A DNA stretch of 64,000 nt. Origin: Petrolisthes cinctipes (taxonomy: Eukaryota; Arthropoda; Malacostraca; Decapoda; Porcellanidae). The notes below the pieces were generated by a model, which had not been told where the DNA came from, did no database searches, and worked only from the letters and a program-made list of their open reading frames with translations. Made by a program: the position numbers and the translations under genes. The stretch covers positions 176,001-240,000 of the forward strand of contig JAWQEG010000289.1 of NCBI GenBank assembly GCA_033782935.1, read 5' to 3'. This document shows, piece by piece, positions 1 to 64,000 of the stretch. Position 1 is the first letter of the stretch, and every line of letters starts with the position of its first letter.

Positions 1-275
1 GCCTACGGTTGTCTCTTGGCTGAGCAACGGTATTCGCTTGGGAGGTGGGTTCCTACTACACCACCCCTCGCATTAGGCAGGTTCGGTGGTGGGGAAGTTC
101 CTTCCGCACAAACTCCGATCCCCTAGCTGGTACTGGAGAACGCCGCCAGGCTACCACTAGGGGGGGGCGAGTAAAGGTAACTTTTATTCCCTAAATTATT
201 GTCCATTTTTGGGGGTTGATACAATAGTTCAGGGAGGTAGGTGAGTGTGCGAGGAGAGGGGTCGGACGTAGTCCG

Positions 276-1640
276 ATGCCCCGGATGGATGAACCCCCGA
301 CTAGCCTCCCTCCTCCTCAAGGAGGGAGGGTAACGACCAAGGACCAAACTAGGACAACGGCTGACAATAATGGAACCCCTACGGCAGACAGACAAAGACA
401 ATCTGATGTTAAAATTCCTCCTATGAATGCTCGCTATGTAAATATTAGATGTGTTGATGAGGGTCAGTCTCTCAAGAATTTTAACCCCTTTATCGTCAAA
501 AAGGTCCTTGATGGTCAAGTGGGTGGCAGTCTTGCTGCTGCTAACAAGTTGCGTGATGGTAGTATCCTGGTAAAAGTACTGAAGGCATCCCAGGTTAAGG
601 ATCTCCTTAAACTGACGCAAATTCATAACTTTAAGGTGAAAGCCACCATTCCAGTGGGGCCGAATACCTGTAAGGGCGTCATTTTCCATAGGGATTTGGC
701 CGCTCTGGATGAGGCTGAAATTTTGGAAGGAATGAAGGACCAAGGCGTTGTTGATGTACAAAGTATGACCAGGATGAGAGAGAACAAGAGAGAGAAATTT
801 GGCTTGTGTTTCCTGACTTTTGCTTCAGCCCAGATTCCGGAAACAGTAAAGATTGGATATGAAATTGTTCACGTTAGACCATACATTCAGAAACCGATGC
901 GTTGTTTCCGCTGCCAGAAATTCGGACACACAGCATTGAGGTGCTTCAATAAAGATTCATTCACTTGTGGTAAATGTGCAGGTAGACACGAGACTGAGTT
1001 GTGTTCAGAGACAGTCTTCAGGTGTGCTAATTGTGGCGGCCCCCACCAGGCAAGTGCAGGTGACTGCAGGAGCCTTAAAGTGGAGACTGAAGCAATGGCA
1101 TACATGAGGGCTCATGATGTTAGTTATGGTGAGGCAAAGAGGAAGGTGGAGGGGGTTAACCAAACTCCCACAGTTTCCTATGCTGCAGCTATAACTGGCA
1201 CCACTGCTCCTGTAACTACAACAAATGTTAACGTGGCTATCCAAGCTAAAGATAATGAAATTAAAGACTTGAAGGATACTGTAAACAAATTAACGTTGCT
1301 AGTAGAAAGTTTGACAAAGAAATTAGAAGTTGTTGAATCAACCCAGCAAAAGAAGCACCACAAAGCTGATGATACCGTATCAGCTTCTAAATCTCATGTT
1401 CTCGCTCAGGTGACTCCCATGAAGCCTACATCCGGGAGTCGTCCGGTTCGTCGCGAGACGAGCCGTTCGAGGACTGGCTCTGTACCTCATGGAGAGGAAC
1501 AGGCGATGGAGACTACCATCGCGAAACCTGCCCGCGGGAGGTCCCCGGGAAGTGCAGAGGAGGAAGAGGGTCTTCCCTCCCAGCACAAAAAGGTTCGGCC
1601 AGACGAACAGGGCTCCAAGAAACCCCATAAACAGCGATAA
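276..1640 (+). CDS. LINE ORF1: gag-like RNA-binding protein, unit A0
   Basis: 454 aa. A Pro/Gly-rich N terminus is followed by an RRM-like region (about 50-205), then three zinc knuckles: CFRCQKFGHTALRC at about 209 (C-x2-C-x4-H-x4-C), C-x2-C-x3-H-x4-C at about 230 and C-x2-C-x3-H-x6-C at about 250. A heptad-rich stretch (about 322-360, IQAKDNEIKDLKDTV...) predicts a coiled coil, and the C terminus is basic and Ser/Arg-rich. This order is typical of ORF1 in I, R1 and Jockey-type LINEs, where the protein coats element RNA and helps form the RNP. The ATG at 276 is the first in frame and follows a GGACGTAGTCCG hairpin-like sequence. The TAA at 1638-1640 overlaps the likely start of ORF2. The protein reads identically to that of unit A1. 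Confidence 0.93.
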   Translation: MPRMDEPPTSLPPPQGGRVTTKDQTRTTADNNGTPTADRQRQSDVKIPPMNARYVNIRCVDEGQSLKNFNPFIVKKVLDGQVGGSLAAANKLRDGSILVKVLKASQVKDLLKLTQIHNFKVKATIPVGPNTCKGVIFHRDLAALDEAEILEGMKDQGVVDVQSMTRMRENKREKFGLCFLTFASAQIPETVKIGYEIVHVRPYIQKPMRCFRCQKFGHTALRCFNKDSFTCGKCAGRHETELCSETVFRCANCGGPHQASAGDCRSLKVETEAMAYMRAHDVSYGEAKRKVEGVNQTPTVSYAAAITGTTAPVTTTNVNVAIQAKDNEIKDLKDTVNKLTLLVESLTKKLEVVESTQQKKHHKADDTVSASKSHVLAQVTPMKPTSGSRPVRRETSRSRTGSVPHGEEQAMETTIAKPARGRSPGSAEEEEGLPSQHKKVRPDEQGSKKPHKQR

Positions 1641-4600
1641 TCTTCGCGCTAACCATACTCCAATGGAACTGTCGAAGTCTTAGAGCTAGATTAAATGAAC
1701 TTAAACTTTTGGCTTGTTCTTACGCTGCCGATATTATTGCCCTTCAGGAAACTCATCTGAACGACCAAGTCGAAGACGAGGTTGTTCAGCTTCGGAACTA
1801 CAAGTTAATTAGGAGGGACCGTGGGGGGAGGGGTGGAGGTGGAGTGGCAATCTACATCCGCCATAACCTCCCTTTCACTGATGTGCCCTGTAATTTTCCT
1901 CTGGAAAGTGTCGCTTGCAGAGTAAAATTCGGTGGCACCTACCTGACTATCTGTTCTGTCTACTGTCCTCCTGATACAGTAACTTATGATGATGTTTTTG
2001 ATCTACAGGACAGTCTGCCCTGTAGAAAATTAATTGTAGGTGATTTTAATGCTCATCATACGTTATGGGGTTCCCTGCAGGATGACAGAAAGGGGGAACA
2101 GATGGCTAGGCTAATCAGTGATTCCAATTTGGTTCTTCTGAACGACGGTAGTCCGACGAGAGTTGATGATAATACTGGTAATTTTAGCGTCCTTGACCTA
2201 TCTCTGGTCTCCCCATCAATTGCAGCCTCTTGCCAGTGGCTACCCATTGATGACTCATTGGGAAGCGACCATTTTCCTATTGTGATTAAATTTAAAAGCG
2301 ACACTATTAAAGAGCCTTCAGCACCTAAATTTAACGTAAAAAAAGCAGACTGGGTGTCCTTCACAAAGGGTGTCAATATTGAAATTGTTGGAGAAACCAT
2401 TGATGATAAAGTAAATAATATTCAAGATAATATCCTCAAAGCCGCAATGGCAACAATTCCTAAGACTTCGGTAGATAGCGCAAAGCATAGAGTTCCATGG
2501 TGGACGCCAGATTGCCGCAGGGTACTGTGTGAGAGGAATAGAGCCTACAGGCTTTTCAAAAATCGCATTAGTGATGAGAACTTTCGCAAGTATAAACTTG
2601 CGAGAGCTAGGGCTCGTCGAACCATCAGACAAGCCAAACGAGACTCCTGGCGATGCTTTGTCTCTAGTATCAATAGTGAAACATCAATTTCCCAAGTCTG
2701 GTCCACTGTAAGAAAATTGAATAAGAAAAAAATATCTAATAAAATTACCAACATCACTTTTAATAACATCAATTATGACGAACCTAGAGACATTGCTAAC
2801 GCCCTCGCCAGGCAGTTCTCTTTTGCTAGCAGCTCTGAAAATTACCATCCAGCTTTCCTGCCCATCAAGGAAGCATCAGAGCTGCAGCATATTGACTTTG
2901 CCACAGGAGATGAATTAGATTACAACAGTGATCTAACAATGCAAGAGCTTGTCCAAGCCCTAGGAGCCTGTAGTGGGACATCCCCAGGACCCGATGAGAT
3001 TCGGTATGAGATGATAAAGCATCTTGATCATGATTCCATGGTCAAGATGTTGCAAGTGTTTAACGAGATTTGGAGGGGTCACACCTTTCCAAACTCGTGG
3101 CACTTTGCACATGTCATTCCCATACCGAAAGGAGGGGGGGACCCCAGATCGACTTCATCGTATCGCCCTATTGCGCTCACAAGTTGCTTATGCAAGGTCA
3201 TGGAACGAATTGTTAATCGTAGGCTATTGCATTTTTTAAATTCCAGAAATTTGCTGGTTGACGAGCAGTGTGGCTTCCGTAAAGGTCGCCAGACGCTCGA
3301 TCAGCTAGTAAACCTGGAAGTTCAAATTCAAGAGGCATTTGCCAAAAAAAAATTTTTGATTGCAGTATTTTTAGACATTGAAAAAGCCTACGACATGACT
3401 TGGCGACATGGCCTCCTCAGGAAACTATATGCGATGGGATTACGCGGTAACCTGCCCTTTTTTGTTAACAATTTCATTTCTGACAGAACTTTCTCTGTCA
3501 AGCTTTTTTCGGACACAGTAACTTTCTCGGACATATTTGTCCAGGCAAATGGGGTGCCCAAGGGGAGTGTTCTGTCTCCGACCTTATTTCTATGTATGAT
3601 CAATGACATTCTACCAGCTCCTCCTCGAAATCTTAAATACTCACTGTACGCCGACGACTGTGCGATATGGCACTCCAGCTGTAATGCAGAGTTTTCGGCA
3701 ACTCGGATCCAATTGGCACTGGATTTGATTCACAATTGGGGCCTCCAGTGGGGTTTTAAGTTTTCAGTAAGAAAGAGTGTAGGGGTTATTTTCACTCATA
3801 GGAAGAAGCCAGACGTCAGGCTGACTATGGGTGTCAACCCCCTACCTATTCAAAATTCGACTAAATTTCTTGGACTGCATTTTGACAGTCGACTGACATG
3901 GCGAGTCCATGTCAGTCAGTTAAAAATTAAATGTTTAAAAGCACTCAATTTGCTGAAGTGCATTTCTGGTACTCAATGGGGAGCAGATAGGAAGTCATTG
4001 CTAATGCTATATAAATCCCTGATTAGATCTAGAGTAGATTATGGGTCAATAGTGTATGGTTCGGCATCTGAGTCTGTGTTGAAAGGTTTCGATGTTGTGC
4101 AGAATGCGTGTTTGCGTGTGTGTCTTGGAGCCCTACGTTGCACTCGAATCGAGCGTCTAGAGGTGGAGTCACAAGTGCCTCCCCTCCGATTGAGACGAGA
4201 TCAACTACTATTAGTATATTGTGCTAAAAAATCCAGGGTGCCGAGTCATCTTCCCGGGAATGCCTTGCTACGGCAACAGCACCCGGGGGGCCATGGCGCT
4301 AGGCCCCTGGCAGAGGGACCGAGTCGTCCGTCCGGGAACCCCTGCGCCCCAGGGGGCACTGGCGTGAGGCCAATGGGGACCAGGCCCCAAGTTCAGGTAC
4401 CCGGGGAGCCGAGTCATCCTCCCGGTAATGCCTTGGTGAGGCATTTGCAGCCGGGGGGCCATGGCGATAGGCCCCCGGAAGGGCCGAGTTATCCGCCTGG
4501 GCGTCGCACGGCCCCGGAGGGCACTGGCGTGAGGTCCCTCAGAGCAAGACTCCACGACCTCGTAGAGTGTGTCGGTATAGAATTATCAACAATCGATTCC

Positions 4601-5440
4601 CTGGTTTTAGTAAATATTGCACCCTGGGTAACACCCCCCTTCACTATTGTGGATTCCTGGCTACCAGGGGTTAAATCCCGGGTGCCGGAGGTGGAGGTAC
4701 ACCAGAGGTTTCGAGAGATAATTGTTCAACATCTTTCATATTTCCATCTGTATACCGACGGTTCCAAGACGGATGAATGTGTGGGTGCAGGTGTATGGTC
4801 GACTGAATGTCAGTTAAGATTCAGACTGCCGATTCATACATCTATTTTTATTGCTGAACTTTTTGCTATTAATAAAGCTTTGGATTTTGCCCTGTCGACG
4901 ACCCACGATAGGATAGTTATTTTTACAGATTCATTAAGTTCACTTCAAGCTATTAAATCCTTAAATACAACTAACAACGAAATACAGGGTAATATCATTA
5001 GTAAGCTGTTTTGTGCCAATAAATCAATCAAGCTAATATGGGTACCTTCACATTATGGTATCTATGGCAATGAACAGGCTGATATACTAGCCGGGTCAAC
5101 TGTTGATCTGGACCTTAGCATAGTCCGTACGGATCTCAGGTGTTTTGTTTCCCTCATTAAGTCTCGAATTCATCTCCTGTGGCAAAGGCAGTGGACCAGA
5201 TTAGACATCAGAAATAAAGTAAAAACACTTATCGAACCCTGGGCTACGTCATCATGGCGTAGTCGCAGGGACGAGGTGGTGTTGGCCCGTCTTAGGGTCA
5301 ATGCCACATGGTTCACCCACCTTGAACCATATGTAAATCGAAATTTTCCCCCTAATTGTCAATATTGCAATACAATTATGTCAATAAGTCATGTATTAAT
5401 TTTCTGCAATGAATTTGAAAATCAACGTAATAAAATTTAA
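1637..5440 (+). CDS. LINE ORF2: APE-RT-RNase H polyprotein, unit A0 (C-terminally truncated)
   Basis: The frame is open from 1631. Endonuclease homology (ILQWNCRSL) starts at once but without an ATG; I place the start at the ATA (1637) overlapping the ORF1 stop. Domains: APE endonuclease 1-220 (QETH, GDFNAHH, GSDH); RT about 440-760 with FLDIEKAYD (motif A, about 578) and YADD (about 671); GC-rich repeat linker about 868-968; RNase H about 1038-1153 (YTDGS, AELFA, FTDS, WVPSHYGIYGNEQAD, so D-E-D-D catalytic residues are present); C-x2-C-x7-H-x4-C finger near the end. Two lesions are specific to this copy. The conserved RT motif GVPQGS reads GVPKGS. An AAA-to-TAA change at 5438-5440 removes the last 40 residues found in other units. 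It is likely inactive. RNase H plus APE supports the I superfamily over Jockey or CR1. Confidence 0.93.
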   Translation: MIFALTILQWNCRSLRARLNELKLLACSYAADIIALQETHLNDQVEDEVVQLRNYKLIRRDRGGRGGGGVAIYIRHNLPFTDVPCNFPLESVACRVKFGGTYLTICSVYCPPDTVTYDDVFDLQDSLPCRKLIVGDFNAHHTLWGSLQDDRKGEQMARLISDSNLVLLNDGSPTRVDDNTGNFSVLDLSLVSPSIAASCQWLPIDDSLGSDHFPIVIKFKSDTIKEPSAPKFNVKKADWVSFTKGVNIEIVGETIDDKVNNIQDNILKAAMATIPKTSVDSAKHRVPWWTPDCRRVLCERNRAYRLFKNRISDENFRKYKLARARARRTIRQAKRDSWRCFVSSINSETSISQVWSTVRKLNKKKISNKITNITFNNINYDEPRDIANALARQFSFASSSENYHPAFLPIKEASELQHIDFATGDELDYNSDLTMQELVQALGACSGTSPGPDEIRYEMIKHLDHDSMVKMLQVFNEIWRGHTFPNSWHFAHVIPIPKGGGDPRSTSSYRPIALTSCLCKVMERIVNRRLLHFLNSRNLLVDEQCGFRKGRQTLDQLVNLEVQIQEAFAKKKFLIAVFLDIEKAYDMTWRHGLLRKLYAMGLRGNLPFFVNNFISDRTFSVKLFSDTVTFSDIFVQANGVPKGSVLSPTLFLCMINDILPAPPRNLKYSLYADDCAIWHSSCNAEFSATRIQLALDLIHNWGLQWGFKFSVRKSVGVIFTHRKKPDVRLTMGVNPLPIQNSTKFLGLHFDSRLTWRVHVSQLKIKCLKALNLLKCISGTQWGADRKSLLMLYKSLIRSRVDYGSIVYGSASESVLKGFDVVQNACLRVCLGALRCTRIERLEVESQVPPLRLRRDQLLLVYCAKKSRVPSHLPGNALLRQQHPGGHGARPLAEGPSRPSGNPCAPGGTGVRPMGTRPQVQVPGEPSHPPGNALVRHLQPGGHGDRPPEGPSYPPGRRTAPEGTGVRSLRARLHDLVECVGIELSTIDSLVLVNIAPWVTPPFTIVDSWLPGVKSRVPEVEVHQRFREIIVQHLSYFHLYTDGSKTDECVGAGVWSTECQLRFRLPIHTSIFIAELFAINKALDFALSTTHDRIVIFTDSLSSLQAIKSLNTTNNEIQGNIISKLFCANKSIKLIWVPSHYGIYGNEQADILAGSTVDLDLSIVRTDLRCFVSLIKSRIHLLWQRQWTRLDIRNKVKTLIEPWATSSWRSRRDEVVLARLRVNATWFTHLEPYVNRNFPPNCQYCNTIMSISHVLIFCNEFENQRNKI
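4240..4538 (+). repeat. GC-rich internal repeat inside ORF2 linker
   Basis: Two copies of a ~132-bp GC-rich unit (4240-4372 and 4408-4538) lie in frame between RT and RNase H. Each begins GCCGAGTCATC and ends GGCACTGGCGTGAGG. Each itself splits into two ~66-bp halves (GAGTCATC..CCGGGAA and GAGTCGTCCGTCCGGGAA), so the block is a four-part degenerate repeat. It encodes a Pro/Gly/His/Arg-rich linker with repeated PGNAL, PGGHG.RP and GTGVR motifs. Composition differs sharply from the AT-balanced flanks. The block is kept in frame in A0, A1 and B1-B4. Confidence 0.9.
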
Positions 5441-5646
5441 AAATATTTCCAACTTAAAAAAATAGCTTTCACCATCAACAATTTACTAGCAGATGACAAG
5501 AATATTATAAACAAATTAATGAGTTTTCTGAGGGAGACAAAACTTTATGACCTTATATAGATTGATATAATAAAATGGATCCAATGGCTTAATGATCTTT
5601 GGCTATATGCCTCTGGTCGATAGCCAAGAAATCCAACAAGCAAGCA

Positions 5647-5658
5647 AGCTCACAGTCA
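5647..5658 (+). repeat. Array A junction sequence A0/A1 (target-site duplication)
   Basis: AGCTCACAGTCA lies between the 3' tail of A0 and the 5' end (CATTATGCG, 5660) of A1, with one extra C at 5659. The same 12 bp recurs at both other array A boundaries, as expected for a target-site duplication reused by successive insertions. Confidence 0.8.
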
Positions 5659-6326
5659 CCATTATGCGTCCAGACTTTGTTGTGTCCAGACCTCGTCCTC
5701 TTAGTGCATAGCAACAACAGACACCAGTACTGTTCGTGGAGTTACCTTGGTGTACCGAGGCCTCTTACCGGCAGTACTCTGTTGTTTCTCTGCCTGGTGT
5801 AAAGTAATATAGTAAAGTAAATTTGCAGCGTTTTGCTGCACTGCTGTGTACACCTTCAGTGATTTGATTTTTGCTGGAGGACAACCAGTAGTTTATGGTA
5901 GATAGTAGTTAGTTGTTCCCCACACCAGACCCGCAGCACTCACTGCCTCAGGGGAAACCCTGTGGTAGGGGGGCCCAGTAGTCTGGTGTGTCATTTGGGC
6001 ACCTCTTTTTCTTAAACTACTTTTTCTTCTATATTTTCCGTGCGACCTCCTGGGCCTACGGTTGTCTCTTGGCTGAGCAACGGTATTCGCTTGGGAGGTG
6101 GGTTCCTACTACACCACCCCTCGCATTAGGCAGGTTCGGTGGTGGGGAAGTTCCTTCCGCACAAACTCCGATCCCCTAGCTGGTACTGGAGAACGCCGCC
6201 AGGCTACCACTAGGGGGGGGCGAGTAAAGGTAACTTTTTTCCCTAAATTATTGTCCATTTTGGGGGTTGATACAATAGTTCAGGGAGGTAGGTGAGTGTG
6301 CGAGGAGAGGGGTCGGACGTAGTCCG

Positions 6327-7691
6327 ATGCCCCGGATGGATGAACCCCCGACTAGCCTCCCTCCTCCTCAAGGAGGGAGGGTAACGACCAAGGACCAAAC
6401 TAGGACAACGGCTGACAATAATGGAACCCCTACGGCAGACAGACAAAGACAATCTGATGTTAAAATTCCTCCTATGAATGCTCGCTATGTAAATATTAGA
6501 TGTGTTGATGAGGGTCAGTCTCTCAAGAATTTTAACCCCTTTATCGTCAAAAAGGTCCTTGATGGTCAAGTGGGTGGCAGTCTTGCTGCTGCTAACAAGT
6601 TGCGTGATGGTAGTATCCTGGTAAAAGTACTGAAGGCATCCCAGGTTAAGGATCTCCTTAAACTGACGCAAATTCATAACTTTAAGGTGAAAGCCACCAT
6701 TCCAGTGGGGCCGAATACCTGTAAGGGCGTCATTTTCCATAGGGATTTGGCCGCTCTGGATGAGGCTGAAATTTTGGAAGGAATGAAGGACCAAGGCGTT
6801 GTTGATGTACAAAGTATGACCAGGATGAGAGAGAACAAGAGAGAGAAATTTGGCTTGTGTTTCCTGACTTTTGCTTCAGCCCAGATTCCGGAAACAGTAA
6901 AGATTGGATATGAAATTGTTCACGTTAGACCATACATTCAGAAACCGATGCGTTGTTTCCGTTGCCAGAAATTCGGACACACAGCATTGAGGTGCTTCAA
7001 TAAAGATTCATTCACTTGTGGTAAATGTGCAGGTAGACACGAGACTGAGTTGTGTTCAGAGACAGTCTTCAGGTGTGCTAATTGTGGCGGCCCCCACCAG
7101 GCAAGTGCAGGTGACTGCAGGAGCCTTAAAGTGGAGACTGAAGCAATGGCATACATGAGGGCTCATGATGTTAGTTATGGTGAGGCAAAGAGGAAGGTGG
7201 AGGGGGTTAACCAAACTCCCACAGTTTCCTATGCTGCAGCTATAACTGGCACCACTGCTCCTGTAACTACAACAAATGTTAACGTGGCTATCCAAGCTAA
7301 AGATAATGAAATTAAAGACTTGAAGGATACTGTAAACAAATTAACGTTGCTAGTAGAAAGTTTGACAAAGAAATTAGAAGTTGTTGAATCAACCCAGCAA
7401 AAGAAGCACCACAAAGCTGATGATACCGTATCAGCTTCTAAATCTCATGTTCTCGCTCAGGTGACTCCCATGAAGCCTACATCCGGGAGTCGTCCGGTTC
7501 GTCGCGAGACGAGCCGTTCGAGGACTGGCTCTGTACCTCATGGAGAGGAACAGGCGATGGAGACTACCATCGCGAAACCTGCCCGCGGGAGGTCCCCGGG
7601 AAGTGCAGAGGAGGAAGAGGGTCTTCCCTCCCAGCACAAAAAGGTTCGGCCAGACGAACAGGGCTCCAAGAAACCCCATAAACAGCGATAA
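6327..7691 (+). CDS. LINE ORF1: gag-like zinc-knuckle protein, unit A1
   Basis: 454-aa RNA-binding ORF1 protein. The translation equals that of unit A0, with N-terminal variants GGRVTTK and RQRQSDV that separate A0/A1 from A2 and all array B copies. All three zinc knuckles and the coiled-coil segment are intact. The TAA (7689-7691) overlaps the ATA proposed as ORF2 start at 7688. Confidence 0.93.
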   Translation: MPRMDEPPTSLPPPQGGRVTTKDQTRTTADNNGTPTADRQRQSDVKIPPMNARYVNIRCVDEGQSLKNFNPFIVKKVLDGQVGGSLAAANKLRDGSILVKVLKASQVKDLLKLTQIHNFKVKATIPVGPNTCKGVIFHRDLAALDEAEILEGMKDQGVVDVQSMTRMRENKREKFGLCFLTFASAQIPETVKIGYEIVHVRPYIQKPMRCFRCQKFGHTALRCFNKDSFTCGKCAGRHETELCSETVFRCANCGGPHQASAGDCRSLKVETEAMAYMRAHDVSYGEAKRKVEGVNQTPTVSYAAAITGTTAPVTTTNVNVAIQAKDNEIKDLKDTVNKLTLLVESLTKKLEVVESTQQKKHHKADDTVSASKSHVLAQVTPMKPTSGSRPVRRETSRSRTGSVPHGEEQAMETTIAKPARGRSPGSAEEEEGLPSQHKKVRPDEQGSKKPHKQR

Positions 7692-10600
7692 TCTTCGCGC
7701 TAACCATACTCCAATGGAACTGTCGAAGTCTTAGAGCTAGATTAAATGAACTTAAACTTTTGGCTTGTTCTTACGCTGCCGATATTATTGCCCTTCAGGA
7801 AACTCATCTGAACGACCAAGTCGAAGACGAGGTTGTTCAGCTTCGGAACTACAAGTTAATTAGGAGGGACCGTGGGGGGAGGGGTGGAGGTGGAGTGGCA
7901 ATCTACATCCGCCATAACCTCCCTTTCACTGATGTGCCCTGTAATTTTCCTCTGGAAAGTGTCGCTTGCAGAGTAAAATTCGGTGGCACCTACCTGACTA
8001 TCTGTTCTGTCTACTGTCCTCCTGATACAGTAACTTATGATGATGTTTTTGATCTACAGGACAGTCTGCCCTGTAGAAAATTAATTGTAGGTGATTTTAA
8101 TGCTCATCATACGTTATGGGGTTCCCTGCAGGATGACAGAAAGGGGGAACAGATGGCTAGGCTAATCAGTGATTCCAATTTGGTTCTTCTGAACGACGGT
8201 AGTCCGACGAGAGTTGATGATAATACTGGTAATTTTAGCGTCCTTGACCTATCTCTGGTCTCCCCATCGATTGCAGCCTCTTGCCAGTGGCTACCCATTG
8301 ATGACTCATTGGGAAGCGACCATTTTCCTATTGTGATTAAATTTAAAAGCGACACTATTAAAGAGCCTTCAGCACCTAAATTTAACGTAAAAAAAGCAGA
8401 CTGGGTGTCCTTCACAAAGGGTGTCAATATTGAAATTGTTGGAGAAACCATTGATGATAAAGTAAATAATATTCAAGATAATATCCTCAAAGCCGCAATG
8501 GCAACAATTCCTAAGACTTCGGTAGATAGCGCATACCATAGAGTTCCATGGTGGACGCCAGATTGCCGCAGGGTACTGTGTGAGAGGAATAGAGCCTACA
8601 GGCTTTTCAAAAATCGCATTAGTGATGAGAACTTTCGCAAGTATAAACTTGCGAGAGCTAGGGCTCGTCGAACCATCAGACAAGCCAAACGAGACTCCTG
8701 GCGATGCTTTGTCTCTAGTATCAACAGTGAAACATCAATTTCCCAAGTCTGGTCCACTGTAAGAAAATTAAATAAGAAAAAAATCTCTAATAAAATTACC
8801 AACATCACTTTTAATAACATCAATTATGACGAACCTAGAGACATTGCTAACGCCCTCGCCAGGCAGTTCTCTTTTGCTAGCAGCTCTGAAAATTACCATC
8901 CAGCTTTCCTGCCCATCAAGGAAGCATCAGAGCTGCAGCATATTGACTTTGCCACAGGAGATGAATTAGATTACAACAGTGATCTAACAATGCAAGAGCT
9001 TGTCCAAGCCCTAGGAGCCTGTAGTGGGACATCCCCAGGACCCGATGAGATTCGGTATGAGATGATAAAGCATCTTGATCATGATTCCATGGTCAAGATG
9101 TTGCAAGTGTTTAACGAGATTTGGAGGGGTCACACCTTTCCAAACTCGTGGCACTTTGCACATGTCATTCCCATATCGAAAGGAGGGGGGGACCCCAGAT
9201 CGACTTCATCGTATCGCCCTATTGCGCTCACAAGTTGCTTATGCAAGGTCATGGAACGAATTGTTAATCGTAGGCTATTGCATTTTTTAAATTCCAGGAA
9301 TTTGCTGGTTGACGAGCAGTGTGGCTTCCGTAAAGGTCGCAAGACGCTCGATCAGCTAGTAAACCTGGAAGTTCAAATTCAAGAGGCATTTGCCAAAAAA
9401 AAATTTTTGATTGCAGTATTTTTAGACATTGAAAAAGCCTACGACATGACTTGGCGACATGGCCTCCTCAGGAAACTATATGCGATGGGATTACGCGGTA
9501 ACCTGCCCTTTTTTGTTAAGAATTTCATTTCTGACAGAACTTTCTCTGTCAAGCTTTTTTCGGACACAGTAACTTTCTCGGACATATTTGTCCAGGCAAA
9601 TGGGGTCCCCCAGGGGAGTGTTCTGTCTCCGACCTTATTTCTATGTATGATCAATGACATTCTACCAGCTCCTCCTCGAAATCTTAAATACTCACTGTAC
9701 GCCGACGACTGTGCGATATGGCACTCCAGCTGTAATGCAGAGTTTTCGGCAACTCGGATCCAATTGGCACTGGATTTGATTCACAATTGGGGCCTCCAGT
9801 GGGGTTTTAAGTTTTCAGTAAGAAAGAGTGTAGGGGTTATTTTCACTCATAGGAAGAAGCCAGACGTCAGGCTGACTATGGGTGTCAACCCCCTACCTAT
9901 TCAAAATTCTACTAAATTTCTTGGACTGCATTTTGACAGTCGACTGACATGGCGAGTCCATGTCAGTCAGTTAAAAATTAAATGTTTAAAAGCACTCAAT
10001 TTGCTGAAGTGCATTTCTGGTACTCAATGGGGAGCAGATAGGAAGTCATTGCTAATGCTGTATAAATCCCTGATTAGATCTAGAGTAGATTATGGGTCAA
10101 TAGTGTATGGTTCGGCATCTGAGTCTGTGTTGAAAGGTTTCGATGTTGTGCAGAATGCGTGTTTGCGTGTGTGTCTTGGAGCCCTACGTTGCACTCGAAT
10201 CGAGCGTCTAGAGGTGGAGTCACAAGTGCCTCCCCTCCGATTGAGACGAGATCAACTACTATTAGTATATTGTGCTAAGAAATCCAGGGTGCCGAGTCAT
10301 CTTCCCGGGAATGCCTTGCTACGGCAACAGCACCCGGGGGGCCATGGCGCTAGGCCCCTGGCAGAGGGACCGAGTCGTCTGTCCGGGAACCCCTGCGCCC
10401 CAGGGGGCACTGGCGTGAGGCCAATGGGGACCAGGCCCCAAGTTCAGGTACCCGGGGAGCCGAGTCATCCTCCCGGTAATGCCTTGGTGAGGCATTTGCA
10501 GCCGGGGGGCCATGGCGATAGGCCCCCGGAAGGGCCGAGTTATCCGCCTGGGCGTCGCACGGCCCCGGAGGGCACTGGCGTGAGGTCCCTCAGAGCAAGA

Positions 10601-11611
10601 CTCCACGACCTCGTAGAGTGTGTCGGTATAGAATTATCAACAATCGATTCCCTGGTTTTAGTAAATATTGCACCCTGGGTAACACCCCCCTTCACTATTG
10701 TGGATTCCTGGCTGCCAGGGGTTAAATCCCGGGTGCCGGAGGTGGAGGTACACCAGAGGTTTCGTGAGATAATTGTTCAACATCTTTCATATTTCCATCT
10801 GTATACCGACGGCTCCAAGACGGATGAATGTGTGGGTGCAGGTGTATGGTCGACTGAATGCCAGTTAAGATTCAGACTGCCGATTCATACATTTATTTTT
10901 ATTGCTGAACTTTTTGCTATTAATAAAGCTTTGGATTTTGCCCTATCGACGACCCACGATAGGATAGTTATTTTTACTGATTCATTAAGTTCACTTCAAG
11001 CTATTAAATCCTTAAATACAACTAACAACGAAATACAGGGTAATATCATTAGTAAGCTGTTTTGTGCCAATAAATCAATCAAGCTAATATGGGTACCTTC
11101 ACATTATGGTATCTATGGCAATGAACAGGCTGATATACTAGCCGGGTCAACTGTTGATCTGGACATTAGCATAGTCCGTACGGATCTCAGGTGTTTTGTT
11201 TCTCTCATTAAGTCTCGAATTCATCTCCTGTGGCAAAGGCAGTGGACCGGATTAAACATCAGTAATAAATTAAAAACACTTATCGAACCCTGGGCTACGT
11301 CATCATGGCGTAGTCGAAGGGAAGAGGTGGTGTTGGCCCGACTAAGGGTTAACGCCACATGGTTAACCCACCTAGAACCATATGTCAATAGAAATTTTCC
11401 CCCAATGTGCCCAGCATGCACATCAATAATGTCCATCAGTCACTTAATAATTTTTTGTACAGAATATGAACATCAAAGAAGAAAAATTAAACAATATTTT
11501 CAAGTTAAAAAAATGGCTTTTACCATAGAAAATATTCTGTCAGATGACAAGAATATTATAAACAAACTAATGAGTTTTCTGAGGGAGACAAAACTTTATG
11601 ACCTTATATAG
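7688..11611 (+). CDS. LINE ORF2: APE-RT-RNase H polyprotein, unit A1 (intact)
   Basis: Open over about 1307 residues, with no stop or frameshift. It would nick target DNA (APE domain), prime reverse transcription on the nick (RT, YADD and GVPQGS intact) and carry RNase H activity (complete D-E-D-D set). Substitutions unique to this copy are SAYHRVPWW (others SAKHRVPWW), VIPISKGG (others VIPIPKGG), RKGRKTLD (others RKGRQTLD) and HTFIFIAE (others HTSIFIAE). The C-terminal finger is a different allele, MCPACTSIMSISHLIIFC, within a block diverged from its neighbours. A potential source copy. Confidence 0.93.
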   Translation: MIFALTILQWNCRSLRARLNELKLLACSYAADIIALQETHLNDQVEDEVVQLRNYKLIRRDRGGRGGGGVAIYIRHNLPFTDVPCNFPLESVACRVKFGGTYLTICSVYCPPDTVTYDDVFDLQDSLPCRKLIVGDFNAHHTLWGSLQDDRKGEQMARLISDSNLVLLNDGSPTRVDDNTGNFSVLDLSLVSPSIAASCQWLPIDDSLGSDHFPIVIKFKSDTIKEPSAPKFNVKKADWVSFTKGVNIEIVGETIDDKVNNIQDNILKAAMATIPKTSVDSAYHRVPWWTPDCRRVLCERNRAYRLFKNRISDENFRKYKLARARARRTIRQAKRDSWRCFVSSINSETSISQVWSTVRKLNKKKISNKITNITFNNINYDEPRDIANALARQFSFASSSENYHPAFLPIKEASELQHIDFATGDELDYNSDLTMQELVQALGACSGTSPGPDEIRYEMIKHLDHDSMVKMLQVFNEIWRGHTFPNSWHFAHVIPISKGGGDPRSTSSYRPIALTSCLCKVMERIVNRRLLHFLNSRNLLVDEQCGFRKGRKTLDQLVNLEVQIQEAFAKKKFLIAVFLDIEKAYDMTWRHGLLRKLYAMGLRGNLPFFVKNFISDRTFSVKLFSDTVTFSDIFVQANGVPQGSVLSPTLFLCMINDILPAPPRNLKYSLYADDCAIWHSSCNAEFSATRIQLALDLIHNWGLQWGFKFSVRKSVGVIFTHRKKPDVRLTMGVNPLPIQNSTKFLGLHFDSRLTWRVHVSQLKIKCLKALNLLKCISGTQWGADRKSLLMLYKSLIRSRVDYGSIVYGSASESVLKGFDVVQNACLRVCLGALRCTRIERLEVESQVPPLRLRRDQLLLVYCAKKSRVPSHLPGNALLRQQHPGGHGARPLAEGPSRLSGNPCAPGGTGVRPMGTRPQVQVPGEPSHPPGNALVRHLQPGGHGDRPPEGPSYPPGRRTAPEGTGVRSLRARLHDLVECVGIELSTIDSLVLVNIAPWVTPPFTIVDSWLPGVKSRVPEVEVHQRFREIIVQHLSYFHLYTDGSKTDECVGAGVWSTECQLRFRLPIHTFIFIAELFAINKALDFALSTTHDRIVIFTDSLSSLQAIKSLNTTNNEIQGNIISKLFCANKSIKLIWVPSHYGIYGNEQADILAGSTVDLDISIVRTDLRCFVSLIKSRIHLLWQRQWTGLNISNKLKTLIEPWATSSWRSRREEVVLARLRVNATWLTHLEPYVNRNFPPMCPACTSIMSISHLIIFCTEYEHQRRKIKQYFQVKKMAFTIENILSDDKNIINKLMSFLRETKLYDLI

Positions 11612-11689
11612 ATTGATATAATAAAATGGATCCAATGGCTTAATGATCTTTGGCTATATGCCTCTGGTCGATAGCCAAGAAATCCAACA

Positions 11690-11701
11690 AGCTCACAGTC
11701 A
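11690..11701 (+). repeat. Array A junction sequence A1/A2 (target-site duplication)
   Basis: AGCTCACAGTCA again, joined directly to CCAACA of A1. Eight extra bases (CATCCACA, 11702-11709) precede the A2 start at 11710; these are not seen at other junctions and may be non-templated or a 5' extension. Confidence 0.78.
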
Positions 11702-12377
11702 CATCCACACATTATGCGTCCAGACTTTGTTGTGTCCAGACCTCGTCCTCGTTTAGCACAGCAACAACAGACTACAGTATTGTTCGTGGAGTTACCTTGG
11801 TGTACCGAGGCCTCTTACCGGCAGTACTCTGTTGTTTCTTTGCCTTGGTAAAGTAATATTGTAAAGTAAATTTGCAGCGTTTTGCTGCACTGCTGTGTAC
11901 ACCTTCAGTTATTTGATTTTTGCTGGAGGACAACCAGTAGTATATGGTAGCTAGTAGTTAGTTGTTCCCCACACCAGACCCACAGCACTCACTGCCTCAG
12001 GGGAAACCCTGTGGTAGGGGGGCCCAGTAGTCTGGTGCGTCATTTGGGCACCTCTTTTTCTTAAACTACTTTTTCTTCTATATTTTCCGTGCGACCTCCT
12101 GGGCCTACGGTTGTCTCTTGGCTGAGCAACGGTATTCGCTTGGGAGGTGGGTTCCTACTACACCACCCCTCGCATTAGGCAGGTTCAGTGGTGGGGAAGT
12201 TCCTTCCGCACAAACTCCGATCCCCTAGCTGGTACTGGAGAACGCCGCCAGGCTACCACTAGGGGGGGGCGAGTAAAGGTAACTTTTATTCCCTAAATTA
12301 TTGTCCATTTTTGGGGGTTGATACAATAGTTCAGGGAGGTAGGTGAGTGTGCGAGGAGAGGGGTCGGACGTAGTCCG

Positions 12378-13742
12378 ATGCCCCGGATGGATGAACCCCC
12401 GACTAGCCTCCCTCCTCCTCAAGGAGGGAGGTTAACGACCAAGGACCAAACTAGGACAATGGCTGACAATAATGGAACCCCTACGGCAGACAGACAAAGA
12501 CAACCTGATGTTAAAATTCCTCCTATGAATGCTCGTTATGTAAATATTAGATGTGTAGATGAGGGTCAGTCTCTCAAAAACTTTAACCCCTTTATCGTCA
12601 AAAAGGTCCTTGATGGTCAAGTGGGTGGCAGTCTTGCTGCTGCTAACAAGTTGCGTGATGGTAGTATCCTGGTAAAAGTACTGAAGGCATCCCAGGTTAA
12701 GGATCTCCTTAAACTGACGCAAATTCATAACTTTAAGGTGAAAGCCACCATTCCAGTGGGGCCGAATACCTGTAAGGGCGTCATTTTCCATAGGGATTTG
12801 GCCGCTCTGGATGAGGCAGACATTTTGGAAGGAATGAAGGACCAAGGCGTTGTTGATGTTCAAAGTATGACCAGGATGAGAGAGAACAAGAGAGAGAAAT
12901 TTGGCTTGTGTTTCCTGACTTTTGCTTCAGCCCAGATTCCGGAAACGGTAAAGATTGGATATGAAATAGTTCACGTTAGACCATACATTCAGAAACCGAT
13001 GCGTTGTTTCCGTTGCCAGAAATTCGGACACACAGCATTGAGGTGCTTCAATAAAGATTCAATCACTTGTGGTAAATGTGCAGGTAGACACGAGACTGAG
13101 TTGTGTTCAGAGACAGTCTTCAGGTGTGCTAATTGTGGCGGCCCCCACCAGGCAAGTGCAGGTGACTGCAGGAGCCTTAAAGTGGAGACTGAAGACATGG
13201 CATACATGAGGGCTCATGATGTCAGTTATGGTGAGGCAAAGAGGAAGGTGGAGGGGGTTAACCAAACTCCCACAGTTTCCTATGCTGCAGCTATGACTGG
13301 CACCACTGCTCCTGTAACTACAACAAATGTTAACGTGGCTATCCAAGCTAAAGATAATGAAATTAAAGACTTGAAGGATACTGTAAGTAAATTAACACTG
13401 CTAGTAGAAAGTTTGACAAAGAAATTAGAAGTTGTTGAATCAACCCAGCAAAAGAAGCACCACAAAGCTGATGATACCGTATCAGCTTCAAAATCTCATG
13501 TTCTCGCTCAGGTGACTCCCATGAAGCCTACATCCGGGAGTCGTCCGGTTCGTCGCGAGACGAGCCGTTCGAGGACTGGCTCTGTACCTCATGGAGAGGA
13601 ACAGGCGATGGAGACTACCGTCGCGAAACCTGCCCGCGGGAGGTCCCCGGGAAGTGCAGAGGAGGAAGAGGGTCTTCCCTCCCAGCACAAAAAGGTTCGG
13701 CCAGACGAACAAGGCTCCAAGAAACCCCATAAACAGCGATAA
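12378..13742 (+). CDS. LINE ORF1: gag-like zinc-knuckle protein, unit A2
   Basis: 454 aa, open. This is the most diverged ORF1 in the window: EADILEGM for EAEILEGM, KDSITCGK for KDSFTCGK, VETEDMAYM for VETEAMAYM, AAMTGTT for AAITGTT and DTVSKL for DTVNKL. The three zinc knuckles keep their Cys/His ligands. It shares GGRLTTK, RTMADN and RQRQPDV with array B rather than with A0/A1. It could still supply ORF1 protein in trans although ORF2 is broken. Confidence 0.92.
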   Translation: MPRMDEPPTSLPPPQGGRLTTKDQTRTMADNNGTPTADRQRQPDVKIPPMNARYVNIRCVDEGQSLKNFNPFIVKKVLDGQVGGSLAAANKLRDGSILVKVLKASQVKDLLKLTQIHNFKVKATIPVGPNTCKGVIFHRDLAALDEADILEGMKDQGVVDVQSMTRMRENKREKFGLCFLTFASAQIPETVKIGYEIVHVRPYIQKPMRCFRCQKFGHTALRCFNKDSITCGKCAGRHETELCSETVFRCANCGGPHQASAGDCRSLKVETEDMAYMRAHDVSYGEAKRKVEGVNQTPTVSYAAAMTGTTAPVTTTNVNVAIQAKDNEIKDLKDTVSKLTLLVESLTKKLEVVESTQQKKHHKADDTVSASKSHVLAQVTPMKPTSGSRPVRRETSRSRTGSVPHGEEQAMETTVAKPARGRSPGSAEEEEGLPSQHKKVRPDEQGSKKPHKQR

Positions 13743-15446
13743 TCTTCGCGCTAACCATACTCCAATGGAACTGTCGAAGTCTTAGAGCTAGATTAAATGA
13801 ACTTAAACTTTTGGCTTGTTCTTACGCTGCCTATATTATTGCCCTTCAGGAAACTCATCTGAGCGACCAAGTCGAAGACGAGGTTGTTCAGCTTCGGAAC
13901 TACAAGTTAATTAGGAGGGACCATGGGGGGAGGGGTGGAGGTGGAGTGGCAATCTACATCCGCCATAACCTCCCTTTCACTGATGTGCCCTGTAATTTTC
14001 CTCTGGAAAGTGTCGCTTGCAGAGTAAAATTCGGTGGCACCTACCTGACTATCTGTTCTGTCTACTGTCCTCCTGATACAGTAACTTATGATGATGTTTT
14101 TGATCTACAGGACAGTCTGCCCTGTAGAAAATTAATTGTAGGTGATTTTAATGCTCATCATACGTTATGGGGTTCCCTGCAGGATGACAGAAAGGGGGAA
14201 CAGATGGCTAGGCTAATCAGTGATTCCAATTTGGTTCTTCTGAACGACGGTAGTCCGACGAGAGTTGATGATAATACTGGTAATTTTAGCGTTCTTGACC
14301 TATCTCTGGTCTCCCCATCAATTGCAGCCTCTTGCCAGTGGCTACCCATTGATGACTCATTGGGAAGCGACCATTTTCCTATTGTGATTAAATTTAAAAG
14401 CGACACTATTAAAGAGCCTTCAGCACCTAAATTTAACGTAAAAAAAGCAGACTGGGTGTCCTTCACAAAGGGTGTCAATATTGAAATTGTTGGAGAAACC
14501 ATTGATGATAAAGTAAATAATATTCAAGATAATATCCTCAAAGCCGCAATGGCAACAATTCCTAAGACTTCGGTAGATAGCGCAAAGCATAGAGTTCCAT
14601 GGTGGACGCCAGATTGCCGCAGGGTACTGTGTGAGAGGAACAGAGCCTACAGGCTTTTCAAAAATCGCATTAGTGATGAGAACTTTCGCAAGTATAAACT
14701 TGCGAGAGCTAGGGCTCGTCGAACCATCAGACAAGCCAAACGAGACTCCTGGCGATGCTTTGTCTCTAGTATCAACAGTGAAACATCAATTTCCCAAGTC
14801 TGGTCCACTGTAAGAAAATTAAATAAGAAAAAAATCTCTAATAAAATTACCAACATCACTTTTAATAACATCAATTATGACGAACCTAGAGACATTGCTA
14901 ACGCCCTCGCCAGGCAGTTCTCTTTTGCTAGCAGCTCTGAAAATTACCATCCAGCTTTCCTGCCCATCAAGGAAGCATCAGAGCTGCAGCATATTGACTT
15001 TGCCACAGGAGATGAATTAGATTACAACAGTGATCTAACAATGCAAGAGCTTGTCCAAGCCCTAGGAGCCTGTAGTGGGACATCCCCAGGACCCGATGAG
15101 ATTCGGTATGAGATGATAAAGCATCTTGATCATGATTCCATGATCAAGATGTTGCAGGTGTTTAACGAGATTTGGAGGGGTCACACCTTTCCAAACTCGT
15201 GGCACTTTGCACATGTCATTCCCATACCGAAAGGAGGGGGGGACCCCAGATCGACTTCATCGTATCGCCCTATTGCGCTCACAAGTTTTTTGTAATGATT
15301 ATGAAAACCAGCGAACTAAAATTAAACATTATTTCCAACGTAAAAATATTGCTTTCACCATCGAAAATATTCTATCAGATGATAAGAATATTATAAACAA
15401 ACTGCTGAGTTTTCTGAGGGAGACAAAACTTTATGACCTTATATAG
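13739..15446 (+). pseudogene. LINE ORF2 remnant, unit A2 (RT and RNase H deleted)
   Basis: The endonuclease domain (QETH, GDFNAHH, GSDH) and the early RT segment through SYRPIALTS are intact. The deletion joint then shifts frame and translation stops at 15293-15295. The original C-terminal tail (NQRTKIKHYF...RETKLYDLI) remains readable in another frame to 15446. An endonuclease-only product of about 518 aa could in principle be made, but it has no RT catalytic motif. Substitutions AAYIIALQETHLSD and RRDHGG are also specific to this copy. Confidence 0.92.
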
Positions 15447-15531
15447 ATTGATATAATAAAATGGATCCAATGGCTTAATGATCTTTGGCTATATGCCTCT
15501 GGTCGATAGCCAAGAAATCCAACAAGCAAGA

Positions 15532-15543
15532 AGCTCACAGTCA
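15532..15543 (+). repeat. Array A right boundary (target-site duplication)
   Basis: AGCTCACAGTCA lies between the A2 tail and non-LINE flank beginning GTCTCTGCATACC. As the right-hand copy of the junction sequence it defines the insertion point of array A. Confidence 0.75.
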
Positions 15544-15840
15544 GTCTCTGCATACCAGGGTAGGATAAACAGTGTGTTCCATGGATCTACCTCAGCTCCA
15601 GCTTTGTCCCTCCGAAATGGCTAAGTGTTGATATTGTTCTCTTATACTGTGCTCCTATAGGAATATTGTTTATTATTATTATTATAATTAGGGTACATAT
15701 TGTGTTGTGTTATTGTGTTAATGTTGGGTGAATGTAATGGAGTAAGACTTGGGTCATGAATTGGAGATTTGTGTAATGTTCTGTTTGTTGTTTAATGGTT
15801 TTTTTAAATATATATATTAAAATATCAGTCTGTTTATATG
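15544..15840 (+). repeat. Probable diverged Gypsy LTR fragment flanking array A
   Basis: No coding potential. By eye it runs parallel to the LTR part that flanks array B (45628 onward): CAGTCAGTCT at the junction, then CAGTGTG-TTCC-TGGATCT, a TTATTATTATTAT tract, a GGGTC or GGATC block and a TATATTAAAA stretch, in the same order but with much divergence. I infer a related LTR cut at 15840 by the CR1-like relic. A pairwise alignment is needed; chance similarity of AT-rich DNA remains possible. Confidence 0.5.
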
Positions 15841-16513
15841 TCTCAGTATCGGTGCTTACGAGAGCATTGCCCTTAAGGTTTTACTCTGTTCGGGGGTTTC
15901 TGTGGCCTATATGCATAACTTTGCATTTGTTCACGTTAAATGGCATTTGCCACGTGTCAGACCACTCCCCGATCTTCCTAAGATCTTCTTGTAAGTGGGT
16001 AGTATTTCCTTCTTTCGCGACATTCATACCAAGCTTAGTATCATCGGCGAATTTGGAAATCTTGGCAACCATGTCACCATCCACGTCATTAACATAGATG
16101 ATAGAAGGGCATAACTTAACAGTACTATCTCCTTGTTCCGGTATCCAAACTGTCGCTTTATGTACCCTAACATCCTTTGGGCTTTCTTCTCAGCCTCAAT
16201 ACACTGCTTTGAGAACTTGAGGTCGCTGGTGATAGTTACACCCAAGTCTGTCTCAGTATCGGTGCTTACGAGAGCATTGCCCTTAAGGTTTTACTCTGTT
16301 CGGGGGTTTCTGTGGCCTATATGCATAACTTTGCATTTGTTCACGTTAAATGGCATTTGCCACGTGTCAGACCACTCCCCGATCTTCCTAAGATCTTCTT
16401 GTAAGTGGGTAGTATTTCCTTCTTTCGCGACATTCATACCAAGCTTAGTATCATCGGCGAATTTGGAAATCTTGGCAACCATGTCACCATCCACGTCATT
16501 AACATAGATGATA
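15841..16513 (-). repeat. Direct duplication inside the CR1 relic (410-bp offset)
   Basis: A 263-bp segment (15841-16103) recurs at 16251-16513, apparently without mismatch, with 147 bp of further RT sequence between. It covers the FADD motif to the NPRTE stop. The identity implies a recent duplication or an assembly artefact. Confidence 0.9.
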
Positions 16514-17157
16514 AACAGTAGTGGTCCCAGAACAGAACCTTGGGGAACACCACTAGTAACGGGCACCCACTCTGAAGCCTGTCCATTCACTACCACCCGC
16601 TGCCGTCTGTCACTTAGCCAGTTCTCTATCCAATTTGCCACATTTCCGTCTATGCCCAGTGCACGCACTTTCCGAAGGAGGCGGCGGTGGGGTACCTTAT
16701 CAAAGGCTTTCTGAAAGTCTAAGTAGACAACATCGACCGCTTTATCCCGATCATGATCACTGAAAACAAAATGGAAGAATTCCACCAGATTTGTGAGGCA
16801 TGACCGGTGCTGCCGGAACCCATGCTGGGAACCCCTCAGTAGCAAATTTGATTCTAAGTGTGCTGTTATTTTGTCCACCATGATGCTCTCCATGAGTTTA
16901 CAGACTATCGAGGTTAAACTGATGGGTCTGTAGTTTGACGGTTGGCTAGCATCTCCCTTCTTGAAGATAGGAGTCCCCTCTGCCTCACGCCAGTCTCTAG
17001 GAACGCATCCAGTCTGGATTACCCTGTTGAAGACCATGCACAGGTGCCGTGATACTTCACCATGCACTTCTTTCAACACTCTAGGTAAGAACCCATCCGG
17101 ACCGGGGGACTTGTTTGTTTTTAATTCGATTATTTTTCTCTCGATTTCTTCTTGGGT
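15841..17157 (-). pseudogene. CR1-like LINE reverse transcriptase relic
   Basis: Read on the minus strand from 17157, with RT landmarks in order: TNKSPGPDGF, NYRPISLTS, SQHGFR, VYLDFQKAFDKVPH (motif A), SGVPQGSVLGPLLF, then FADDTKL (catalytic FADD), KCKVMHIG. An in-frame stop follows NPRTE at about 16291; the frame continues as DLGVTITSDLKFSKQC and GYRNKEIV toward 16110. The 3' part is then repeated (15841-16103). The 5' side ends abruptly in a CATA/GA microsatellite, so endonuclease and ORF1 are absent. The family looks CR1/Jockey-like (no RNase H), distinct from the tandem LINE. Dead copy. Confidence 0.88.
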
Positions 17158-17674
17158 GAGAGAGACATACATACAGAGAGAGAGACATACATACATACAT
17201 ACAGAGAGAGAGACATACATAACATACATACAGAGAGAGAGACATACATACATACATACAGAGAGAGAGACATACATACATACATACAGAGACATATACA
17301 TGCATACATACAGAGAGAGAGACATACATACATACATACAGAGAGAGGCATACATACATACATACATACAGAGAGACATACATACATACATACAGAGAGA
17401 GAGACATACATACAGAGAGAGAGACATACATACATACATACATACAGAGAGAGACATACATACATACATACAGAGAGACATACATACATACAGAGACATA
17501 CATACATACATACATACATACATACAGATAGAGATACATACATACAGAGAAACATACATACATACATACAGAGATACATACATACATACATACAGATAAA
17601 CATACATACATACATACATACAGAGAGACATACATACATACATACATACAGAGAGAGACATACATACATACATA
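17157..17674. repeat. CATA/GA compound microsatellite
   Basis: About 520 bp of alternating (CATA)n and (GA)n blocks. Open frames on both strands here (Tyr/His/Ile/Thr or Cys/Met/Tyr/Val/Ser repeats) are translation of the microsatellite and not genes. It continues beyond the fold-back element at 19374. Confidence 0.97.
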
Positions 17675-17965
17675 CAGTAGCCCAAGAAAGTTCGCCGACT
17701 AAAAATTAACGTACCGGCAACCTCTATACCTGTCATTCTCGTCCCAAGCCTTTATCATCTCCATACCCATGATCTGTCAGCGTTGTCAAGGTTTCTTTCC
17801 TTTCGTCTCAGGTGTGAACTCAGAGTTTAGATGCGTGAGTTTCGACGAAGGGTTATATATATTTATTATATAATTCTGTGAACATTATGAAAAATAATGG
17901 AAATGAAAGGCAAATGGGTGTGTGGGTGGGGGTGAGACCGAGGTGACCGAGGTGGGGAGGGTCTG

Positions 17966-18008
<43 letters not shown>

Positions 18009-18487
18009 ACAGACAGAGAGAGAGAGGTGGAGGTATGATAGGTTGTGAAAAATGTCAAAATGGAAGACTAGAAAAATGGATAGCAAAGAAGGATGATGAA
18101 GGAAGAGGTCAAAATGAGGATAAGGAGGAAGAAGGTTTAATGCCGATGACAAGAAGGGAAGGAAGGAAGGATTGAAGAAAATAACAACGATGGCTTGAGC
18201 CTTGGGCAAAGGCTACGTGTGTGTGTGTGTGTGTGTGTGTGTGGCATCTAAAAGTCTGTTGTGAGTTGGCAGAAGGCCAATATTAACCGTTTAATAGATC
18301 ACATCAGAGTAATTATCTCTTTCTCTCATTGCATTCGTATAAGAACAGTGTTGAAATAGGCTTATTGTTTAATATTCCATATTCGATAAATATTCGGTAG
18401 GCAACATGCGAATGCGAATGCGAATCTTAAAAAAACATGCGAATGCAAATACAAATATTCGGACCACCTCTACTACGGACTAATGTG

Positions 18488-18526
<39 letters not shown>

Positions 18527-19373
18527 TCCACTTAGACGATTAAGGGCCTGTGGCCACATGGGTTGGACAGGGGAGGTCAGGTCACATGCACTCTCTCTCT
18601 CTCTCTCCCCCCCTCTCTCTCTCTCCACATTGCCTTCCTTCACTTTTCCTGTTTCAGCAAGCATCGATCATTCTTCCTTTCTCTATCTCCCTTCTCCCTC
18701 CATCATTCTTTTCAGCTTCTTTCCCCTTCCTGTTATGATCCTACTTTCCCTCTTTCAGTCCTCCCTCCCTACTTCCTTCCCTCTCTTATTTAACTCCTCC
18801 TTATCCTCATTTTGGCCTCTTCCTTCATCATCCTTCTTTGCTATCCATTTTGACATTTTTCACAACCTATCATACCTCCACCTCTCTCTCTCTCTCTGTC
18901 TGTACACACACACACACATCCTTCAGACCCCCATCGCACCATCCATCCATCACCTTTTGGTCTCACCTCCACCCACACAGCCATACTAACCAACCCTCCC
19001 AGCTAGCGTATAGCACCGTCATGACGGCCTATTGGGAACCCGGCTTAAGAGGGGTGTGTGTGTGTGAGGTCAATGAGGTGTTTCTTGTGCTAGGGAATAA
19101 ACTATCAAAATATAATACAATGTCTTTCTCTCATTTGCCTTTCATTTCCCTTATTTTTCATAATGTTCACAGAATTATATAATAAATATATATAACCCTT
19201 CGTCGAAACTCACACGTCTAAACTCTGAGTTCACACCTGAGACGAAAGGAAAGAAACCTTGACAACGCTGACAGATCATGGGTATGGAGATGATAAAGGC
19301 TTGGGACGAGAATGACAGGTATAGAGGTTGCCGGTACGTTAATTTTTAGTCGGCGAACTTTCTTGGGCTACTG
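17675..19373. mobile_element. Fold-back element with long inverted arms, TA-flanked
   Basis: The terminal sequence CAGTAGCCCAAGAAAGTTCG (17675) is matched in inverse at 19373, and both ends abut TA (17673-17674, 19374-19375) inside the same microsatellite. The arms are nearly identical for the outer ~235 bp. The right arm then has ~170 bp missing from the left (about 18978-19130), and similarity resumes to about 18145 and 18790. The centre holds TG, CA and CT tracts and no gene. TA duplication plus CAGT-type ends suggests a Tc1/mariner-mobilised non-autonomous fold-back; no transposase is seen. Confidence 0.8.
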
Positions 19374-19620
19374 TACATACAGAGAGACATACATACATAC
19401 ATACAGAGAGAGAGACATACATACATACATACAGAGAGAGAGACATACATACAGAGAGACATACATACATACAGAGAGAGAGACATACATACATACATAC
19501 AGAGAGAGAGAGAGACATACATACATACAGAGAGAGAGACATACATACATACATACATACTGAGAGAGGCATACAAACATACATACATACAGATAGAAAC
19601 ATACACACAGACACACACAC
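19374..19620. repeat. CATA/GA compound microsatellite, right part
   Basis: The same alternating CATA and GA blocks as at 17157-17674, interrupted by the fold-back insertion. It grades into ACACAC/ATAC sequence to about 19680. Confidence 0.95.
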
Positions 19621-19689
19621 ACATAGATATACACATATGCACAAACACACTGACACACAGTATTAAACAGCACAGCACCTGCACAGCTT

Positions 19690-19731
19690 AACAATACACA
19701 TTACACACACAACACCTAACACTTTTTCGTG

Positions 19732-19769
<38 letters not shown>

Positions 19770-19905
19770 GTGGTTGTAAATACACATTACACACACAACA
19801 CCTAACACTTTTTCGTGATGTGTGTGTGTGTGTGTGTGTGTATGTGTGTGTGTATGTGTGGTTGTAAATACACATTACACACACAACACCTAACACTTTT
19901 TCGTG

Positions 19906-19938
<33 letters not shown>
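19690..19938. repeat. Three-copy ~87-bp tandem repeat with TG tract
   Basis: Three copies of AATACACATTACACACAC followed by AACACCTAACACTTTTTCGTGATG and a (TG)n tract, beginning near 19693, 19781 and 19867. Non-coding. The following 19939-20042 is short unique sequence ending in an A-rich run. Confidence 0.9.
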
Positions 19939-19939
<1 letters not shown>

Positions 19940-20042
19940 TCATTGTATTCTCATGGGTCCCGCCTACCAGTACGTATTGTTGACTGCCTGTTGATTGACG
20001 CTACGGCCCAATTAATTAAAAAAGAAAGAAAAAAAAAAAAAA

Positions 20043-20063
20043 ACACACACACACAGTTTCTTC

Positions 20064-20098
<35 letters not shown>

Positions 20099-20102
20099 CT
20101 TC

Positions 20103-20155
<53 letters not shown>

Positions 20156-20159
20156 CTTC

Positions 20160-20194
<35 letters not shown>

Positions 20195-20198
20195 CTTC

Positions 20199-20237
<39 letters not shown>

Positions 20238-20278
20238 CTTCCTCTACACACACACACACACACACACACAGTTTCTTC

Positions 20279-20315
<37 letters not shown>

Positions 20316-20319
20316 CTTC

Positions 20320-20354
<35 letters not shown>

Positions 20355-20358
20355 CTTC

Positions 20359-20393
<35 letters not shown>

Positions 20394-20496
20394 CTTCCTC
20401 TACACACACACACACACACACACAGTTTCTTCCTCTACACACACACACACAGTTTCTTCCTCTACACACACACACACACACACACACAGTTTATTC

Positions 20497-20535
<39 letters not shown>

Positions 20536-20700
20536 CTTCCTCTACACACACACACACACACACACACAGTTTTTTCCTCTACACACACACACACACACAC
20601 ACACACGCAGTTTCTTCCTCTACACACACACACACACAGTTTCTTCCTCTACACACACACACACACACACAGTTTCTTCCTCTACACACACACACACACC
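20043..20700. repeat. CA minisatellite with 17 GTTTCTTCCTCTA spacers
   Basis: (CA)n tracts of varying length are separated by 17 copies of GTTTCTTCCTCTA (two single-base variants, at 20489 and 20569), with spacing of about 28-58 bp. Open frames here (Thr/His or Cys/Val repeats) are repeat translation. Confidence 0.96.
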
Positions 20701-20736
20701 AGTTTGACACACATTTCGCGCTAGATCTAAAGAGTA

Positions 20737-20885
20737 CGGATCAAAAAAGTGTGGGGCAGCTGTGGTCCGATGGTTCTGTAAAAGATCACTACAGCTCTTG
20801 ATAAACCAGCTCGTTTTCAGTAGCCATCGTCTTAGGTGTCAGAATGTTTCACGAGAGAAAGGCGCGATACTTTTTTGATCGAGTG
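20737..20885. mobile_element. Small TIR element (mariner-like MITE), tentative
   Basis: A left end with GATCAAAAAAGT next to TA (20735-20736) is mirrored by ACTTTTTTGATC near 20867-20880, next to TA at 20886. It spans about 150 bp with no ORF. The ends align only after a small gap, so the boundaries are approximate. Confidence 0.4.
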
Positions 20886-20887
20886 TA

Positions 20888-21203
20888 CAGTTACTCATAA
20901 AAATTAAGACCCCCCCCCCCCAGGCCAGTCACCTTCTTATACGTGTGATATCGGTTCTGGCAACAGTGATGGAGCTTGAGATATGAAGTTAATCTGCTCG
21001 ACTCACTTTGATGAAACGGAACATGAGTTGAGATAATGTTTCGAGAGAGAGACATACATACATACATACAGAGAGAGAGACATACATATATACATACAGA
21101 GAGAGAGACATACATACAGAGAGAGAGACATACATACATACATACAGAAAGAGAGACATACATACAGAGAGAGAGACATACATACAGAGAGAGAGAGACA
21201 TAC
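20888..21203. mobile_element. Left half of TIR element hosting the Gypsy nest
   Basis: It begins CAGTTACTCATAAAAATTAA after TA (20886-20887), runs through a C-rich tract and GATATCGGTTCTGGCAACAGTG, and ends in a CATA/GA microsatellite. The other half resumes at 57209 after the Gypsy insertion and ends in the inverse terminus at 57445. Total length without insertions is about 550 bp. The terminus belongs to the same family as the 57452-61467 element. Confidence 0.78.
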
Positions 21204-21375
21204 TGTTACGGAAACTAGTATCATGAAAGTATCCAAAGCAGGAGCTAATAATTGTAATGATTGTTCGCCGGCTCCTGGTTAGGGTATTTCTATATAAGGT
21301 TAAACGGGATGGAATTGGAGCAGATTCATAGTCACTACTGGTTCCGAAAACTGACTTCGAACATGGCAGATTTTC

Positions 21376-21407
21376 TATAAAAGCCAGGGTTTCTTGGGAG
21401 AAGTCAG
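21376..21407 (+). promoter_or_regulatory. Gypsy LTR core promoter (TATA and initiator)
   Basis: TATAAAA at 21376-21382 lies 30 bp upstream of the A (21406) of TCAG, matching the arthropod initiator TCAGT with normal TATA spacing. In undisturbed LTR2 and LTR3 the sequence continues TCAGTCAGTCTG. Here the LINE 5' end follows directly after TCAG, so transcription from this promoter would read into LINE unit B1 almost from its first base. The start site is predicted, not measured. Confidence 0.65.
21397..21407 (+). repeat. Array B left target-site duplication
   Basis: GGAGAAGTCAG at the end of the 5' LTR part. The uninterrupted LTRs (about 52655 and 56798) contain this sequence once; array B has it at five positions. 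Confidence 0.92.
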
Positions 21408-22075
21408 CATTATGCGTCCAGACTTTGTTGTGTCCAGACCTCGTCCTCGTTGTGCATAGCAACAACAGACACCAGTGCTGTTCGTGGAGTTACCTTGGTG
21501 TACCGAGGCCTCTTACCGGCAGTACTCTGTTGTTTCTTTGCCTTGGTAAAGTAATTGAGTAAAGTAAATTTGCAGCGTTTTGCTGCACTGCTGTGTACAC
21601 CTTCAGTGATTTGTTTTTTGCTGGAGGACAACCAGTAGTATATGGTAGCTAGTAGTTAGTTGTTCCCCACACCAGACCCACAGCACTCACTGCCTCAGGG
21701 GAAACCCTGTGGTAGGGAGGCCCAGTAGTCTGGTGCGTCATTTGGGCACCTCTTTTTCTTAAACTACTTTTTCTTCTATATTTTCCGTGCGACCTCCTGG
21801 GCCTACGGTTGTCTCTTGGCTGAGCAACGGTATTCGCTTGGGAGGTGGGTTCCTACTACACCACCCCTCGCATTAGGCAGGTTCGGTGGTGGGGAAGTTC
21901 CTTCCGCACAAACTCCGATCCCCTAGCTGGTACTGGAGAACGCCGCCAGGCTACCACTAGGGGGGGGCGAGTAAAGGTAACTTTTATTCCCTAAATTATT
22001 GTCCATTTTTGGGGGTTGATACAATAGTTCAGGGAGGTAGGTGAGTGTGCGAGGAGAGGGGTCGGACGTAGTCCG

Positions 22076-23440
22076 ATGCCCCGGATGGATGAACCCCCGA
22101 CTAGCCTCCCTCCTCCTCAAGGAGGGAGGTTAACGACCAAGGACCAAACTAGGACAATGGCTGACAATAATGGAACCCCTACGGCAGACAGACAAAGACA
22201 ACCTGATGTTAAAATTCCTCCTATGAATGCTCGCTATGTAAATATTAGATGTGTAGATGAGGGTCAGTCTCTCAAAAACTTTAACCCCTTTATCGTCAAA
22301 AAGGTCCTTGATGGTCAAGTGGGTGGCAGTCTTGCTGCTGCTAACAAGTTGCGTGATGGTAGTATCCTGGTGAAAGTACTGAAGGCATCCCAGGTTAAGG
22401 ATCTCCTTAAACTGACGCAAATTCATAACTTTAAGGTGAAAGCCACCATTCCAGTGGGGCCGAATACCTGTAAGGGCGTCATTTTCCATAGGGATTTGGC
22501 CGCTCTGGATGAGGCTGAAATTTTGGAAGGAATGAAGGACCAAGGCGTTGTTGATGTACAAAGTATGACCAGGATGAGAGAGAACAAGAGAGAGAAATTT
22601 GGCTTGTGTTTCCTGACTTTTGCTTCAGCACAGATTCCGGAAACTGTAAAGATTGGATATGAAATTGTTCACGTTAGACCATACATTCAGAAACCGATGC
22701 GTTGTTTCCGTTGCCAGAAATTCGGACACACAGCATTGAGGTGCTTTAATAAAGATTCATTCACTTGTGGTAAATGTGCAGGTAGACACGAGACTGAGTT
22801 GTGTTCAGAGACAGTCTTCAGGTGTGCTAATTGTGGCGGCCCCCACCAGGCAAGTGCAGGTGACTGCAGGAGCCTTAAAGTGGAGACTGAAGCAATGGCA
22901 TACATGAGGGCTCATGATGTTAGTTATGGTGAGGCAAAGAGGAAGGTGGAGGGGGTTAACCAAACTCCCACAATTTCCTATGCTGCAGCTATAACTGGCA
23001 ACACTGCTCCTGTAACTACAGCAAATGTTAACGTGGCTATCCAAGCTAAAGATAATGAAATTAAAGACTTGAAGGATACTGTAAACAAATTAACGCTGCT
23101 AGTAGAAAGTTTGACAAAGAAATTAGAAGTTGTTGAATCAACCCAGCAAAAGAAGCACCACAAGGCTGATGACACCGTATCAGCTTCAAAATCTCATGTT
23201 CTCGCTCAGGTGACTCCCATGAAGCCTACATCCGGGAGTCGTCCGGTTCGTCGCGAGACGAGCCGTTCGAGGACTGGCTCTGTACCTCATGGAGAGGAAC
23301 AGGCGATGGAGACTACCGTCGCGAAACCTGCCCGCGGGAGGTCCCCGGGAAGTGCAGAGGAGGAAGAGGGTCTTCCCTCCCAGCACAAAAAGGTTCGGCC
23401 AGACGAACAAGGCTCCAAGAAACCCCATAAACAGCGATAA
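22076..23440 (+). CDS. LINE ORF1: gag-like zinc-knuckle protein, unit B1
   Basis: 454 aa, open. Marker residues PTISYAAAITGNTAPVTTAN occur only here and in B3. Zinc knuckles (about 209-265), RRM-like region and coiled coil are unchanged. The first ATG follows the conserved GGACGTAGTCCGATGC context. Its stop overlaps the proposed ORF2 start. Confidence 0.93.
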   Translation: MPRMDEPPTSLPPPQGGRLTTKDQTRTMADNNGTPTADRQRQPDVKIPPMNARYVNIRCVDEGQSLKNFNPFIVKKVLDGQVGGSLAAANKLRDGSILVKVLKASQVKDLLKLTQIHNFKVKATIPVGPNTCKGVIFHRDLAALDEAEILEGMKDQGVVDVQSMTRMRENKREKFGLCFLTFASAQIPETVKIGYEIVHVRPYIQKPMRCFRCQKFGHTALRCFNKDSFTCGKCAGRHETELCSETVFRCANCGGPHQASAGDCRSLKVETEAMAYMRAHDVSYGEAKRKVEGVNQTPTISYAAAITGNTAPVTTANVNVAIQAKDNEIKDLKDTVNKLTLLVESLTKKLEVVESTQQKKHHKADDTVSASKSHVLAQVTPMKPTSGSRPVRRETSRSRTGSVPHGEEQAMETTVAKPARGRSPGSAEEEEGLPSQHKKVRPDEQGSKKPHKQR

Positions 23441-26400
23441 TCTTCGCGCTAACCATACTCCAATGGAACTGTCGAAGTCTTAGAGCTAGATTAAATGAAC
23501 TTAAACTTTTGGCTTGTTCTTACGCTGCCGATATTATTGCCCTTCAGGAAACTCATCTGAACGACCAAGTCGAAGACGAGGTTGTTCAGCTTCGGAACTA
23601 CAAGTTAATTAGGAGGGACCGTGGGGGGAGGGGTGGAGGTGGAGTGGCAATCTACATCCGCCATAACCTCCCTTTCACTGATGTGCCCTGTAATTTTCCT
23701 CTGGAAAGTGTCGCTTGCAGAGTAAAATTCGGTGGCACCTACCTGACTATCTGTTCTGTCTACTGTCCTCCTGATACAGTAACTTATGATGATGTTTTTG
23801 ATCTACAGGACAGTCTGCCCTGTAGAAAATTAATTGTAGGTGATTTTAATGCTCATCATACGTTATGGGGTTCCCTGCAGGATGACAGAAAGGGGGAACA
23901 GATGGCTAGGCTAATCAGTGATTCCAATTTGGTTCTTCTGAACGACGGTAGTCCGACGAGAGTTGATGATAATACTGGTAATTTTAGCGTCCTTGACCTA
24001 TCTCTGGTCTCCCCATCAATTGCAGCCTCTTGCCAGTGGCTACCCATTGATGACTCATTGGGAAGCGACCATTTTCCTATTGTGATTAAATTTAAAAGCG
24101 ACACTATTAAAGAGCCTTCAGCACCTAAATTTAACGTAAAAAAAGCAGACTGGGTGTCCTTCACAAAGGGTGTCAATATTGAAATTGTTGGAGAAACCAT
24201 TGATGATAAAGTAAATAATATTCAAGATAATATCCTCAAAGCCGCAATGGCAACAATTCCTAAGACTTCGGTAGATAGCGCAAAGCATAGAGTTCCATGG
24301 TGGACGCCAGATTGCCGCAGGGTACTGTGTGAGAGAAATAGAGCCTACAGGCTTTTCAAAAATCGCATTAGTGATGAGAACTTTCGCAAGTATAAACTTG
24401 CGAGAGCTAGGGCTCGTCGAACCATCAGACAAGCCAAACGAGACTCCTGGCGATGCTTTGTCTCTAGTATCAACAGTGAAACATCAATTTCCCAAGTCTG
24501 GTCCACTGTAAGAAAATTAAATAAGAAAAAAATCTCTAATAAAATTACCAACATCACTTTTAATAACATCAATTATGACGAACCTAGAGACATTGCTAAC
24601 GCCCTCGCCAGGCAGTTCTCTTTTGCTAGCAGCTCTGAAAATTACCATCCAGCTTTCCTGCCCATCAAGGAAGCATCAGAGCTGCAGCATATTGACTTTG
24701 CCACAGGAGATGAATTAGATTACAACAGTGATCTAACAATGCAAGAGCTTGTCCAAGCCCTAGGAGCCTGTAGTGGGACATCCCCAGGACCCGATGAGAT
24801 TCGGTATGAGATGATAAAGCATCTTGATCATGATTCCATGGTCAAGATGTTGCAAGTGTTTAACGAGATTTGGAGGGGTCACACCTTTCCAAACTCGTGG
24901 CACTTTGCACATGTCATTCCCATACCGAAAGGAGGGGGGGACCCCAGATCGACTTCATCGTATCGCCCTATTGCGCTCACAAGTTGCTTATGCAAGGTCA
25001 TGGAACGAATTGTTAATCGTAGGCTATTGCATTTTTTAAATTCCAGGAATTTGCTGGTTGACGAGCAGTGTGGCTTCCGTAAAGGTCGCCAGACGCTCGA
25101 TCAGCTAGTGAACCTGGAAGTTCATATTCAAGAGGCATTTGCCAAAAAACAATTTTTGATTGCAGTATTTTTAGACATTGAAAAAGCCTACGACATGACT
25201 TGGCGACATGGCCTCCTCAGGAAACTATATGCGATGGGATTACGCGGTAACCTGCCCCTTTTTGTTAAGAACTTCATTTCTGACAGAACTTTCTCTGTCA
25301 AGCTTTTTTCGGACACAGTCACTTTCTCGGACATATTTGTCCAGGCAAATGGGGTGCCCCAGGGGAGTGTTCTGTCTCCGACCTTATTTCTATGTATGAT
25401 CAATGACATTCTACCAGCTCCTCCTCGAAATCTTAAATACTCACTGTACGCCGACGACTGTGCGATATGGCACTCCAGCTGTAATGCAGAGTTTTCGGCA
25501 ACTCGGATCCAATTGGCACTGGATTTGATTCACAATTGGGGCCTCCAGTGGGGTTTTAAGTTTTCAGTAAGAAAGAGTGTAGGGGTTATTTTCACTCATA
25601 GGAAGAAGCCAGACGTCAGGCTGACTATGGGTGTCAACCCCCTACCTATTCAAAATTCGACTAAATTTCTTGGACTGCATTTTGACAGTCGATTGACATG
25701 GCGAGTCCATGTCAGTCAGTTAAAAATTAAATGTTTAAAAGCACTCAATTTGCTGAAGTGCATTTCTGGTACTCAATGGGGAGCAGATAGGAAGTCATTG
25801 CTAATGCTATATAAATCCCTGATTAGATCTAGAGTAGATTATGGGTCAATAGTGTATGGTTCGGCATCTGAGTCTGTGTTGAAAGGTTTCGATGTTGTGC
25901 AGAATGCGTGTTTGCGTGTGTGTCTTGGAGCCCTACGTTGCACTCGAATCGAGCGTCTAGAGGTGGAGTCACAAGTGCCTCCCCTCCGATTGAGACGAGA
26001 TCAACTACTATTAGTATATTGTGCTAAAAAATCCAGGGTGCCGAGTCATCTTCCCGGGAATGCCTTGCTACGGCAACAGCACCCGGGGGGCCATGGCGCT
26101 AGGCCCCTGGCAGAGGGACCGAGTCGTCCGTCCGGGAACCCCTGCGCCCCAGGGGGCACTGGCGTGAGGCCAATGGGGACCAGGCCCCAAGTTCAGGTAC
26201 CCGGGGAGCCGAGTCATCCTCCCGGTAATGCCTTGGTGAGGCATTTGCAGCTGGGGGGCCATGGCGATAGGCCCCCGGAAGGGCCGAGTTATCCGCCTGG
26301 GCGTCGCACGGCCCCGGAGAGCACTGGCGTGAGGTCCCTCAGAGCAAGACTCCACGACCTCGTAGAGTGTGTCGGTATAGAATTATCAACAATCGATTCC

Positions 26401-27360
26401 CTGGTTTTAGTAAATATTGCACCCTGGGTAACACCCCCCTTCACTATTGTGGATTCCTGGCTACCAGGGGTTAAATCCCGGGTGCCGGAGGTGGAGGTAC
26501 ACCAGAGGTTTCGAGAGATAATTGTTCAACATCTTTCATATTTCCATCTGTATACCGACGGTTCCAAGACGGATGAATGTGTGGGTGCAAGTGTATGGTC
26601 GACTGAATGTCAGTTAAGATTCAGACTGCCGATTCATACATCTATTTTTATTGCTGAACTTTTTGCTATTAATAAAGCTTTGGATTTTGCCCCATCGACG
26701 ACCCTCGATAGGATAGTTATTTTTACAGATTCATTAAGTTCACTTCAAGCTATTAAATCCTTAAATACAACTAACAACGAAATACAGGGTAATATCATTA
26801 GTAAGCTGTTTTGTGCCAATAAATCAATCAAGCTAATATGGGTACCTTCACATTATGGTATCTATGGCAATGAACAGGCTGATATACTAGCCGGGTCAAC
26901 TGTTGATCTGGACATTAGCATAGTCCGTACGGATCTCAGGTGTTTTGTTTCCCTCATTAAGTCTCGAATTCATCTCCTGTGGCAAAGGCAGTGGACCAGA
27001 TTAGACATCAGAAATAAAGTAAAAACACTTATCGAACCCTGGGCTACGTCATCATGGCGTAGTCGCAGGGACGAGGTGGTGTTGGCCCGTCTTAGGGTCA
27101 ATGCCACATGGTTCACCCACCTTGAACCATATGTAAATCGAAATTTTCCCCCTAATTGTCAATATTGCAATACAATTATGTCAATAAGTCATGTATTAAT
27201 TTTCTGCAATGAATTTGAAAATCAACGTAATAAAATTAAAAAATATTTCCAACTTAAAAAAATAGCTTTCACCATCAACAATTTACTAGCAGATGACAAG
27301 AATATTATAAACAAATTAATGAGTTTTCTGAGGGAGACAAAACTTTATGACCTTATATAA
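23437..27360 (+). CDS. LINE ORF2: APE-RT-RNase H polyprotein, unit B1 (intact)
   Basis: About 1307 residues, uninterrupted, with all endonuclease (QETH, GDFNAHH, GSDH), RT (FLDIEKAYD, GVPQGS, YADD) and RNase H (TDGS, AELFA, FTDS, GNEQAD) motifs. Shared with B3 only are EVHIQEAF, NLPLFVKN, HLQLGGHG, APESTGVR, VGASVWS and TTLDRIV. FAPSTT (for FALSTT) is unique. The C-terminal finger is NCQYCNTIMSISHVLIFC. It ends TTATATAA, where A0, A1 and B4 have TTATATAG, so the stop codon differs but not the length. Likely competent. Confidence 0.93.
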   Translation: MIFALTILQWNCRSLRARLNELKLLACSYAADIIALQETHLNDQVEDEVVQLRNYKLIRRDRGGRGGGGVAIYIRHNLPFTDVPCNFPLESVACRVKFGGTYLTICSVYCPPDTVTYDDVFDLQDSLPCRKLIVGDFNAHHTLWGSLQDDRKGEQMARLISDSNLVLLNDGSPTRVDDNTGNFSVLDLSLVSPSIAASCQWLPIDDSLGSDHFPIVIKFKSDTIKEPSAPKFNVKKADWVSFTKGVNIEIVGETIDDKVNNIQDNILKAAMATIPKTSVDSAKHRVPWWTPDCRRVLCERNRAYRLFKNRISDENFRKYKLARARARRTIRQAKRDSWRCFVSSINSETSISQVWSTVRKLNKKKISNKITNITFNNINYDEPRDIANALARQFSFASSSENYHPAFLPIKEASELQHIDFATGDELDYNSDLTMQELVQALGACSGTSPGPDEIRYEMIKHLDHDSMVKMLQVFNEIWRGHTFPNSWHFAHVIPIPKGGGDPRSTSSYRPIALTSCLCKVMERIVNRRLLHFLNSRNLLVDEQCGFRKGRQTLDQLVNLEVHIQEAFAKKQFLIAVFLDIEKAYDMTWRHGLLRKLYAMGLRGNLPLFVKNFISDRTFSVKLFSDTVTFSDIFVQANGVPQGSVLSPTLFLCMINDILPAPPRNLKYSLYADDCAIWHSSCNAEFSATRIQLALDLIHNWGLQWGFKFSVRKSVGVIFTHRKKPDVRLTMGVNPLPIQNSTKFLGLHFDSRLTWRVHVSQLKIKCLKALNLLKCISGTQWGADRKSLLMLYKSLIRSRVDYGSIVYGSASESVLKGFDVVQNACLRVCLGALRCTRIERLEVESQVPPLRLRRDQLLLVYCAKKSRVPSHLPGNALLRQQHPGGHGARPLAEGPSRPSGNPCAPGGTGVRPMGTRPQVQVPGEPSHPPGNALVRHLQLGGHGDRPPEGPSYPPGRRTAPESTGVRSLRARLHDLVECVGIELSTIDSLVLVNIAPWVTPPFTIVDSWLPGVKSRVPEVEVHQRFREIIVQHLSYFHLYTDGSKTDECVGASVWSTECQLRFRLPIHTSIFIAELFAINKALDFAPSTTLDRIVIFTDSLSSLQAIKSLNTTNNEIQGNIISKLFCANKSIKLIWVPSHYGIYGNEQADILAGSTVDLDISIVRTDLRCFVSLIKSRIHLLWQRQWTRLDIRNKVKTLIEPWATSSWRSRRDEVVLARLRVNATWFTHLEPYVNRNFPPNCQYCNTIMSISHVLIFCNEFENQRNKIKKYFQLKKIAFTINNLLADDKNIINKLMSFLRETKLYDLI

Positions 27361-27443
27361 ATTGATATAATAAAATGGATCCAATGGCTTAATGATCTTT
27401 GGCTATATGCCTCTGGTCGATAGCCAAGAAATCCAACAAGAAA

Positions 27444-27454
27444 GGAGAAGTCAG
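27444..27454 (+). repeat. Array B junction B1/B2
   Basis: GGAGAAGTCAG between tail CCAACAAGAAA of B1 and CATTATGCG of B2. Confidence 0.9.
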
Positions 27455-28122
27455 CATTATGCGTCCAGACTTTGTTGTGTCCAGACCTCGTCCTCGTTGT
27501 GCATAGCAACAACAGACACCAGTGCTGTTCGTGGAGTTACCTTGGTGTACCGAGGCCTCTTACCGGCAGTACTCTGTTGTTTCTTTGCCTTGGTAAAGTA
27601 ATTGAGTAAAGTAAATTTGCAGCGTTTTGCTGCACTGCTGTGTACACCTTCAGTGAATTGTTTTTTGCTGGAGGACAACCAGTAGTATATGGTAGCTAGT
27701 AGTTAGTTGTTCCCCACACCAGACCCACAGCACTCACTGCCTCAGGGGAAACCCTGTGGTAGGGGGGCCCAGTAGTCTGGTGCGTCATTTGGGCACCTCT
27801 TTTTCTTAAACTACTTTTTCTTCTATATTTTCCGTGCGACCTCCTGGGCCTACGGTTGTCTCTTGGCTGAGCAACGGTATTCGCTTGGGAGGTGGGTTCC
27901 TACTACACCACCCCTCGCATTAGGCAGGTTCGGTGGTGGGGAAGTTCCTTCCGCACAAACTCCGATCCCCTAGCTGGTACTGGAGAACGCCGCCAGGCTA
28001 CCACTAGGGGGGGGCGAGTAAAGGTAACTTTTATTCCCTAAATTATTGTCCATTTTTGGGGGTTGATACAATAGTTCAGGGAGGTAGGTGAGTGTGCGAG
28101 GAGAGGGGTCGGACGTAGTCCG

Positions 28123-29487
28123 ATGCCCCGGATGGATGAACCCCCGACTAGCCTCCCTCCTCCTCAAGGAGGGAGGTTAACGACCAAGGACCAAACTAGG
28201 ACAATGGCTGACAATAATGGAACCCCTACGGCAGACAGACAAAGACAACCTGATGTTAAAATTCCTCCTATGAATGCTCGCTATGTAAATATTAGATGTG
28301 TAGATGAGGGTCAGTCTCTCAAAAACTTTAACCCCTTTATCGTCAAAAAGGTCCTTGATGGTCAAGTGGGTGGCAGTCTTGCTGCTGCTAACAAGTTGCG
28401 TGATGGTAGTATCCTGGTGAAAGTACTGAAGGCATCCCAGGTTAAGGATCTCCTTAAACTGACGCAAATTCATAACTTTAAGGTGAAAGCCACCATTCCA
28501 GTGGGGCCGAATACCTGTAAGGGCGTCATTTTCCATAGGGATTTGGCCGCTCTGGATGAGGCTGAAATTTTGGAAGGAATGAAGGACCAAGGCGTTGTTG
28601 ATGTACAAAGTATGACCAGGATGAGAGAGAACAAGAGAGAGAAATTTGGCTTGTGTTTCCTGACTTTTGCTTCAGCACAGATTCCGGAAACTGTAAAGAT
28701 TGGATATGAAATTGTTCACGTTAGACCATACATTCAGAAACCGATGCGTTGTTTCCGTTGCCAGAAATTCGGACACACAGCATTGAGGTGCTTTAATAAA
28801 GATTCATTCACTTGTGGTAAATGTGCAGGTAGACACGAGACTGAGTTGTGTTCAGAGACAGTCTTCAGGTGTGCTAATTGTGGCGGCCCCCACCAGGCAA
28901 GTGCAGGTGACTGCAGGAGCCTTAAAGTGGAGACTGAAGCAATGGCATACATGAGGGCTCATGATGTTAGTTATGGTGAGGCAAAGAGGAAGGTGGAGGG
29001 GGTTAACCAAACTCCCACAGTTTCCTATGCTGCAGCTATAACTGGCACCACTGCTCCTGTAACTACAACAAATGTTAACGTGGCTATCCAAGCTAAAGAT
29101 AATGAAATTAAAGACTTGAAGGATACTGTAAACAAATTAACGTTGCTAGTAGAAAGTTTGACAAAGAAATTAGAAGTTGTTGAATCAACCCAGCAAAAGA
29201 AGCACCACAAAGCTGATGATACTGTATCAGCTTCAAAATCTCATGTTCTCGCTCAGGTGACTCCCATGAAGCCTACATCCGGGAGTCGTCCGGTTCGTCG
29301 CGAGACGAGCCGTTCGAGGACTGGCTCTGTACCTCGTGGAGAGGAACAGGCGATGGAGACTACCGTCGCGAAACCTGCCCGCGAGAGGTCCCCGGGAAGT
29401 GCAGGGGAGGAAGAGGGTCTTCCCTCCCAGCACAAAAAGGTTCGGCCAGACGAACAAGGCTCCAAGAAACCACATAAACAGCGATAA
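28123..29487 (+). CDS. LINE ORF1: gag-like zinc-knuckle protein, unit B2
   Basis: 454 aa, open. SVPRGEEQ and GSAGEEEG are shared with B4. PARERSPG (for PARGRSPG) is unique, in the Arg/Ser-rich tail and away from the zinc knuckles. The zinc-binding ligands are intact, so the protein could act in trans for other copies. Confidence 0.92.
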   Translation: MPRMDEPPTSLPPPQGGRLTTKDQTRTMADNNGTPTADRQRQPDVKIPPMNARYVNIRCVDEGQSLKNFNPFIVKKVLDGQVGGSLAAANKLRDGSILVKVLKASQVKDLLKLTQIHNFKVKATIPVGPNTCKGVIFHRDLAALDEAEILEGMKDQGVVDVQSMTRMRENKREKFGLCFLTFASAQIPETVKIGYEIVHVRPYIQKPMRCFRCQKFGHTALRCFNKDSFTCGKCAGRHETELCSETVFRCANCGGPHQASAGDCRSLKVETEAMAYMRAHDVSYGEAKRKVEGVNQTPTVSYAAAITGTTAPVTTTNVNVAIQAKDNEIKDLKDTVNKLTLLVESLTKKLEVVESTQQKKHHKADDTVSASKSHVLAQVTPMKPTSGSRPVRRETSRSRTGSVPRGEEQAMETTVAKPARERSPGSAGEEEGLPSQHKKVRPDEQGSKKPHKQR

Positions 29488-32400
29488 TCTTCGAGCTAAC
29501 CATACTCCAATGGAACTGTCGAAGTCTTAGAGCTAGATTAAACGAACTTAAACTTTTGGCTTGTTCTTACGCTGCCGATATTATTGCCCTTCAGGAAACT
29601 CATCTGAACGACCAAGTCGAAGACGAGGTTGTTCAGCTTCGGAACTACAAGTTAATTAGGAGGGACCGTGGGGGGAGGGGTGGAGGTGGAGTGGCAATCT
29701 ACATCCGCCATAACCTCCCTTTCACTGATGTGCCCTGTAATTTTCCTCTGGAAAGTGTCGCTTGCAGAGTAAAATTCGGTGGCACCTACCTGACTATCTG
29801 TTCTGTCTACTGTCCTCCTGATACAGTAACTTATGATGATGTTTTTGATCTACAGGACAGTCTGCCCTGTAGAAAATTAATTGTAGGTGATTTTAATGCT
29901 CATCATACGTTATGGGGTTCCCTGCAGGATGACAGAAAGGGGGAACAGATGGCTAGGCTAATCGGTGATTCCAATTTGGTTCTTCTGAACGACGGTAGTC
30001 CGACGAGAGTTGATGATAATACTGGTAATTTTAGCGTTCTTGACCTATCTCTGGTCTCCCCATCAATTGCAGCCTCTTGCCAGTGGCTACCCATTGATGA
30101 CTCTTTAGGAAGCGACCATTTTCCTATTGTGATTAAATTTAAAAGCGACACTATTAAAGAGCCTTCAGCACCTAAATTTAACGTAAAAAAAGCAGACTGG
30201 GTGTCCTTCACAAAGGGTGTCAATATTGAAATTGTTGGAGAAACCATTGATGATAAAGTAAATAATATTCAAGATAATATCCTTAAAGCCGCAATGGCAA
30301 CAATTCCTAAGACTTCGGTAGATAGCGCAAAGCATAGAGTTCCATGGTGGACGCCAGATTGCCGCAGGGTACTGTGTGAGAGGAATAGAGCCTACAGGCT
30401 TTTCAAAAATCGCATTAGTGATGAGAACTTTCGCAAGTATAAACTTGCGAGAGCTAGGGCTCGTCGAACCATCAGACAAGCCAAACGAGACTCCTGGCGA
30501 TGCTTTGTCTCTAGTATCAATAGTGAAACTTCAATTTCCCAAGTCTGGTCCACTGTAAGAAAATTAAATAAGAAAAAAATCTCTAATAAAATTACCAACA
30601 TCACTTTTAATAACATCAATTATGACGAACCTAGAGACATTGCTAACGCCCTCGCCAGGCAGTTCTCTTTTGCTAGCAGCTCTGAAAATTACCATCCAGC
30701 TTTCCTGCCCATCAAGGAAGCATCAGAGCTGCAGCATATTGACTTTGCCACAGGAGATGAATTAGATTACAACAGTGATCTAACAATGCAAGAGCTTGTC
30801 CAAGCCCTAGGAGCCTGTAGTGGGACATCCCCAGGACCCGATGAGATTCGGTATGAGATGATAAAGCATCTTGATCATGATTCCATGATCAAGATGTTGC
30901 AGGTGTTTAACGAGATTTGGAGGGGTCACACCTTTCCAAACTCGTGGCACTTTGCACATGTCATTCCCATGCCGAAAGGAGGGGGGGACCCCAGATCGAC
31001 TTCATCGTATCGCCCTATTGCGCTCACAAGTTGCTTATGCAAGGTCATGGAACGAATTGTTAATCGTAGGCTATTGCATTTTTTAAATTCCAGGAATTTG
31101 CTGGTTGACGAGCAGTGTGGCTTCCGTAAAGGTCGCCAGACGCTCGATCAGCTAGTGAACCTGGAAGTTCAAATTCAAGAGGCATTTGCCAAAAAACAAT
31201 TTTTGATTGCAGTATTTTTAGACATTGAAAAAGCCTACGACATGACTTGGCGACATGGCCTCCTCAGGAAACTATATGCGATGGGATTACGCGGTAACCT
31301 GCCCTTTTTTGTTAAGAATTTCATTTCTGACAGAACTTTCTCTGTCAAGCTTTTTTCGGACACAGTCACTTTCTCGGACATATTTGTCCAGGCAAATGGG
31401 GTGCCCCAGGGGAGTGTTCCGTCTCCGACCTTATTTCTATGTATGATCAATGACATTCTACCAGCTCCTCCTCGAAATCTTAAATACTCACTGTACGCCG
31501 ACGACTGTGCGATATGGCACTCCAGCTGTAATGCAGAGTTTTCGGCAACTCGGATCCAATTGGCACTGGATTTGATTCACAATTGGGGCCTCCAGTGGGG
31601 TTTTAAGTTTTCAGTAAGAAAGAGTGTAGGGGTTATTTTCACTCATAGGAAGAAGCCAGACGTCAGGCTGACTATGGGTGTCAACCCCCTACCTATTCAA
31701 AATTCTACTAAATTTCTTGGACTGCATTTTGACAGTCGACTGACATGACGAGTCCATGTCAGTCAGTTAAAAATTAAATGTTTAAAAGCACTCAATTTGC
31801 TGAAGTGCATTTCTGGTACTCAATGGGGAGCAGATAGGAAGTCATTGCTAATGCTATATAAATCCCTGATTAGATCTAGAGTAGATTATGGGTCAATAGT
31901 GTATGGTTCGGCATCTGAGTCTGTGTTGAAAGGTTTGGATGTTGTGCAGAATGCGTGTTTGCGTGTGTGTCTTGGAGCCCTACGTTGCACTCGAATCGAG
32001 CGTCTAGAGGTGGAGTCACAAGTGCCTCCCCTCCGATTGAGACGAGATCAACTACTATTAGTATACTGTGCTAAGAAATCCAGGGTGCCGAGTCATCTTC
32101 CCGGGAATGCCTTGCTACGGCAACAGCACCCGGGGGGCCATGGCGCTAGGCCCCTGGCAGAGGGACCGAGTCGTCCGTCCGGGAACCCCTGCGCCCCAGG
32201 GGGCACTGGCGTGAGGCCAATGGGGACCAGGCCCCAAGTTCAGGTACCCGGGGAGCCGAGTCATCCTCCCGGTAATGCCTTGGTGAGGCATTTGCAGCCG
32301 GGGGGCCATGGCGATAGGCCCCCGGAAGGGCCGAGTTATCCGCCTGGGCGTCGCACGGCCCCGGAGGGCACTGGCGTGAGGTCCCTCAGAGCAAGACTCC

Positions 32401-33407
32401 ACGACCTCGTAGAGTGTGTCGGTATAGAATTATCAACAATCGATTCCCTGGTTTCAGTAAATATTGCACCCTGGGTAACACCCCCCTTCACTATTGTGGA
32501 TTCCTGGCTGCCAGGGGTTAAATCCCGGGTGCCGGAGGTGGAGGTACACCAGAGGTTTCGTGAGATAATTGTTCAACATCTTTCATATTTCCATCTGTAT
32601 ACCGACGGTTCCAAGACGGATGAATGTGTGGGTGCAGGTGTATGGTCGACTGAATGTCAGTTAAGATTCAGACTGCCGATTCATACATCTATTTTTATTG
32701 CAGAACTTTTTGCTATTAATAAAGCTTTGGATTTTGCCCTGTCGACGACCCACGATAGGATAGTTATTTTTACAGATTCATTAAGTTCACTTCAAGCTAT
32801 TAAATCCTTAAATACAACTAACAACGAAATACAGGGTAATATCATTAGTAAGCTGTTTTGTGCCAATAAATCAATCAAGCTAATATGGGTACCTTCACAT
32901 TATGGTATCTATGGCAATGAACAGGCTGATATACTAGCCGGGTCAACTGTTGATCTGGACATTAGCATAGTCCGTACGGATCTCAGGTGTTTTGTTTCCC
33001 TCATTAAGTCTCGAATTCATCTCCTGTGGCAAAGGCAGTGGACCAGATTAGACATCAGAAATAAAGTAAAAACACTTATCGAACCCTGGGCTACGTCATC
33101 ATGGCGTAGTCGCAGGGACGAGGTGGTGTTGGCCCGTCTTAGGGTCAATGCCACATGGTTCACCCACCTTGAACCATATGTAAATCGAAATTTTCCCCCT
33201 AATTGTCAATATTGCAATACAATTATGTCAATAAGTCATGTATTAATTTTCTGCAATGAATTTGAAAATCAACGTAATAAAATTAAAAAATATTTCCAAC
33301 TTAAAAAAATAGCTTTCACCATCAACAATTTACTAGCAGATGACAAGAATATTATAAACAAATTAATGAGTTTTCTGAGGGAGACAAAACTTTATGACCT
33401 TATATAA
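29484..33407 (+). pseudogene. LINE ORF2, unit B2 (TGG-to-TGA nonsense after RT)
   Basis: The frame is open to 31748, where the Trp codon of LTWRVH in other units reads TGA (31746-31748). It then continues open in the same frame to 33407 through the thumb region, GC-rich linker, RNase H and terminal finger. The truncated product (about 754 aa) would keep endonuclease and the YADD RT core but lose RNase H. A second change, GVPQGSVPSP for GVPQGSVLSP, lies next to RT motif B. VIPMPKGG and SLVSVNIA are other private changes. Confidence 0.93.
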
Positions 33408-33503
33408 ATTGATATAATAAAATGGATCCAATGGCTTAATGATCTTTGGCTATATGCCTCTGGTCGATAGCCAAGAAATCCAACAAGGAAGGAAATCCAA
33501 CAA

Positions 33504-33514
33504 GGAGAAGTCAG
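33504..33514 (+). repeat. Array B junction B2/B3
   Basis: GGAGAAGTCAG after the long tail of B2 and before CATTATGCG of B3. Confidence 0.9.
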
Positions 33515-34182
33515 CATTATGCGTCCAGACTTTGTTGTGTCCAGACCTCGTCCTCGTTGTGCATAGCAACAACAGACACCAGTGCTGTTCGTGGAGTTAC
33601 CTTGGTGTACCGAGGCCTCTTACCGGCAGTACTCTGTTGTTTCTTTGCCTTGGTAAAGTAATTGAGTAAAGTAAATTTGCAGCGTTTTGCTGCACTGCTG
33701 TGTACACCTTCAGTGATTTGTTTTTTGCTGGAGGACAACCAGTAGTTTATGGTAGCTAGTAGTTAGTTGTTCCCCACACCAGACCCGCAGCACTCACTGC
33801 CTCAGGGGAAACCCTGTGGTAGGGAGGCCCAGTAGTCTGGTGCGTCATTTGGGCACCTCTTTTTCTTAAACTACTTTTTCTTCTATATTTTCCGTGCGAC
33901 CTCCTGGGCCTACGGTTGTCTCTTGGCTGAGCAACGGTATTCGCTTGGGAGGTGGGTTCCTACTACACCACCCCTCGCATTAGGCAGGTTCGGTGGTGGG
34001 GAAGTTCCTTCCGCACAAACTCCGATCCCCTAGCTGGTACTGGAGAACGCCGCCAGGCTACCACTAGGGGGGGGCGAGTAAAGGTAACTTTTATTCCCTA
34101 AATTATTGTCCATTTTTGGGGGTTGATACAATAGTTCAGGGAGGTAGGTGAGTGTGCGAGGAGAGGGGTCGGACGTAGTCCG

Positions 34183-35547
34183 ATGCCCCGGATGGATGAA
34201 CCCCCGACTAGCCTCCCTCCTCCTCAAGGAGGGAGGTTAACGACCAAGGACCAAACTAGGACAATGGCTGACAATAATGGAACCCCTACGGCAGACAGAC
34301 AAAGACAACCTGATGTTAAAATTCCTCCTATGAATGCTCGCTATGTAAATATTAGATGTGTAGATGAGGGTCAGTCTCTCAAAAACTTTAACCCCTTTAT
34401 CGTCAAAAAGGTCCTTGATGGTCAAGTGGGTGGCAGTCTTGCTGCTGCTAACAAGTTGCGTGATGGTAGTATCCTGGTGAAAGTACTGAAGGCATCCCAG
34501 GTTAAGGATCTCCTTAAACTGACGCAAATTCATAACTTTAAGGTGAAAGCCACCATTCCAGTGGGGCCGAATACCTGTAAGGGCGTCATTTTCCATAGGG
34601 ATTTGGCCGCTCTGGATGAGGCTGAAATTTTGGAAGGAATGAAGGACCAAGGCGTTGTTGATGTACAAAGTATGACCAGGATGAGAGAGAACAAGAGAGA
34701 GAAATTTGGCTTGTGTTTCCTGACTTTTGCTTCAGCACAGATTCCGGAAACTGTAAAGATTGGATATGAAATTGTTCACGTTAGACCATACATTCAGAAA
34801 CCGATGCGTTGTTTCCGTTGCCAGAAATTCGGACACACAGCATTGAGGTGCTTTAATAAAGATTCATTCACTTGTGGTAAATGTGCAGGTAGACACGAGA
34901 CTGAGTTGTGTTCAGAGACAGTCTTCAGGTGTGCTAATTGTGGCGGCCCCCACCAGGCAAGTGCAGGTGACTGCAGGAGCCTTAAAGTGGAGACTGAAGC
35001 AATGGCATACATGAGGGCTCATGATGTTAGTTATGGTGAGGCAAAGAGGAAGGTGGAGGGGGTTAACCAAACTCCCACAATTTCCTATGCTGCAGCTATA
35101 ACTGGCAACACTGCTCCTGTAACTACAGCAAATGTTAACGTGGCTATCCAAGCTAAAGATAATGAAATTAAAGACTTGAAGGATACTGTAAACAAATTAA
35201 CGCTGCTAGTAGAAAGTTTGACAAAGAAATTAGAAGTTGTTGAATCAACCCAGCAAAAGAAGCACCACAAGGCTGATGACACCGTATCAGCTTCAAAATC
35301 TCATGTTCTCGCTCAGGTGACTCCCATGAAGCCTACATCCGGGAGTCGTCCGGTTCGTCGCGAGACGAGCCGTTCGAGGACTGGCTCTGTACCTCATGGA
35401 GAGGAACAGGCGATGGAGACTACCGTCGCGAAACCTGCCCGCGGGAGGTCCCCGGGAAGTGCAGAGGAGGAAGAGGGTCTTCCCTCCCAGCACAAAAAGG
35501 TTCGGCCAGACGAACAAGGCTCCAAGAAACCCCATAAACAGCGATAA
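34183..35547 (+). CDS. LINE ORF1: gag-like zinc-knuckle protein, unit B3
   Basis: 454 aa. The translation appears identical to B1, including the diagnostic AITGNTAPVTTAN segment. All RNA-binding motifs are retained. Confidence 0.93.
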   Translation: MPRMDEPPTSLPPPQGGRLTTKDQTRTMADNNGTPTADRQRQPDVKIPPMNARYVNIRCVDEGQSLKNFNPFIVKKVLDGQVGGSLAAANKLRDGSILVKVLKASQVKDLLKLTQIHNFKVKATIPVGPNTCKGVIFHRDLAALDEAEILEGMKDQGVVDVQSMTRMRENKREKFGLCFLTFASAQIPETVKIGYEIVHVRPYIQKPMRCFRCQKFGHTALRCFNKDSFTCGKCAGRHETELCSETVFRCANCGGPHQASAGDCRSLKVETEAMAYMRAHDVSYGEAKRKVEGVNQTPTISYAAAITGNTAPVTTANVNVAIQAKDNEIKDLKDTVNKLTLLVESLTKKLEVVESTQQKKHHKADDTVSASKSHVLAQVTPMKPTSGSRPVRRETSRSRTGSVPHGEEQAMETTVAKPARGRSPGSAEEEEGLPSQHKKVRPDEQGSKKPHKQR

Positions 35548-38500
35548 TCTTCGCGCTAACCATACTCCAATGGAACTGTCGAAGTCTTAGAGCTAGATTA
35601 AATGAACTTAAACTTTTGGCTTGTTCTTACGCTGCCGATATTATTGCCCTTCAGGAAACTCATCTGAACGACCAAGTCGAAGACGAGGTTGTTCAGCTTC
35701 AGAACTACAAGTTAATTAGGAGGGACCGTGGGGGGAGGGGTGGAGGTGGAGTGGCAATCTACATCCGCCATAACCTCCCTTTCACTGATGTGCCCTGTAA
35801 TTTTCCTCTGGAAAGTGTCGCTTGCAGAGTAAAATTCGGTGGCACCTACCTGACTATCTGTTCTGTCTACTGTCCTCCTGATACAGTAACTTATGATGAT
35901 GTTTTTGATCTACAGGACAGTCTGCCCTGTAGAAAATTAATTGTAGGTGATTTTAATGCTCATCATACGTTATGGGGTTCCCTGCAGGATGACAGAAAGG
36001 GGGAACAGATGGCTAGGCTAATCAGTGATTCCAATTTGGTTCTTCTGAACGACGGTAGTCCGACGAGAGTTGATGATAATACTGGTAATTTTAGCGTCCT
36101 TGACCTATCTCTGGTCTCCCCATCAATTGCAGCCTCTTGCCAGTGGCTACCCATTGATGACTCATTGGGAAGCGACCATTTTCCTATTGTGATTAAATTT
36201 AAAAGCGACACTATTAAAGAGCCTTCAGCACCTAAATTTAACGTAAAAAAAGCAGACTGGGTGTCCTTCACAAAGGGTGTCAATATTGAAATTGTTGGAG
36301 AAACCATTGATGATAAAGTAAATAATATTCAAGATAATATCCTCAAAGCCGCAATGGCAACAATTCCTAAGACTTCGGTAGATAGCGCAAAGCATAGAGT
36401 TCCATGGTGGACGCCAGATTGCCGCAGGGTACTGTGTGAGAGGAATAGAGCCTACAGGCTTTTCAAAAATCGCATTAGTGATGAGAACTTTCGCAAGTAT
36501 AAACTTGCGAGAGCTAGGGCTCGTCGAACCATCAGACAAGCCAAACGAGACTCCTGGCGATGCTTTGTCTCTAGTATCAACAGTGAAACATCAATTTCCC
36601 AAGTCTGGTCCACTGTAAGAAAATTAAATAAGAAAAAAATCTCTAATAAAATTACCAACATCACTTTTAATAACATCAATTATGACGAACCTAGAGACAT
36701 TGCTAACGCCCTCGCCAGGCAGTTCTCTTTTGCTAGCAGCTCTGAAAATTACCATCCAGCTTTCCTGCCCATCAAGGAAGCATCAGAGCTGCAGCATATT
36801 GACTTTGCCACAGGAGATGAATTAGATTACAACAGTGATCTAACAATGCAAGAGCTTGTCCAAGCCCTAGGAGCCTGTAGTGGGACATCCCCAGGACCCG
36901 ATGAGATTCGGTATGAGATGATAAAGCATCTTGATCATGATTCCATGGTCAAGATGTTGCAAGTGTTTAACGAGATTTGGAGGGGTCACACCTTTCCAAA
37001 CTCGTGGCACTTTGCACATGTCATTCCCATACCGAAAGGAGGGGGGGACCCCAGATCGACTTCATCGTATCGCCCTATTGCGCTCACAAGTTGCTTATGC
37101 AAGGTCATGGAACGAATTGTTAATCGTAGGCTATTGCATTTTTTAAATTCCAGGAATTTGCTGGTTGACGAGCAGTGTGGCTTCCGTAAAGGTCGCCAGA
37201 CGCTCGATCAGCTAGTGAACCTGGAAGTTCATATTCAAGAGGCATTTGCCAAAAAACAATTTTTGATTGCAGTATTTTTAGACATTGAAAAAGCCTACGA
37301 CATGACTTGGCGACATGGCCTCCTCAGGAAACTATATGCGATGGGATTACGCGGTAACCTGCCCCTTTTTGTTAAGAACTTCATTTCTGACAGAACTTTC
37401 TCTGTCAAGCTTTTTTCGGACACAGTCACTTTCTCGGACATATTTGTCCAGGCAAATGGGGTGCCCCAGGGGAGTGTTCTGTCTCCGACCTTATTTCTAT
37501 GTATGATCAATGACATTCTACCAGCTCCTCCTCGAAATCTTAAATACTCACTGTACGCCGACGACTGTGCGATATGGCACTCCAGCTGTAATGCAGAGTT
37601 TTCGGCAACTCGGATCCAATTGGCACTGGATTTGATTCACAATTGGGGCCTCCAGTGGGGTTTTAAGTTTTCAGTAAGAAAGAGTGTAGGGGTTATTTTC
37701 ACTCATAGGAAGAAGCCAGACGTCAGGCTGACTATGGGTGTCAACCCCCTACCTATTCAAAATTCGACTAAATTTCTTGGACTGCATTTTGACAGTCGAT
37801 TGACATGGCGAGTCCATGTCAGTCAGTTAAAAATTAAATGTTTAAAAGCACTCAATTTGCTGAAGTGCATTTCTGGTACTCAATGGGGAGCAGATAGGAA
37901 GTCATTGCTAATGCTATATAAATCCCTGATTAGATCTAGAGTAGATTATGGGTCAATAGTGTATGGTTCGGCATCTGAGTCTGTGTTGAAAGGTTTCGAT
38001 GTTGTGCAGAATGCGTGTTTGCGTGTGTGTCTTGGAGCCCTACGTTGCACTCGAATCGAGCGTCTAGAGGTGGAGTCACAAGTGCCTCCCCTCCGATTGA
38101 GACGAGATCAACTACTATTAGTATATTGTGCTAAAAAATCCAGGGTGCCGAGTCATCTTCCCGGGAATGCCTTGCTACGGCAACTGCACCCGGGGGGCCA
38201 TGGCGCTAGGCCCCTGGCAGAGGGACCGAGTCGTCCGTCCGGGAACCCCTGCGCCCCAGGGGGCACTGGCGTGAGGCCAATGGGGACCAGGCCCCAAGTT
38301 CAGGTACCCGGGGAGCCGAGTCATCCTCCCGGTAATGCCTTGGTGAGGCATTTGCAGCTGGGGGGCCATGGCGATAGGCCCCCGGAAGGGCCGAGTTATC
38401 CGCCTGGGCGTCGCACGGCCCCGGAGAGCACTGGCGTGAGGTCCCTCAGAGCAAGACTCCACGACCTCGTAGAGTGTGTCGGTATAGAATTATCAACAAT

Positions 38501-39467
38501 CGATTCCCTGGTTTTAGTAAATATTGCACCCTGGGTAACACCCCCCTTCACTATTGTGGATTCCTGGCTACCAGGGGTTAAATCCCGGGTGCCGGAGGTG
38601 GAGGTACACCAGAGGTTTCGAGAGATAATTGTTCAACATCTTTCATATTTCCATCTGTATACCGACGGTTCCAAGACGGATGAATGTGTGGGTGCAAGTG
38701 TATGGTCGACTGAATGTCAGTTAAGATTCAGACTGCCGATTCATACATCTATTTTTATTGCTGAACTTTTTGCTATTAATAAAGCTTTGGATTTTGCCCT
38801 ATCGACGACCCTCGATAGGATAGTTATTTTTACAGATTCATTAAGTTCACTTCAAGCTATTAAATCCTTAAATACAACTAACAACGAAATACAGGGTAAT
38901 ATCATTAGTAAGCTGTTTTGTGCCAATAAATCAATCAAGCTAATATGGGTACCTTCACATTATGGTATCTATGGCAATGAACAGGCTGATATACTAGCCG
39001 GGTCAACTGTTGATCTGGACATTAGCATAGTCCGTACGGATCTCAGGTGTTTTGTTTCCCTCATTAAGTCTCGAATTCATCTCCTGTGGCAAAGGCAGTG
39101 GACCAGATTAGACATCAGAAATAAAGTAAAAACACTTATCGAACCCTGGGCTACGTCATCATGGCGTAGTCGCAGGGACGAGGTGGTGTTGGCCCGTCTT
39201 AGGGTCAATGCCACATGGTTCACCCACCTTGAACCATATGTAAATCGAAATTTTCCCCCTAATTGTCAATATTGCAATACAATTATGTCAATAAGTCATG
39301 TATTAATTTTCTGCAATGAATTTGAAAATCAACGTAATAAAATTAAAAAATATTTCCAACTTAAAAAAATAGCTTTCACCATCAACAATTTACTAGCAGA
39401 TGACAAGAATATTATAAACAAATTAATGAGTTTTCTGAGGGAGACAAAACTTTATGACCTTATATAA
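35544..39467 (+). CDS. LINE ORF2: APE-RT-RNase H polyprotein, unit B3 (intact)
   Basis: About 1307 residues, open. It differs from B1 at very few places: VVQLQNYKL (B1 VVQLRNYKL), LLRQLHPGG in the GC-rich linker (B1 LLRQQHPGG) and FALSTTLDR (B1 FAPSTTLDR). Catalytic motifs of all three enzymes are complete. Such low divergence over 3.9 kb indicates a very recent common origin with B1. Confidence 0.93.
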   Translation: MIFALTILQWNCRSLRARLNELKLLACSYAADIIALQETHLNDQVEDEVVQLQNYKLIRRDRGGRGGGGVAIYIRHNLPFTDVPCNFPLESVACRVKFGGTYLTICSVYCPPDTVTYDDVFDLQDSLPCRKLIVGDFNAHHTLWGSLQDDRKGEQMARLISDSNLVLLNDGSPTRVDDNTGNFSVLDLSLVSPSIAASCQWLPIDDSLGSDHFPIVIKFKSDTIKEPSAPKFNVKKADWVSFTKGVNIEIVGETIDDKVNNIQDNILKAAMATIPKTSVDSAKHRVPWWTPDCRRVLCERNRAYRLFKNRISDENFRKYKLARARARRTIRQAKRDSWRCFVSSINSETSISQVWSTVRKLNKKKISNKITNITFNNINYDEPRDIANALARQFSFASSSENYHPAFLPIKEASELQHIDFATGDELDYNSDLTMQELVQALGACSGTSPGPDEIRYEMIKHLDHDSMVKMLQVFNEIWRGHTFPNSWHFAHVIPIPKGGGDPRSTSSYRPIALTSCLCKVMERIVNRRLLHFLNSRNLLVDEQCGFRKGRQTLDQLVNLEVHIQEAFAKKQFLIAVFLDIEKAYDMTWRHGLLRKLYAMGLRGNLPLFVKNFISDRTFSVKLFSDTVTFSDIFVQANGVPQGSVLSPTLFLCMINDILPAPPRNLKYSLYADDCAIWHSSCNAEFSATRIQLALDLIHNWGLQWGFKFSVRKSVGVIFTHRKKPDVRLTMGVNPLPIQNSTKFLGLHFDSRLTWRVHVSQLKIKCLKALNLLKCISGTQWGADRKSLLMLYKSLIRSRVDYGSIVYGSASESVLKGFDVVQNACLRVCLGALRCTRIERLEVESQVPPLRLRRDQLLLVYCAKKSRVPSHLPGNALLRQLHPGGHGARPLAEGPSRPSGNPCAPGGTGVRPMGTRPQVQVPGEPSHPPGNALVRHLQLGGHGDRPPEGPSYPPGRRTAPESTGVRSLRARLHDLVECVGIELSTIDSLVLVNIAPWVTPPFTIVDSWLPGVKSRVPEVEVHQRFREIIVQHLSYFHLYTDGSKTDECVGASVWSTECQLRFRLPIHTSIFIAELFAINKALDFALSTTLDRIVIFTDSLSSLQAIKSLNTTNNEIQGNIISKLFCANKSIKLIWVPSHYGIYGNEQADILAGSTVDLDISIVRTDLRCFVSLIKSRIHLLWQRQWTRLDIRNKVKTLIEPWATSSWRSRRDEVVLARLRVNATWFTHLEPYVNRNFPPNCQYCNTIMSISHVLIFCNEFENQRNKIKKYFQLKKIAFTINNLLADDKNIINKLMSFLRETKLYDLI

Positions 39468-39563
39468 ATTGATATAATAAAATGGATCCAATGGCTTAAT
39501 GATCTTTGGCTATATGCCTCTGGTCGATAGCCAAGAAATCCAACAAGGAAGGAAATCCAACAA

Positions 39564-39574
39564 GGAGAAGTCAG
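39564..39574 (+). repeat. Array B junction B3/B4
   Basis: GGAGAAGTCAG after a tail identical to that of B2. Confidence 0.9.
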
Positions 39575-40242
39575 CATTATGCGTCCAGACTTTGTTGTGT
39601 CCAGACCTCGTCCTCGTTGTGCATAGCAACAACAGACACCAGTGCTGTTCGTGGAGTTACCTTGGTGTACCGAGGCCTCTTACCGGCAGTACTCTGTTGT
39701 TTCTTTGCCTTGGTAAAGTAATTGAGTAAAGTAAATTTGCAGCGTTTTGCTGCACTGCTGTGTACACCTTCAGTGATTTGTTTTTTGCTGGAGGACAACC
39801 AGTAGTTTATGGTAGCTAGTAGTTAGTTGTTCCCCACACCAGACCCGCAGCACTCACTGCCTCAGGGGAAACCCTGTGGTAGGGAGGCCCAGTAGTCTGG
39901 TGCGTCATTTGGGCACCTCTTTTTCTTAAACTACTTTTTCTTCTATATTTTCCGTGCGACCTCCTGGGCCTACGGTTGTCTCTTGGCTGAGCAACGGTAT
40001 TCGCTTGGGAGGTGGGTTCCTACTACACCACCCCTCGCATTAGGCAGGTTCGGTGGTGGGGAAGTTCCTTCCGCACAAACTCCGATCCCCTAGCTGGTAC
40101 TGGAGAACGCCGCCAGGCTACCACTAGGGGGGGGCGAGTAAAGGAAACTTTTATTCCCTAAATTATTGTCCATTTTTGGGGGTTGATACAATAGTTCAGG
40201 GAGGTAGGTGAGTGTGCGAGGAGAGGGGTCGGACGTAGTCCG

Positions 40243-41607
40243 ATGCCCCGGATGGATGAACCCCCGACTAGCCTCCCTCCTCCTCAAGGAGGGAGGTTAA
40301 CGACCAAGGACCAAACTAGGACAATGGCTGACAATAATGGAACCCCTACGGCAGACAGACAAAGACAACCTGATGTTAAAATTCCTCCTATGAATGCTCG
40401 CTATGTAAATATTAGATGTGTAGATGAGGGTCAGTCTCTCAAAAACTTTAACCCCTTTATCGTCAAAAAGGTCCTTGATGGTCAAGTGGGTGGCAGTCTT
40501 GCTGCTGCTAACAAGTTGCGTGATGGTAGTATCCTGGTGAAAGTACTGAAGGCATCCCAGGTTAAGGATCTCCTTAAACTGACGCAAATTCATAACTTTA
40601 AGGTGAAAGCCACCATTCCAGTGGGGCCGAATACCTGTAAGGGCGTCATTTTCCATAGGGATTTGGCCGCTCTGGATGAGGCTGAAATTTTGGAAGGAAT
40701 GAAGGACCAAGGCGTTGTTGATGTACAAAGTATGACCAGGATGAGAGAGAACAAGAGAGAGAAATTTGGCTTGTGTTTCCTGACTTTTGCTTCAGCACAG
40801 ATTCCGGAAACTGTAAAGATTGGATATGAAATTGTTCACGTTAGACCATACATTCAGAAACCGATGCGTTGTTTCCGTTGCCAGAAATTCGGACACACAG
40901 CATTGAGGTGCTTTAATAAAGATTCATTCACTTGTGGTAAATGTGCAGGTAGACACGAGACTGAGTTGTGTTCAGAGACAGTCTTCAGGTGTGCTAATTG
41001 TGGCGGCCCCCACCAGGCAAGTGCAGGTGACTGCAGGAGCCTTAAAGTGGAGACTGAAGCAATGGCATACATGAGGGCTCATGATGTTAGTTATGGTGAG
41101 GCAAAGAGGAAGGTGGAGGGGGTTAACCAAACTCCCACAGTTTCCTATGCTGCAGCTATAACTGGCACCACTGCTCCTGTAACTACAACAAATGTTAACG
41201 TGGCTATCCAAGCTAAAGATAATGAAATTAAAGACTTGAAGGATACTGTAAACAAATTAACGTTGCTAGTAGAAAGTTTGACAAAGAAATTAGAAGTTGT
41301 TGAATCAACCCAGCAAAAGAAGCACCACAAAGCTGATGACACCGTATCAGCTTCAAAATCTCATGTTCTCGCTCAGGTGACTCCCATGAAGCCTACATCC
41401 GGGAGTCGTCCGGTTCGTCGCGAGACGAGCCGTTCGAGGACTGGCTCTGTACCTCGTGGAGAGGAACAGGCGATGGAGACTACCGTCGCGAAACCTGCCC
41501 GCGGGAGGTCCCCGGGAAGTGCAGGGGAGGAAGAGGGTCTTCCCTCCCAGCACAAAAAGGTTCGGCCAGACGAACAAGGCTCCAAGAAACCCCATAAACA
41601 GCGATAA
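40243..41607 (+). CDS. LINE ORF1: gag-like zinc-knuckle protein, unit B4
   Basis: 454 aa, open. SVPRGEEQ and GSAGEEEG link it to B2, while PARGRSPG is the common form. Three CCHC-type knuckles and the coiled-coil region are intact. Confidence 0.93.
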   Translation: MPRMDEPPTSLPPPQGGRLTTKDQTRTMADNNGTPTADRQRQPDVKIPPMNARYVNIRCVDEGQSLKNFNPFIVKKVLDGQVGGSLAAANKLRDGSILVKVLKASQVKDLLKLTQIHNFKVKATIPVGPNTCKGVIFHRDLAALDEAEILEGMKDQGVVDVQSMTRMRENKREKFGLCFLTFASAQIPETVKIGYEIVHVRPYIQKPMRCFRCQKFGHTALRCFNKDSFTCGKCAGRHETELCSETVFRCANCGGPHQASAGDCRSLKVETEAMAYMRAHDVSYGEAKRKVEGVNQTPTVSYAAAITGTTAPVTTTNVNVAIQAKDNEIKDLKDTVNKLTLLVESLTKKLEVVESTQQKKHHKADDTVSASKSHVLAQVTPMKPTSGSRPVRRETSRSRTGSVPRGEEQAMETTVAKPARGRSPGSAGEEEGLPSQHKKVRPDEQGSKKPHKQR

Positions 41608-44600
41608 TCTTCGCGCTAACCATACTCCAATGGAACTGTCGAAGTCTTAGAGCTAGATTAAACGAACTTAAACTTTTGGCTTGTTCTTACGCTGCCGATA
41701 TTATTGCCCTTCAGGAAACTCATCTGAACGACCAAGTCGAAGACGAGGTTGTTCAGCTTCGGAACTACAAGTTAATTAGGAGGGACCGTGGGGGGAGGGG
41801 TGGAGGTGGAGTGGCAATCTACATCCGCCATAACCTCCCTTTCACTGATGTGCCCTGTAATTTTCCTCTGGAAAGTGTCGCTTGCAGAGTAAAATTCGGT
41901 GGCACCTACCTGACTATCTGTTCTGTCTACTGTCCTCCTGATACAGTAACTTATGATGATGTTTTTGATCTACAGGACAGTCTGCCCTGTAGAAAATTAA
42001 TTGTAGGTGATTTTAATGCTCATCATACGTTATGGGGTTCCCTGCAGGATGACAGAAAGGGGGAACAGATGGCTAGGCTAATCGGTGATTCCAATTTGGT
42101 TCTTCTGAACGACGGTAGTCCGACGAGAGTTGATGATAATACTGGTAATTTTAGCGTTCTTGACCTATCTCTGGTCTCCCCATCAATTGCAGCCTCTTGC
42201 CAGTGGCTACCCATTGATGACTCTTTAGGAAGCGACCATTTTCCTATTGTGATTAAATTTAAAAGCGACACTATTAAAGAGCCTTCAGCACCTAAATTTA
42301 ACGTAAAAAAAGCAGACTGGGTGTCCTTCACAAAGGGTGTCAATATTGAAATTGTTGGAGAAACCATTGATGATAAAGTAAATAATATTCAAGATAATAT
42401 CCTCAAAGCCGCAATGGCAACAATTCCTAAGACTTCGGTAGATAGCGCAAAGCATAGAGTTCCATGGTGGACGCCAGATTGCCGCAGGGTACTGTGTGAG
42501 AGGAATAGAGCCTACAGGCTTTTCAAAAATCGCATTAGTGATGAGAACTTTCGCAAGTATAAACTTGCGAGAGCTAGGGCTCGTCGAACCATCAGACAAG
42601 CCAAACGAGACTCCTGGCGATGCTTTGTCTCTAGTATCAATAGTGAAACATTAATTTCCCAAGTCTGGTCCACTGTAAGAAAATTGAATAAGAAAAAAAT
42701 ATCTAATAAAATTACCAACATCACTTTTAATAACATCAATTATGACGAACCTAGAGACATTGCTAACGCCCTCGCCAGGCAGTTCTCTTTTGCTAGCAGC
42801 TCTGAAAATTACCATCCAGCTTTCCTGCCCATCAAGGAAGCATCAGAGCTGCAGCATATTGACTTTGCCACAGGAGATGAATTAGATTACAACAGTGATC
42901 TAACAATGCAAGAGCTTGTCCAAGCCCTAGGAGCCTGTAGTGGGACATCCCCAGGACCCGATGAGATTCGGTATGAGATGATAAAGCATCTTGATCATGA
43001 TTCCATGGTCAAGATGTTGCAGGTGTTTAACGAGATTTGGAGGGGTCACACCTTTCCAAACTCGTGGCACTTTGCACATGTCATTCCCATACCGAAAGGA
43101 GGGGGGGACCCCAGATCGACTTCATCGTATCGCCCTATTGCGCTCACAAGTTGCTTATGCAAGGTCATGGAACGAATTGTTAATCGTAGGCTATTGCATT
43201 TTTTAAATTCCAGGAATTTGCTGGTTGACGAGCAGTGTGGCTTCCGTAAAGGTCGCCAGACGCTCGATCAGCTAGTAAACCTGGAAGTTCAAATTCAAGA
43301 GGCATTTGCCAAAAAACAATTTTTGATTGCAGTATTTTTAGACATTGAAAAAGCCTACGACATGACTTGGCGACATGGCCTCCTCAGGAAACTATATGCG
43401 ATGGGATTACGCGGTAACCTGCCCTTTTTTGTTAAGAACTTTATTTCTGACAGAACTTTCTCTGTCAAGCTTTTTTCGGACACAGTAACTTTCTCGGACA
43501 TATTTGTCCAGGCAAATGGGGTGCCCCAGGGGAGTGTTCTGTCTCCGACATTATTTCTATGTATGATCAATGACATTCTACCAGCTCCTCCTCGAAATCT
43601 TAAATACTCACTGTACGCCGACGACTGTGCGATATGGCACTCCAGCTGTAATGCAGAGTTTTCGGCAACTCGGATCCAATTGGCACTGGATTTGATTCAC
43701 AATTGGGGCCTCCAGTGGGGTTTTAAGTTTTCAGTAAGAAAGAGTGTAGGGGTTATTTTCACTCATAGGAAGAAGCCAGACGTCAGGCTGACTATGGGTG
43801 TCAACCCCCTACCTATTCAAAATTCTACTAAATTTCTTGGACTGCATTTTGACAGTCGACTGACATGGCGAGTCCATGTCAGTCAGTTAAAAATTAAATG
43901 TTTAAAAGCACTCAATTTGCTGAAGTGCATTTCTGGTACTCAATGGGGAGCAGATAGGAAGTCATTGCTAATGCTATATAAATCCCTGATTAGATCTAGA
44001 GTAGATTATGGGTCAATAGTGTATGGTTCGGCATCTGAGTCTGTGTTGAAAGGTTTGGATGTTGTGCAGAATGCGTGTTTGCGTGTGTGTCTTGGAGCCC
44101 TACGTTGCACTCGAATCGAGCGTCTAGAGGTGGAGTCACAAGTGCCTCCCCTCCGATTGAGACGAGATCAACTACTATTAGTATACTGTGCTAAGAAATC
44201 CAGGGTGCCGAGTCATCTTCCCGGGAATGCCTTGCTACGGCAACAGCACCCGGGGGGCCATGGCGCTAGGCCCCTGGCAGAGAGACCGAGTCGTCCGTCC
44301 GGGAACCCCTGCGCCCCAGGGGGCACTGGCGTGAGGCCAATGGGGACCAGGCCCCAAGTTCAGGTACCCGGGGAGCCGAGTCATCCTCCCGGTAATGCCT
44401 TGGTGAGGCATTTGCAGCCGGGGGGCCATGGCGATAGGCCCCCGGAAGGGCCGAGTTATCCGCCTGGGCGTCGCACGGCCCCGGAGGGCACTGGCGTGAG
44501 GTCCCTCAGAGCAAGACTCCACGACCTCGTAGAGTGTGTCGGTATAGAATTATCAACAATCGATTCCCTGGTTTTAGTAAATATTGCACCCTGGGTAACA

Positions 44601-45527
44601 CCCCCCTTCACTATTGTGGATTCCTGGCTACCAGGGGTTAAATCCCGGGTGCCGGAGGTGGAGGTACACCAGAGGTTTCGTGAGATAATTGTTCAACATC
44701 TTTCATATTTCCATCTGTATACCGACGGCTCCAAGACGGATGAATGTGTGGGTGCAGGTGTATGGTCGACTGAATGTCAGTTAAGATTCAGACTGCCGAT
44801 TCATACATCTATTTTTATTGCAGAACTTTTTGCTATTAATAAAGCTTTGGATTTTGCCTTATCGACGACCCATGATAGGATAGTTATCTTTACAGATTCA
44901 TTAAGTTCACTTCAAGCTATTAAATCCTTAAATACAATTAACAACGAAATACAGGGTAATATCATTAGTAAGCTGTTTTGTGCCAATAAATCAATCAAGC
45001 TAATATGGGTACCTTCACATTATGATATCTATGGCAATGAACAGGCTGATATACTAGCCGGGTCAACTGTTGATCTGGACCTTAGCATAGTCCGTACGGA
45101 TCTCAGGTGTTTTGTTTCCCTCATTAAGTCTCGAATTCATCTCCTGTGGCAAAGGCAGTGGACCAGATTAGACATCAGAAATAAAGTAAGAACAGTTATT
45201 GAACCCTGGGCTACGTCGTCATGGCGTAGTCGCAGGGACGAGGTGGTGTTGGCCCGTCTTAGGGTCAATGCCACATGGCTAACCCACCTAGAACCTTATG
45301 TAAACAGAAACTTTCCCCCCATGTGCCAATCATGCAATACAATAATGTCAATAGCCCATCTGCTAATTTTTTGCACAGAATACGAAAATCAACGTAACAA
45401 AATTAAAAAATATTTCCAACTTAAAAAAATAGCTTTCACTATCAACAACTTACTAGCAGATGACAAGAATATTATAAACAAATTAATGAGTTTTCTGAGG
45501 GAGACAAAACTTTATGACCTTATATAG
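41604..45527 (+). CDS. LINE ORF2: APE-RT-RNase H polyprotein, unit B4 (intact)
   Basis: About 1307 residues, open. RT motifs FLDIEKAYD, GVPQGS and YADD are present. Private changes are SETLISQ (others SETSISQ), AERPSRP in the linker (others AEGPSRP), LNTINNE (others LNTTNNE) and, inside RNase H, WVPSHYDIYGNEQAD, where others have SHYGIYG. Catalytic His and Asp remain, but the Gly-to-Asp change beside them could weaken RNase H. The C-terminal block is a separate allele (MCQSCNTIMSIAHLLIFC). Confidence 0.93.
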   Translation: MIFALTILQWNCRSLRARLNELKLLACSYAADIIALQETHLNDQVEDEVVQLRNYKLIRRDRGGRGGGGVAIYIRHNLPFTDVPCNFPLESVACRVKFGGTYLTICSVYCPPDTVTYDDVFDLQDSLPCRKLIVGDFNAHHTLWGSLQDDRKGEQMARLIGDSNLVLLNDGSPTRVDDNTGNFSVLDLSLVSPSIAASCQWLPIDDSLGSDHFPIVIKFKSDTIKEPSAPKFNVKKADWVSFTKGVNIEIVGETIDDKVNNIQDNILKAAMATIPKTSVDSAKHRVPWWTPDCRRVLCERNRAYRLFKNRISDENFRKYKLARARARRTIRQAKRDSWRCFVSSINSETLISQVWSTVRKLNKKKISNKITNITFNNINYDEPRDIANALARQFSFASSSENYHPAFLPIKEASELQHIDFATGDELDYNSDLTMQELVQALGACSGTSPGPDEIRYEMIKHLDHDSMVKMLQVFNEIWRGHTFPNSWHFAHVIPIPKGGGDPRSTSSYRPIALTSCLCKVMERIVNRRLLHFLNSRNLLVDEQCGFRKGRQTLDQLVNLEVQIQEAFAKKQFLIAVFLDIEKAYDMTWRHGLLRKLYAMGLRGNLPFFVKNFISDRTFSVKLFSDTVTFSDIFVQANGVPQGSVLSPTLFLCMINDILPAPPRNLKYSLYADDCAIWHSSCNAEFSATRIQLALDLIHNWGLQWGFKFSVRKSVGVIFTHRKKPDVRLTMGVNPLPIQNSTKFLGLHFDSRLTWRVHVSQLKIKCLKALNLLKCISGTQWGADRKSLLMLYKSLIRSRVDYGSIVYGSASESVLKGLDVVQNACLRVCLGALRCTRIERLEVESQVPPLRLRRDQLLLVYCAKKSRVPSHLPGNALLRQQHPGGHGARPLAERPSRPSGNPCAPGGTGVRPMGTRPQVQVPGEPSHPPGNALVRHLQPGGHGDRPPEGPSYPPGRRTAPEGTGVRSLRARLHDLVECVGIELSTIDSLVLVNIAPWVTPPFTIVDSWLPGVKSRVPEVEVHQRFREIIVQHLSYFHLYTDGSKTDECVGAGVWSTECQLRFRLPIHTSIFIAELFAINKALDFALSTTHDRIVIFTDSLSSLQAIKSLNTINNEIQGNIISKLFCANKSIKLIWVPSHYDIYGNEQADILAGSTVDLDLSIVRTDLRCFVSLIKSRIHLLWQRQWTRLDIRNKVRTVIEPWATSSWRSRRDEVVLARLRVNATWLTHLEPYVNRNFPPMCQSCNTIMSIAHLLIFCTEYENQRNKIKKYFQLKKIAFTINNLLADDKNIINKLMSFLRETKLYDLI

Positions 45528-45616
45528 ATTGATATAATAAAATGGATCCAATGGCTTAATGATCTTTGGCTATATGCCTCTGGTCGATAGCCAAGAAATC
45601 CAACAAGACAAGGCAA

Positions 45617-45627
45617 GGAGAAGTCAG
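45617..45627 (+). repeat. Array B right target-site duplication
   Basis: GGAGAAGTCAG followed by TCAGTCTGTGAACAG, which is the natural continuation of the LTR (compare 52660 and 56803). Confidence 0.93.
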
Positions 45628-46022
45628 TCAGTCTGTGAACAGTGTGGTTCCTGGATCTTCTCCTGTTCCTCCAAGTTTGGTATTGTATAATTTTCCTCAT
45701 GTGTTCCATAATTTAGGTTGCTCCAACATTTACATTGTTCTAACTTATTGTTGTTAGTGTCTGATTATTGTTTCCTTGTTGTATTATTGTTATTATTAGG
45801 ATATTAGTATTATTGTTATTATTATTATAAGGTTATGTAGTTGGGATCCTGGGCCATTTTGTTTAACTGGTGTAGCTTATTCCTTCATGTTAATTAATAT
45901 ACCATATTAAAAATCCATTACTGACTTTACAATCTCCTTTTACATTCATGTGCGGTAGTAGTTTTCTGGGTTCTCATAAAATATTCCCCTAGACTTTGAC
46001 TAGCTGAACTGCTCCTGTAACA
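45617..46022 (+). repeat. Gypsy LTR1, 3' part
   Basis: Matches the last ~395 bp of LTR2/LTR3, including the ATT-rich microsatellite and the end CTGTAACA. It is 24 kb away from its own promoter half because of the LINE array. Confidence 0.95.
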
Positions 46023-46121
46023 TAATTTGGGCGCCTGTCCGAGATCCTATCTACTTGTATCCTTATTTATGTTGTTTCATGATTGTAGGTATATTGTATT
46101 CAATAATTCTATCTTGCAGTC
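46023..46121 (+). promoter_or_regulatory. Gypsy G1 leader with putative primer-binding site
   Basis: Immediately after LTR1, TAATT is followed by TGGGCGCCTGTCCGAGAT (46028-46045), where a tRNA primer-binding site starting TGG is expected. The G2 counterpart (53059) reads TGGGGCGCCTGTCCGGGA. I cannot name the tRNA. The gag ATG follows at 46122. Confidence 0.6.
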
Positions 46122-48918
46122 ATGGAAGAGTTCGATGTTAAAGAATTTTTAGATAACCCATCTACTGCTCTTCTTCGTGGGAAAACTATCAAAAAATATG
46201 ATTGGATAGCAATAGCAGATAATTACAGTGTTTCATGTAGACGAAGTTGGAGGAAGGATAAAATTGTAAACACAGTGGTGAGGAAGTTAGTAGAACTAGA
46301 GATAGTAGATGTTGATGCATTAATATTGTGTAGTAATGATGCAGATGTAGATGTAACAACGTGATTTTTGTCCCCTTACCTTTATTTCTTAGATATTACT
46401 ATTTTACTCTACTTTTGGAGGGAAACAAAAACCCACTGCCTTCAACAAAACAAAAAGCCACCAGTGTATGCTACTACTCTATCCTATAGCTGGATCAACC
46501 CGGTCTGGAAAAAAAAAGAACAAGAGACTGATGAGGAACAGGACAAGTCCAGTCCCTTCTCAGTACGAGGTATACGTTGCCACCACCAGACCAAAGTTGA
46601 TCCGAGGAACCAAGTGAGCACACACCGGAAGGGTAGCGTAGCGTTAGCTTATTTAGGCGCGTGAGTAAGCAACCCAGACTACAATTTTAACGGGGTACGA
46701 TCAGTTATATGAATTAGGAATCTATTATTTTCTATAAAGGAACACAGTCTATTTGTTATTTCGGTGACGAAAATACTCAGACAATGTAAAACTCGTTTAT
46801 TTTATCAACCTATTTGGTACGAGTACAACATAATCACAATAATAATAATTTCTGTTCCCCCTTCCCTTGCTAATATTTCCTACTCCCCGTTCTGTCACCT
46901 AGGACAGGAATAATTCCGTGTCTCGCCAGTTGACAGAGCTAAGTACATATAACAAAAAAAATATTACATCCTAATCTCAATACTATAATAATGAAATAAT
47001 ATAAAATTGCCAGCAAATGTTCTTAATTTTCTTTGGTACCACGTGGTTCACTTTACACCAAGGGAGAATGCTATTTTTGGCTGTCACCCAGCAGAGACGA
47101 GATCAGAATGAGCTTAAGAAAAAACAATATACTTTACTTACTATGTCTGAATGTGAACACACAATATTCTTTAGTTAGTTATATCCCATCACGGGACTAA
47201 TAGATTCACCACAATACAATATTTATGATGAGAGCGAGTTTAGCTCCTACCTGTCACCCAGCAGAGACGAGACCAGAATGAGGTCGAAGCAACGCAGGGT
47301 ACTGCCTCGTCATCTCCCCCACTCTCACTCTCTTAAGCAAAGTAGTGACCAACTCATCTCAATTTCTGGCAAATCCATCAGTTCTACCCTTACTGGGGTA
47401 TATAGTTACACAACATTATTTATACATATTAGTGAACTCAAATGCATTGCTTTCTCCCTTGTTTAAAGTTTTATACTACTGTAATTCACATATTCACGGC
47501 ATGTATTGTTCCGCCAACAAGAAAATGTACTGTCCCGACTTTAGTCCCTAACTAATCTAATTAATTTTCTAAGAAAGTTACAATTAAATGCCGGTAACAG
47601 TATAGGAATGTTAGCTTCGTAATTATACATTATAATTATAAATGCAGGTTATTCCCTGTCTCCAATAAATTATTTTACATTCACTTCTTAAATTACCACG
47701 TATTTTTCTATTCCTATCAATCTACCTAAGTTTCAATTATTCCTCTCTTTAACCTATTTACCTAACTATTATCATTAATTCTATTTTCCTCATATTAACA
47801 TTTCGTGTTGAAGAAACCCACCACCGAGATTATTCGTTAGTGATAATCTCCGCCTGGCTACTCCCTACAATTTTACACTTATTTCGTGTTGAAGAAGCCC
47901 ACCACCGAGATTATTCGTCAGTGATAATCTCAGCCTGGCTACTCCCTACAATCTTACACTAAAACTATTCTAGTACATATAAATATTTAATACCCGTAAA
48001 TATCCTAAATAACAATACATATAAAATAGGGGTGTTACATAGATAAAGGAAGGGAACATGAAATAGCAATGTTTGAAAGACAAATGGAAGAGAGAGAAAA
48101 GGAGAGACAGTTTCAATTACAACTATTACAGTTACAAATTGATAACGGTGTGCAAACAAACTCTAATAATTTTGATGTCACCAGACAAGTTCATTTAGTC
48201 CCAAAATTTAATGAAGAAGATCCCCATGAGTTTTTCTTGCAATTTGAGAAAATAGCAGAGTCTTTAAAGTGGCCAAAAGAGCTGGTCTGTACTGGTTCAG
48301 ACAGCACTGACTGGAAAGGCTAGATCTGTGTATGTTGCATTGACGGGTGACCAAGTTAAAGATTATTACATTGTTAAAGATGAAATTATGAAGCCTTATC
48401 AAGTAACACCTGAGTATTATAGACAGAAGTTTAGGTCTATAAAGTGGAGTAATAACCAGTCTTATATAGAGTTAGCTCATTCTGTACTTAAAGTAGGAGA
48501 AAGGTGGCTTCAGTCAGAAAATGCAACTAGTTATGAGGATCTTAGGGAAATTTTAATGTTGGAGCAATTTAAAAGGGCAATACCCCGTGAGGTTAGTGGT
48601 TACTTGGAGGAAAGGGAGGTAAGAAGTTTGACCCAGGCAGCCACACTGGCTGAGAATTTCTCACTGACTCATTCTGGCTTTGTTCACAGGCCTAATTCAA
48701 GCCATTCGTTTAAAACTAATATTGATTTTGTGGCTCAGAATACAGGTGCTGTGGTTGGGAGAAGTAATTGTCAGAGTACATGCTCGAACAATATTACTCA
48801 GAGATTCAAACCCATTAATGATTTACGTCATTTAGAATTTGATCAAGGCAAGAGCAGTGTGACTTGTTTTTACTGTAAGAAGCCAGGACACGTAATTGAA
48901 GGTGTCCAAAATTGCTAA
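46122..48918 (+). pseudogene. Gypsy G1 gag, interrupted and frameshifted
   Basis: The N terminus (MEEFDVKEFLDNP, 46122-46351) is split by a 1.69-kb insertion and resumes at 48040 (DKGREHEIAMFERQMEE). Compared with G2, two bases are missing near 48280 (AGAGCTGGTC for AGAACGGTGGAC), shifting frame. One base is missing near 48895, just after the zinc knuckle CFYCKKPGH, ending the frame at 48918. The capsid part keeps GERWLQSENATSYEDLREI and LMLEQFKRAIP, which resembles a SCAN domain and is fuller here than in G2. As a whole the gene cannot make full Gag. Confidence 0.9.
46352..48039. mobile_element. Probable solo LTR inserted in G1 gag
   Basis: A 1688-bp insertion beginning TGTAACAACG and ending GGGTGTTACA (TG...CA with short inverted ends), flanked by TAGA on both sides (46348-46351, 48040-48043); G2 shows the empty site. 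A 4-bp duplication and TG...CA fit a Gypsy-class solo LTR. It contains a ~75-bp tandem duplication (about 47805-47880 and 47883-47957, CACCGAGATTATTCGT..) and a CACCCAGCAGAGACGAGA repeat (47084, 47255). No convincing ORF; short frames are chance. A non-autonomous short LTR element is the alternative. Confidence 0.78.
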
Positions 48919-50045
48919 AGAAGGAACAGATTCCAAAGCACACTACTCTTTCCTTTAGTTCGACAGGGCCTCCTGACCATACTATTCCTGAAACAATACA
49001 ATGTGATATTGCTAGGTCATTTAAGCCTTTTATATTTGATGGATATGTATCCATTAGTGACAGTGGAGAAACCTACCCTATTCGTATTTTGAGGGATACT
49101 GCAGCTTCACAAAGTGTTATATTGAAGGATTCGCTTCCTGTAGCGGATGGTTTATACACTGGTGAAAGTGTCCTTCTTGAGGGTTTTGGTGGAACTGTCT
49201 CGGTACCTCTTTGCAAGTTATGGTTAGAAGCAGGAATAGTTTCTAATTTTGTTACAGTTGGAGTTAAGGATTCTCTACCAATTTCTGATGTAACCTTCAT
49301 ACTTGGTAACGATATTGCTGGAGAAAAGATAGTGCCAAATCCCGTTGTGTGTCCTATTCCTACCAAAGATAATAACACTACTGAGATAGAGAAGGAATAT
49401 CCTGAGTTGTTTCCCTCCTGTGTAGTTACACGTAGTATGGTGAAGGCCAACAGGGACACTAATGACACAACTACCTCTAACTCTACCTCTGTTTCTGAAG
49501 AATTACAGGACTTTGGAATTAATGGGTTATTTAGCCCTGAAAGAAATTTGGGTCCTTGTGGAAGTAAATCTGGTAAGCAGATAGAGGATATAGTCTGCAA
49601 AGTACCTGTAAGTCGTGATGAGCTTATCAAAGCCCAGGAATTAGATTCCACTTTGTCATCTATATTTGCTAAAGCTGTTGACGAACACGAAGCCTTAGAC
49701 ACTCCAACCTGCTTTTACCTTAAATCTAGTGTTCTAATGCGCAAGTTTAGGCCTGTTCATGCCCCTGCAAATGAAGAGTGGAATGTTAAGCATCAAATTG
49801 TTGTACCATCCTGTTATAGAAGAAATGTTTTGAGCTTGGCCCATGATTTCATAGGAGGACATATGGGTGTTCGTAAGACTTATCATAAGATTCTTCAGCA
49901 TTTCTTTTGGCCAGGTTTGAGAAAGGATGTTTCGGAGTTTTGTAGGACATGTCATATATGCCAGATGTCGGGGAAACCGAATCAAATAATTAAACCAGCC
50001 CCTTTAAAACCCATCCCTGCAGTTCATGAGCCTTTTGAAAGATAA
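48912..50045 (+). pseudogene. Gypsy G1 protease and integrase N-terminal region
   Basis: 377-residue open frame. The retropepsin-like segment has RILRDTAASQSVI (active-site D-T-A) and FILGNDIAG. It is followed by a linker with CVVTRSM and the integrase zinc-binding domain: HDFIGGHMG ... CRTCHICQ (H-H-C-C). The frame breaks at GAAAGATAATAA (50045). One base out of frame the expected integrase continuation IIDCVGPLPKTKRG is readable, so a single-base change separates it from the catalytic core. In the parental element this would be continuous with gag upstream and integrase/RT downstream. Confidence 0.9.
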
Positions 50046-50111
50046 TAATTGATTGTGTAGGTCCCTTGCCAAAGACAAAAAGAGGTAATCAATATCTTTT
50101 AACCATCATGT

Positions 50112-52400
50112 GTGGTACCCAGGTACCCAGAAGCCATACCGTTATGGAGAATTACCTCTATAATTATAGTTTCTGCTTTGACAAAGTTTTTTACTCAGTA
50201 TGGCATACCACGGATAGTACAATCAGATCAAGGTAGTAATTTTACTTCTGCAATATTCCAACATTTTATGACAGAGCTTGGCATACAGCATTATTTTGCA
50301 ACTGCATACCATCCCGAATCTCAAGGCAGTTTAGAGAGGTTCCACCAGACTTTGAAAAGTATGTTGACTAAATATTGTTTGGAACAGGAATCTGAATGGG
50401 ATGAAGGTGTTCATCTTTTACTTTATGCAGTTCGGAGCAGTTACCAGGAATCTTTGGGATTCACTCCATTTGAACTAATCTATGGTCATGAAGTGAGAGG
50501 ACCACTGAAGGTAATGAAGGAGTGTTGGATTAGTGATGAACAGGAAGAGTCACTATCTCGGTATGTATTGAATTTTAAGAATAGTTTACAGGAAGTGTGT
50601 AGGATAGCACGGTGTAACTTGGCGAAAGAACAGGGTAGGATGAAGGAAGGTTATGACTTGAAAACTGAAGATAGAGAGTTTTCACCGGGTGACATTGTGT
50701 TAGTGTTTTTACCTATTCACAAGGCTCCCTTGCAGTCTAAATTCTGTGGTCCCTTTAAGATTAAGAGAAAAGCCAGGGATTTACATTATGTGATAGAAAC
50801 CCCAAATAGAAGAAAGAAAGAAAGATTAGTTCATATTAACCTGATTAAACCATACTATGCTAGGAATTATCCTGAATTATGTTTGTCTAAAGGTACAGAG
50901 ACTGAGAGTAAGGAGGATTGTGAAAGCAAGCTTGAATCTGAGAGTTCAGAGGGTTCATTAAACACAGAGGTAAAGGTGACTAATTCTGTGATATTGTCAA
51001 ATCTGGATGATAAATTGTCCCACCTTCCAGAAGGACAATTAAGTCAGATGTGTTGTTTAATTCAATCATTTACCCAATTATTTAATGATGTACCAAAGCC
51101 GTGTTCCCTAGTGACTCATGATATCAATCTTGTGGCTAATGCTTGCCCAATTAATCAGAGTCCTTACAGAATTAGTCCTAGTAAAAGGGAGTGGATGAAA
51201 ACTGAGGTTAAGTTTTTGCTGGAAAATAATTTAGTAGAACCTAGTGACAGTAAATGGGCTTCACCGTGTGTTCTGGTCCCAAAGTCTGATGGTAATTACC
51301 GTATGTGTACAGACTACAGAAAGGTAAACTCTCTCACTTGTCCAGATTCTTTTCCATTGCCCCGGATCGATGATATTATAGACGGTATTGGATCAGCTAA
51401 GTTTGTAAGTAAGATCGATTTATTAAGAGGTTACTATCAGATACCCCTGTCTAACTCTGCTAAATGTATTTCTGCATTTGTAACTCCAGATGGTCTGTTT
51501 GCTTATCGAGTGATGCCATTTGGCTTAAGGAACGCCTCTGCTACCTTCCAGCGCCTCATGACAAAGGTGACAGCCGGATTGGAAAGAGTCGGAGCCTACC
51601 TAGACGATCTGGTGCTGTATGATGAGACCTGGGAAGACCACCTTGAAAATCTCCAGTCTCTCTTCTACCGCCTGGCGGATGCTGGACTGACAATCAACCT
51701 TCAGAAGAGTGAGTTTGGTCATGCTCGAGTAACTTATCTGGGTCATGTGGTGGGCCAAGGTCACGTTATTCCTATCGCAGCTCGAGTGGCGGTTCTTCGA
51801 AACTACTCTGTTCCGACTACCAGAAGATCGCTCCAGAGATTTCTCGGGACTGTGGGGTTCTACAGACGGTTCTGCCCCAACTTCTCAGAGGTGTGTGCCC
51901 CACTCACCACGTTGGTCAGCCCTAAGAGGAAGTTCGTTTGGTCTCCAGAGTGCCAAGCCGCCTTCGACGCTATTCGCAGTGTGTTGATGACTCCTCCAGT
52001 ACTACGAGCACCGGACTTCAACGCTCCGTTTAGTATTCAAGTTGATGCCAGTGAACATGCAGCAGGTGCAGTATTACTCCAGGAGGGTACTACTGGTGTT
52101 CTACATCCTATATGTTATATGTCTGCTAAGTTTAAACCTCATCAGAAACATTATGCTACCATTGAAAAGGAAGCACTTGGCTTGTTGATGGCCATAGAGA
52201 AATTTAACGTGTATGTATCCAATGCTAGATTTACTGTTACTGTATACAGTGACCATAATCCCTTACAGTTTGTGAACAAAATGAAAAACAAAAATCAAGG
52301 ACTGATGCACTGGGCACTTTCGTTGCAACCCTACAACATTGAAATAAAGCATATTAAAGGAAAAGATAACTTAATAGCAGATGCATTATCTCGTCAGTAA
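50112..52400 (+). CDS. Gypsy G1 integrase core, reverse transcriptase and RNase H
   Basis: 762 open residues. The integrase core comes first: SDQGSNF (second Asp) and ESQGSLERFHQTL (catalytic Glu); the first Asp lies upstream in the broken frame. Next is the integrase C-terminal region (CGPFKIKRK, HINLIKPYY). RT follows: YRMCTDYRKVNSLT, SKIDLLRGYYQIPL (motif A Asp intact), FGLRNASATFQRLM, YLDDLVLYD. RNase H is last (IQVDASEHAAGAVL, YSDHNPLQF, IADALSRQ) and ends 54 bp before LTR2. Integrase before RT is the reverse of normal Gypsy order and typical of Gmr1-like elements. RT/RNase H may be functional, but the full polyprotein is not encoded. Confidence 0.93.
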   Translation: MVPRYPEAIPLWRITSIIIVSALTKFFTQYGIPRIVQSDQGSNFTSAIFQHFMTELGIQHYFATAYHPESQGSLERFHQTLKSMLTKYCLEQESEWDEGVHLLLYAVRSSYQESLGFTPFELIYGHEVRGPLKVMKECWISDEQEESLSRYVLNFKNSLQEVCRIARCNLAKEQGRMKEGYDLKTEDREFSPGDIVLVFLPIHKAPLQSKFCGPFKIKRKARDLHYVIETPNRRKKERLVHINLIKPYYARNYPELCLSKGTETESKEDCESKLESESSEGSLNTEVKVTNSVILSNLDDKLSHLPEGQLSQMCCLIQSFTQLFNDVPKPCSLVTHDINLVANACPINQSPYRISPSKREWMKTEVKFLLENNLVEPSDSKWASPCVLVPKSDGNYRMCTDYRKVNSLTCPDSFPLPRIDDIIDGIGSAKFVSKIDLLRGYYQIPLSNSAKCISAFVTPDGLFAYRVMPFGLRNASATFQRLMTKVTAGLERVGAYLDDLVLYDETWEDHLENLQSLFYRLADAGLTINLQKSEFGHARVTYLGHVVGQGHVIPIAARVAVLRNYSVPTTRRSLQRFLGTVGFYRRFCPNFSEVCAPLTTLVSPKRKFVWSPECQAAFDAIRSVLMTPPVLRAPDFNAPFSIQVDASEHAAGAVLLQEGTTGVLHPICYMSAKFKPHQKHYATIEKEALGLLMAIEKFNVYVSNARFTVTVYSDHNPLQFVNKMKNKNQGLMHWALSLQPYNIEIKHIKGKDNLIADALSRQ

Positions 52401-52443
52401 AATCATGTACTATCTTTATATACATTCCCATATGCTTTATTTT

Positions 52444-52454
52444 AAGGAGGGGAG
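52444..52454 (+). promoter_or_regulatory. Polypurine tract before LTR2
   Basis: AAGGAGGGGAG directly abuts the LTR start TGTTACGG, the expected plus-strand priming site for G1. Confidence 0.8.
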
Positions 52455-53053
52455 TGTTACGGAAACTAGTATCGTGAAAGTATCCTAAGCAGGAGCTAAT
52501 AATTGTAATAATTGTTCGCCGGCTCCTGGTTAGGGTATTTCTATATAAGGTTAAACGGGATGGAATTGGAGCAGATTCATAGTCACTACTGGTTCCGAAA
52601 ACTGACTTCGAACATGGCAGATTTTCTATAAAAGCCAGGGTTTCTTGGGAGAAGTCAGTCAGTCTGTGAACAGTGTGGTTCCTGGATCTTCTCCTGTTCC
52701 TCCAAGTTTGGTATTGTATAATTTTCCTCATGTGTTCCATAATTTAGGTTGCTCCAACATTTACATTGTTCTAACTTATTGTGGTTAGTGTCTGATTATT
52801 GTATCCTTGTTGTATTATTGTTATTATTAGGATATTAGTATTATTATTATTATTATTATAAGGTTACGTAGTTGGGATCCTGGGCCATTTTGTTTAACTG
52901 GTGTAGCTTATTCCTTCATGTTAATTAATATACCATATTAAAAATCCATTACTGACTTTACAATCTCCTTTTACATTCATGTGCGGTAGTAGTTTTCTGG
53001 GTTCTCATAAAATATTCCCCTAGACTTTGACTAGCTGAACTGCTCCCGTAACA
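52455..53053 (+). repeat. Gypsy LTR2 (central, complete, 599 bp)
   Basis: Complete TG...CA LTR shared by G1 (as 3' LTR) and G2 (as 5' LTR). It holds TATAAAAG and the uninterrupted GGAGAAGTCAGTCAGTC start region, so it is the best view of the empty LINE target. It differs from LTR1/LTR3 at several U3 positions (ATCGTGAAAGTATCCTAAGC). Confidence 0.95.
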
Positions 53054-53153
53054 TAATTTGGGGCGCCTGTCCGGGAGCCTATCTACTTGTATCCTTATTT
53101 ATGTTGTTTCATGATTGTAGGTATATTGTATTCAATAATTCTATCTAGCTGTC

Positions 53154-54725
53154 ATGGAAGAGTTCGATGTTAAAGAATTTTTAGATAACCCATCTACTGC
53201 TCTTCTTCGTGGGAAAACTATCAAAAAAGATGATTGGATAACAATAGCAGATAATTACAGTATTTCATGTAGACGAAATTGGAGGAAGGATAAAATTGTA
53301 AACACAGTGGTGAGGAAGTTAGTAGAACTAGAGATAGTAGATGTTGATGCATTAATATTGTGTAGTAATGATGCAGATGTAGATAAAGGAAGGGAACATG
53401 AAATAGCAATGTTTGAAAGACAAATGGAAGAGAGAGAAAAGGAGAGACAGTTTCAATTACAACTATTACAGTTACAAATTGATAACGGTGTGCAAACAAA
53501 CTCTAATAATTTTGATGTCACCAGACAAGTTCATTTAGTCCCAAAATTTAATGAAGAAGATCCCCATGAGTTTTTCTTGCAGTTTGAGAAAATAGCAGAG
53601 TCTTTAAAGTGGCCAAAAGAACGGTGGACTGTACTGGTTCAGACAGCACTGACTGGAAAGGCTAGATCTGTGTATGTTGCATTGACGGGTGACCAAGTTA
53701 AAGATTATTACATTGTTAAAGATGAAATTATGAAGGCTTATCAAGTAACACCTGAGTATTATAGACAGAAGTTTAGGTCTATAAAGTGGAGTAATAACCA
53801 GTCTTATATAGAGTTAGCTCATTCTGTACTTACTAGTTATGAGGATCTTAGGGAAATTTTAATGTTGGAGCAATTTAAAAGGGCAATACCCCGTGAGGTT
53901 AGTGGTTACTTGGAGGAAAGGGAGGTAAGAAGTTTGACTCAGGCAGCCACACTGGCTGAGAATTTCTCACTGACTCATTCTGGGTTTGTTCACAGGCCTA
54001 ATTCAAGCCATTCGTTTAAAAAGAATATTGATTTTGTGGCTCAGAATACAGGTGCTGTGGTTGGGAGAAGTAATTGTCAGAGTACATGCTCGAACAATAT
54101 TACTCAGAGATTCAAACCCATTAATGATTTACGTCATTTAGAATTTGCTCAAGGCAGGAGCAGTGTGACTTGTTTTTACTGTATGAAGCCAGAACACGTA
54201 GTTGCAAGGTGTCCAAAGTTGCTAAAGAAGGAACAGATTCCAAAGCACACTACTCTTTCCTTTAGTTCGACAGGGCCTCCTGACCATACTATTCCTGAAA
54301 CAATACAATGTGATATTGCTAGGTCATTTAAGCCTTTTATATTTGATGGATATGTATCCATTAGTGACAGTGGAGAAACCTACCCTATTCGTATTTTGAG
54401 GGATACTGCAGCTTCACAAAGTGTTATATTGAAGGATTCGCTTCCTGTAGCGGATGGTTTATACACTGGTGAAAGTGTCCTTCTTGAGGGTTTTGGTGGA
54501 ACTGTCTCGGTACCTCTTTGCAAGTTATGGTTAGAAGCAGGAATAGTTTCTAATTTTGTCACAGTTGGAGTTAAGGATTCTCTACCAATTTCTGATGTAA
54601 CCTTCATACTTGGTAACGATATTGCTGGAGAAAAGATAGTGCCAAATCCCGTTGTGTGTCCTATTCCTACCAAAGATAATAACACTACTGAGATAGTCAC
54701 TATCTCGGTATGTATTGAATTTTAA
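53154..54725 (+). CDS. Gypsy G2 Gag-protease (deleted downstream)
   Basis: 523 residues, one frame. It has a SAP-like N terminus (MEEFDVKEFLDNP), a coiled glutamine/glutamate-rich segment (MFERQMEEREKERQFQLQ) and a capsid region with SCAN-like LREILMLEQFKRAIPREVSG. Zinc knuckle CFYCMKPEHVVARC keeps the C-x2-C-x4-H-x4-C ligands. The protease part has LRDTAASQS and ILGNDIAG. Relative to G1 it lacks 12 residues (KVGERWLQSENA) in the SCAN-like part, by a 36-bp in-frame deletion. Gag and protease are in one continuous frame. The last few residues (after NNTTEI) come from the deletion joint that removed integrase. Confidence 0.92.
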   Translation: MEEFDVKEFLDNPSTALLRGKTIKKDDWITIADNYSISCRRNWRKDKIVNTVVRKLVELEIVDVDALILCSNDADVDKGREHEIAMFERQMEEREKERQFQLQLLQLQIDNGVQTNSNNFDVTRQVHLVPKFNEEDPHEFFLQFEKIAESLKWPKERWTVLVQTALTGKARSVYVALTGDQVKDYYIVKDEIMKAYQVTPEYYRQKFRSIKWSNNQSYIELAHSVLTSYEDLREILMLEQFKRAIPREVSGYLEEREVRSLTQAATLAENFSLTHSGFVHRPNSSHSFKKNIDFVAQNTGAVVGRSNCQSTCSNNITQRFKPINDLRHLEFAQGRSSVTCFYCMKPEHVVARCPKLLKKEQIPKHTTLSFSSTGPPDHTIPETIQCDIARSFKPFIFDGYVSISDSGETYPIRILRDTAASQSVILKDSLPVADGLYTGESVLLEGFGGTVSVPLCKLWLEAGIVSNFVTVGVKDSLPISDVTFILGNDIAGEKIVPNPVVCPIPTKDNNTTEIVTISVCIEF

Positions 54726-54972
54726 GAATAGATTACAGGAAGTGTGTAGGATAGCACGGTGTAACTTGGCGAAGGAACAGGGTAGGATGAAGGAAGGTTA
54801 TGACTTGAAAACTGAAGATAGAGAGTTTTCACCGGGTGACCTTGTGTTAGTGTTTTTACCTATTCACAAGGCTCCCTTGCAGTCTAAATTCTGTGGTCCC
54901 TTTAAGATTAAGAGAAAAGCCAGTGATTTAAATTATGTGATAGAAACCCCAAATAGAAGAAAGAAAGATTAG
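54697..54972 (+). pseudogene. Gypsy G2 integrase C-terminal remnant
   Basis: Joined at about 54697: sequence matching G1 to about 49390 continues as G1 from about 50549, a deletion of about 1.16 kb that removes the zinc-binding and catalytic domains. The remainder (FKNRLQEVCRIARCN ... CGPFKIKRKAS) is the integrase tail. A 4-bp loss in the AAAG repeat near 54962 then shifts frame before RT. Confidence 0.9.
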
Positions 54973-55025
54973 TTCATATTAACCTGATTAAACCATACTA
55001 TGCTAGGAATTATCCTGAATTATGT

Positions 55026-56543
55026 TTGTCTAAAGGTACAGAGACTGAGAGTAAGGAGGATTGTGAAAGCAAGCTTGAATCTGAGAATTCAGAGGGTTCA
55101 TTAAACACAGAGGTAAAGGTGACTAATTCTGTGATATTGTCAAATCTGGATGATAAATTGTCCCACCTTCCAGAAGGACAATTAAGTCAGATGTGTTGTT
55201 TAATTCAATCATTTACCCAGTTATTTAATGATGTACCAAAGCCTTGTTCCCTAGTGACTCATGATATCAATCTTGTGGCTAATGCTTGTCCAATTAAACA
55301 GAGTCCCTACAGAATTAGTCCTAGTAAAAGGGAGTGGATGAAAACTGAGGTTAAGTTTTTGCTTGAAAATAATTTAGTAGAACCTAGTGACAGTGAATGG
55401 GCTTCACCGTGTGTTCTGGTCCCAAAGTCTGATGGTAATTACCGTATGTGTACAGACTACAGAAAGGTAAACTCTCTCACTTGTCCAGATTCTTTCCCAT
55501 TGCCCCGGATCGATGATATTATAGACTGTATTGGATCAGCTAAGTTTGTAAGTAAGATCTATTTACTAAGAGGTTACTATCAGATACCCCTGTCCAACTC
55601 TGCTAAACGTATTTCTGCATTTGTAACTCCAGATGGACTGTTTGCTTATCGAGTGATGCCATTTGGCTTAAGAAACGCCCCTGCTACCTTCCAGCGCCTC
55701 ATGACAAAGGTGACAGCCGGATTGGAAAGAGTCAGAGCCTACCTAGACGATCTGGTGCTGTATGATGAGACCTGGGAAGACCACCTTGAAAATCTCCAGT
55801 CTCTCTTCCACCGCCTGGCGGATGCTGGACTGACAATCAACCTTCAGAAGAGTGAGTTTGGTCATGCTCGAGTAACTTATCTGGGTCATGTGGTGGGCCA
55901 AGGTCACGTTACTCCTATCGCAGCTCTAGTGGCGGCCCTTCGAAACTACTCTGTTCCGACTACCAGAAGATCGCTCCGGAGATTTCTCGGGACTGTGGGG
56001 TTCTACAGACGGTTCTGCCCCAACTTCTCAGAGGTGTGTGCCCCACTCACCACGTTGGTCAGCCCTAAGAGGAAGTTTGTTTGGTCTCCAGAGTGCCAAG
56101 CCGCCTTCGACGCTATTCGCAGTGTGTTGATGACTCCTCCAGTACTACGAGCACCGGGCTTCAACGCTCCGTTTAGTATTCAAGTTGATGCCAGTGAACA
56201 TGCAGCAGGTGCAGTATTACTCCAGGAGGGTACTACTGGTGTTCTACATCCTATATGTTATATGTCTGCTAAGTTTAAACCTCATCAGAAACATTATGCT
56301 ACCATTGAAAAGGAAGCACTTGGCTTGTTGATGGCCATAGAGAAATTTAACGTGTATGTATCCAATGCTAGATTTACTGTTTCTGTATACAGTGACCATA
56401 ATCCCTTACAGTTTGTGAACAAAATGAAAAATAAAAATCAAAGACTGATGTGCTGGGCACTTTCGTTGCAACCCTACAACATTGAAATAAAGCATATTAA
56501 AGGAAAAGATAACTTAATAGCAGATGCATTATCTCGTCAGTAA
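55026..56543 (+). pseudogene. Gypsy G2 reverse transcriptase-RNase H (motif A Asp lost)
   Basis: 505 open residues closely matching G1, with YLDD, FGLRNAPATFQRLM and a full RNase H region (QVDASEH, YSDHNPLQF, IADALSRQ). However, the motif A sequence SKIDLLRGYYQ reads SKIYLLRGYYQ (GAT to TAT near 55559): the catalytic aspartate is replaced. With integrase deleted and the upstream frame broken, G2 is non-autonomous and its RT is predicted dead. Confidence 0.92.
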
Positions 56544-56586
56544 AATCATGTACTATCTTTATAAACATTCCCATATGCTTTATTTT

Positions 56587-56597
56587 AAGGAGGGGAG
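56587..56597 (+). promoter_or_regulatory. Polypurine tract before LTR3
   Basis: AAGGAGGGGAG adjacent to TGTTACGG, identical to the tract before LTR2. Confidence 0.8.
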
Positions 56598-56979
56598 TGT
56601 TACGGAAACTAGTATCATGAAAGTATCCAAAGCAGGAGCTAATAATTGTAATGATTGTTCGCCGGCTCCTGGTTAGGGTATTTCTATATAAGGTTAAACG
56701 GGATGGAATTGGAGCAGATTCATAGTCACTACTGGTTCCGAAAACTGACTTCGAACATGGCAGATTTTCTATAAAAGCCAGGGTTTCTTGGGAGAAGTCA
56801 GTCAGTCTGTGAACAGTGTGGTTCCTGGATCTTCTCCTGTTCCTCCAAGTTTGGTATTGTATAATTTTCCTCATGTGTTCCATAATTTAGGTTGCTCCAA
56901 CATTTACATTGTTCTAACTTATTGTGGTTAGTGTCTGATTATTGTTTCCTTGTTGTATTATTGTTATTATTAGGATATT

Positions 56980-57015
<36 letters not shown>

Positions 57016-57208
57016 AGGTTACGTAGTTGGGATCCTGGGCCATTTTGTTTAACTGGTGTAGCTTATTCCTTCATGTTAATTAATATACCATATTAAAAAT
57101 CCATTACTGACTTTACAATCTCCTTTTACATTCATGTGCGGTAGTAGTTTTCTGGGTTCTCATAAAATATTCCCCTAGACTTTGACTAGCTGAACTGCTC
57201 CCGTAACA
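56598..57208 (+). repeat. Gypsy LTR3 (complete, 611 bp)
   Basis: Complete LTR ending CCCGTAACA. It is 12 bp longer than LTR2 through expansion of the ATT microsatellite (about 56980-57014). U3 variants match LTR1. It is followed by ATAC, the target duplication shared with 21200-21203. Confidence 0.95.
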
Positions 57209-57445
57209 ATACATACATACATACAGAGAGAGAGACATACATACATACATACATACAGAGAGAGAGACATACATGCATACATACATACAGAGAGAGAGAC
57301 ATACTTACATACATACAGAAACACCACACACACACACACACACACACCACCACCTCTGACGTCAGGTACAATGTTACTAGAACCGATATCACACGAGTAA
57401 AAAGGTGTATTTGCCTGGGGGTGTCTTTACATTTATGAGTGACTG
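57209..57445. mobile_element. Right half of TIR element hosting the Gypsy nest
   Basis: The CATA/GA microsatellite (57209-57320) continues that at 21040-21203. Then a CA tract, GACGTCAGG and GAACCGATATCAC lead to the inverse terminus TTTATGAGTGACTG (57445). The expected TA has become CA (57446-57447). The inner part is more diverged than the left half. Confidence 0.72.
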
Positions 57446-58570
57446 CATGTACAGTCACTCATAAAAATTAAGACCCCCACAGGCCAGTCATCTTCTTATA
57501 CTTGTGATATCGGTTCTGGCAACAGTGTACGTGGTAGATAAGACGAAGCATGAGTTGGGATAATGTTTCGAGCAAACCAACCTTCCTCCAAACACAACCC
57601 ACACCACACCACCTCTGACGTTCACACTCCCGTGAGGCCCACCCAGCGTTGTCAATGTTGGCCGAGATAACCCCGAAACACTAGTTGTGAGCTCTGCTCG
57701 CTCGAACCATTCACTGGTGGGAGGGAGAAGTAAGGAGGGATTTGAGGAGGGTAGGGGGGGTGTCTATACAAGAGAGGAGAAATTATTCTTGGGAAGGTGA
57801 AAAATGAGTGGAAGATTTAATAAAAGTACGAAAATGCACCCGGTTATCAATTATTTATATACCGATATTCGTGTCAATTATTAACATCATTAAATGTAAG
57901 ATTAAGTTTTTAATATTATGATGTAACACAAAAACAACCGAGGTAATATTATTGTATACTTTTTTCGTATAATATTTAATGGTTATTATCATGCACTAAA
58001 CGCTGAAAAATAATTACACAATAACTGAATAAGAATCATGAACCAGAATGCTATTTATTAAATGAAGCAAATGTGAATACCTTTATATTACATGTGTCAA
58101 GTGTTGATACCACTAACACACACTTCCATTTCCCCCGTATCTACCTAATAGTTTATAATCGTATCAAATATCAAGGCTCTCATTATCCGTCACATGATAG
58201 CAACCTTGTGACATTCTGAATACTTTTAATAATAGCCTGTTGTATTGAAATATTGGAATTTGACTATGAAACCCCTTTTTTGTCATTTGTCTCTTGGTAG
58301 CAAAAATTATTACTTGGTCTGTATCTCTCTTCTCCGTTTGTATCTCTCTTTTCTGTGTGCATGTAATATACTTATATAATTATATAAGCCAGTACACACA
58401 CACAACATAATAATGTTGGTGACATAGGTTCTATTGGTTTTATCTGTCATGAGTTGTGAGAGAACTATATTCATAATTATTTAAACATTGTAATAGTTCC
58501 ATCAAGTAATACATGGGATGCACAGTTGAGGTTTCATCGGACATGTTAATAAAGAAGCTGGCAACTATTT

Positions 58571-58918
58571 TCAACATTTTCTTAAATTAATCTTTATTGA
58601 AGGCGAGTTAAGGTGTGAAATCCTGTGTTTCCCATCATACAACACCTTCCCAATACTCACACTGTTGTATTTAATGCCGTATTGGTCTTTACTGTCTTGT
58701 GCTACAAGGTTGATATTAGTGTGAATTTCCATATACACTCTACCAATACTCACACCGTTGTATTTGATGCCGTATTGGTCTTTACTGTCTTCTGCTACAA
58801 GGTTGATATTAGTGTGACTTTCCATATACACTTTGCCTTGTGAACTGACTGACTGCACCACCTTACACATCTTCAAGTCATCAGGACTGCCAACATGTTG
58901 GAGAGGGAATATTTCCAC
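58571..58918 (-). CDS. Hypothetical 115-residue frame with a 31-residue repeat
   Basis: Minus-strand open frame in the palindrome loop. A 93-bp direct repeat translates to two copies of a 31-residue unit (VYMESHTNINLVAEDSKDQY and VYMEIHTNINLVAQDSKDQY, each followed by GIKYN.VSIG). I recognise no family. The period is a multiple of three and the two copies differ little, so an exon-derived or captured fragment is possible; chance is equally possible. No splice or promoter signals were identified. Confidence 0.25.
   Translation of the reverse strand: MEIFPLQHVGSPDDLKMCKVVQSVSSQGKVYMESHTNINLVAEDSKDQYGIKYNGVSIGRVYMEIHTNINLVAQDSKDQYGIKYNSVSIGKVLYDGKHRISHLNSPSIKINLRKC
58650..58835. repeat. 93-bp direct repeat, two copies
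   Basis: CCAATACTCACAC.GTTGTATTT starts at 58650 and again at 58743; the copies differ at only a few bases. The remainder of the loop (58261-58649 and 58836-59193) is AT-rich with no recognised feature apart from an A-run near 59038. Confidence 0.92.
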
Positions 58919-59320
58919 ACTCAGTCTTCAATACCCTTACCAGTTTAGTGGTTTTCAACCAACTCATAATCCTCTTGGAGTATCAAAACTAATTTGGGCT
59001 AACGAGACTAGAGTCAACGTCAATCTCTAATTAATGCAAAAAAAAAAAAAAATACAGTTGACAAGCCTGTGGGTGCCAGACGCATCTCCCTGGCCTCTGC
59101 TCACATGTATTATATGCCAAAATAAAAAAAAATTGCTACCTAGAAAGAGATGAAATACTGAGGGATTTATAGTAAATGATCAAACAGCACGTGTTCACTA
59201 TATTCAATACAACGAGCTATTATTAAAAGTATTCAGAATATTACAAGGTTGCTATCACGTGAGGGATAATGAGAGCCTTGATATTTGACACGATTATAAA
59301 CTGTTAGGTAGATACGGGGG

Positions 59321-60726
59321 ATGTGATATTAGATCAGTTATGGCATCACTTGAATAAGGTGAAGGCTATACCTGATAGTCAGTCTGCATATAGGCAGCTA
59401 TACTCAACTGAGACTGCACTATGTACTGTAGTAAATGACCTAATGGTGTTAATGGATGAAGGAAAGTGTAGTGTTCTTATTATGCTTGACTTGAGTGCTG
59501 CATTTGACACAGTAGTGCATAGTATACTCCTAGATGATTTAAAGTCTATAGGTGTTGAGGGGAATGCACTGGTCTATCTGGAAAGTTATTTAAAAGATAG
59601 AACATATTGTGTACAGATTGGGAAATCCTTTTCAAGAAATAAACCCCTGCGAAGAGGAGTCCCTCAGGGGAGTGTATTGGGTCCTATTCTCTTCTGTTTC
59701 TACACTATCAAACTATCACATATACTAGAGAAACATGGTGCGAACTTCAAACTATTTGCTGATGATACACAGTTTTATATATCTATAAATAATGTGGTGG
59801 ATGCAGAGGTGAATTTGAGTGTTATTATGTCCGATATTAAGGATTGGATGGATTTGAAACAACTCAAGTTAAATCCAAGTAAAACTGAGTGTTTGATCGT
59901 TGGAAAGAAGACCAATCTTAGAAGATTGGACATCTCAAGCTTACGAGTGCATGGTAGTACGCTGAATGTAAGAAACAAAGTGAAAGACTTAGGAGTGCTG
60001 CTAGACGAAAATCTCTCTTTCGAATCTCAAATTAATCAAGTGGTGAAAGTTTCTGGTTATCACCTGAGGAACATTGCTTTTGTTAGAAAATATTTAGATC
60101 TGGATACCGTGAAGATGCTTCTTCATAACTATGTCATAAGCAGACTGGATTACTGCAATTCCCTATATTATGGTTTGCCAGACTATCGGTTAAGAAAATT
60201 GCAAAACGTAATGAACAGAGCAGCAAGATTAATTAAAGGTCTTCCATCTCGTGAGAGGATAACCCCAGCACTCATTGACTTACATTGGTTACCAATAAAG
60301 GCGAGGATTGTGTACAAGATATGTCTTCTAACATTCCGAGCATTAAAATTTGGAAAACCGGAGTACTTGATGAATCTTTTAAGAGGTTTTCAAGTAAATA
60401 CCTCAATGGAACTCTGGCATAGTGATGAGCGATACAGGTTAAATGAGCCAAGGAGTATTCTGACAATGGGTTTCAGAGCGTTTGAAAGGTGTGCACCAAG
60501 GCTCTTTAATGGATTGCCATTAGATGTCCGAAACAGTGAAAATTGCACGATTTTTAAGAAAAGACTGAAAACACATCTGTTCGCTGAATGTTACGACACG
60601 GATGATATGAGTATTACAAGTGATTATAGTGTTTAGTAATATTGAGAGAGGCCCTGCGGAGCACCATCTGTTGGTGGAGCGGGGCATAGAATATCCAACA
60701 ACAAGTAACAAGTAACAAGTAACAAG
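59321..60726 (+). mobile_element. 5'-truncated CR1/L2-like LINE inserted in palindrome arm
   Basis: The palindrome arm reads GATACGGGGG, then the insert, then AAATGGAAG, whereas the left arm has these joined. The insert starts mid-RT and ends with (AACAAGT)n (60700-60726), a microsatellite-type LINE tail. No clear target duplication is seen. Confidence 0.85.
59323..60636 (+). CDS. Partial reverse transcriptase of CR1/L2-like LINE
   Basis: 437 residues open from the truncation point. Motifs in order: SQSAYRQLYSTETAL, MLDLSAAFDTV (motif A), RRGVPQGSVLGPILF, FADDTQFY (catalytic FADD), LKLNPSKTECL, DLGVLLDE, then the thumb and C-terminal region RLDYCNSLYYGLP and LQNVMNRAARLI. No endonuclease, ORF1 or RNase H is present. 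The sequence pattern is that of the CR1/L2/Jockey group, different from both other LINEs here. There is no frame disruption, so the insertion is fairly young, but without its 5' half it cannot move by itself. The first codon is simply the start of homology. Confidence 0.9.
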   Translation: MILDQLWHHLNKVKAIPDSQSAYRQLYSTETALCTVVNDLMVLMDEGKCSVLIMLDLSAAFDTVVHSILLDDLKSIGVEGNALVYLESYLKDRTYCVQIGKSFSRNKPLRRGVPQGSVLGPILFCFYTIKLSHILEKHGANFKLFADDTQFYISINNVVDAEVNLSVIMSDIKDWMDLKQLKLNPSKTECLIVGKKTNLRRLDISSLRVHGSTLNVRNKVKDLGVLLDENLSFESQINQVVKVSGYHLRNIAFVRKYLDLDTVKMLLHNYVISRLDYCNSLYYGLPDYRLRKLQNVMNRAARLIKGLPSRERITPALIDLHWLPIKARIVYKICLLTFRALKFGKPEYLMNLLRGFQVNTSMELWHSDERYRLNEPRSILTMGFRAFERCAPRLFNGLPLDVRNSENCTIFKKRLKTHLFAECYDTDDMSITSDYSV

Positions 60727-61483
60727 AAATGGAAGTGTGTGTTAGTGGTATCAACACTTGACACATGTAATATAAAGGTATTCACATTTGCTTCATTTAA
60801 TAAATAGCATTCTGGTTCATGATTCTTATTCAGTTATTGTGTAATTATTTTTCAGCGTTTAGTGCATGATAATAACCATTAAATATTATACGAAAAAAGT
60901 ATACAATAATATTACCTCGGTTGTTTTTGTGTTACATCATAATATTAAAAACTTAATCTTACATTTAATGATGTTAATAATTGACACGAATATCGGTATA
61001 TAAATAATTGATAACCGGGTGTATTTTCGTACTTTTATTAAATCTTCCACTCATTTTTCACCTCCCCAAGAATAATTTCTCACCTCTCTTGTATAGACAC
61101 CCCCCCTACCCTCCTCAAATCCCTCCTTACTTCTCCCTCCCACCAGTGAATGGTTCGAGCGAGCAGAGCTCACAACTAGTATTTCGGGGTTATCTCGGCC
61201 AACATTGACAACGCTGGGTGGGCCTCACGGGAGTGTGAACGTCAGAGGTGGTGTGGTGTGGGTTGTGTTTGGAGGAAGGTTGGTTTGCTCGAAACATTAT
61301 CCCAACTCATGCTTCGTCTTATCTACCATTAGTTACAAATGTGTCGAGCAAATCAACTTCATCTCTCAAGCGCCATCACTGACGTCACGTACACTGTTGC
61401 CAGAACCGATATCACAAGTATAAGAAGATGACTGGCCTGTGGGGGTCTTAATTTTTATGAGTGACTGTACGTACCACCTAATT

Positions 61484-61560
61484 GGGAATCGAACCCGGAC
61501 CGTGGGCTCTTTTAGGGGCCGAGTGAAGGGGGCCTGCTGCTCTATAGAAGACGTTCCCTC
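61484..61560 (-). repeat. tRNA-like or SINE promoter fragment, tentative
   Basis: On the minus strand, GGGTTCGATTCCC (61484-61496) is a canonical Pol III B box. About 36 bp upstream, TAGAGCAGCAGG approximates an A box. I cannot fold a full cloverleaf, so a SINE head or tRNA pseudogene is more likely than a tRNA gene. Confidence 0.35.
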
Positions 61561-61623
61561 GGGTGTCGAAGGCCACTACCAGCAGGTGAGGAACACGGGT
61601 GGTACAGCAGGCACTAGGGATCT

Positions 61624-61912
61624 GTTAGGTTAGGTTAGGTTAGGTTAGGTTGGTTGGGTTGTGTTGGGTTAGGTTAGGAATAGTGATAGGTTAGGAATAG
61701 TGATAGGTTAGGTTAGGTTAGGTTGGGTTGGGTTAGGTTAGGTTAGGTTAGGTTGGGTTTTGTTGGGTTAGGTTAGGTTAGGTTATGTTATGTTGGGTTG
61801 GGTTGGGTTGGGTTGGGTTGGGTTAGGTTAGGTTGGGTTGGGTTGGGTTGGGTTGGGTTAGGTTAGGATAGGTTAGAATGGGTTAGGTTAGGTTAGGTTA
61901 GGTCCAGTTTGC
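61624..61912 (+). repeat. Degenerate TTAGG (arthropod telomere-type) repeat
   Basis: About 290 bp of GGTTA repeats with GGGTT variants and two GGAATAGTGATA interruptions. TTAGG is the ancestral arthropod telomere unit. Degeneracy and flanking unique DNA indicate an interstitial block, not an active chromosome end. Confidence 0.9.
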
Positions 61913-62100
61913 ATTTTCTATCAATTTTTTTAGGTTTTTGTGATTTTTCTTTCGTTTTCCTTCGTTTTCTTTCATTTTTTATCATTTTTCTTACGTTTTT
62001 ATAATTTTTCTTACGTTTTCCTTCGTTTTCTTGCATTTTCTATCAATTTTTTTTACGTTTTTGTGATTTTTCTTACGTTTTTGTAATTTTTCTTTCGTTT
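61913..62100. repeat. T-rich degenerate repeat
   Basis: Repeated TTTTTCTTACGTTTT, TTTTCTTTCGTTTT and GCATTTTCTATCAATTTT phrases form an irregular ~50-100-bp repeat. Non-coding. Confidence 0.8.
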
Positions 62101-62280
62101 ATTGCCACCTTCCCACCCAGCAGGGCACTACTCCACGTCACCCTTATTAGACAGGGCGTCTCAGCTGGAGGGAAGATATGCCTCCCATACGGACAGAGAT
62201 AGCCTGGCAGGACTGTACCGGGTGTAGAGCTCTATGGCTGAAAAGTGGTGAGCACAGTGTAATAAAGGGATGGACGTTAT

Positions 62281-62320
62281 TAACCTAACCTAACCCAACC
62301 TAACCTAACCTAACCTAACC
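62281..62320 (-). repeat. Inverted CCTAA telomere-type block
   Basis: TAACC repeats with one CCCAACC variant, opposite in orientation to 61624-61912 and separated from it by ~370 bp. The gap holds the T-rich repeat and ~180 bp of unique sequence. Confidence 0.88.
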
Positions 62321-63438
62321 ATTTTAGCTGTTGGTGCATGTGCAATTGCTTTGGAAGAAGAAAAAAGAGGTTTGGACCAGGCGGCAGGCGAAAGCAGAAA
62401 TGTAAACAAACCCAGAAGTCAAATCAATGTTCCATGCTTATATTTAACAGTTAAATTCGGTGTATATAATATATAAGATCTAGGAATACAATTTTTATTT
62501 TCAAATAATGATACCTAACACTACTTAAATCATAATATGCCATAATAATATATTCCATACAATATTATTCACTATAGACTTTCAACGACTTTCTCCCTGT
62601 CGCAGGAAATCCCAGACAGTTTTCGATAGTTTCCGTCAACACCTCGTCGTCCGAAATCTCCCATTTCCCACGACATGTCAAAAATCGTGTCGTACGACAC
62701 AAGTGTGTGTGTGGAATGTGTATTGTGAACTGTAGGTGCTCTGTAATTTACTACTAATTAAGGAGAGTACTATTGATGTTAGCGTCAAGGAGCAGAGCAA
62801 TTCAAGCAGCGGGCGAACCGGTGAGCTGTTACACCTTGTGGTCGGTATTGGGTTGGTTGCAGTATGTGGCAATGCGGTCGTGGCTATAGTCTTTTTGAAA
62901 TATACTGAGCGCTGAGGCGTTGGCCACTTCCGAGATTTACCTGACTGCTTCCGTACCAGATCTCGTCTGGACAATTATGGGATTAGATCCTCATTAAAAA
63001 TGACAGTTAGCCCTCACTAACCCAACGCCTGTTCTCTCTCTCTCTCTCTCTCTCTCTGTTGCCTATATATCGCTGGCCGTTAACAACAAAATATAAAAGT
63101 AAATGTTTCCTTTTCTGTTGACACATTATGTTGTATTATAAATGCGACACTTTTCTGAGGATATAACATAATATTTGGTTTGTTTGGACTTATATTCCTC
63201 ACCACCACTACTCGTAATGGTGTAATGATAGGTCCTCTATATACTTTCTCTTCTAAAAAGTACTTATTTACATTATAAATAAGTTCTCTCTCTGGACTAT
63301 GTAAATCATGATAGTGAGTAGCAGAGGTGGTGCTCCATCTTGAGTGGTAGCCAGAGGAAAAGTGACGGTAGTGACCTGAGTTGACAGTTGGAACTTACAC
63401 ACTTATACCTGAATACACTTACCCCTAGGTACACTGAC
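62321..63438. other. No supported gene
   Basis: AT-rich sequence without recognisable protein, RNA or element features, apart from a (TC)n tract near 63034-63058. A 98-residue minus-strand frame (62678-62974) has low-complexity Ser/Thr-rich content and no family resemblance. Confidence 0.6.
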
Positions 63439-63640
63439 AACGTTGGGTACCACACACACATACACATACACAAACACACATACACACACACACACACACA
63501 CACATACCCAGCATTCGAACTCAGCCTCTATATGTGACAAGAGACGAACGGCAGGCACCACACACACACACATACACACATACACATACACACACACATA
63601 CACACACACCCTGGATTCGAACTCAGCCTCTATAGGTGTA
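63439..63640. repeat. CA microsatellite with two B-box-like repeats
   Basis: CA/TACA tracts precede two copies of ATTCGAACTCAGCCTCTAT (63513-63531, 63614-63632). The reverse complement GAGTTCGAATCC resembles a Pol III B box, suggesting duplicated SINE fragments beside microsatellites. Confidence 0.55.
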
Positions 63641-63719
63641 CTGGATGGGGAAATGAACCACACCAGGCCATTCGAAGCTTTCTGATCCTCACACTCTGGT
63701 TAGAAATTATCTATCACGA

Positions 63720-64000
63720 GTGTGGAGGTAGTGTGAGTGTGTGAGAGAGTGTGTGTGAGTGTGTGAGTGTGTGAGAGAGAGAGTGTGTGTGTGAGTGTGT
63801 GAGAGAGAGAGTGTGTGTGAGTGTGTGAGAGAGAGAGAGTGTGTGTGTGTGAGTGTGTGAGAGAGAGAGTGTGTGTGTGTGTGAGAGAGAGAGAGTGTGT
63901 GTGTGAGTGTGTGAGAGAGAGAGTGTATGTGTGTGAGAGAGAGTGTGTATGTGAGAGAGAGAGAGAGAGTGTGTGTGTGAGAGAGAGAGAGTGTGTGTGT
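63720..64000. repeat. GTGTGA/GAGA compound microsatellite (runs off window)
   Basis: Alternating (GTGTGA), (GA)n and (GT)n blocks to the last base of the window. No coding content. Confidence 0.96.

Follow-up and report, generated by a model that had tools for sequence, protein, structure and literature searches.

A LINE of the crab Petrolisthes cinctipes that very probably integrates at the start sites of TATA promoters and stacks there in arrays

What leads a LINE to lie, unit after unit, at one and the same point of an LTR? Across the window analyzed here (the whole stretch of 64,000 nucleotides, contig JAWQEG010000289.1), the original prediction had placed the 11-bp motif GGAGAAGTCAG at five boundaries of a LINE array (hereafter array 2) and, once per LTR, in two intact LTRs, and a search of the window returned exact matches at all seven positions (table 1). 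When up to one mismatch is tolerated, 9 matches are found against 1.19 expected, a number reached in 0 of 100 shuffles. The five boundaries correspond to three internal junctions and two outer edges, delimiting four LINE units of about 6.05 kb whose first bases are CATTATGCG. The three different 3′ tails previously described for this array are likewise recovered, in agreement save for the chosen starting point of the tail: beyond ...GAAATCCAACAAG, we read AAA once, GAAGGAAATCCAACAA twice, and ACAAGGCAA once. A second array of four units (array 1, A0–A3), to which the original prediction does not refer, has CTCACAGTCA as junction repeat, covers positions 1–15526 and extends leftward to contig position 169555; it also keeps three different 3′ tails, with A0 and A1 sharing theirs as B2 and B3 do. 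In R1 arrays, too, tandem units are set apart by a single target duplication.

Table 1. Features of the two LINE arrays and of their host LTRs, in window coordinates
Feature	Position	Strand	Basis
LINE unit A1, which begins 393 bp before window position 1; crossover hybrid of A2 (first 2 kb) and A0 (remainder)	1..5640	+	
Array-1 target duplication CTCACAGTCA, then extra C	5649..5658	+	
LINE unit A2, both ORFs open	5660..11691	+	
Array-1 target duplication, then extra CATCCACA (11702–11709)	11692..11701	+	
LINE unit A3, internal deletion at about 15287, tail CAAGAAG	11710..15526	+	
Right copy of array-1 target duplication	15534..15543	+	
LTR 1, downstream part, interrupted by another insertion	15544..15842	+	
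Upstream half of Gypsy LTR (family 2) holding array 2, first bases TGTTACGG	21204..21407	+	100% / 98.5% identity to 56598–56801 / 52455–52658
TATA box TATAAAAG of LTR 2; LINE start 32 nt below first T	21376..21383	+	
Left copy of 11-bp target duplication GGAGAAGTCAG	21397..21407	+	Sequence match
LINE unit B1, tail AAA; ORF1 (22028–23440) and ORF2 (23431–27360) both open	21408..27440	+	
Target duplication, B1/B2 junction	27444..27454	+	
LINE unit B2, tail GAAGGAAATCCAACAA; ORF2 stop at codon 757	27455..33487	+	
Target duplication, B2/B3 junction	33504..33514	+	
LINE unit B3, mosaic: B4-like start, B1-like body (7 differences in 6047), B2-like tail	33515..39547	+	
Target duplication, B3/B4 junction	39564..39574	+	
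LINE unit B4, tail ACAAGGCAA; ORF1 40195–41607, ORF2 41598–45527	39575..45607	+	
Right copy of array-2 target duplication	45617..45627	+	
Downstream half of LTR 2	45628..46022	+	45617–46352 98.1% identical to 52648–53384
Intact LTR 2, empty site 52648–52658	52455..53053	+	
Intact LTR 2, empty site 56791–56801	56598..57208	+	

The coding capacity of the units identifies an APE-type LINE, whose ORF2 joins an APE endonuclease (PF14529, 2.6e-21; PF03372, 1.7e-17) to a reverse transcriptase (PF00078, 1.9e-35) and an RNase H (PF00075, 8.8e-13), and whose ORF1 carries three zinc-knuckle motifs detected by regular expression, as assigned in unit B4. RNase H is carried by particular LINE clades, and its presence behind the reverse transcriptase, together with zinc knuckles in ORF1, is a feature of the I group (I, Loa, Outcast, Nimb, and kin). 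No named clade reference was among the matches listed for the LINE protein, the PDB matches included the TRAS1 endonuclease (1wdu, 3.7e-09), and tblastn confirmed no locus of a relative in the viral and genome contig collections. The targets that were read, promoters of other repeats with duplications of 9–11 bp and not the 28S site with 14 bp, set this LINE apart from the R1 clade, and its APE–reverse transcriptase–RNase H order, the lack of an integrase match in Pfam, and unit ends that are not long direct repeats set it apart from Ty3-type elements.

The two arrays occupy LTRs of two different Gypsy families, and in both the insertion point lies 32 nt below the T of the TATA box, a spacing from which the insertion site would be the start site of the LTR. 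Empty counterparts exist for both arrays: the LTR 1 piece at 15534–15842 is 99.7% identical to a sister LTR whose empty site is at contig 164095–164104, and the two intact copies of LTR 2 are empty as well. Among the targets of this LINE, T11 and T1 resemble LTRs and occur as pairs of repeats on the same strand; 49 and 47 of their sites, respectively, are empty.

The original prediction was that of a LINE specific for the start site of one LTR, its arrays growing by re-cutting of the duplicate wherever that duplicate is located. The identical 11-mer at every array-2 junction would suit such a specificity, as would the presence of two further TATA-flanked copies (C1324 and C1424, among the TATA-gap scan matches listed) in the same LTR2 promoter and the precedent of Drosophila R1 arrays, whose units are separated by the target duplication according to the excerpted text of PMC2718515. 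The genome as a whole (1.48 Gb) holds 498 occurrences of the LINE 5′ end when as many as 3 mismatches are allowed (none for the control), and a scan for TATA followed by a gap and the LINE returned 131 rows (control, 0), of which the 100 listed represent 81 places, or 78 once 3 with the LINE's own 3′ end upstream are set aside. The LINE lies 27–42 bp below TATA at 72 of these 78 places and in 35 of their 38 sequence clusters (6 of 78 places fall outside), counts which, since the pattern presupposes TATA, inform on spacing and diversity and not on frequency, as do the clustering and the alignment described below. Specificity for a single LTR sequence is thereby refuted, both by the 35 distinct target sequences among the rows listed and by the different junction repeat of array 1, and we regard it as very improbable; copies are indeed found at unrelated sequences, but the start-site position that had been proposed withstands the comparison. 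In our reading, re-cutting would be limited to the duplicate copy still in register with TATA.

An estimate of frequency comes from 98 upstream flanks, read from 100 places listed that were all exact 5′-end matches, that is, copies with an intact 5′ end only. These lead into the same LINE in 58 cases, into the poly-A tails of what appear to be sister LINEs in 15, and into neither in 25. TATA starts 27–44 bp upstream in 18 of the latter 25, whereas each of 11 control windows gives 0–5 of 25. The comparison rests on these control windows and not on p-values because the 25 flanks amount to about 17 distinct sequences by eye and are not independent, and because the distance bins had not been fixed in advance. 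The remaining seven have no TATA at that distance: L052 carries GATAAAA there, and L028, L067, L073, L081, L093, and L094 carry none, L067 nonetheless having a 9-bp duplication. Where identifiable, the promoters that are hit appear to belong mainly to other jumping genes. Pfam searches on nine upstream ORFs returned only RNase H (L110 and L128) and a cold-shock domain (L114), while we read three others with no Pfam family (L105, L119, and L129) as Penelope-like. Histone promoters were not recognized among the targets, as tblastn with H3/H4 matched nothing in the 1.5 kb that precede each of 7 copies.

The geometry of the duplications is narrow. At the seven promoters with both edges known, the duplication measures 9–11 bp and runs from nt 21–23 to nt 30–33, counted from the T of TATA; it starts 20–22 nt after this T and ends near the expected +1. 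When the 3′ sides of 20 copies were fetched, the LINE 3′ end was seen in 12, in all of which (12/12) the target repeat was read, and was not seen in the other 8. Random insertion followed by survivorship, whereby copies remain active, and are observed at full length, only if they lie below TATA promoters, might gain from a survey that picked copies with an intact 5′ end; it would, however, neither pin the duplication edges to TATA within 2–3 nt nor stack many units on one point, and we give it hardly any credence.

How, then, did the arrays arise? Their growth had been attributed to repeated insertion and not to crossing-over, and the first half of this statement is supported as the main route, on the basis of the variable tails and 5′ extra bases (e.g., C before A2 and CATCCACA before A3), of a divergence within arrays that can match that between arrays, and of purifying selection. 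Between array-2 units, 7 to 83 substitutions are counted per 6 kb, which, together with spacings of about 6.0 kb like those of the arrays on other contigs, makes misassembly of one unit unlikely. Units of one array, which differ by up to 2%, can be as distant from one another as from units of the other array, A0 being separated from B1 by 45 differences and from A2 by 114, and dN/dS between units is 0.10–0.35 in 17 of 19 ratios (10 of 28 unit pairs). Differences are used here in place of FastTree branch lengths, in which recombinant units are mixed. Unequal crossing-over has also taken place, as seen in A1, which is cleanly A2/A0 hybrid and has its junction duplicated, and in the mosaic B3; the shared tails, too, would suit arrays made by crossing-over or by rolling amplification of a single unit. 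As the sole mechanism it is refuted by the three different tails kept in each array and by the divergence of units under purifying selection, so that we accept it as secondary and consider it most unlikely to account for the arrays by itself. The units thus appear to be mostly independent insertions into a regenerated target, with one exchange per array. Under such growth the TATA-proximal unit is predicted to be the youngest, which private changes in the first 3.7 kb fit in array 1 (A0 5, A2 19, A3 23) and speak against in array 2 (B1 5, B2 8, B4 2); over all columns, where a divergent 3′ segment weighs in, the counts are A0 10, A2 53, A3 32 and B1 13, B2 11, B4 27. Overall, array 1 shows the predicted age order, which array 2 does not clearly show.

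Taken together, we hold it to be highly probable that this APE-type LINE integrates by target-primed reverse transcription (TPRT) at TATA-promoter start sites, in sense orientation, and stacks copies there. Of the two nicks, the first would lie 20–22 nt past the T of TATA and the second some 10 nt beyond it, near +1, a cut site that, deduced from TATA spacing, probably is the real transcription start. As the TATA box would be left upstream of the inserted LINE, the resident promoter should transcribe the new copy from about its first base, so that host promoters may well drive LINE transcription; as the site would stay a usable target, copies would stack as an array.

What the LINE perceives at these promoters is less certain. 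One possibility is direct DNA recognition, in which a LINE protein would bind the TATA motif and the endonuclease would cut a fixed distance downstream, with no help from transcription factors. In the alignment of 33 promoters, clear conservation is indeed restricted to TATA, the two bases that follow it, and C/G at nt 9, all positions from nt 10 to nt 34 being at or below 0.2 bit, and APE LINE endonucleases that read sequence exist (TRAS1, R1, and Tx1L, cited in a portion of PMC8869645). However, bare TATA is common in DNA of such base composition, TATA is absent at the spacing in 7 of 25 flanks, and a cut 20–22 nt away with no sequence preference of its own fits a measuring complex better, which leaves direct recognition a rather unlikely, if serious, contender. 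The cue would instead be the pre-initiation complex or the open promoter, and not the TATA sequence alone. On this basis, we tentatively propose, at slightly less than even chances, that a LINE clade made of this LINE and of the poly-A sister families sharing its target sites integrates into open RNA polymerase II promoters, with the pre-initiation complex as its address. The 9–11 bp duplication, about −10 to +1, would then be the stretch melted at initiation, the extent of the bubble matching this interval; the LINE, having no promoter of its own upstream of +1, would parasitize promoters that belong to LTR and other retroelements, and would stack because each insertion leaves the promoter open.

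The targets known for LINEs are either sequences that are fixed, namely rDNA, telomeric repeats, snRNA genes, microsatellites, and a transposon, or genes of RNA polymerase III, and the titles and abstract openings that we searched, a scope outside which most subscription journals and bioRxiv preprints lie, described no LINE that is directed to the start sites of polymerase II. Head-to-tail LINE arrays are also formed by Zepp in Chlorella and HeT-A/TART in Drosophila, but at chromosome ends and with no promoter target. TRAS and SART are APE LINEs with target specificity, like the crab LINE, whose PDB matches include one of their endonucleases; they are specific for telomere repeats, whereas no (TTAGG)n was seen by eye at the crab junctions read. 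Tx1L of Xenopus likewise inserts into another element, yet into one transposon sequence as opposed to the promoters of many repeats. Transposons are named among LINE targets in part of PMC4640811.

R1 resembles the crab LINE in array structure, with tandem units split by the target duplication, arrays explained by insertion into the duplication at the resident copy's 5′ end, and extra 5′-junction nucleotides (as far as the text excerpted from PMC2718515 goes). Both are APE LINEs, but R1 is directed to one 28S sequence with a typically 14-bp duplication, whereas the crab LINE, which carries RNase H, enters many promoters at one TATA distance with 9–11 bp. The TRE5-A and NLTR-A LINEs of social amoebae are also aimed at promoters, the TRE5-A ORF1 protein binding TFIIIB proteins including TBP (PMC5911963, in part); these L1-clade elements, however, address RNA polymerase III and insert 40–54 bp (TRE5) or 2–6 bp (NLTR-A) upstream of tRNA genes. 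If the proposed mechanism holds, one step would explain target choice, array growth, and the transcription of a LINE without upstream sequence, LINE insertions would naturally mark start sites in a genome that has no transcript maps, the direction of a TPRT element to promoters could be tested directly, and a lead would be at hand towards a TPRT enzyme whose address is the state of a promoter. The closest functional analogue is yeast Ty3, which integrates within 1–4 nt of the transcription start via a TBP-containing factor (PMC5911963, same excerpt), a distance that the TATA spacing of the crab insertions would fit, with the start site deduced from TATA. Ty3 is an LTR element that uses an integrase at RNA polymerase III genes; its polymerase II counterpart would be a LINE found at one narrow position in many TATA promoters that are unrelated to one another.

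An 11-bp sequence had been noted at five LINE boundaries of the window, and it is indeed present at 5/5 of these places; the array concerned (array 2, units B1-B4) comprises four LINE units, each ~6.05 kb, within a Gypsy LTR (LTR2), intact copies of which, free of any array, also occur in the window. A further array of four units (array 1, A0-A3), only partly inside the window, lies in LTR1 with CTCACAGTCA as its junction repeat, and a sister LTR ~5.4 kb upstream represents the empty site (...TATAAAAGAAGCAGACTTGGGTCTCACAGTCA/GTCTCTG...). The blast pieces flanking array 1 overlap in this sister LTR by exactly 10 bp, and this overlap is the target duplication of array 1. Between the two Gypsy families, similarity in the reverse-transcriptase region amounts to 64% and, despite their different LTR sequences, the LINE starts at the same distance in both, 32 nt downstream from the T of the TATA box. 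ORF1 (470 codons between stops, with three zinc-knuckle motifs) is open in 8/8 units; ORF2, with APE endonuclease, RT, and RNase H domains, is open in A2, B1, B3, and B4, stopped in A0, A1, and B2, and deleted in A3, its nearest match with an organism name being a protein from Petrolisthes cinctipes (95% identity across 68% of ORF2), which makes a porcelain crab the probable host. As regards the other elements tabulated below, the integrase-before-RT order of the Gypsy element is that of Gmr1-like elements, and TTAGG is the arthropod-type telomeric repeat.

Positions of the LINE arrays and of other features (window coordinates unless stated)
Feature	Position	Description
Array 1	contig 169555, 175607, 181660, 187710 (unit starts); window 15526 (end)	four units
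Overlap in sister LTR	contig 164095-164104	
Intact LTR2 copies	52455 and 56598	without array
Direct repeat	15839-16513	265-bp exact direct repeat; surrounding sequence cuts LTR1; reads by eye as reverse transcriptase, minus strand
Gypsy element	46023-56597	integrase frames (H2C2, rve) preceding that of RT (RVT_1), SCAN-domain gag; LTR-internal-LTR-internal-LTR, second internal part without part of the integrase region
Reverse-transcriptase frame between inverted repeats	57532-61328	frame at 59308-60636 (RVT_1 2e-24); 600-bp inverted repeats, 99.2% identical
Telomeric repeat tract	61624-61903 and 62281-62320	(GTTAG/TAACC)n, internal to contig
LINE copies elsewhere	G000:C188:2267221-2358998 (-)	one target repeat CTCTTAATTT across ~92 kb; possibly a single array of great length

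Across the whole assembly (1.484 Gb, 9385 contigs), the 25-base 5' end of the LINE was found at 498 places with at most 3 mismatches, against 0 for the control. Among the 100 matches listed, all exact, 27/34 successive same-strand spacings below 20 kb measure 6.01-6.06 kb, 21 of these 27 being outside this locus. Upstream flanks were read for 98 of the 100 (30 loci, 60 stretches, and 8 locus units) and, by a simple sequence rule, a 3' end of the same LINE is reached in 58, a poly-A run in 15, and neither of the two in 25. Within this last class, a TATA starts 27-44 bp upstream in 18/25 flanks, against 0-5 flanks for each of eleven control windows, 18 bp wide, placed elsewhere in these flanks; L052 carries GATAAAA in its place, and no TATA was found 27-44 bp upstream in L028, L067, L073, L081, L093, and L094, the flank of L081 resembling by eye the LINE 5' sequence itself.

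A scan for the gap pattern TATA-N14..44-LINE returned 131 rows (control, 0), of which the 100 listed correspond to 81 distinct places once 19 rows arising repeatedly from a single TATATA run are omitted. Among these listed matches, 3 of the 81 places have a LINE 3' end upstream, and the remaining 78 fall at 27-42 in 72 cases and outside in 6 (15, 18, 18, 19, 26, and 44). Clustering by the first 24 nt, a rough grouping in which some clusters are related to each other, yielded 38 clusters among the matches listed, and 35 of these contain at least one place at 27-42; C1130, the place at 15, fell in with LTR1 solely through the shortness of its sequence. When 33 promoters, one each and hand-picked from the clusters, were compared, conservation was confined to TATA, the two bases that follow it, and nt 9 (C/G), positions past nt 29 partly containing 5' extras of LINE copies. 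The duplication itself measures 9-11 bp in the seven promoters for which its two edges could be placed (GATAAAA replaces TATA in one), starting at nt 21-23 and ending at nt 30-33 from the T; if this T stands at -31, it spans about -11/-9 to -1/+2. On the 3' sides of 20 copies of the class without LINE upstream, the 3' end is present in 12, and the target repeat could be read in 12/12 of these; beyond this repeat comes genomic flank in 7 cases and a further LINE unit in 5.

With regard to the nature of the targets, two further target sequences have empty copies: 49 for T11 (at most 3 mismatches), among which we counted 9 same-strand pairs with a spacing of 3.8-4.3 kb, and 47 for T1, including 15 pairs ~5.7 kb apart. 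Both look LTR-like and, added to LTR1 and LTR2, would bring the target LTR families to four. Other targets lie downstream of reading frames that we read as Penelope-like, for which a Pfam search gave no match; identities are given for LTR families and Penelope-like cases, and host-gene promoters may be among the other targets. At L114, a cold-shock-domain reading frame (PF00313, 2.1e-13) lies ~450 bp upstream of the target promoter.

The poly-A runs found upstream seem, by eye, to be where sister LINEs end; apparent sister families with poly-A tails lie directly upstream of the studied LINE at L015, L018, L026, L038, L040, L060, L078, L084, and L085, and the upstream reading frame of L015 resembles by eye the RNase H region of the LINE. 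The target TTTGAAGTCGCG is common to sister LINEs (L015, L018, and L085) and the studied LINE (L017), and TGAATAAACC (L060), preceded by a sister LINE, is also used by the studied one. Start-site targeting may hence belong to a whole LINE clade, with several poly-A sisters at shared targets.

As for independent insertion versus crossing-over, A0 is nearer to B1 of the other array (45 differences) than to A2 (114), and B4 differs from B1, B2, and B3 at 83, 72, and 82 positions. Among the 10 of the 28 unit pairs computed, 17/19 dN/dS ratios lie within 0.10-0.35, the exceptions being 0.73 (B1/B4 ORF1, 7 changes) and 0 (A1/A2 ORF1, one change), and neutral probabilities reach down to 1e-11, pairs with few changes being uninformative. 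The divergence between units accumulated in active lineages, not inside the array. Exchange can be seen in two units: A1 is A2-like for ~2 kb (1 difference) and then A0-like (3 differences), with like junctions to its left and right, and B3 resembles B4 at its start and B1 in its body and has the tail of B2. The 3' tails of LINE copies are short runs (e.g., CAAG or TAG repeats), and the few extra bases at their 5' ends, in many cases rich in C/A, vary among copies in one promoter, as in two other LTR2 copies where GGAGAAGTCAG is followed by CCCC and by CAC, respectively, which fits the expectation for separate events of target-primed reverse transcription (TPRT).

On this basis, we propose as the most likely mechanism that a resident TATA promoter would transcribe and that ORF2 would nick at ~-10, a position visible in the duplications, presumably on the template strand, as TPRT implies. 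TPRT and a second cut near +1, to which the duplication testifies, come next. The promoter would stay intact before the new copy and could admit the next copy at the same place, as the arrays suggest, the age order of units that this predicts being seen in array 1 and not clearly in array 2. The LINE also has AGACC at +28 to +32, counted by hand with the A of CATTA as reference, which matches the downstream promoter element (DPE) consensus; through this match, the LINE may complete a TATA-start-DPE promoter.

Searches of the open-access literature, assessed from titles and the first lines of abstracts, listed no LINE that inserts at start sites of polymerase II. Promoter-factor targeting is described for polymerase III with Ty3 and TRE5-A (PMC5911963). 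As to the arrays, those of R1 in Drosophila have the same anatomy as those of the crab LINE (PMC2718515).
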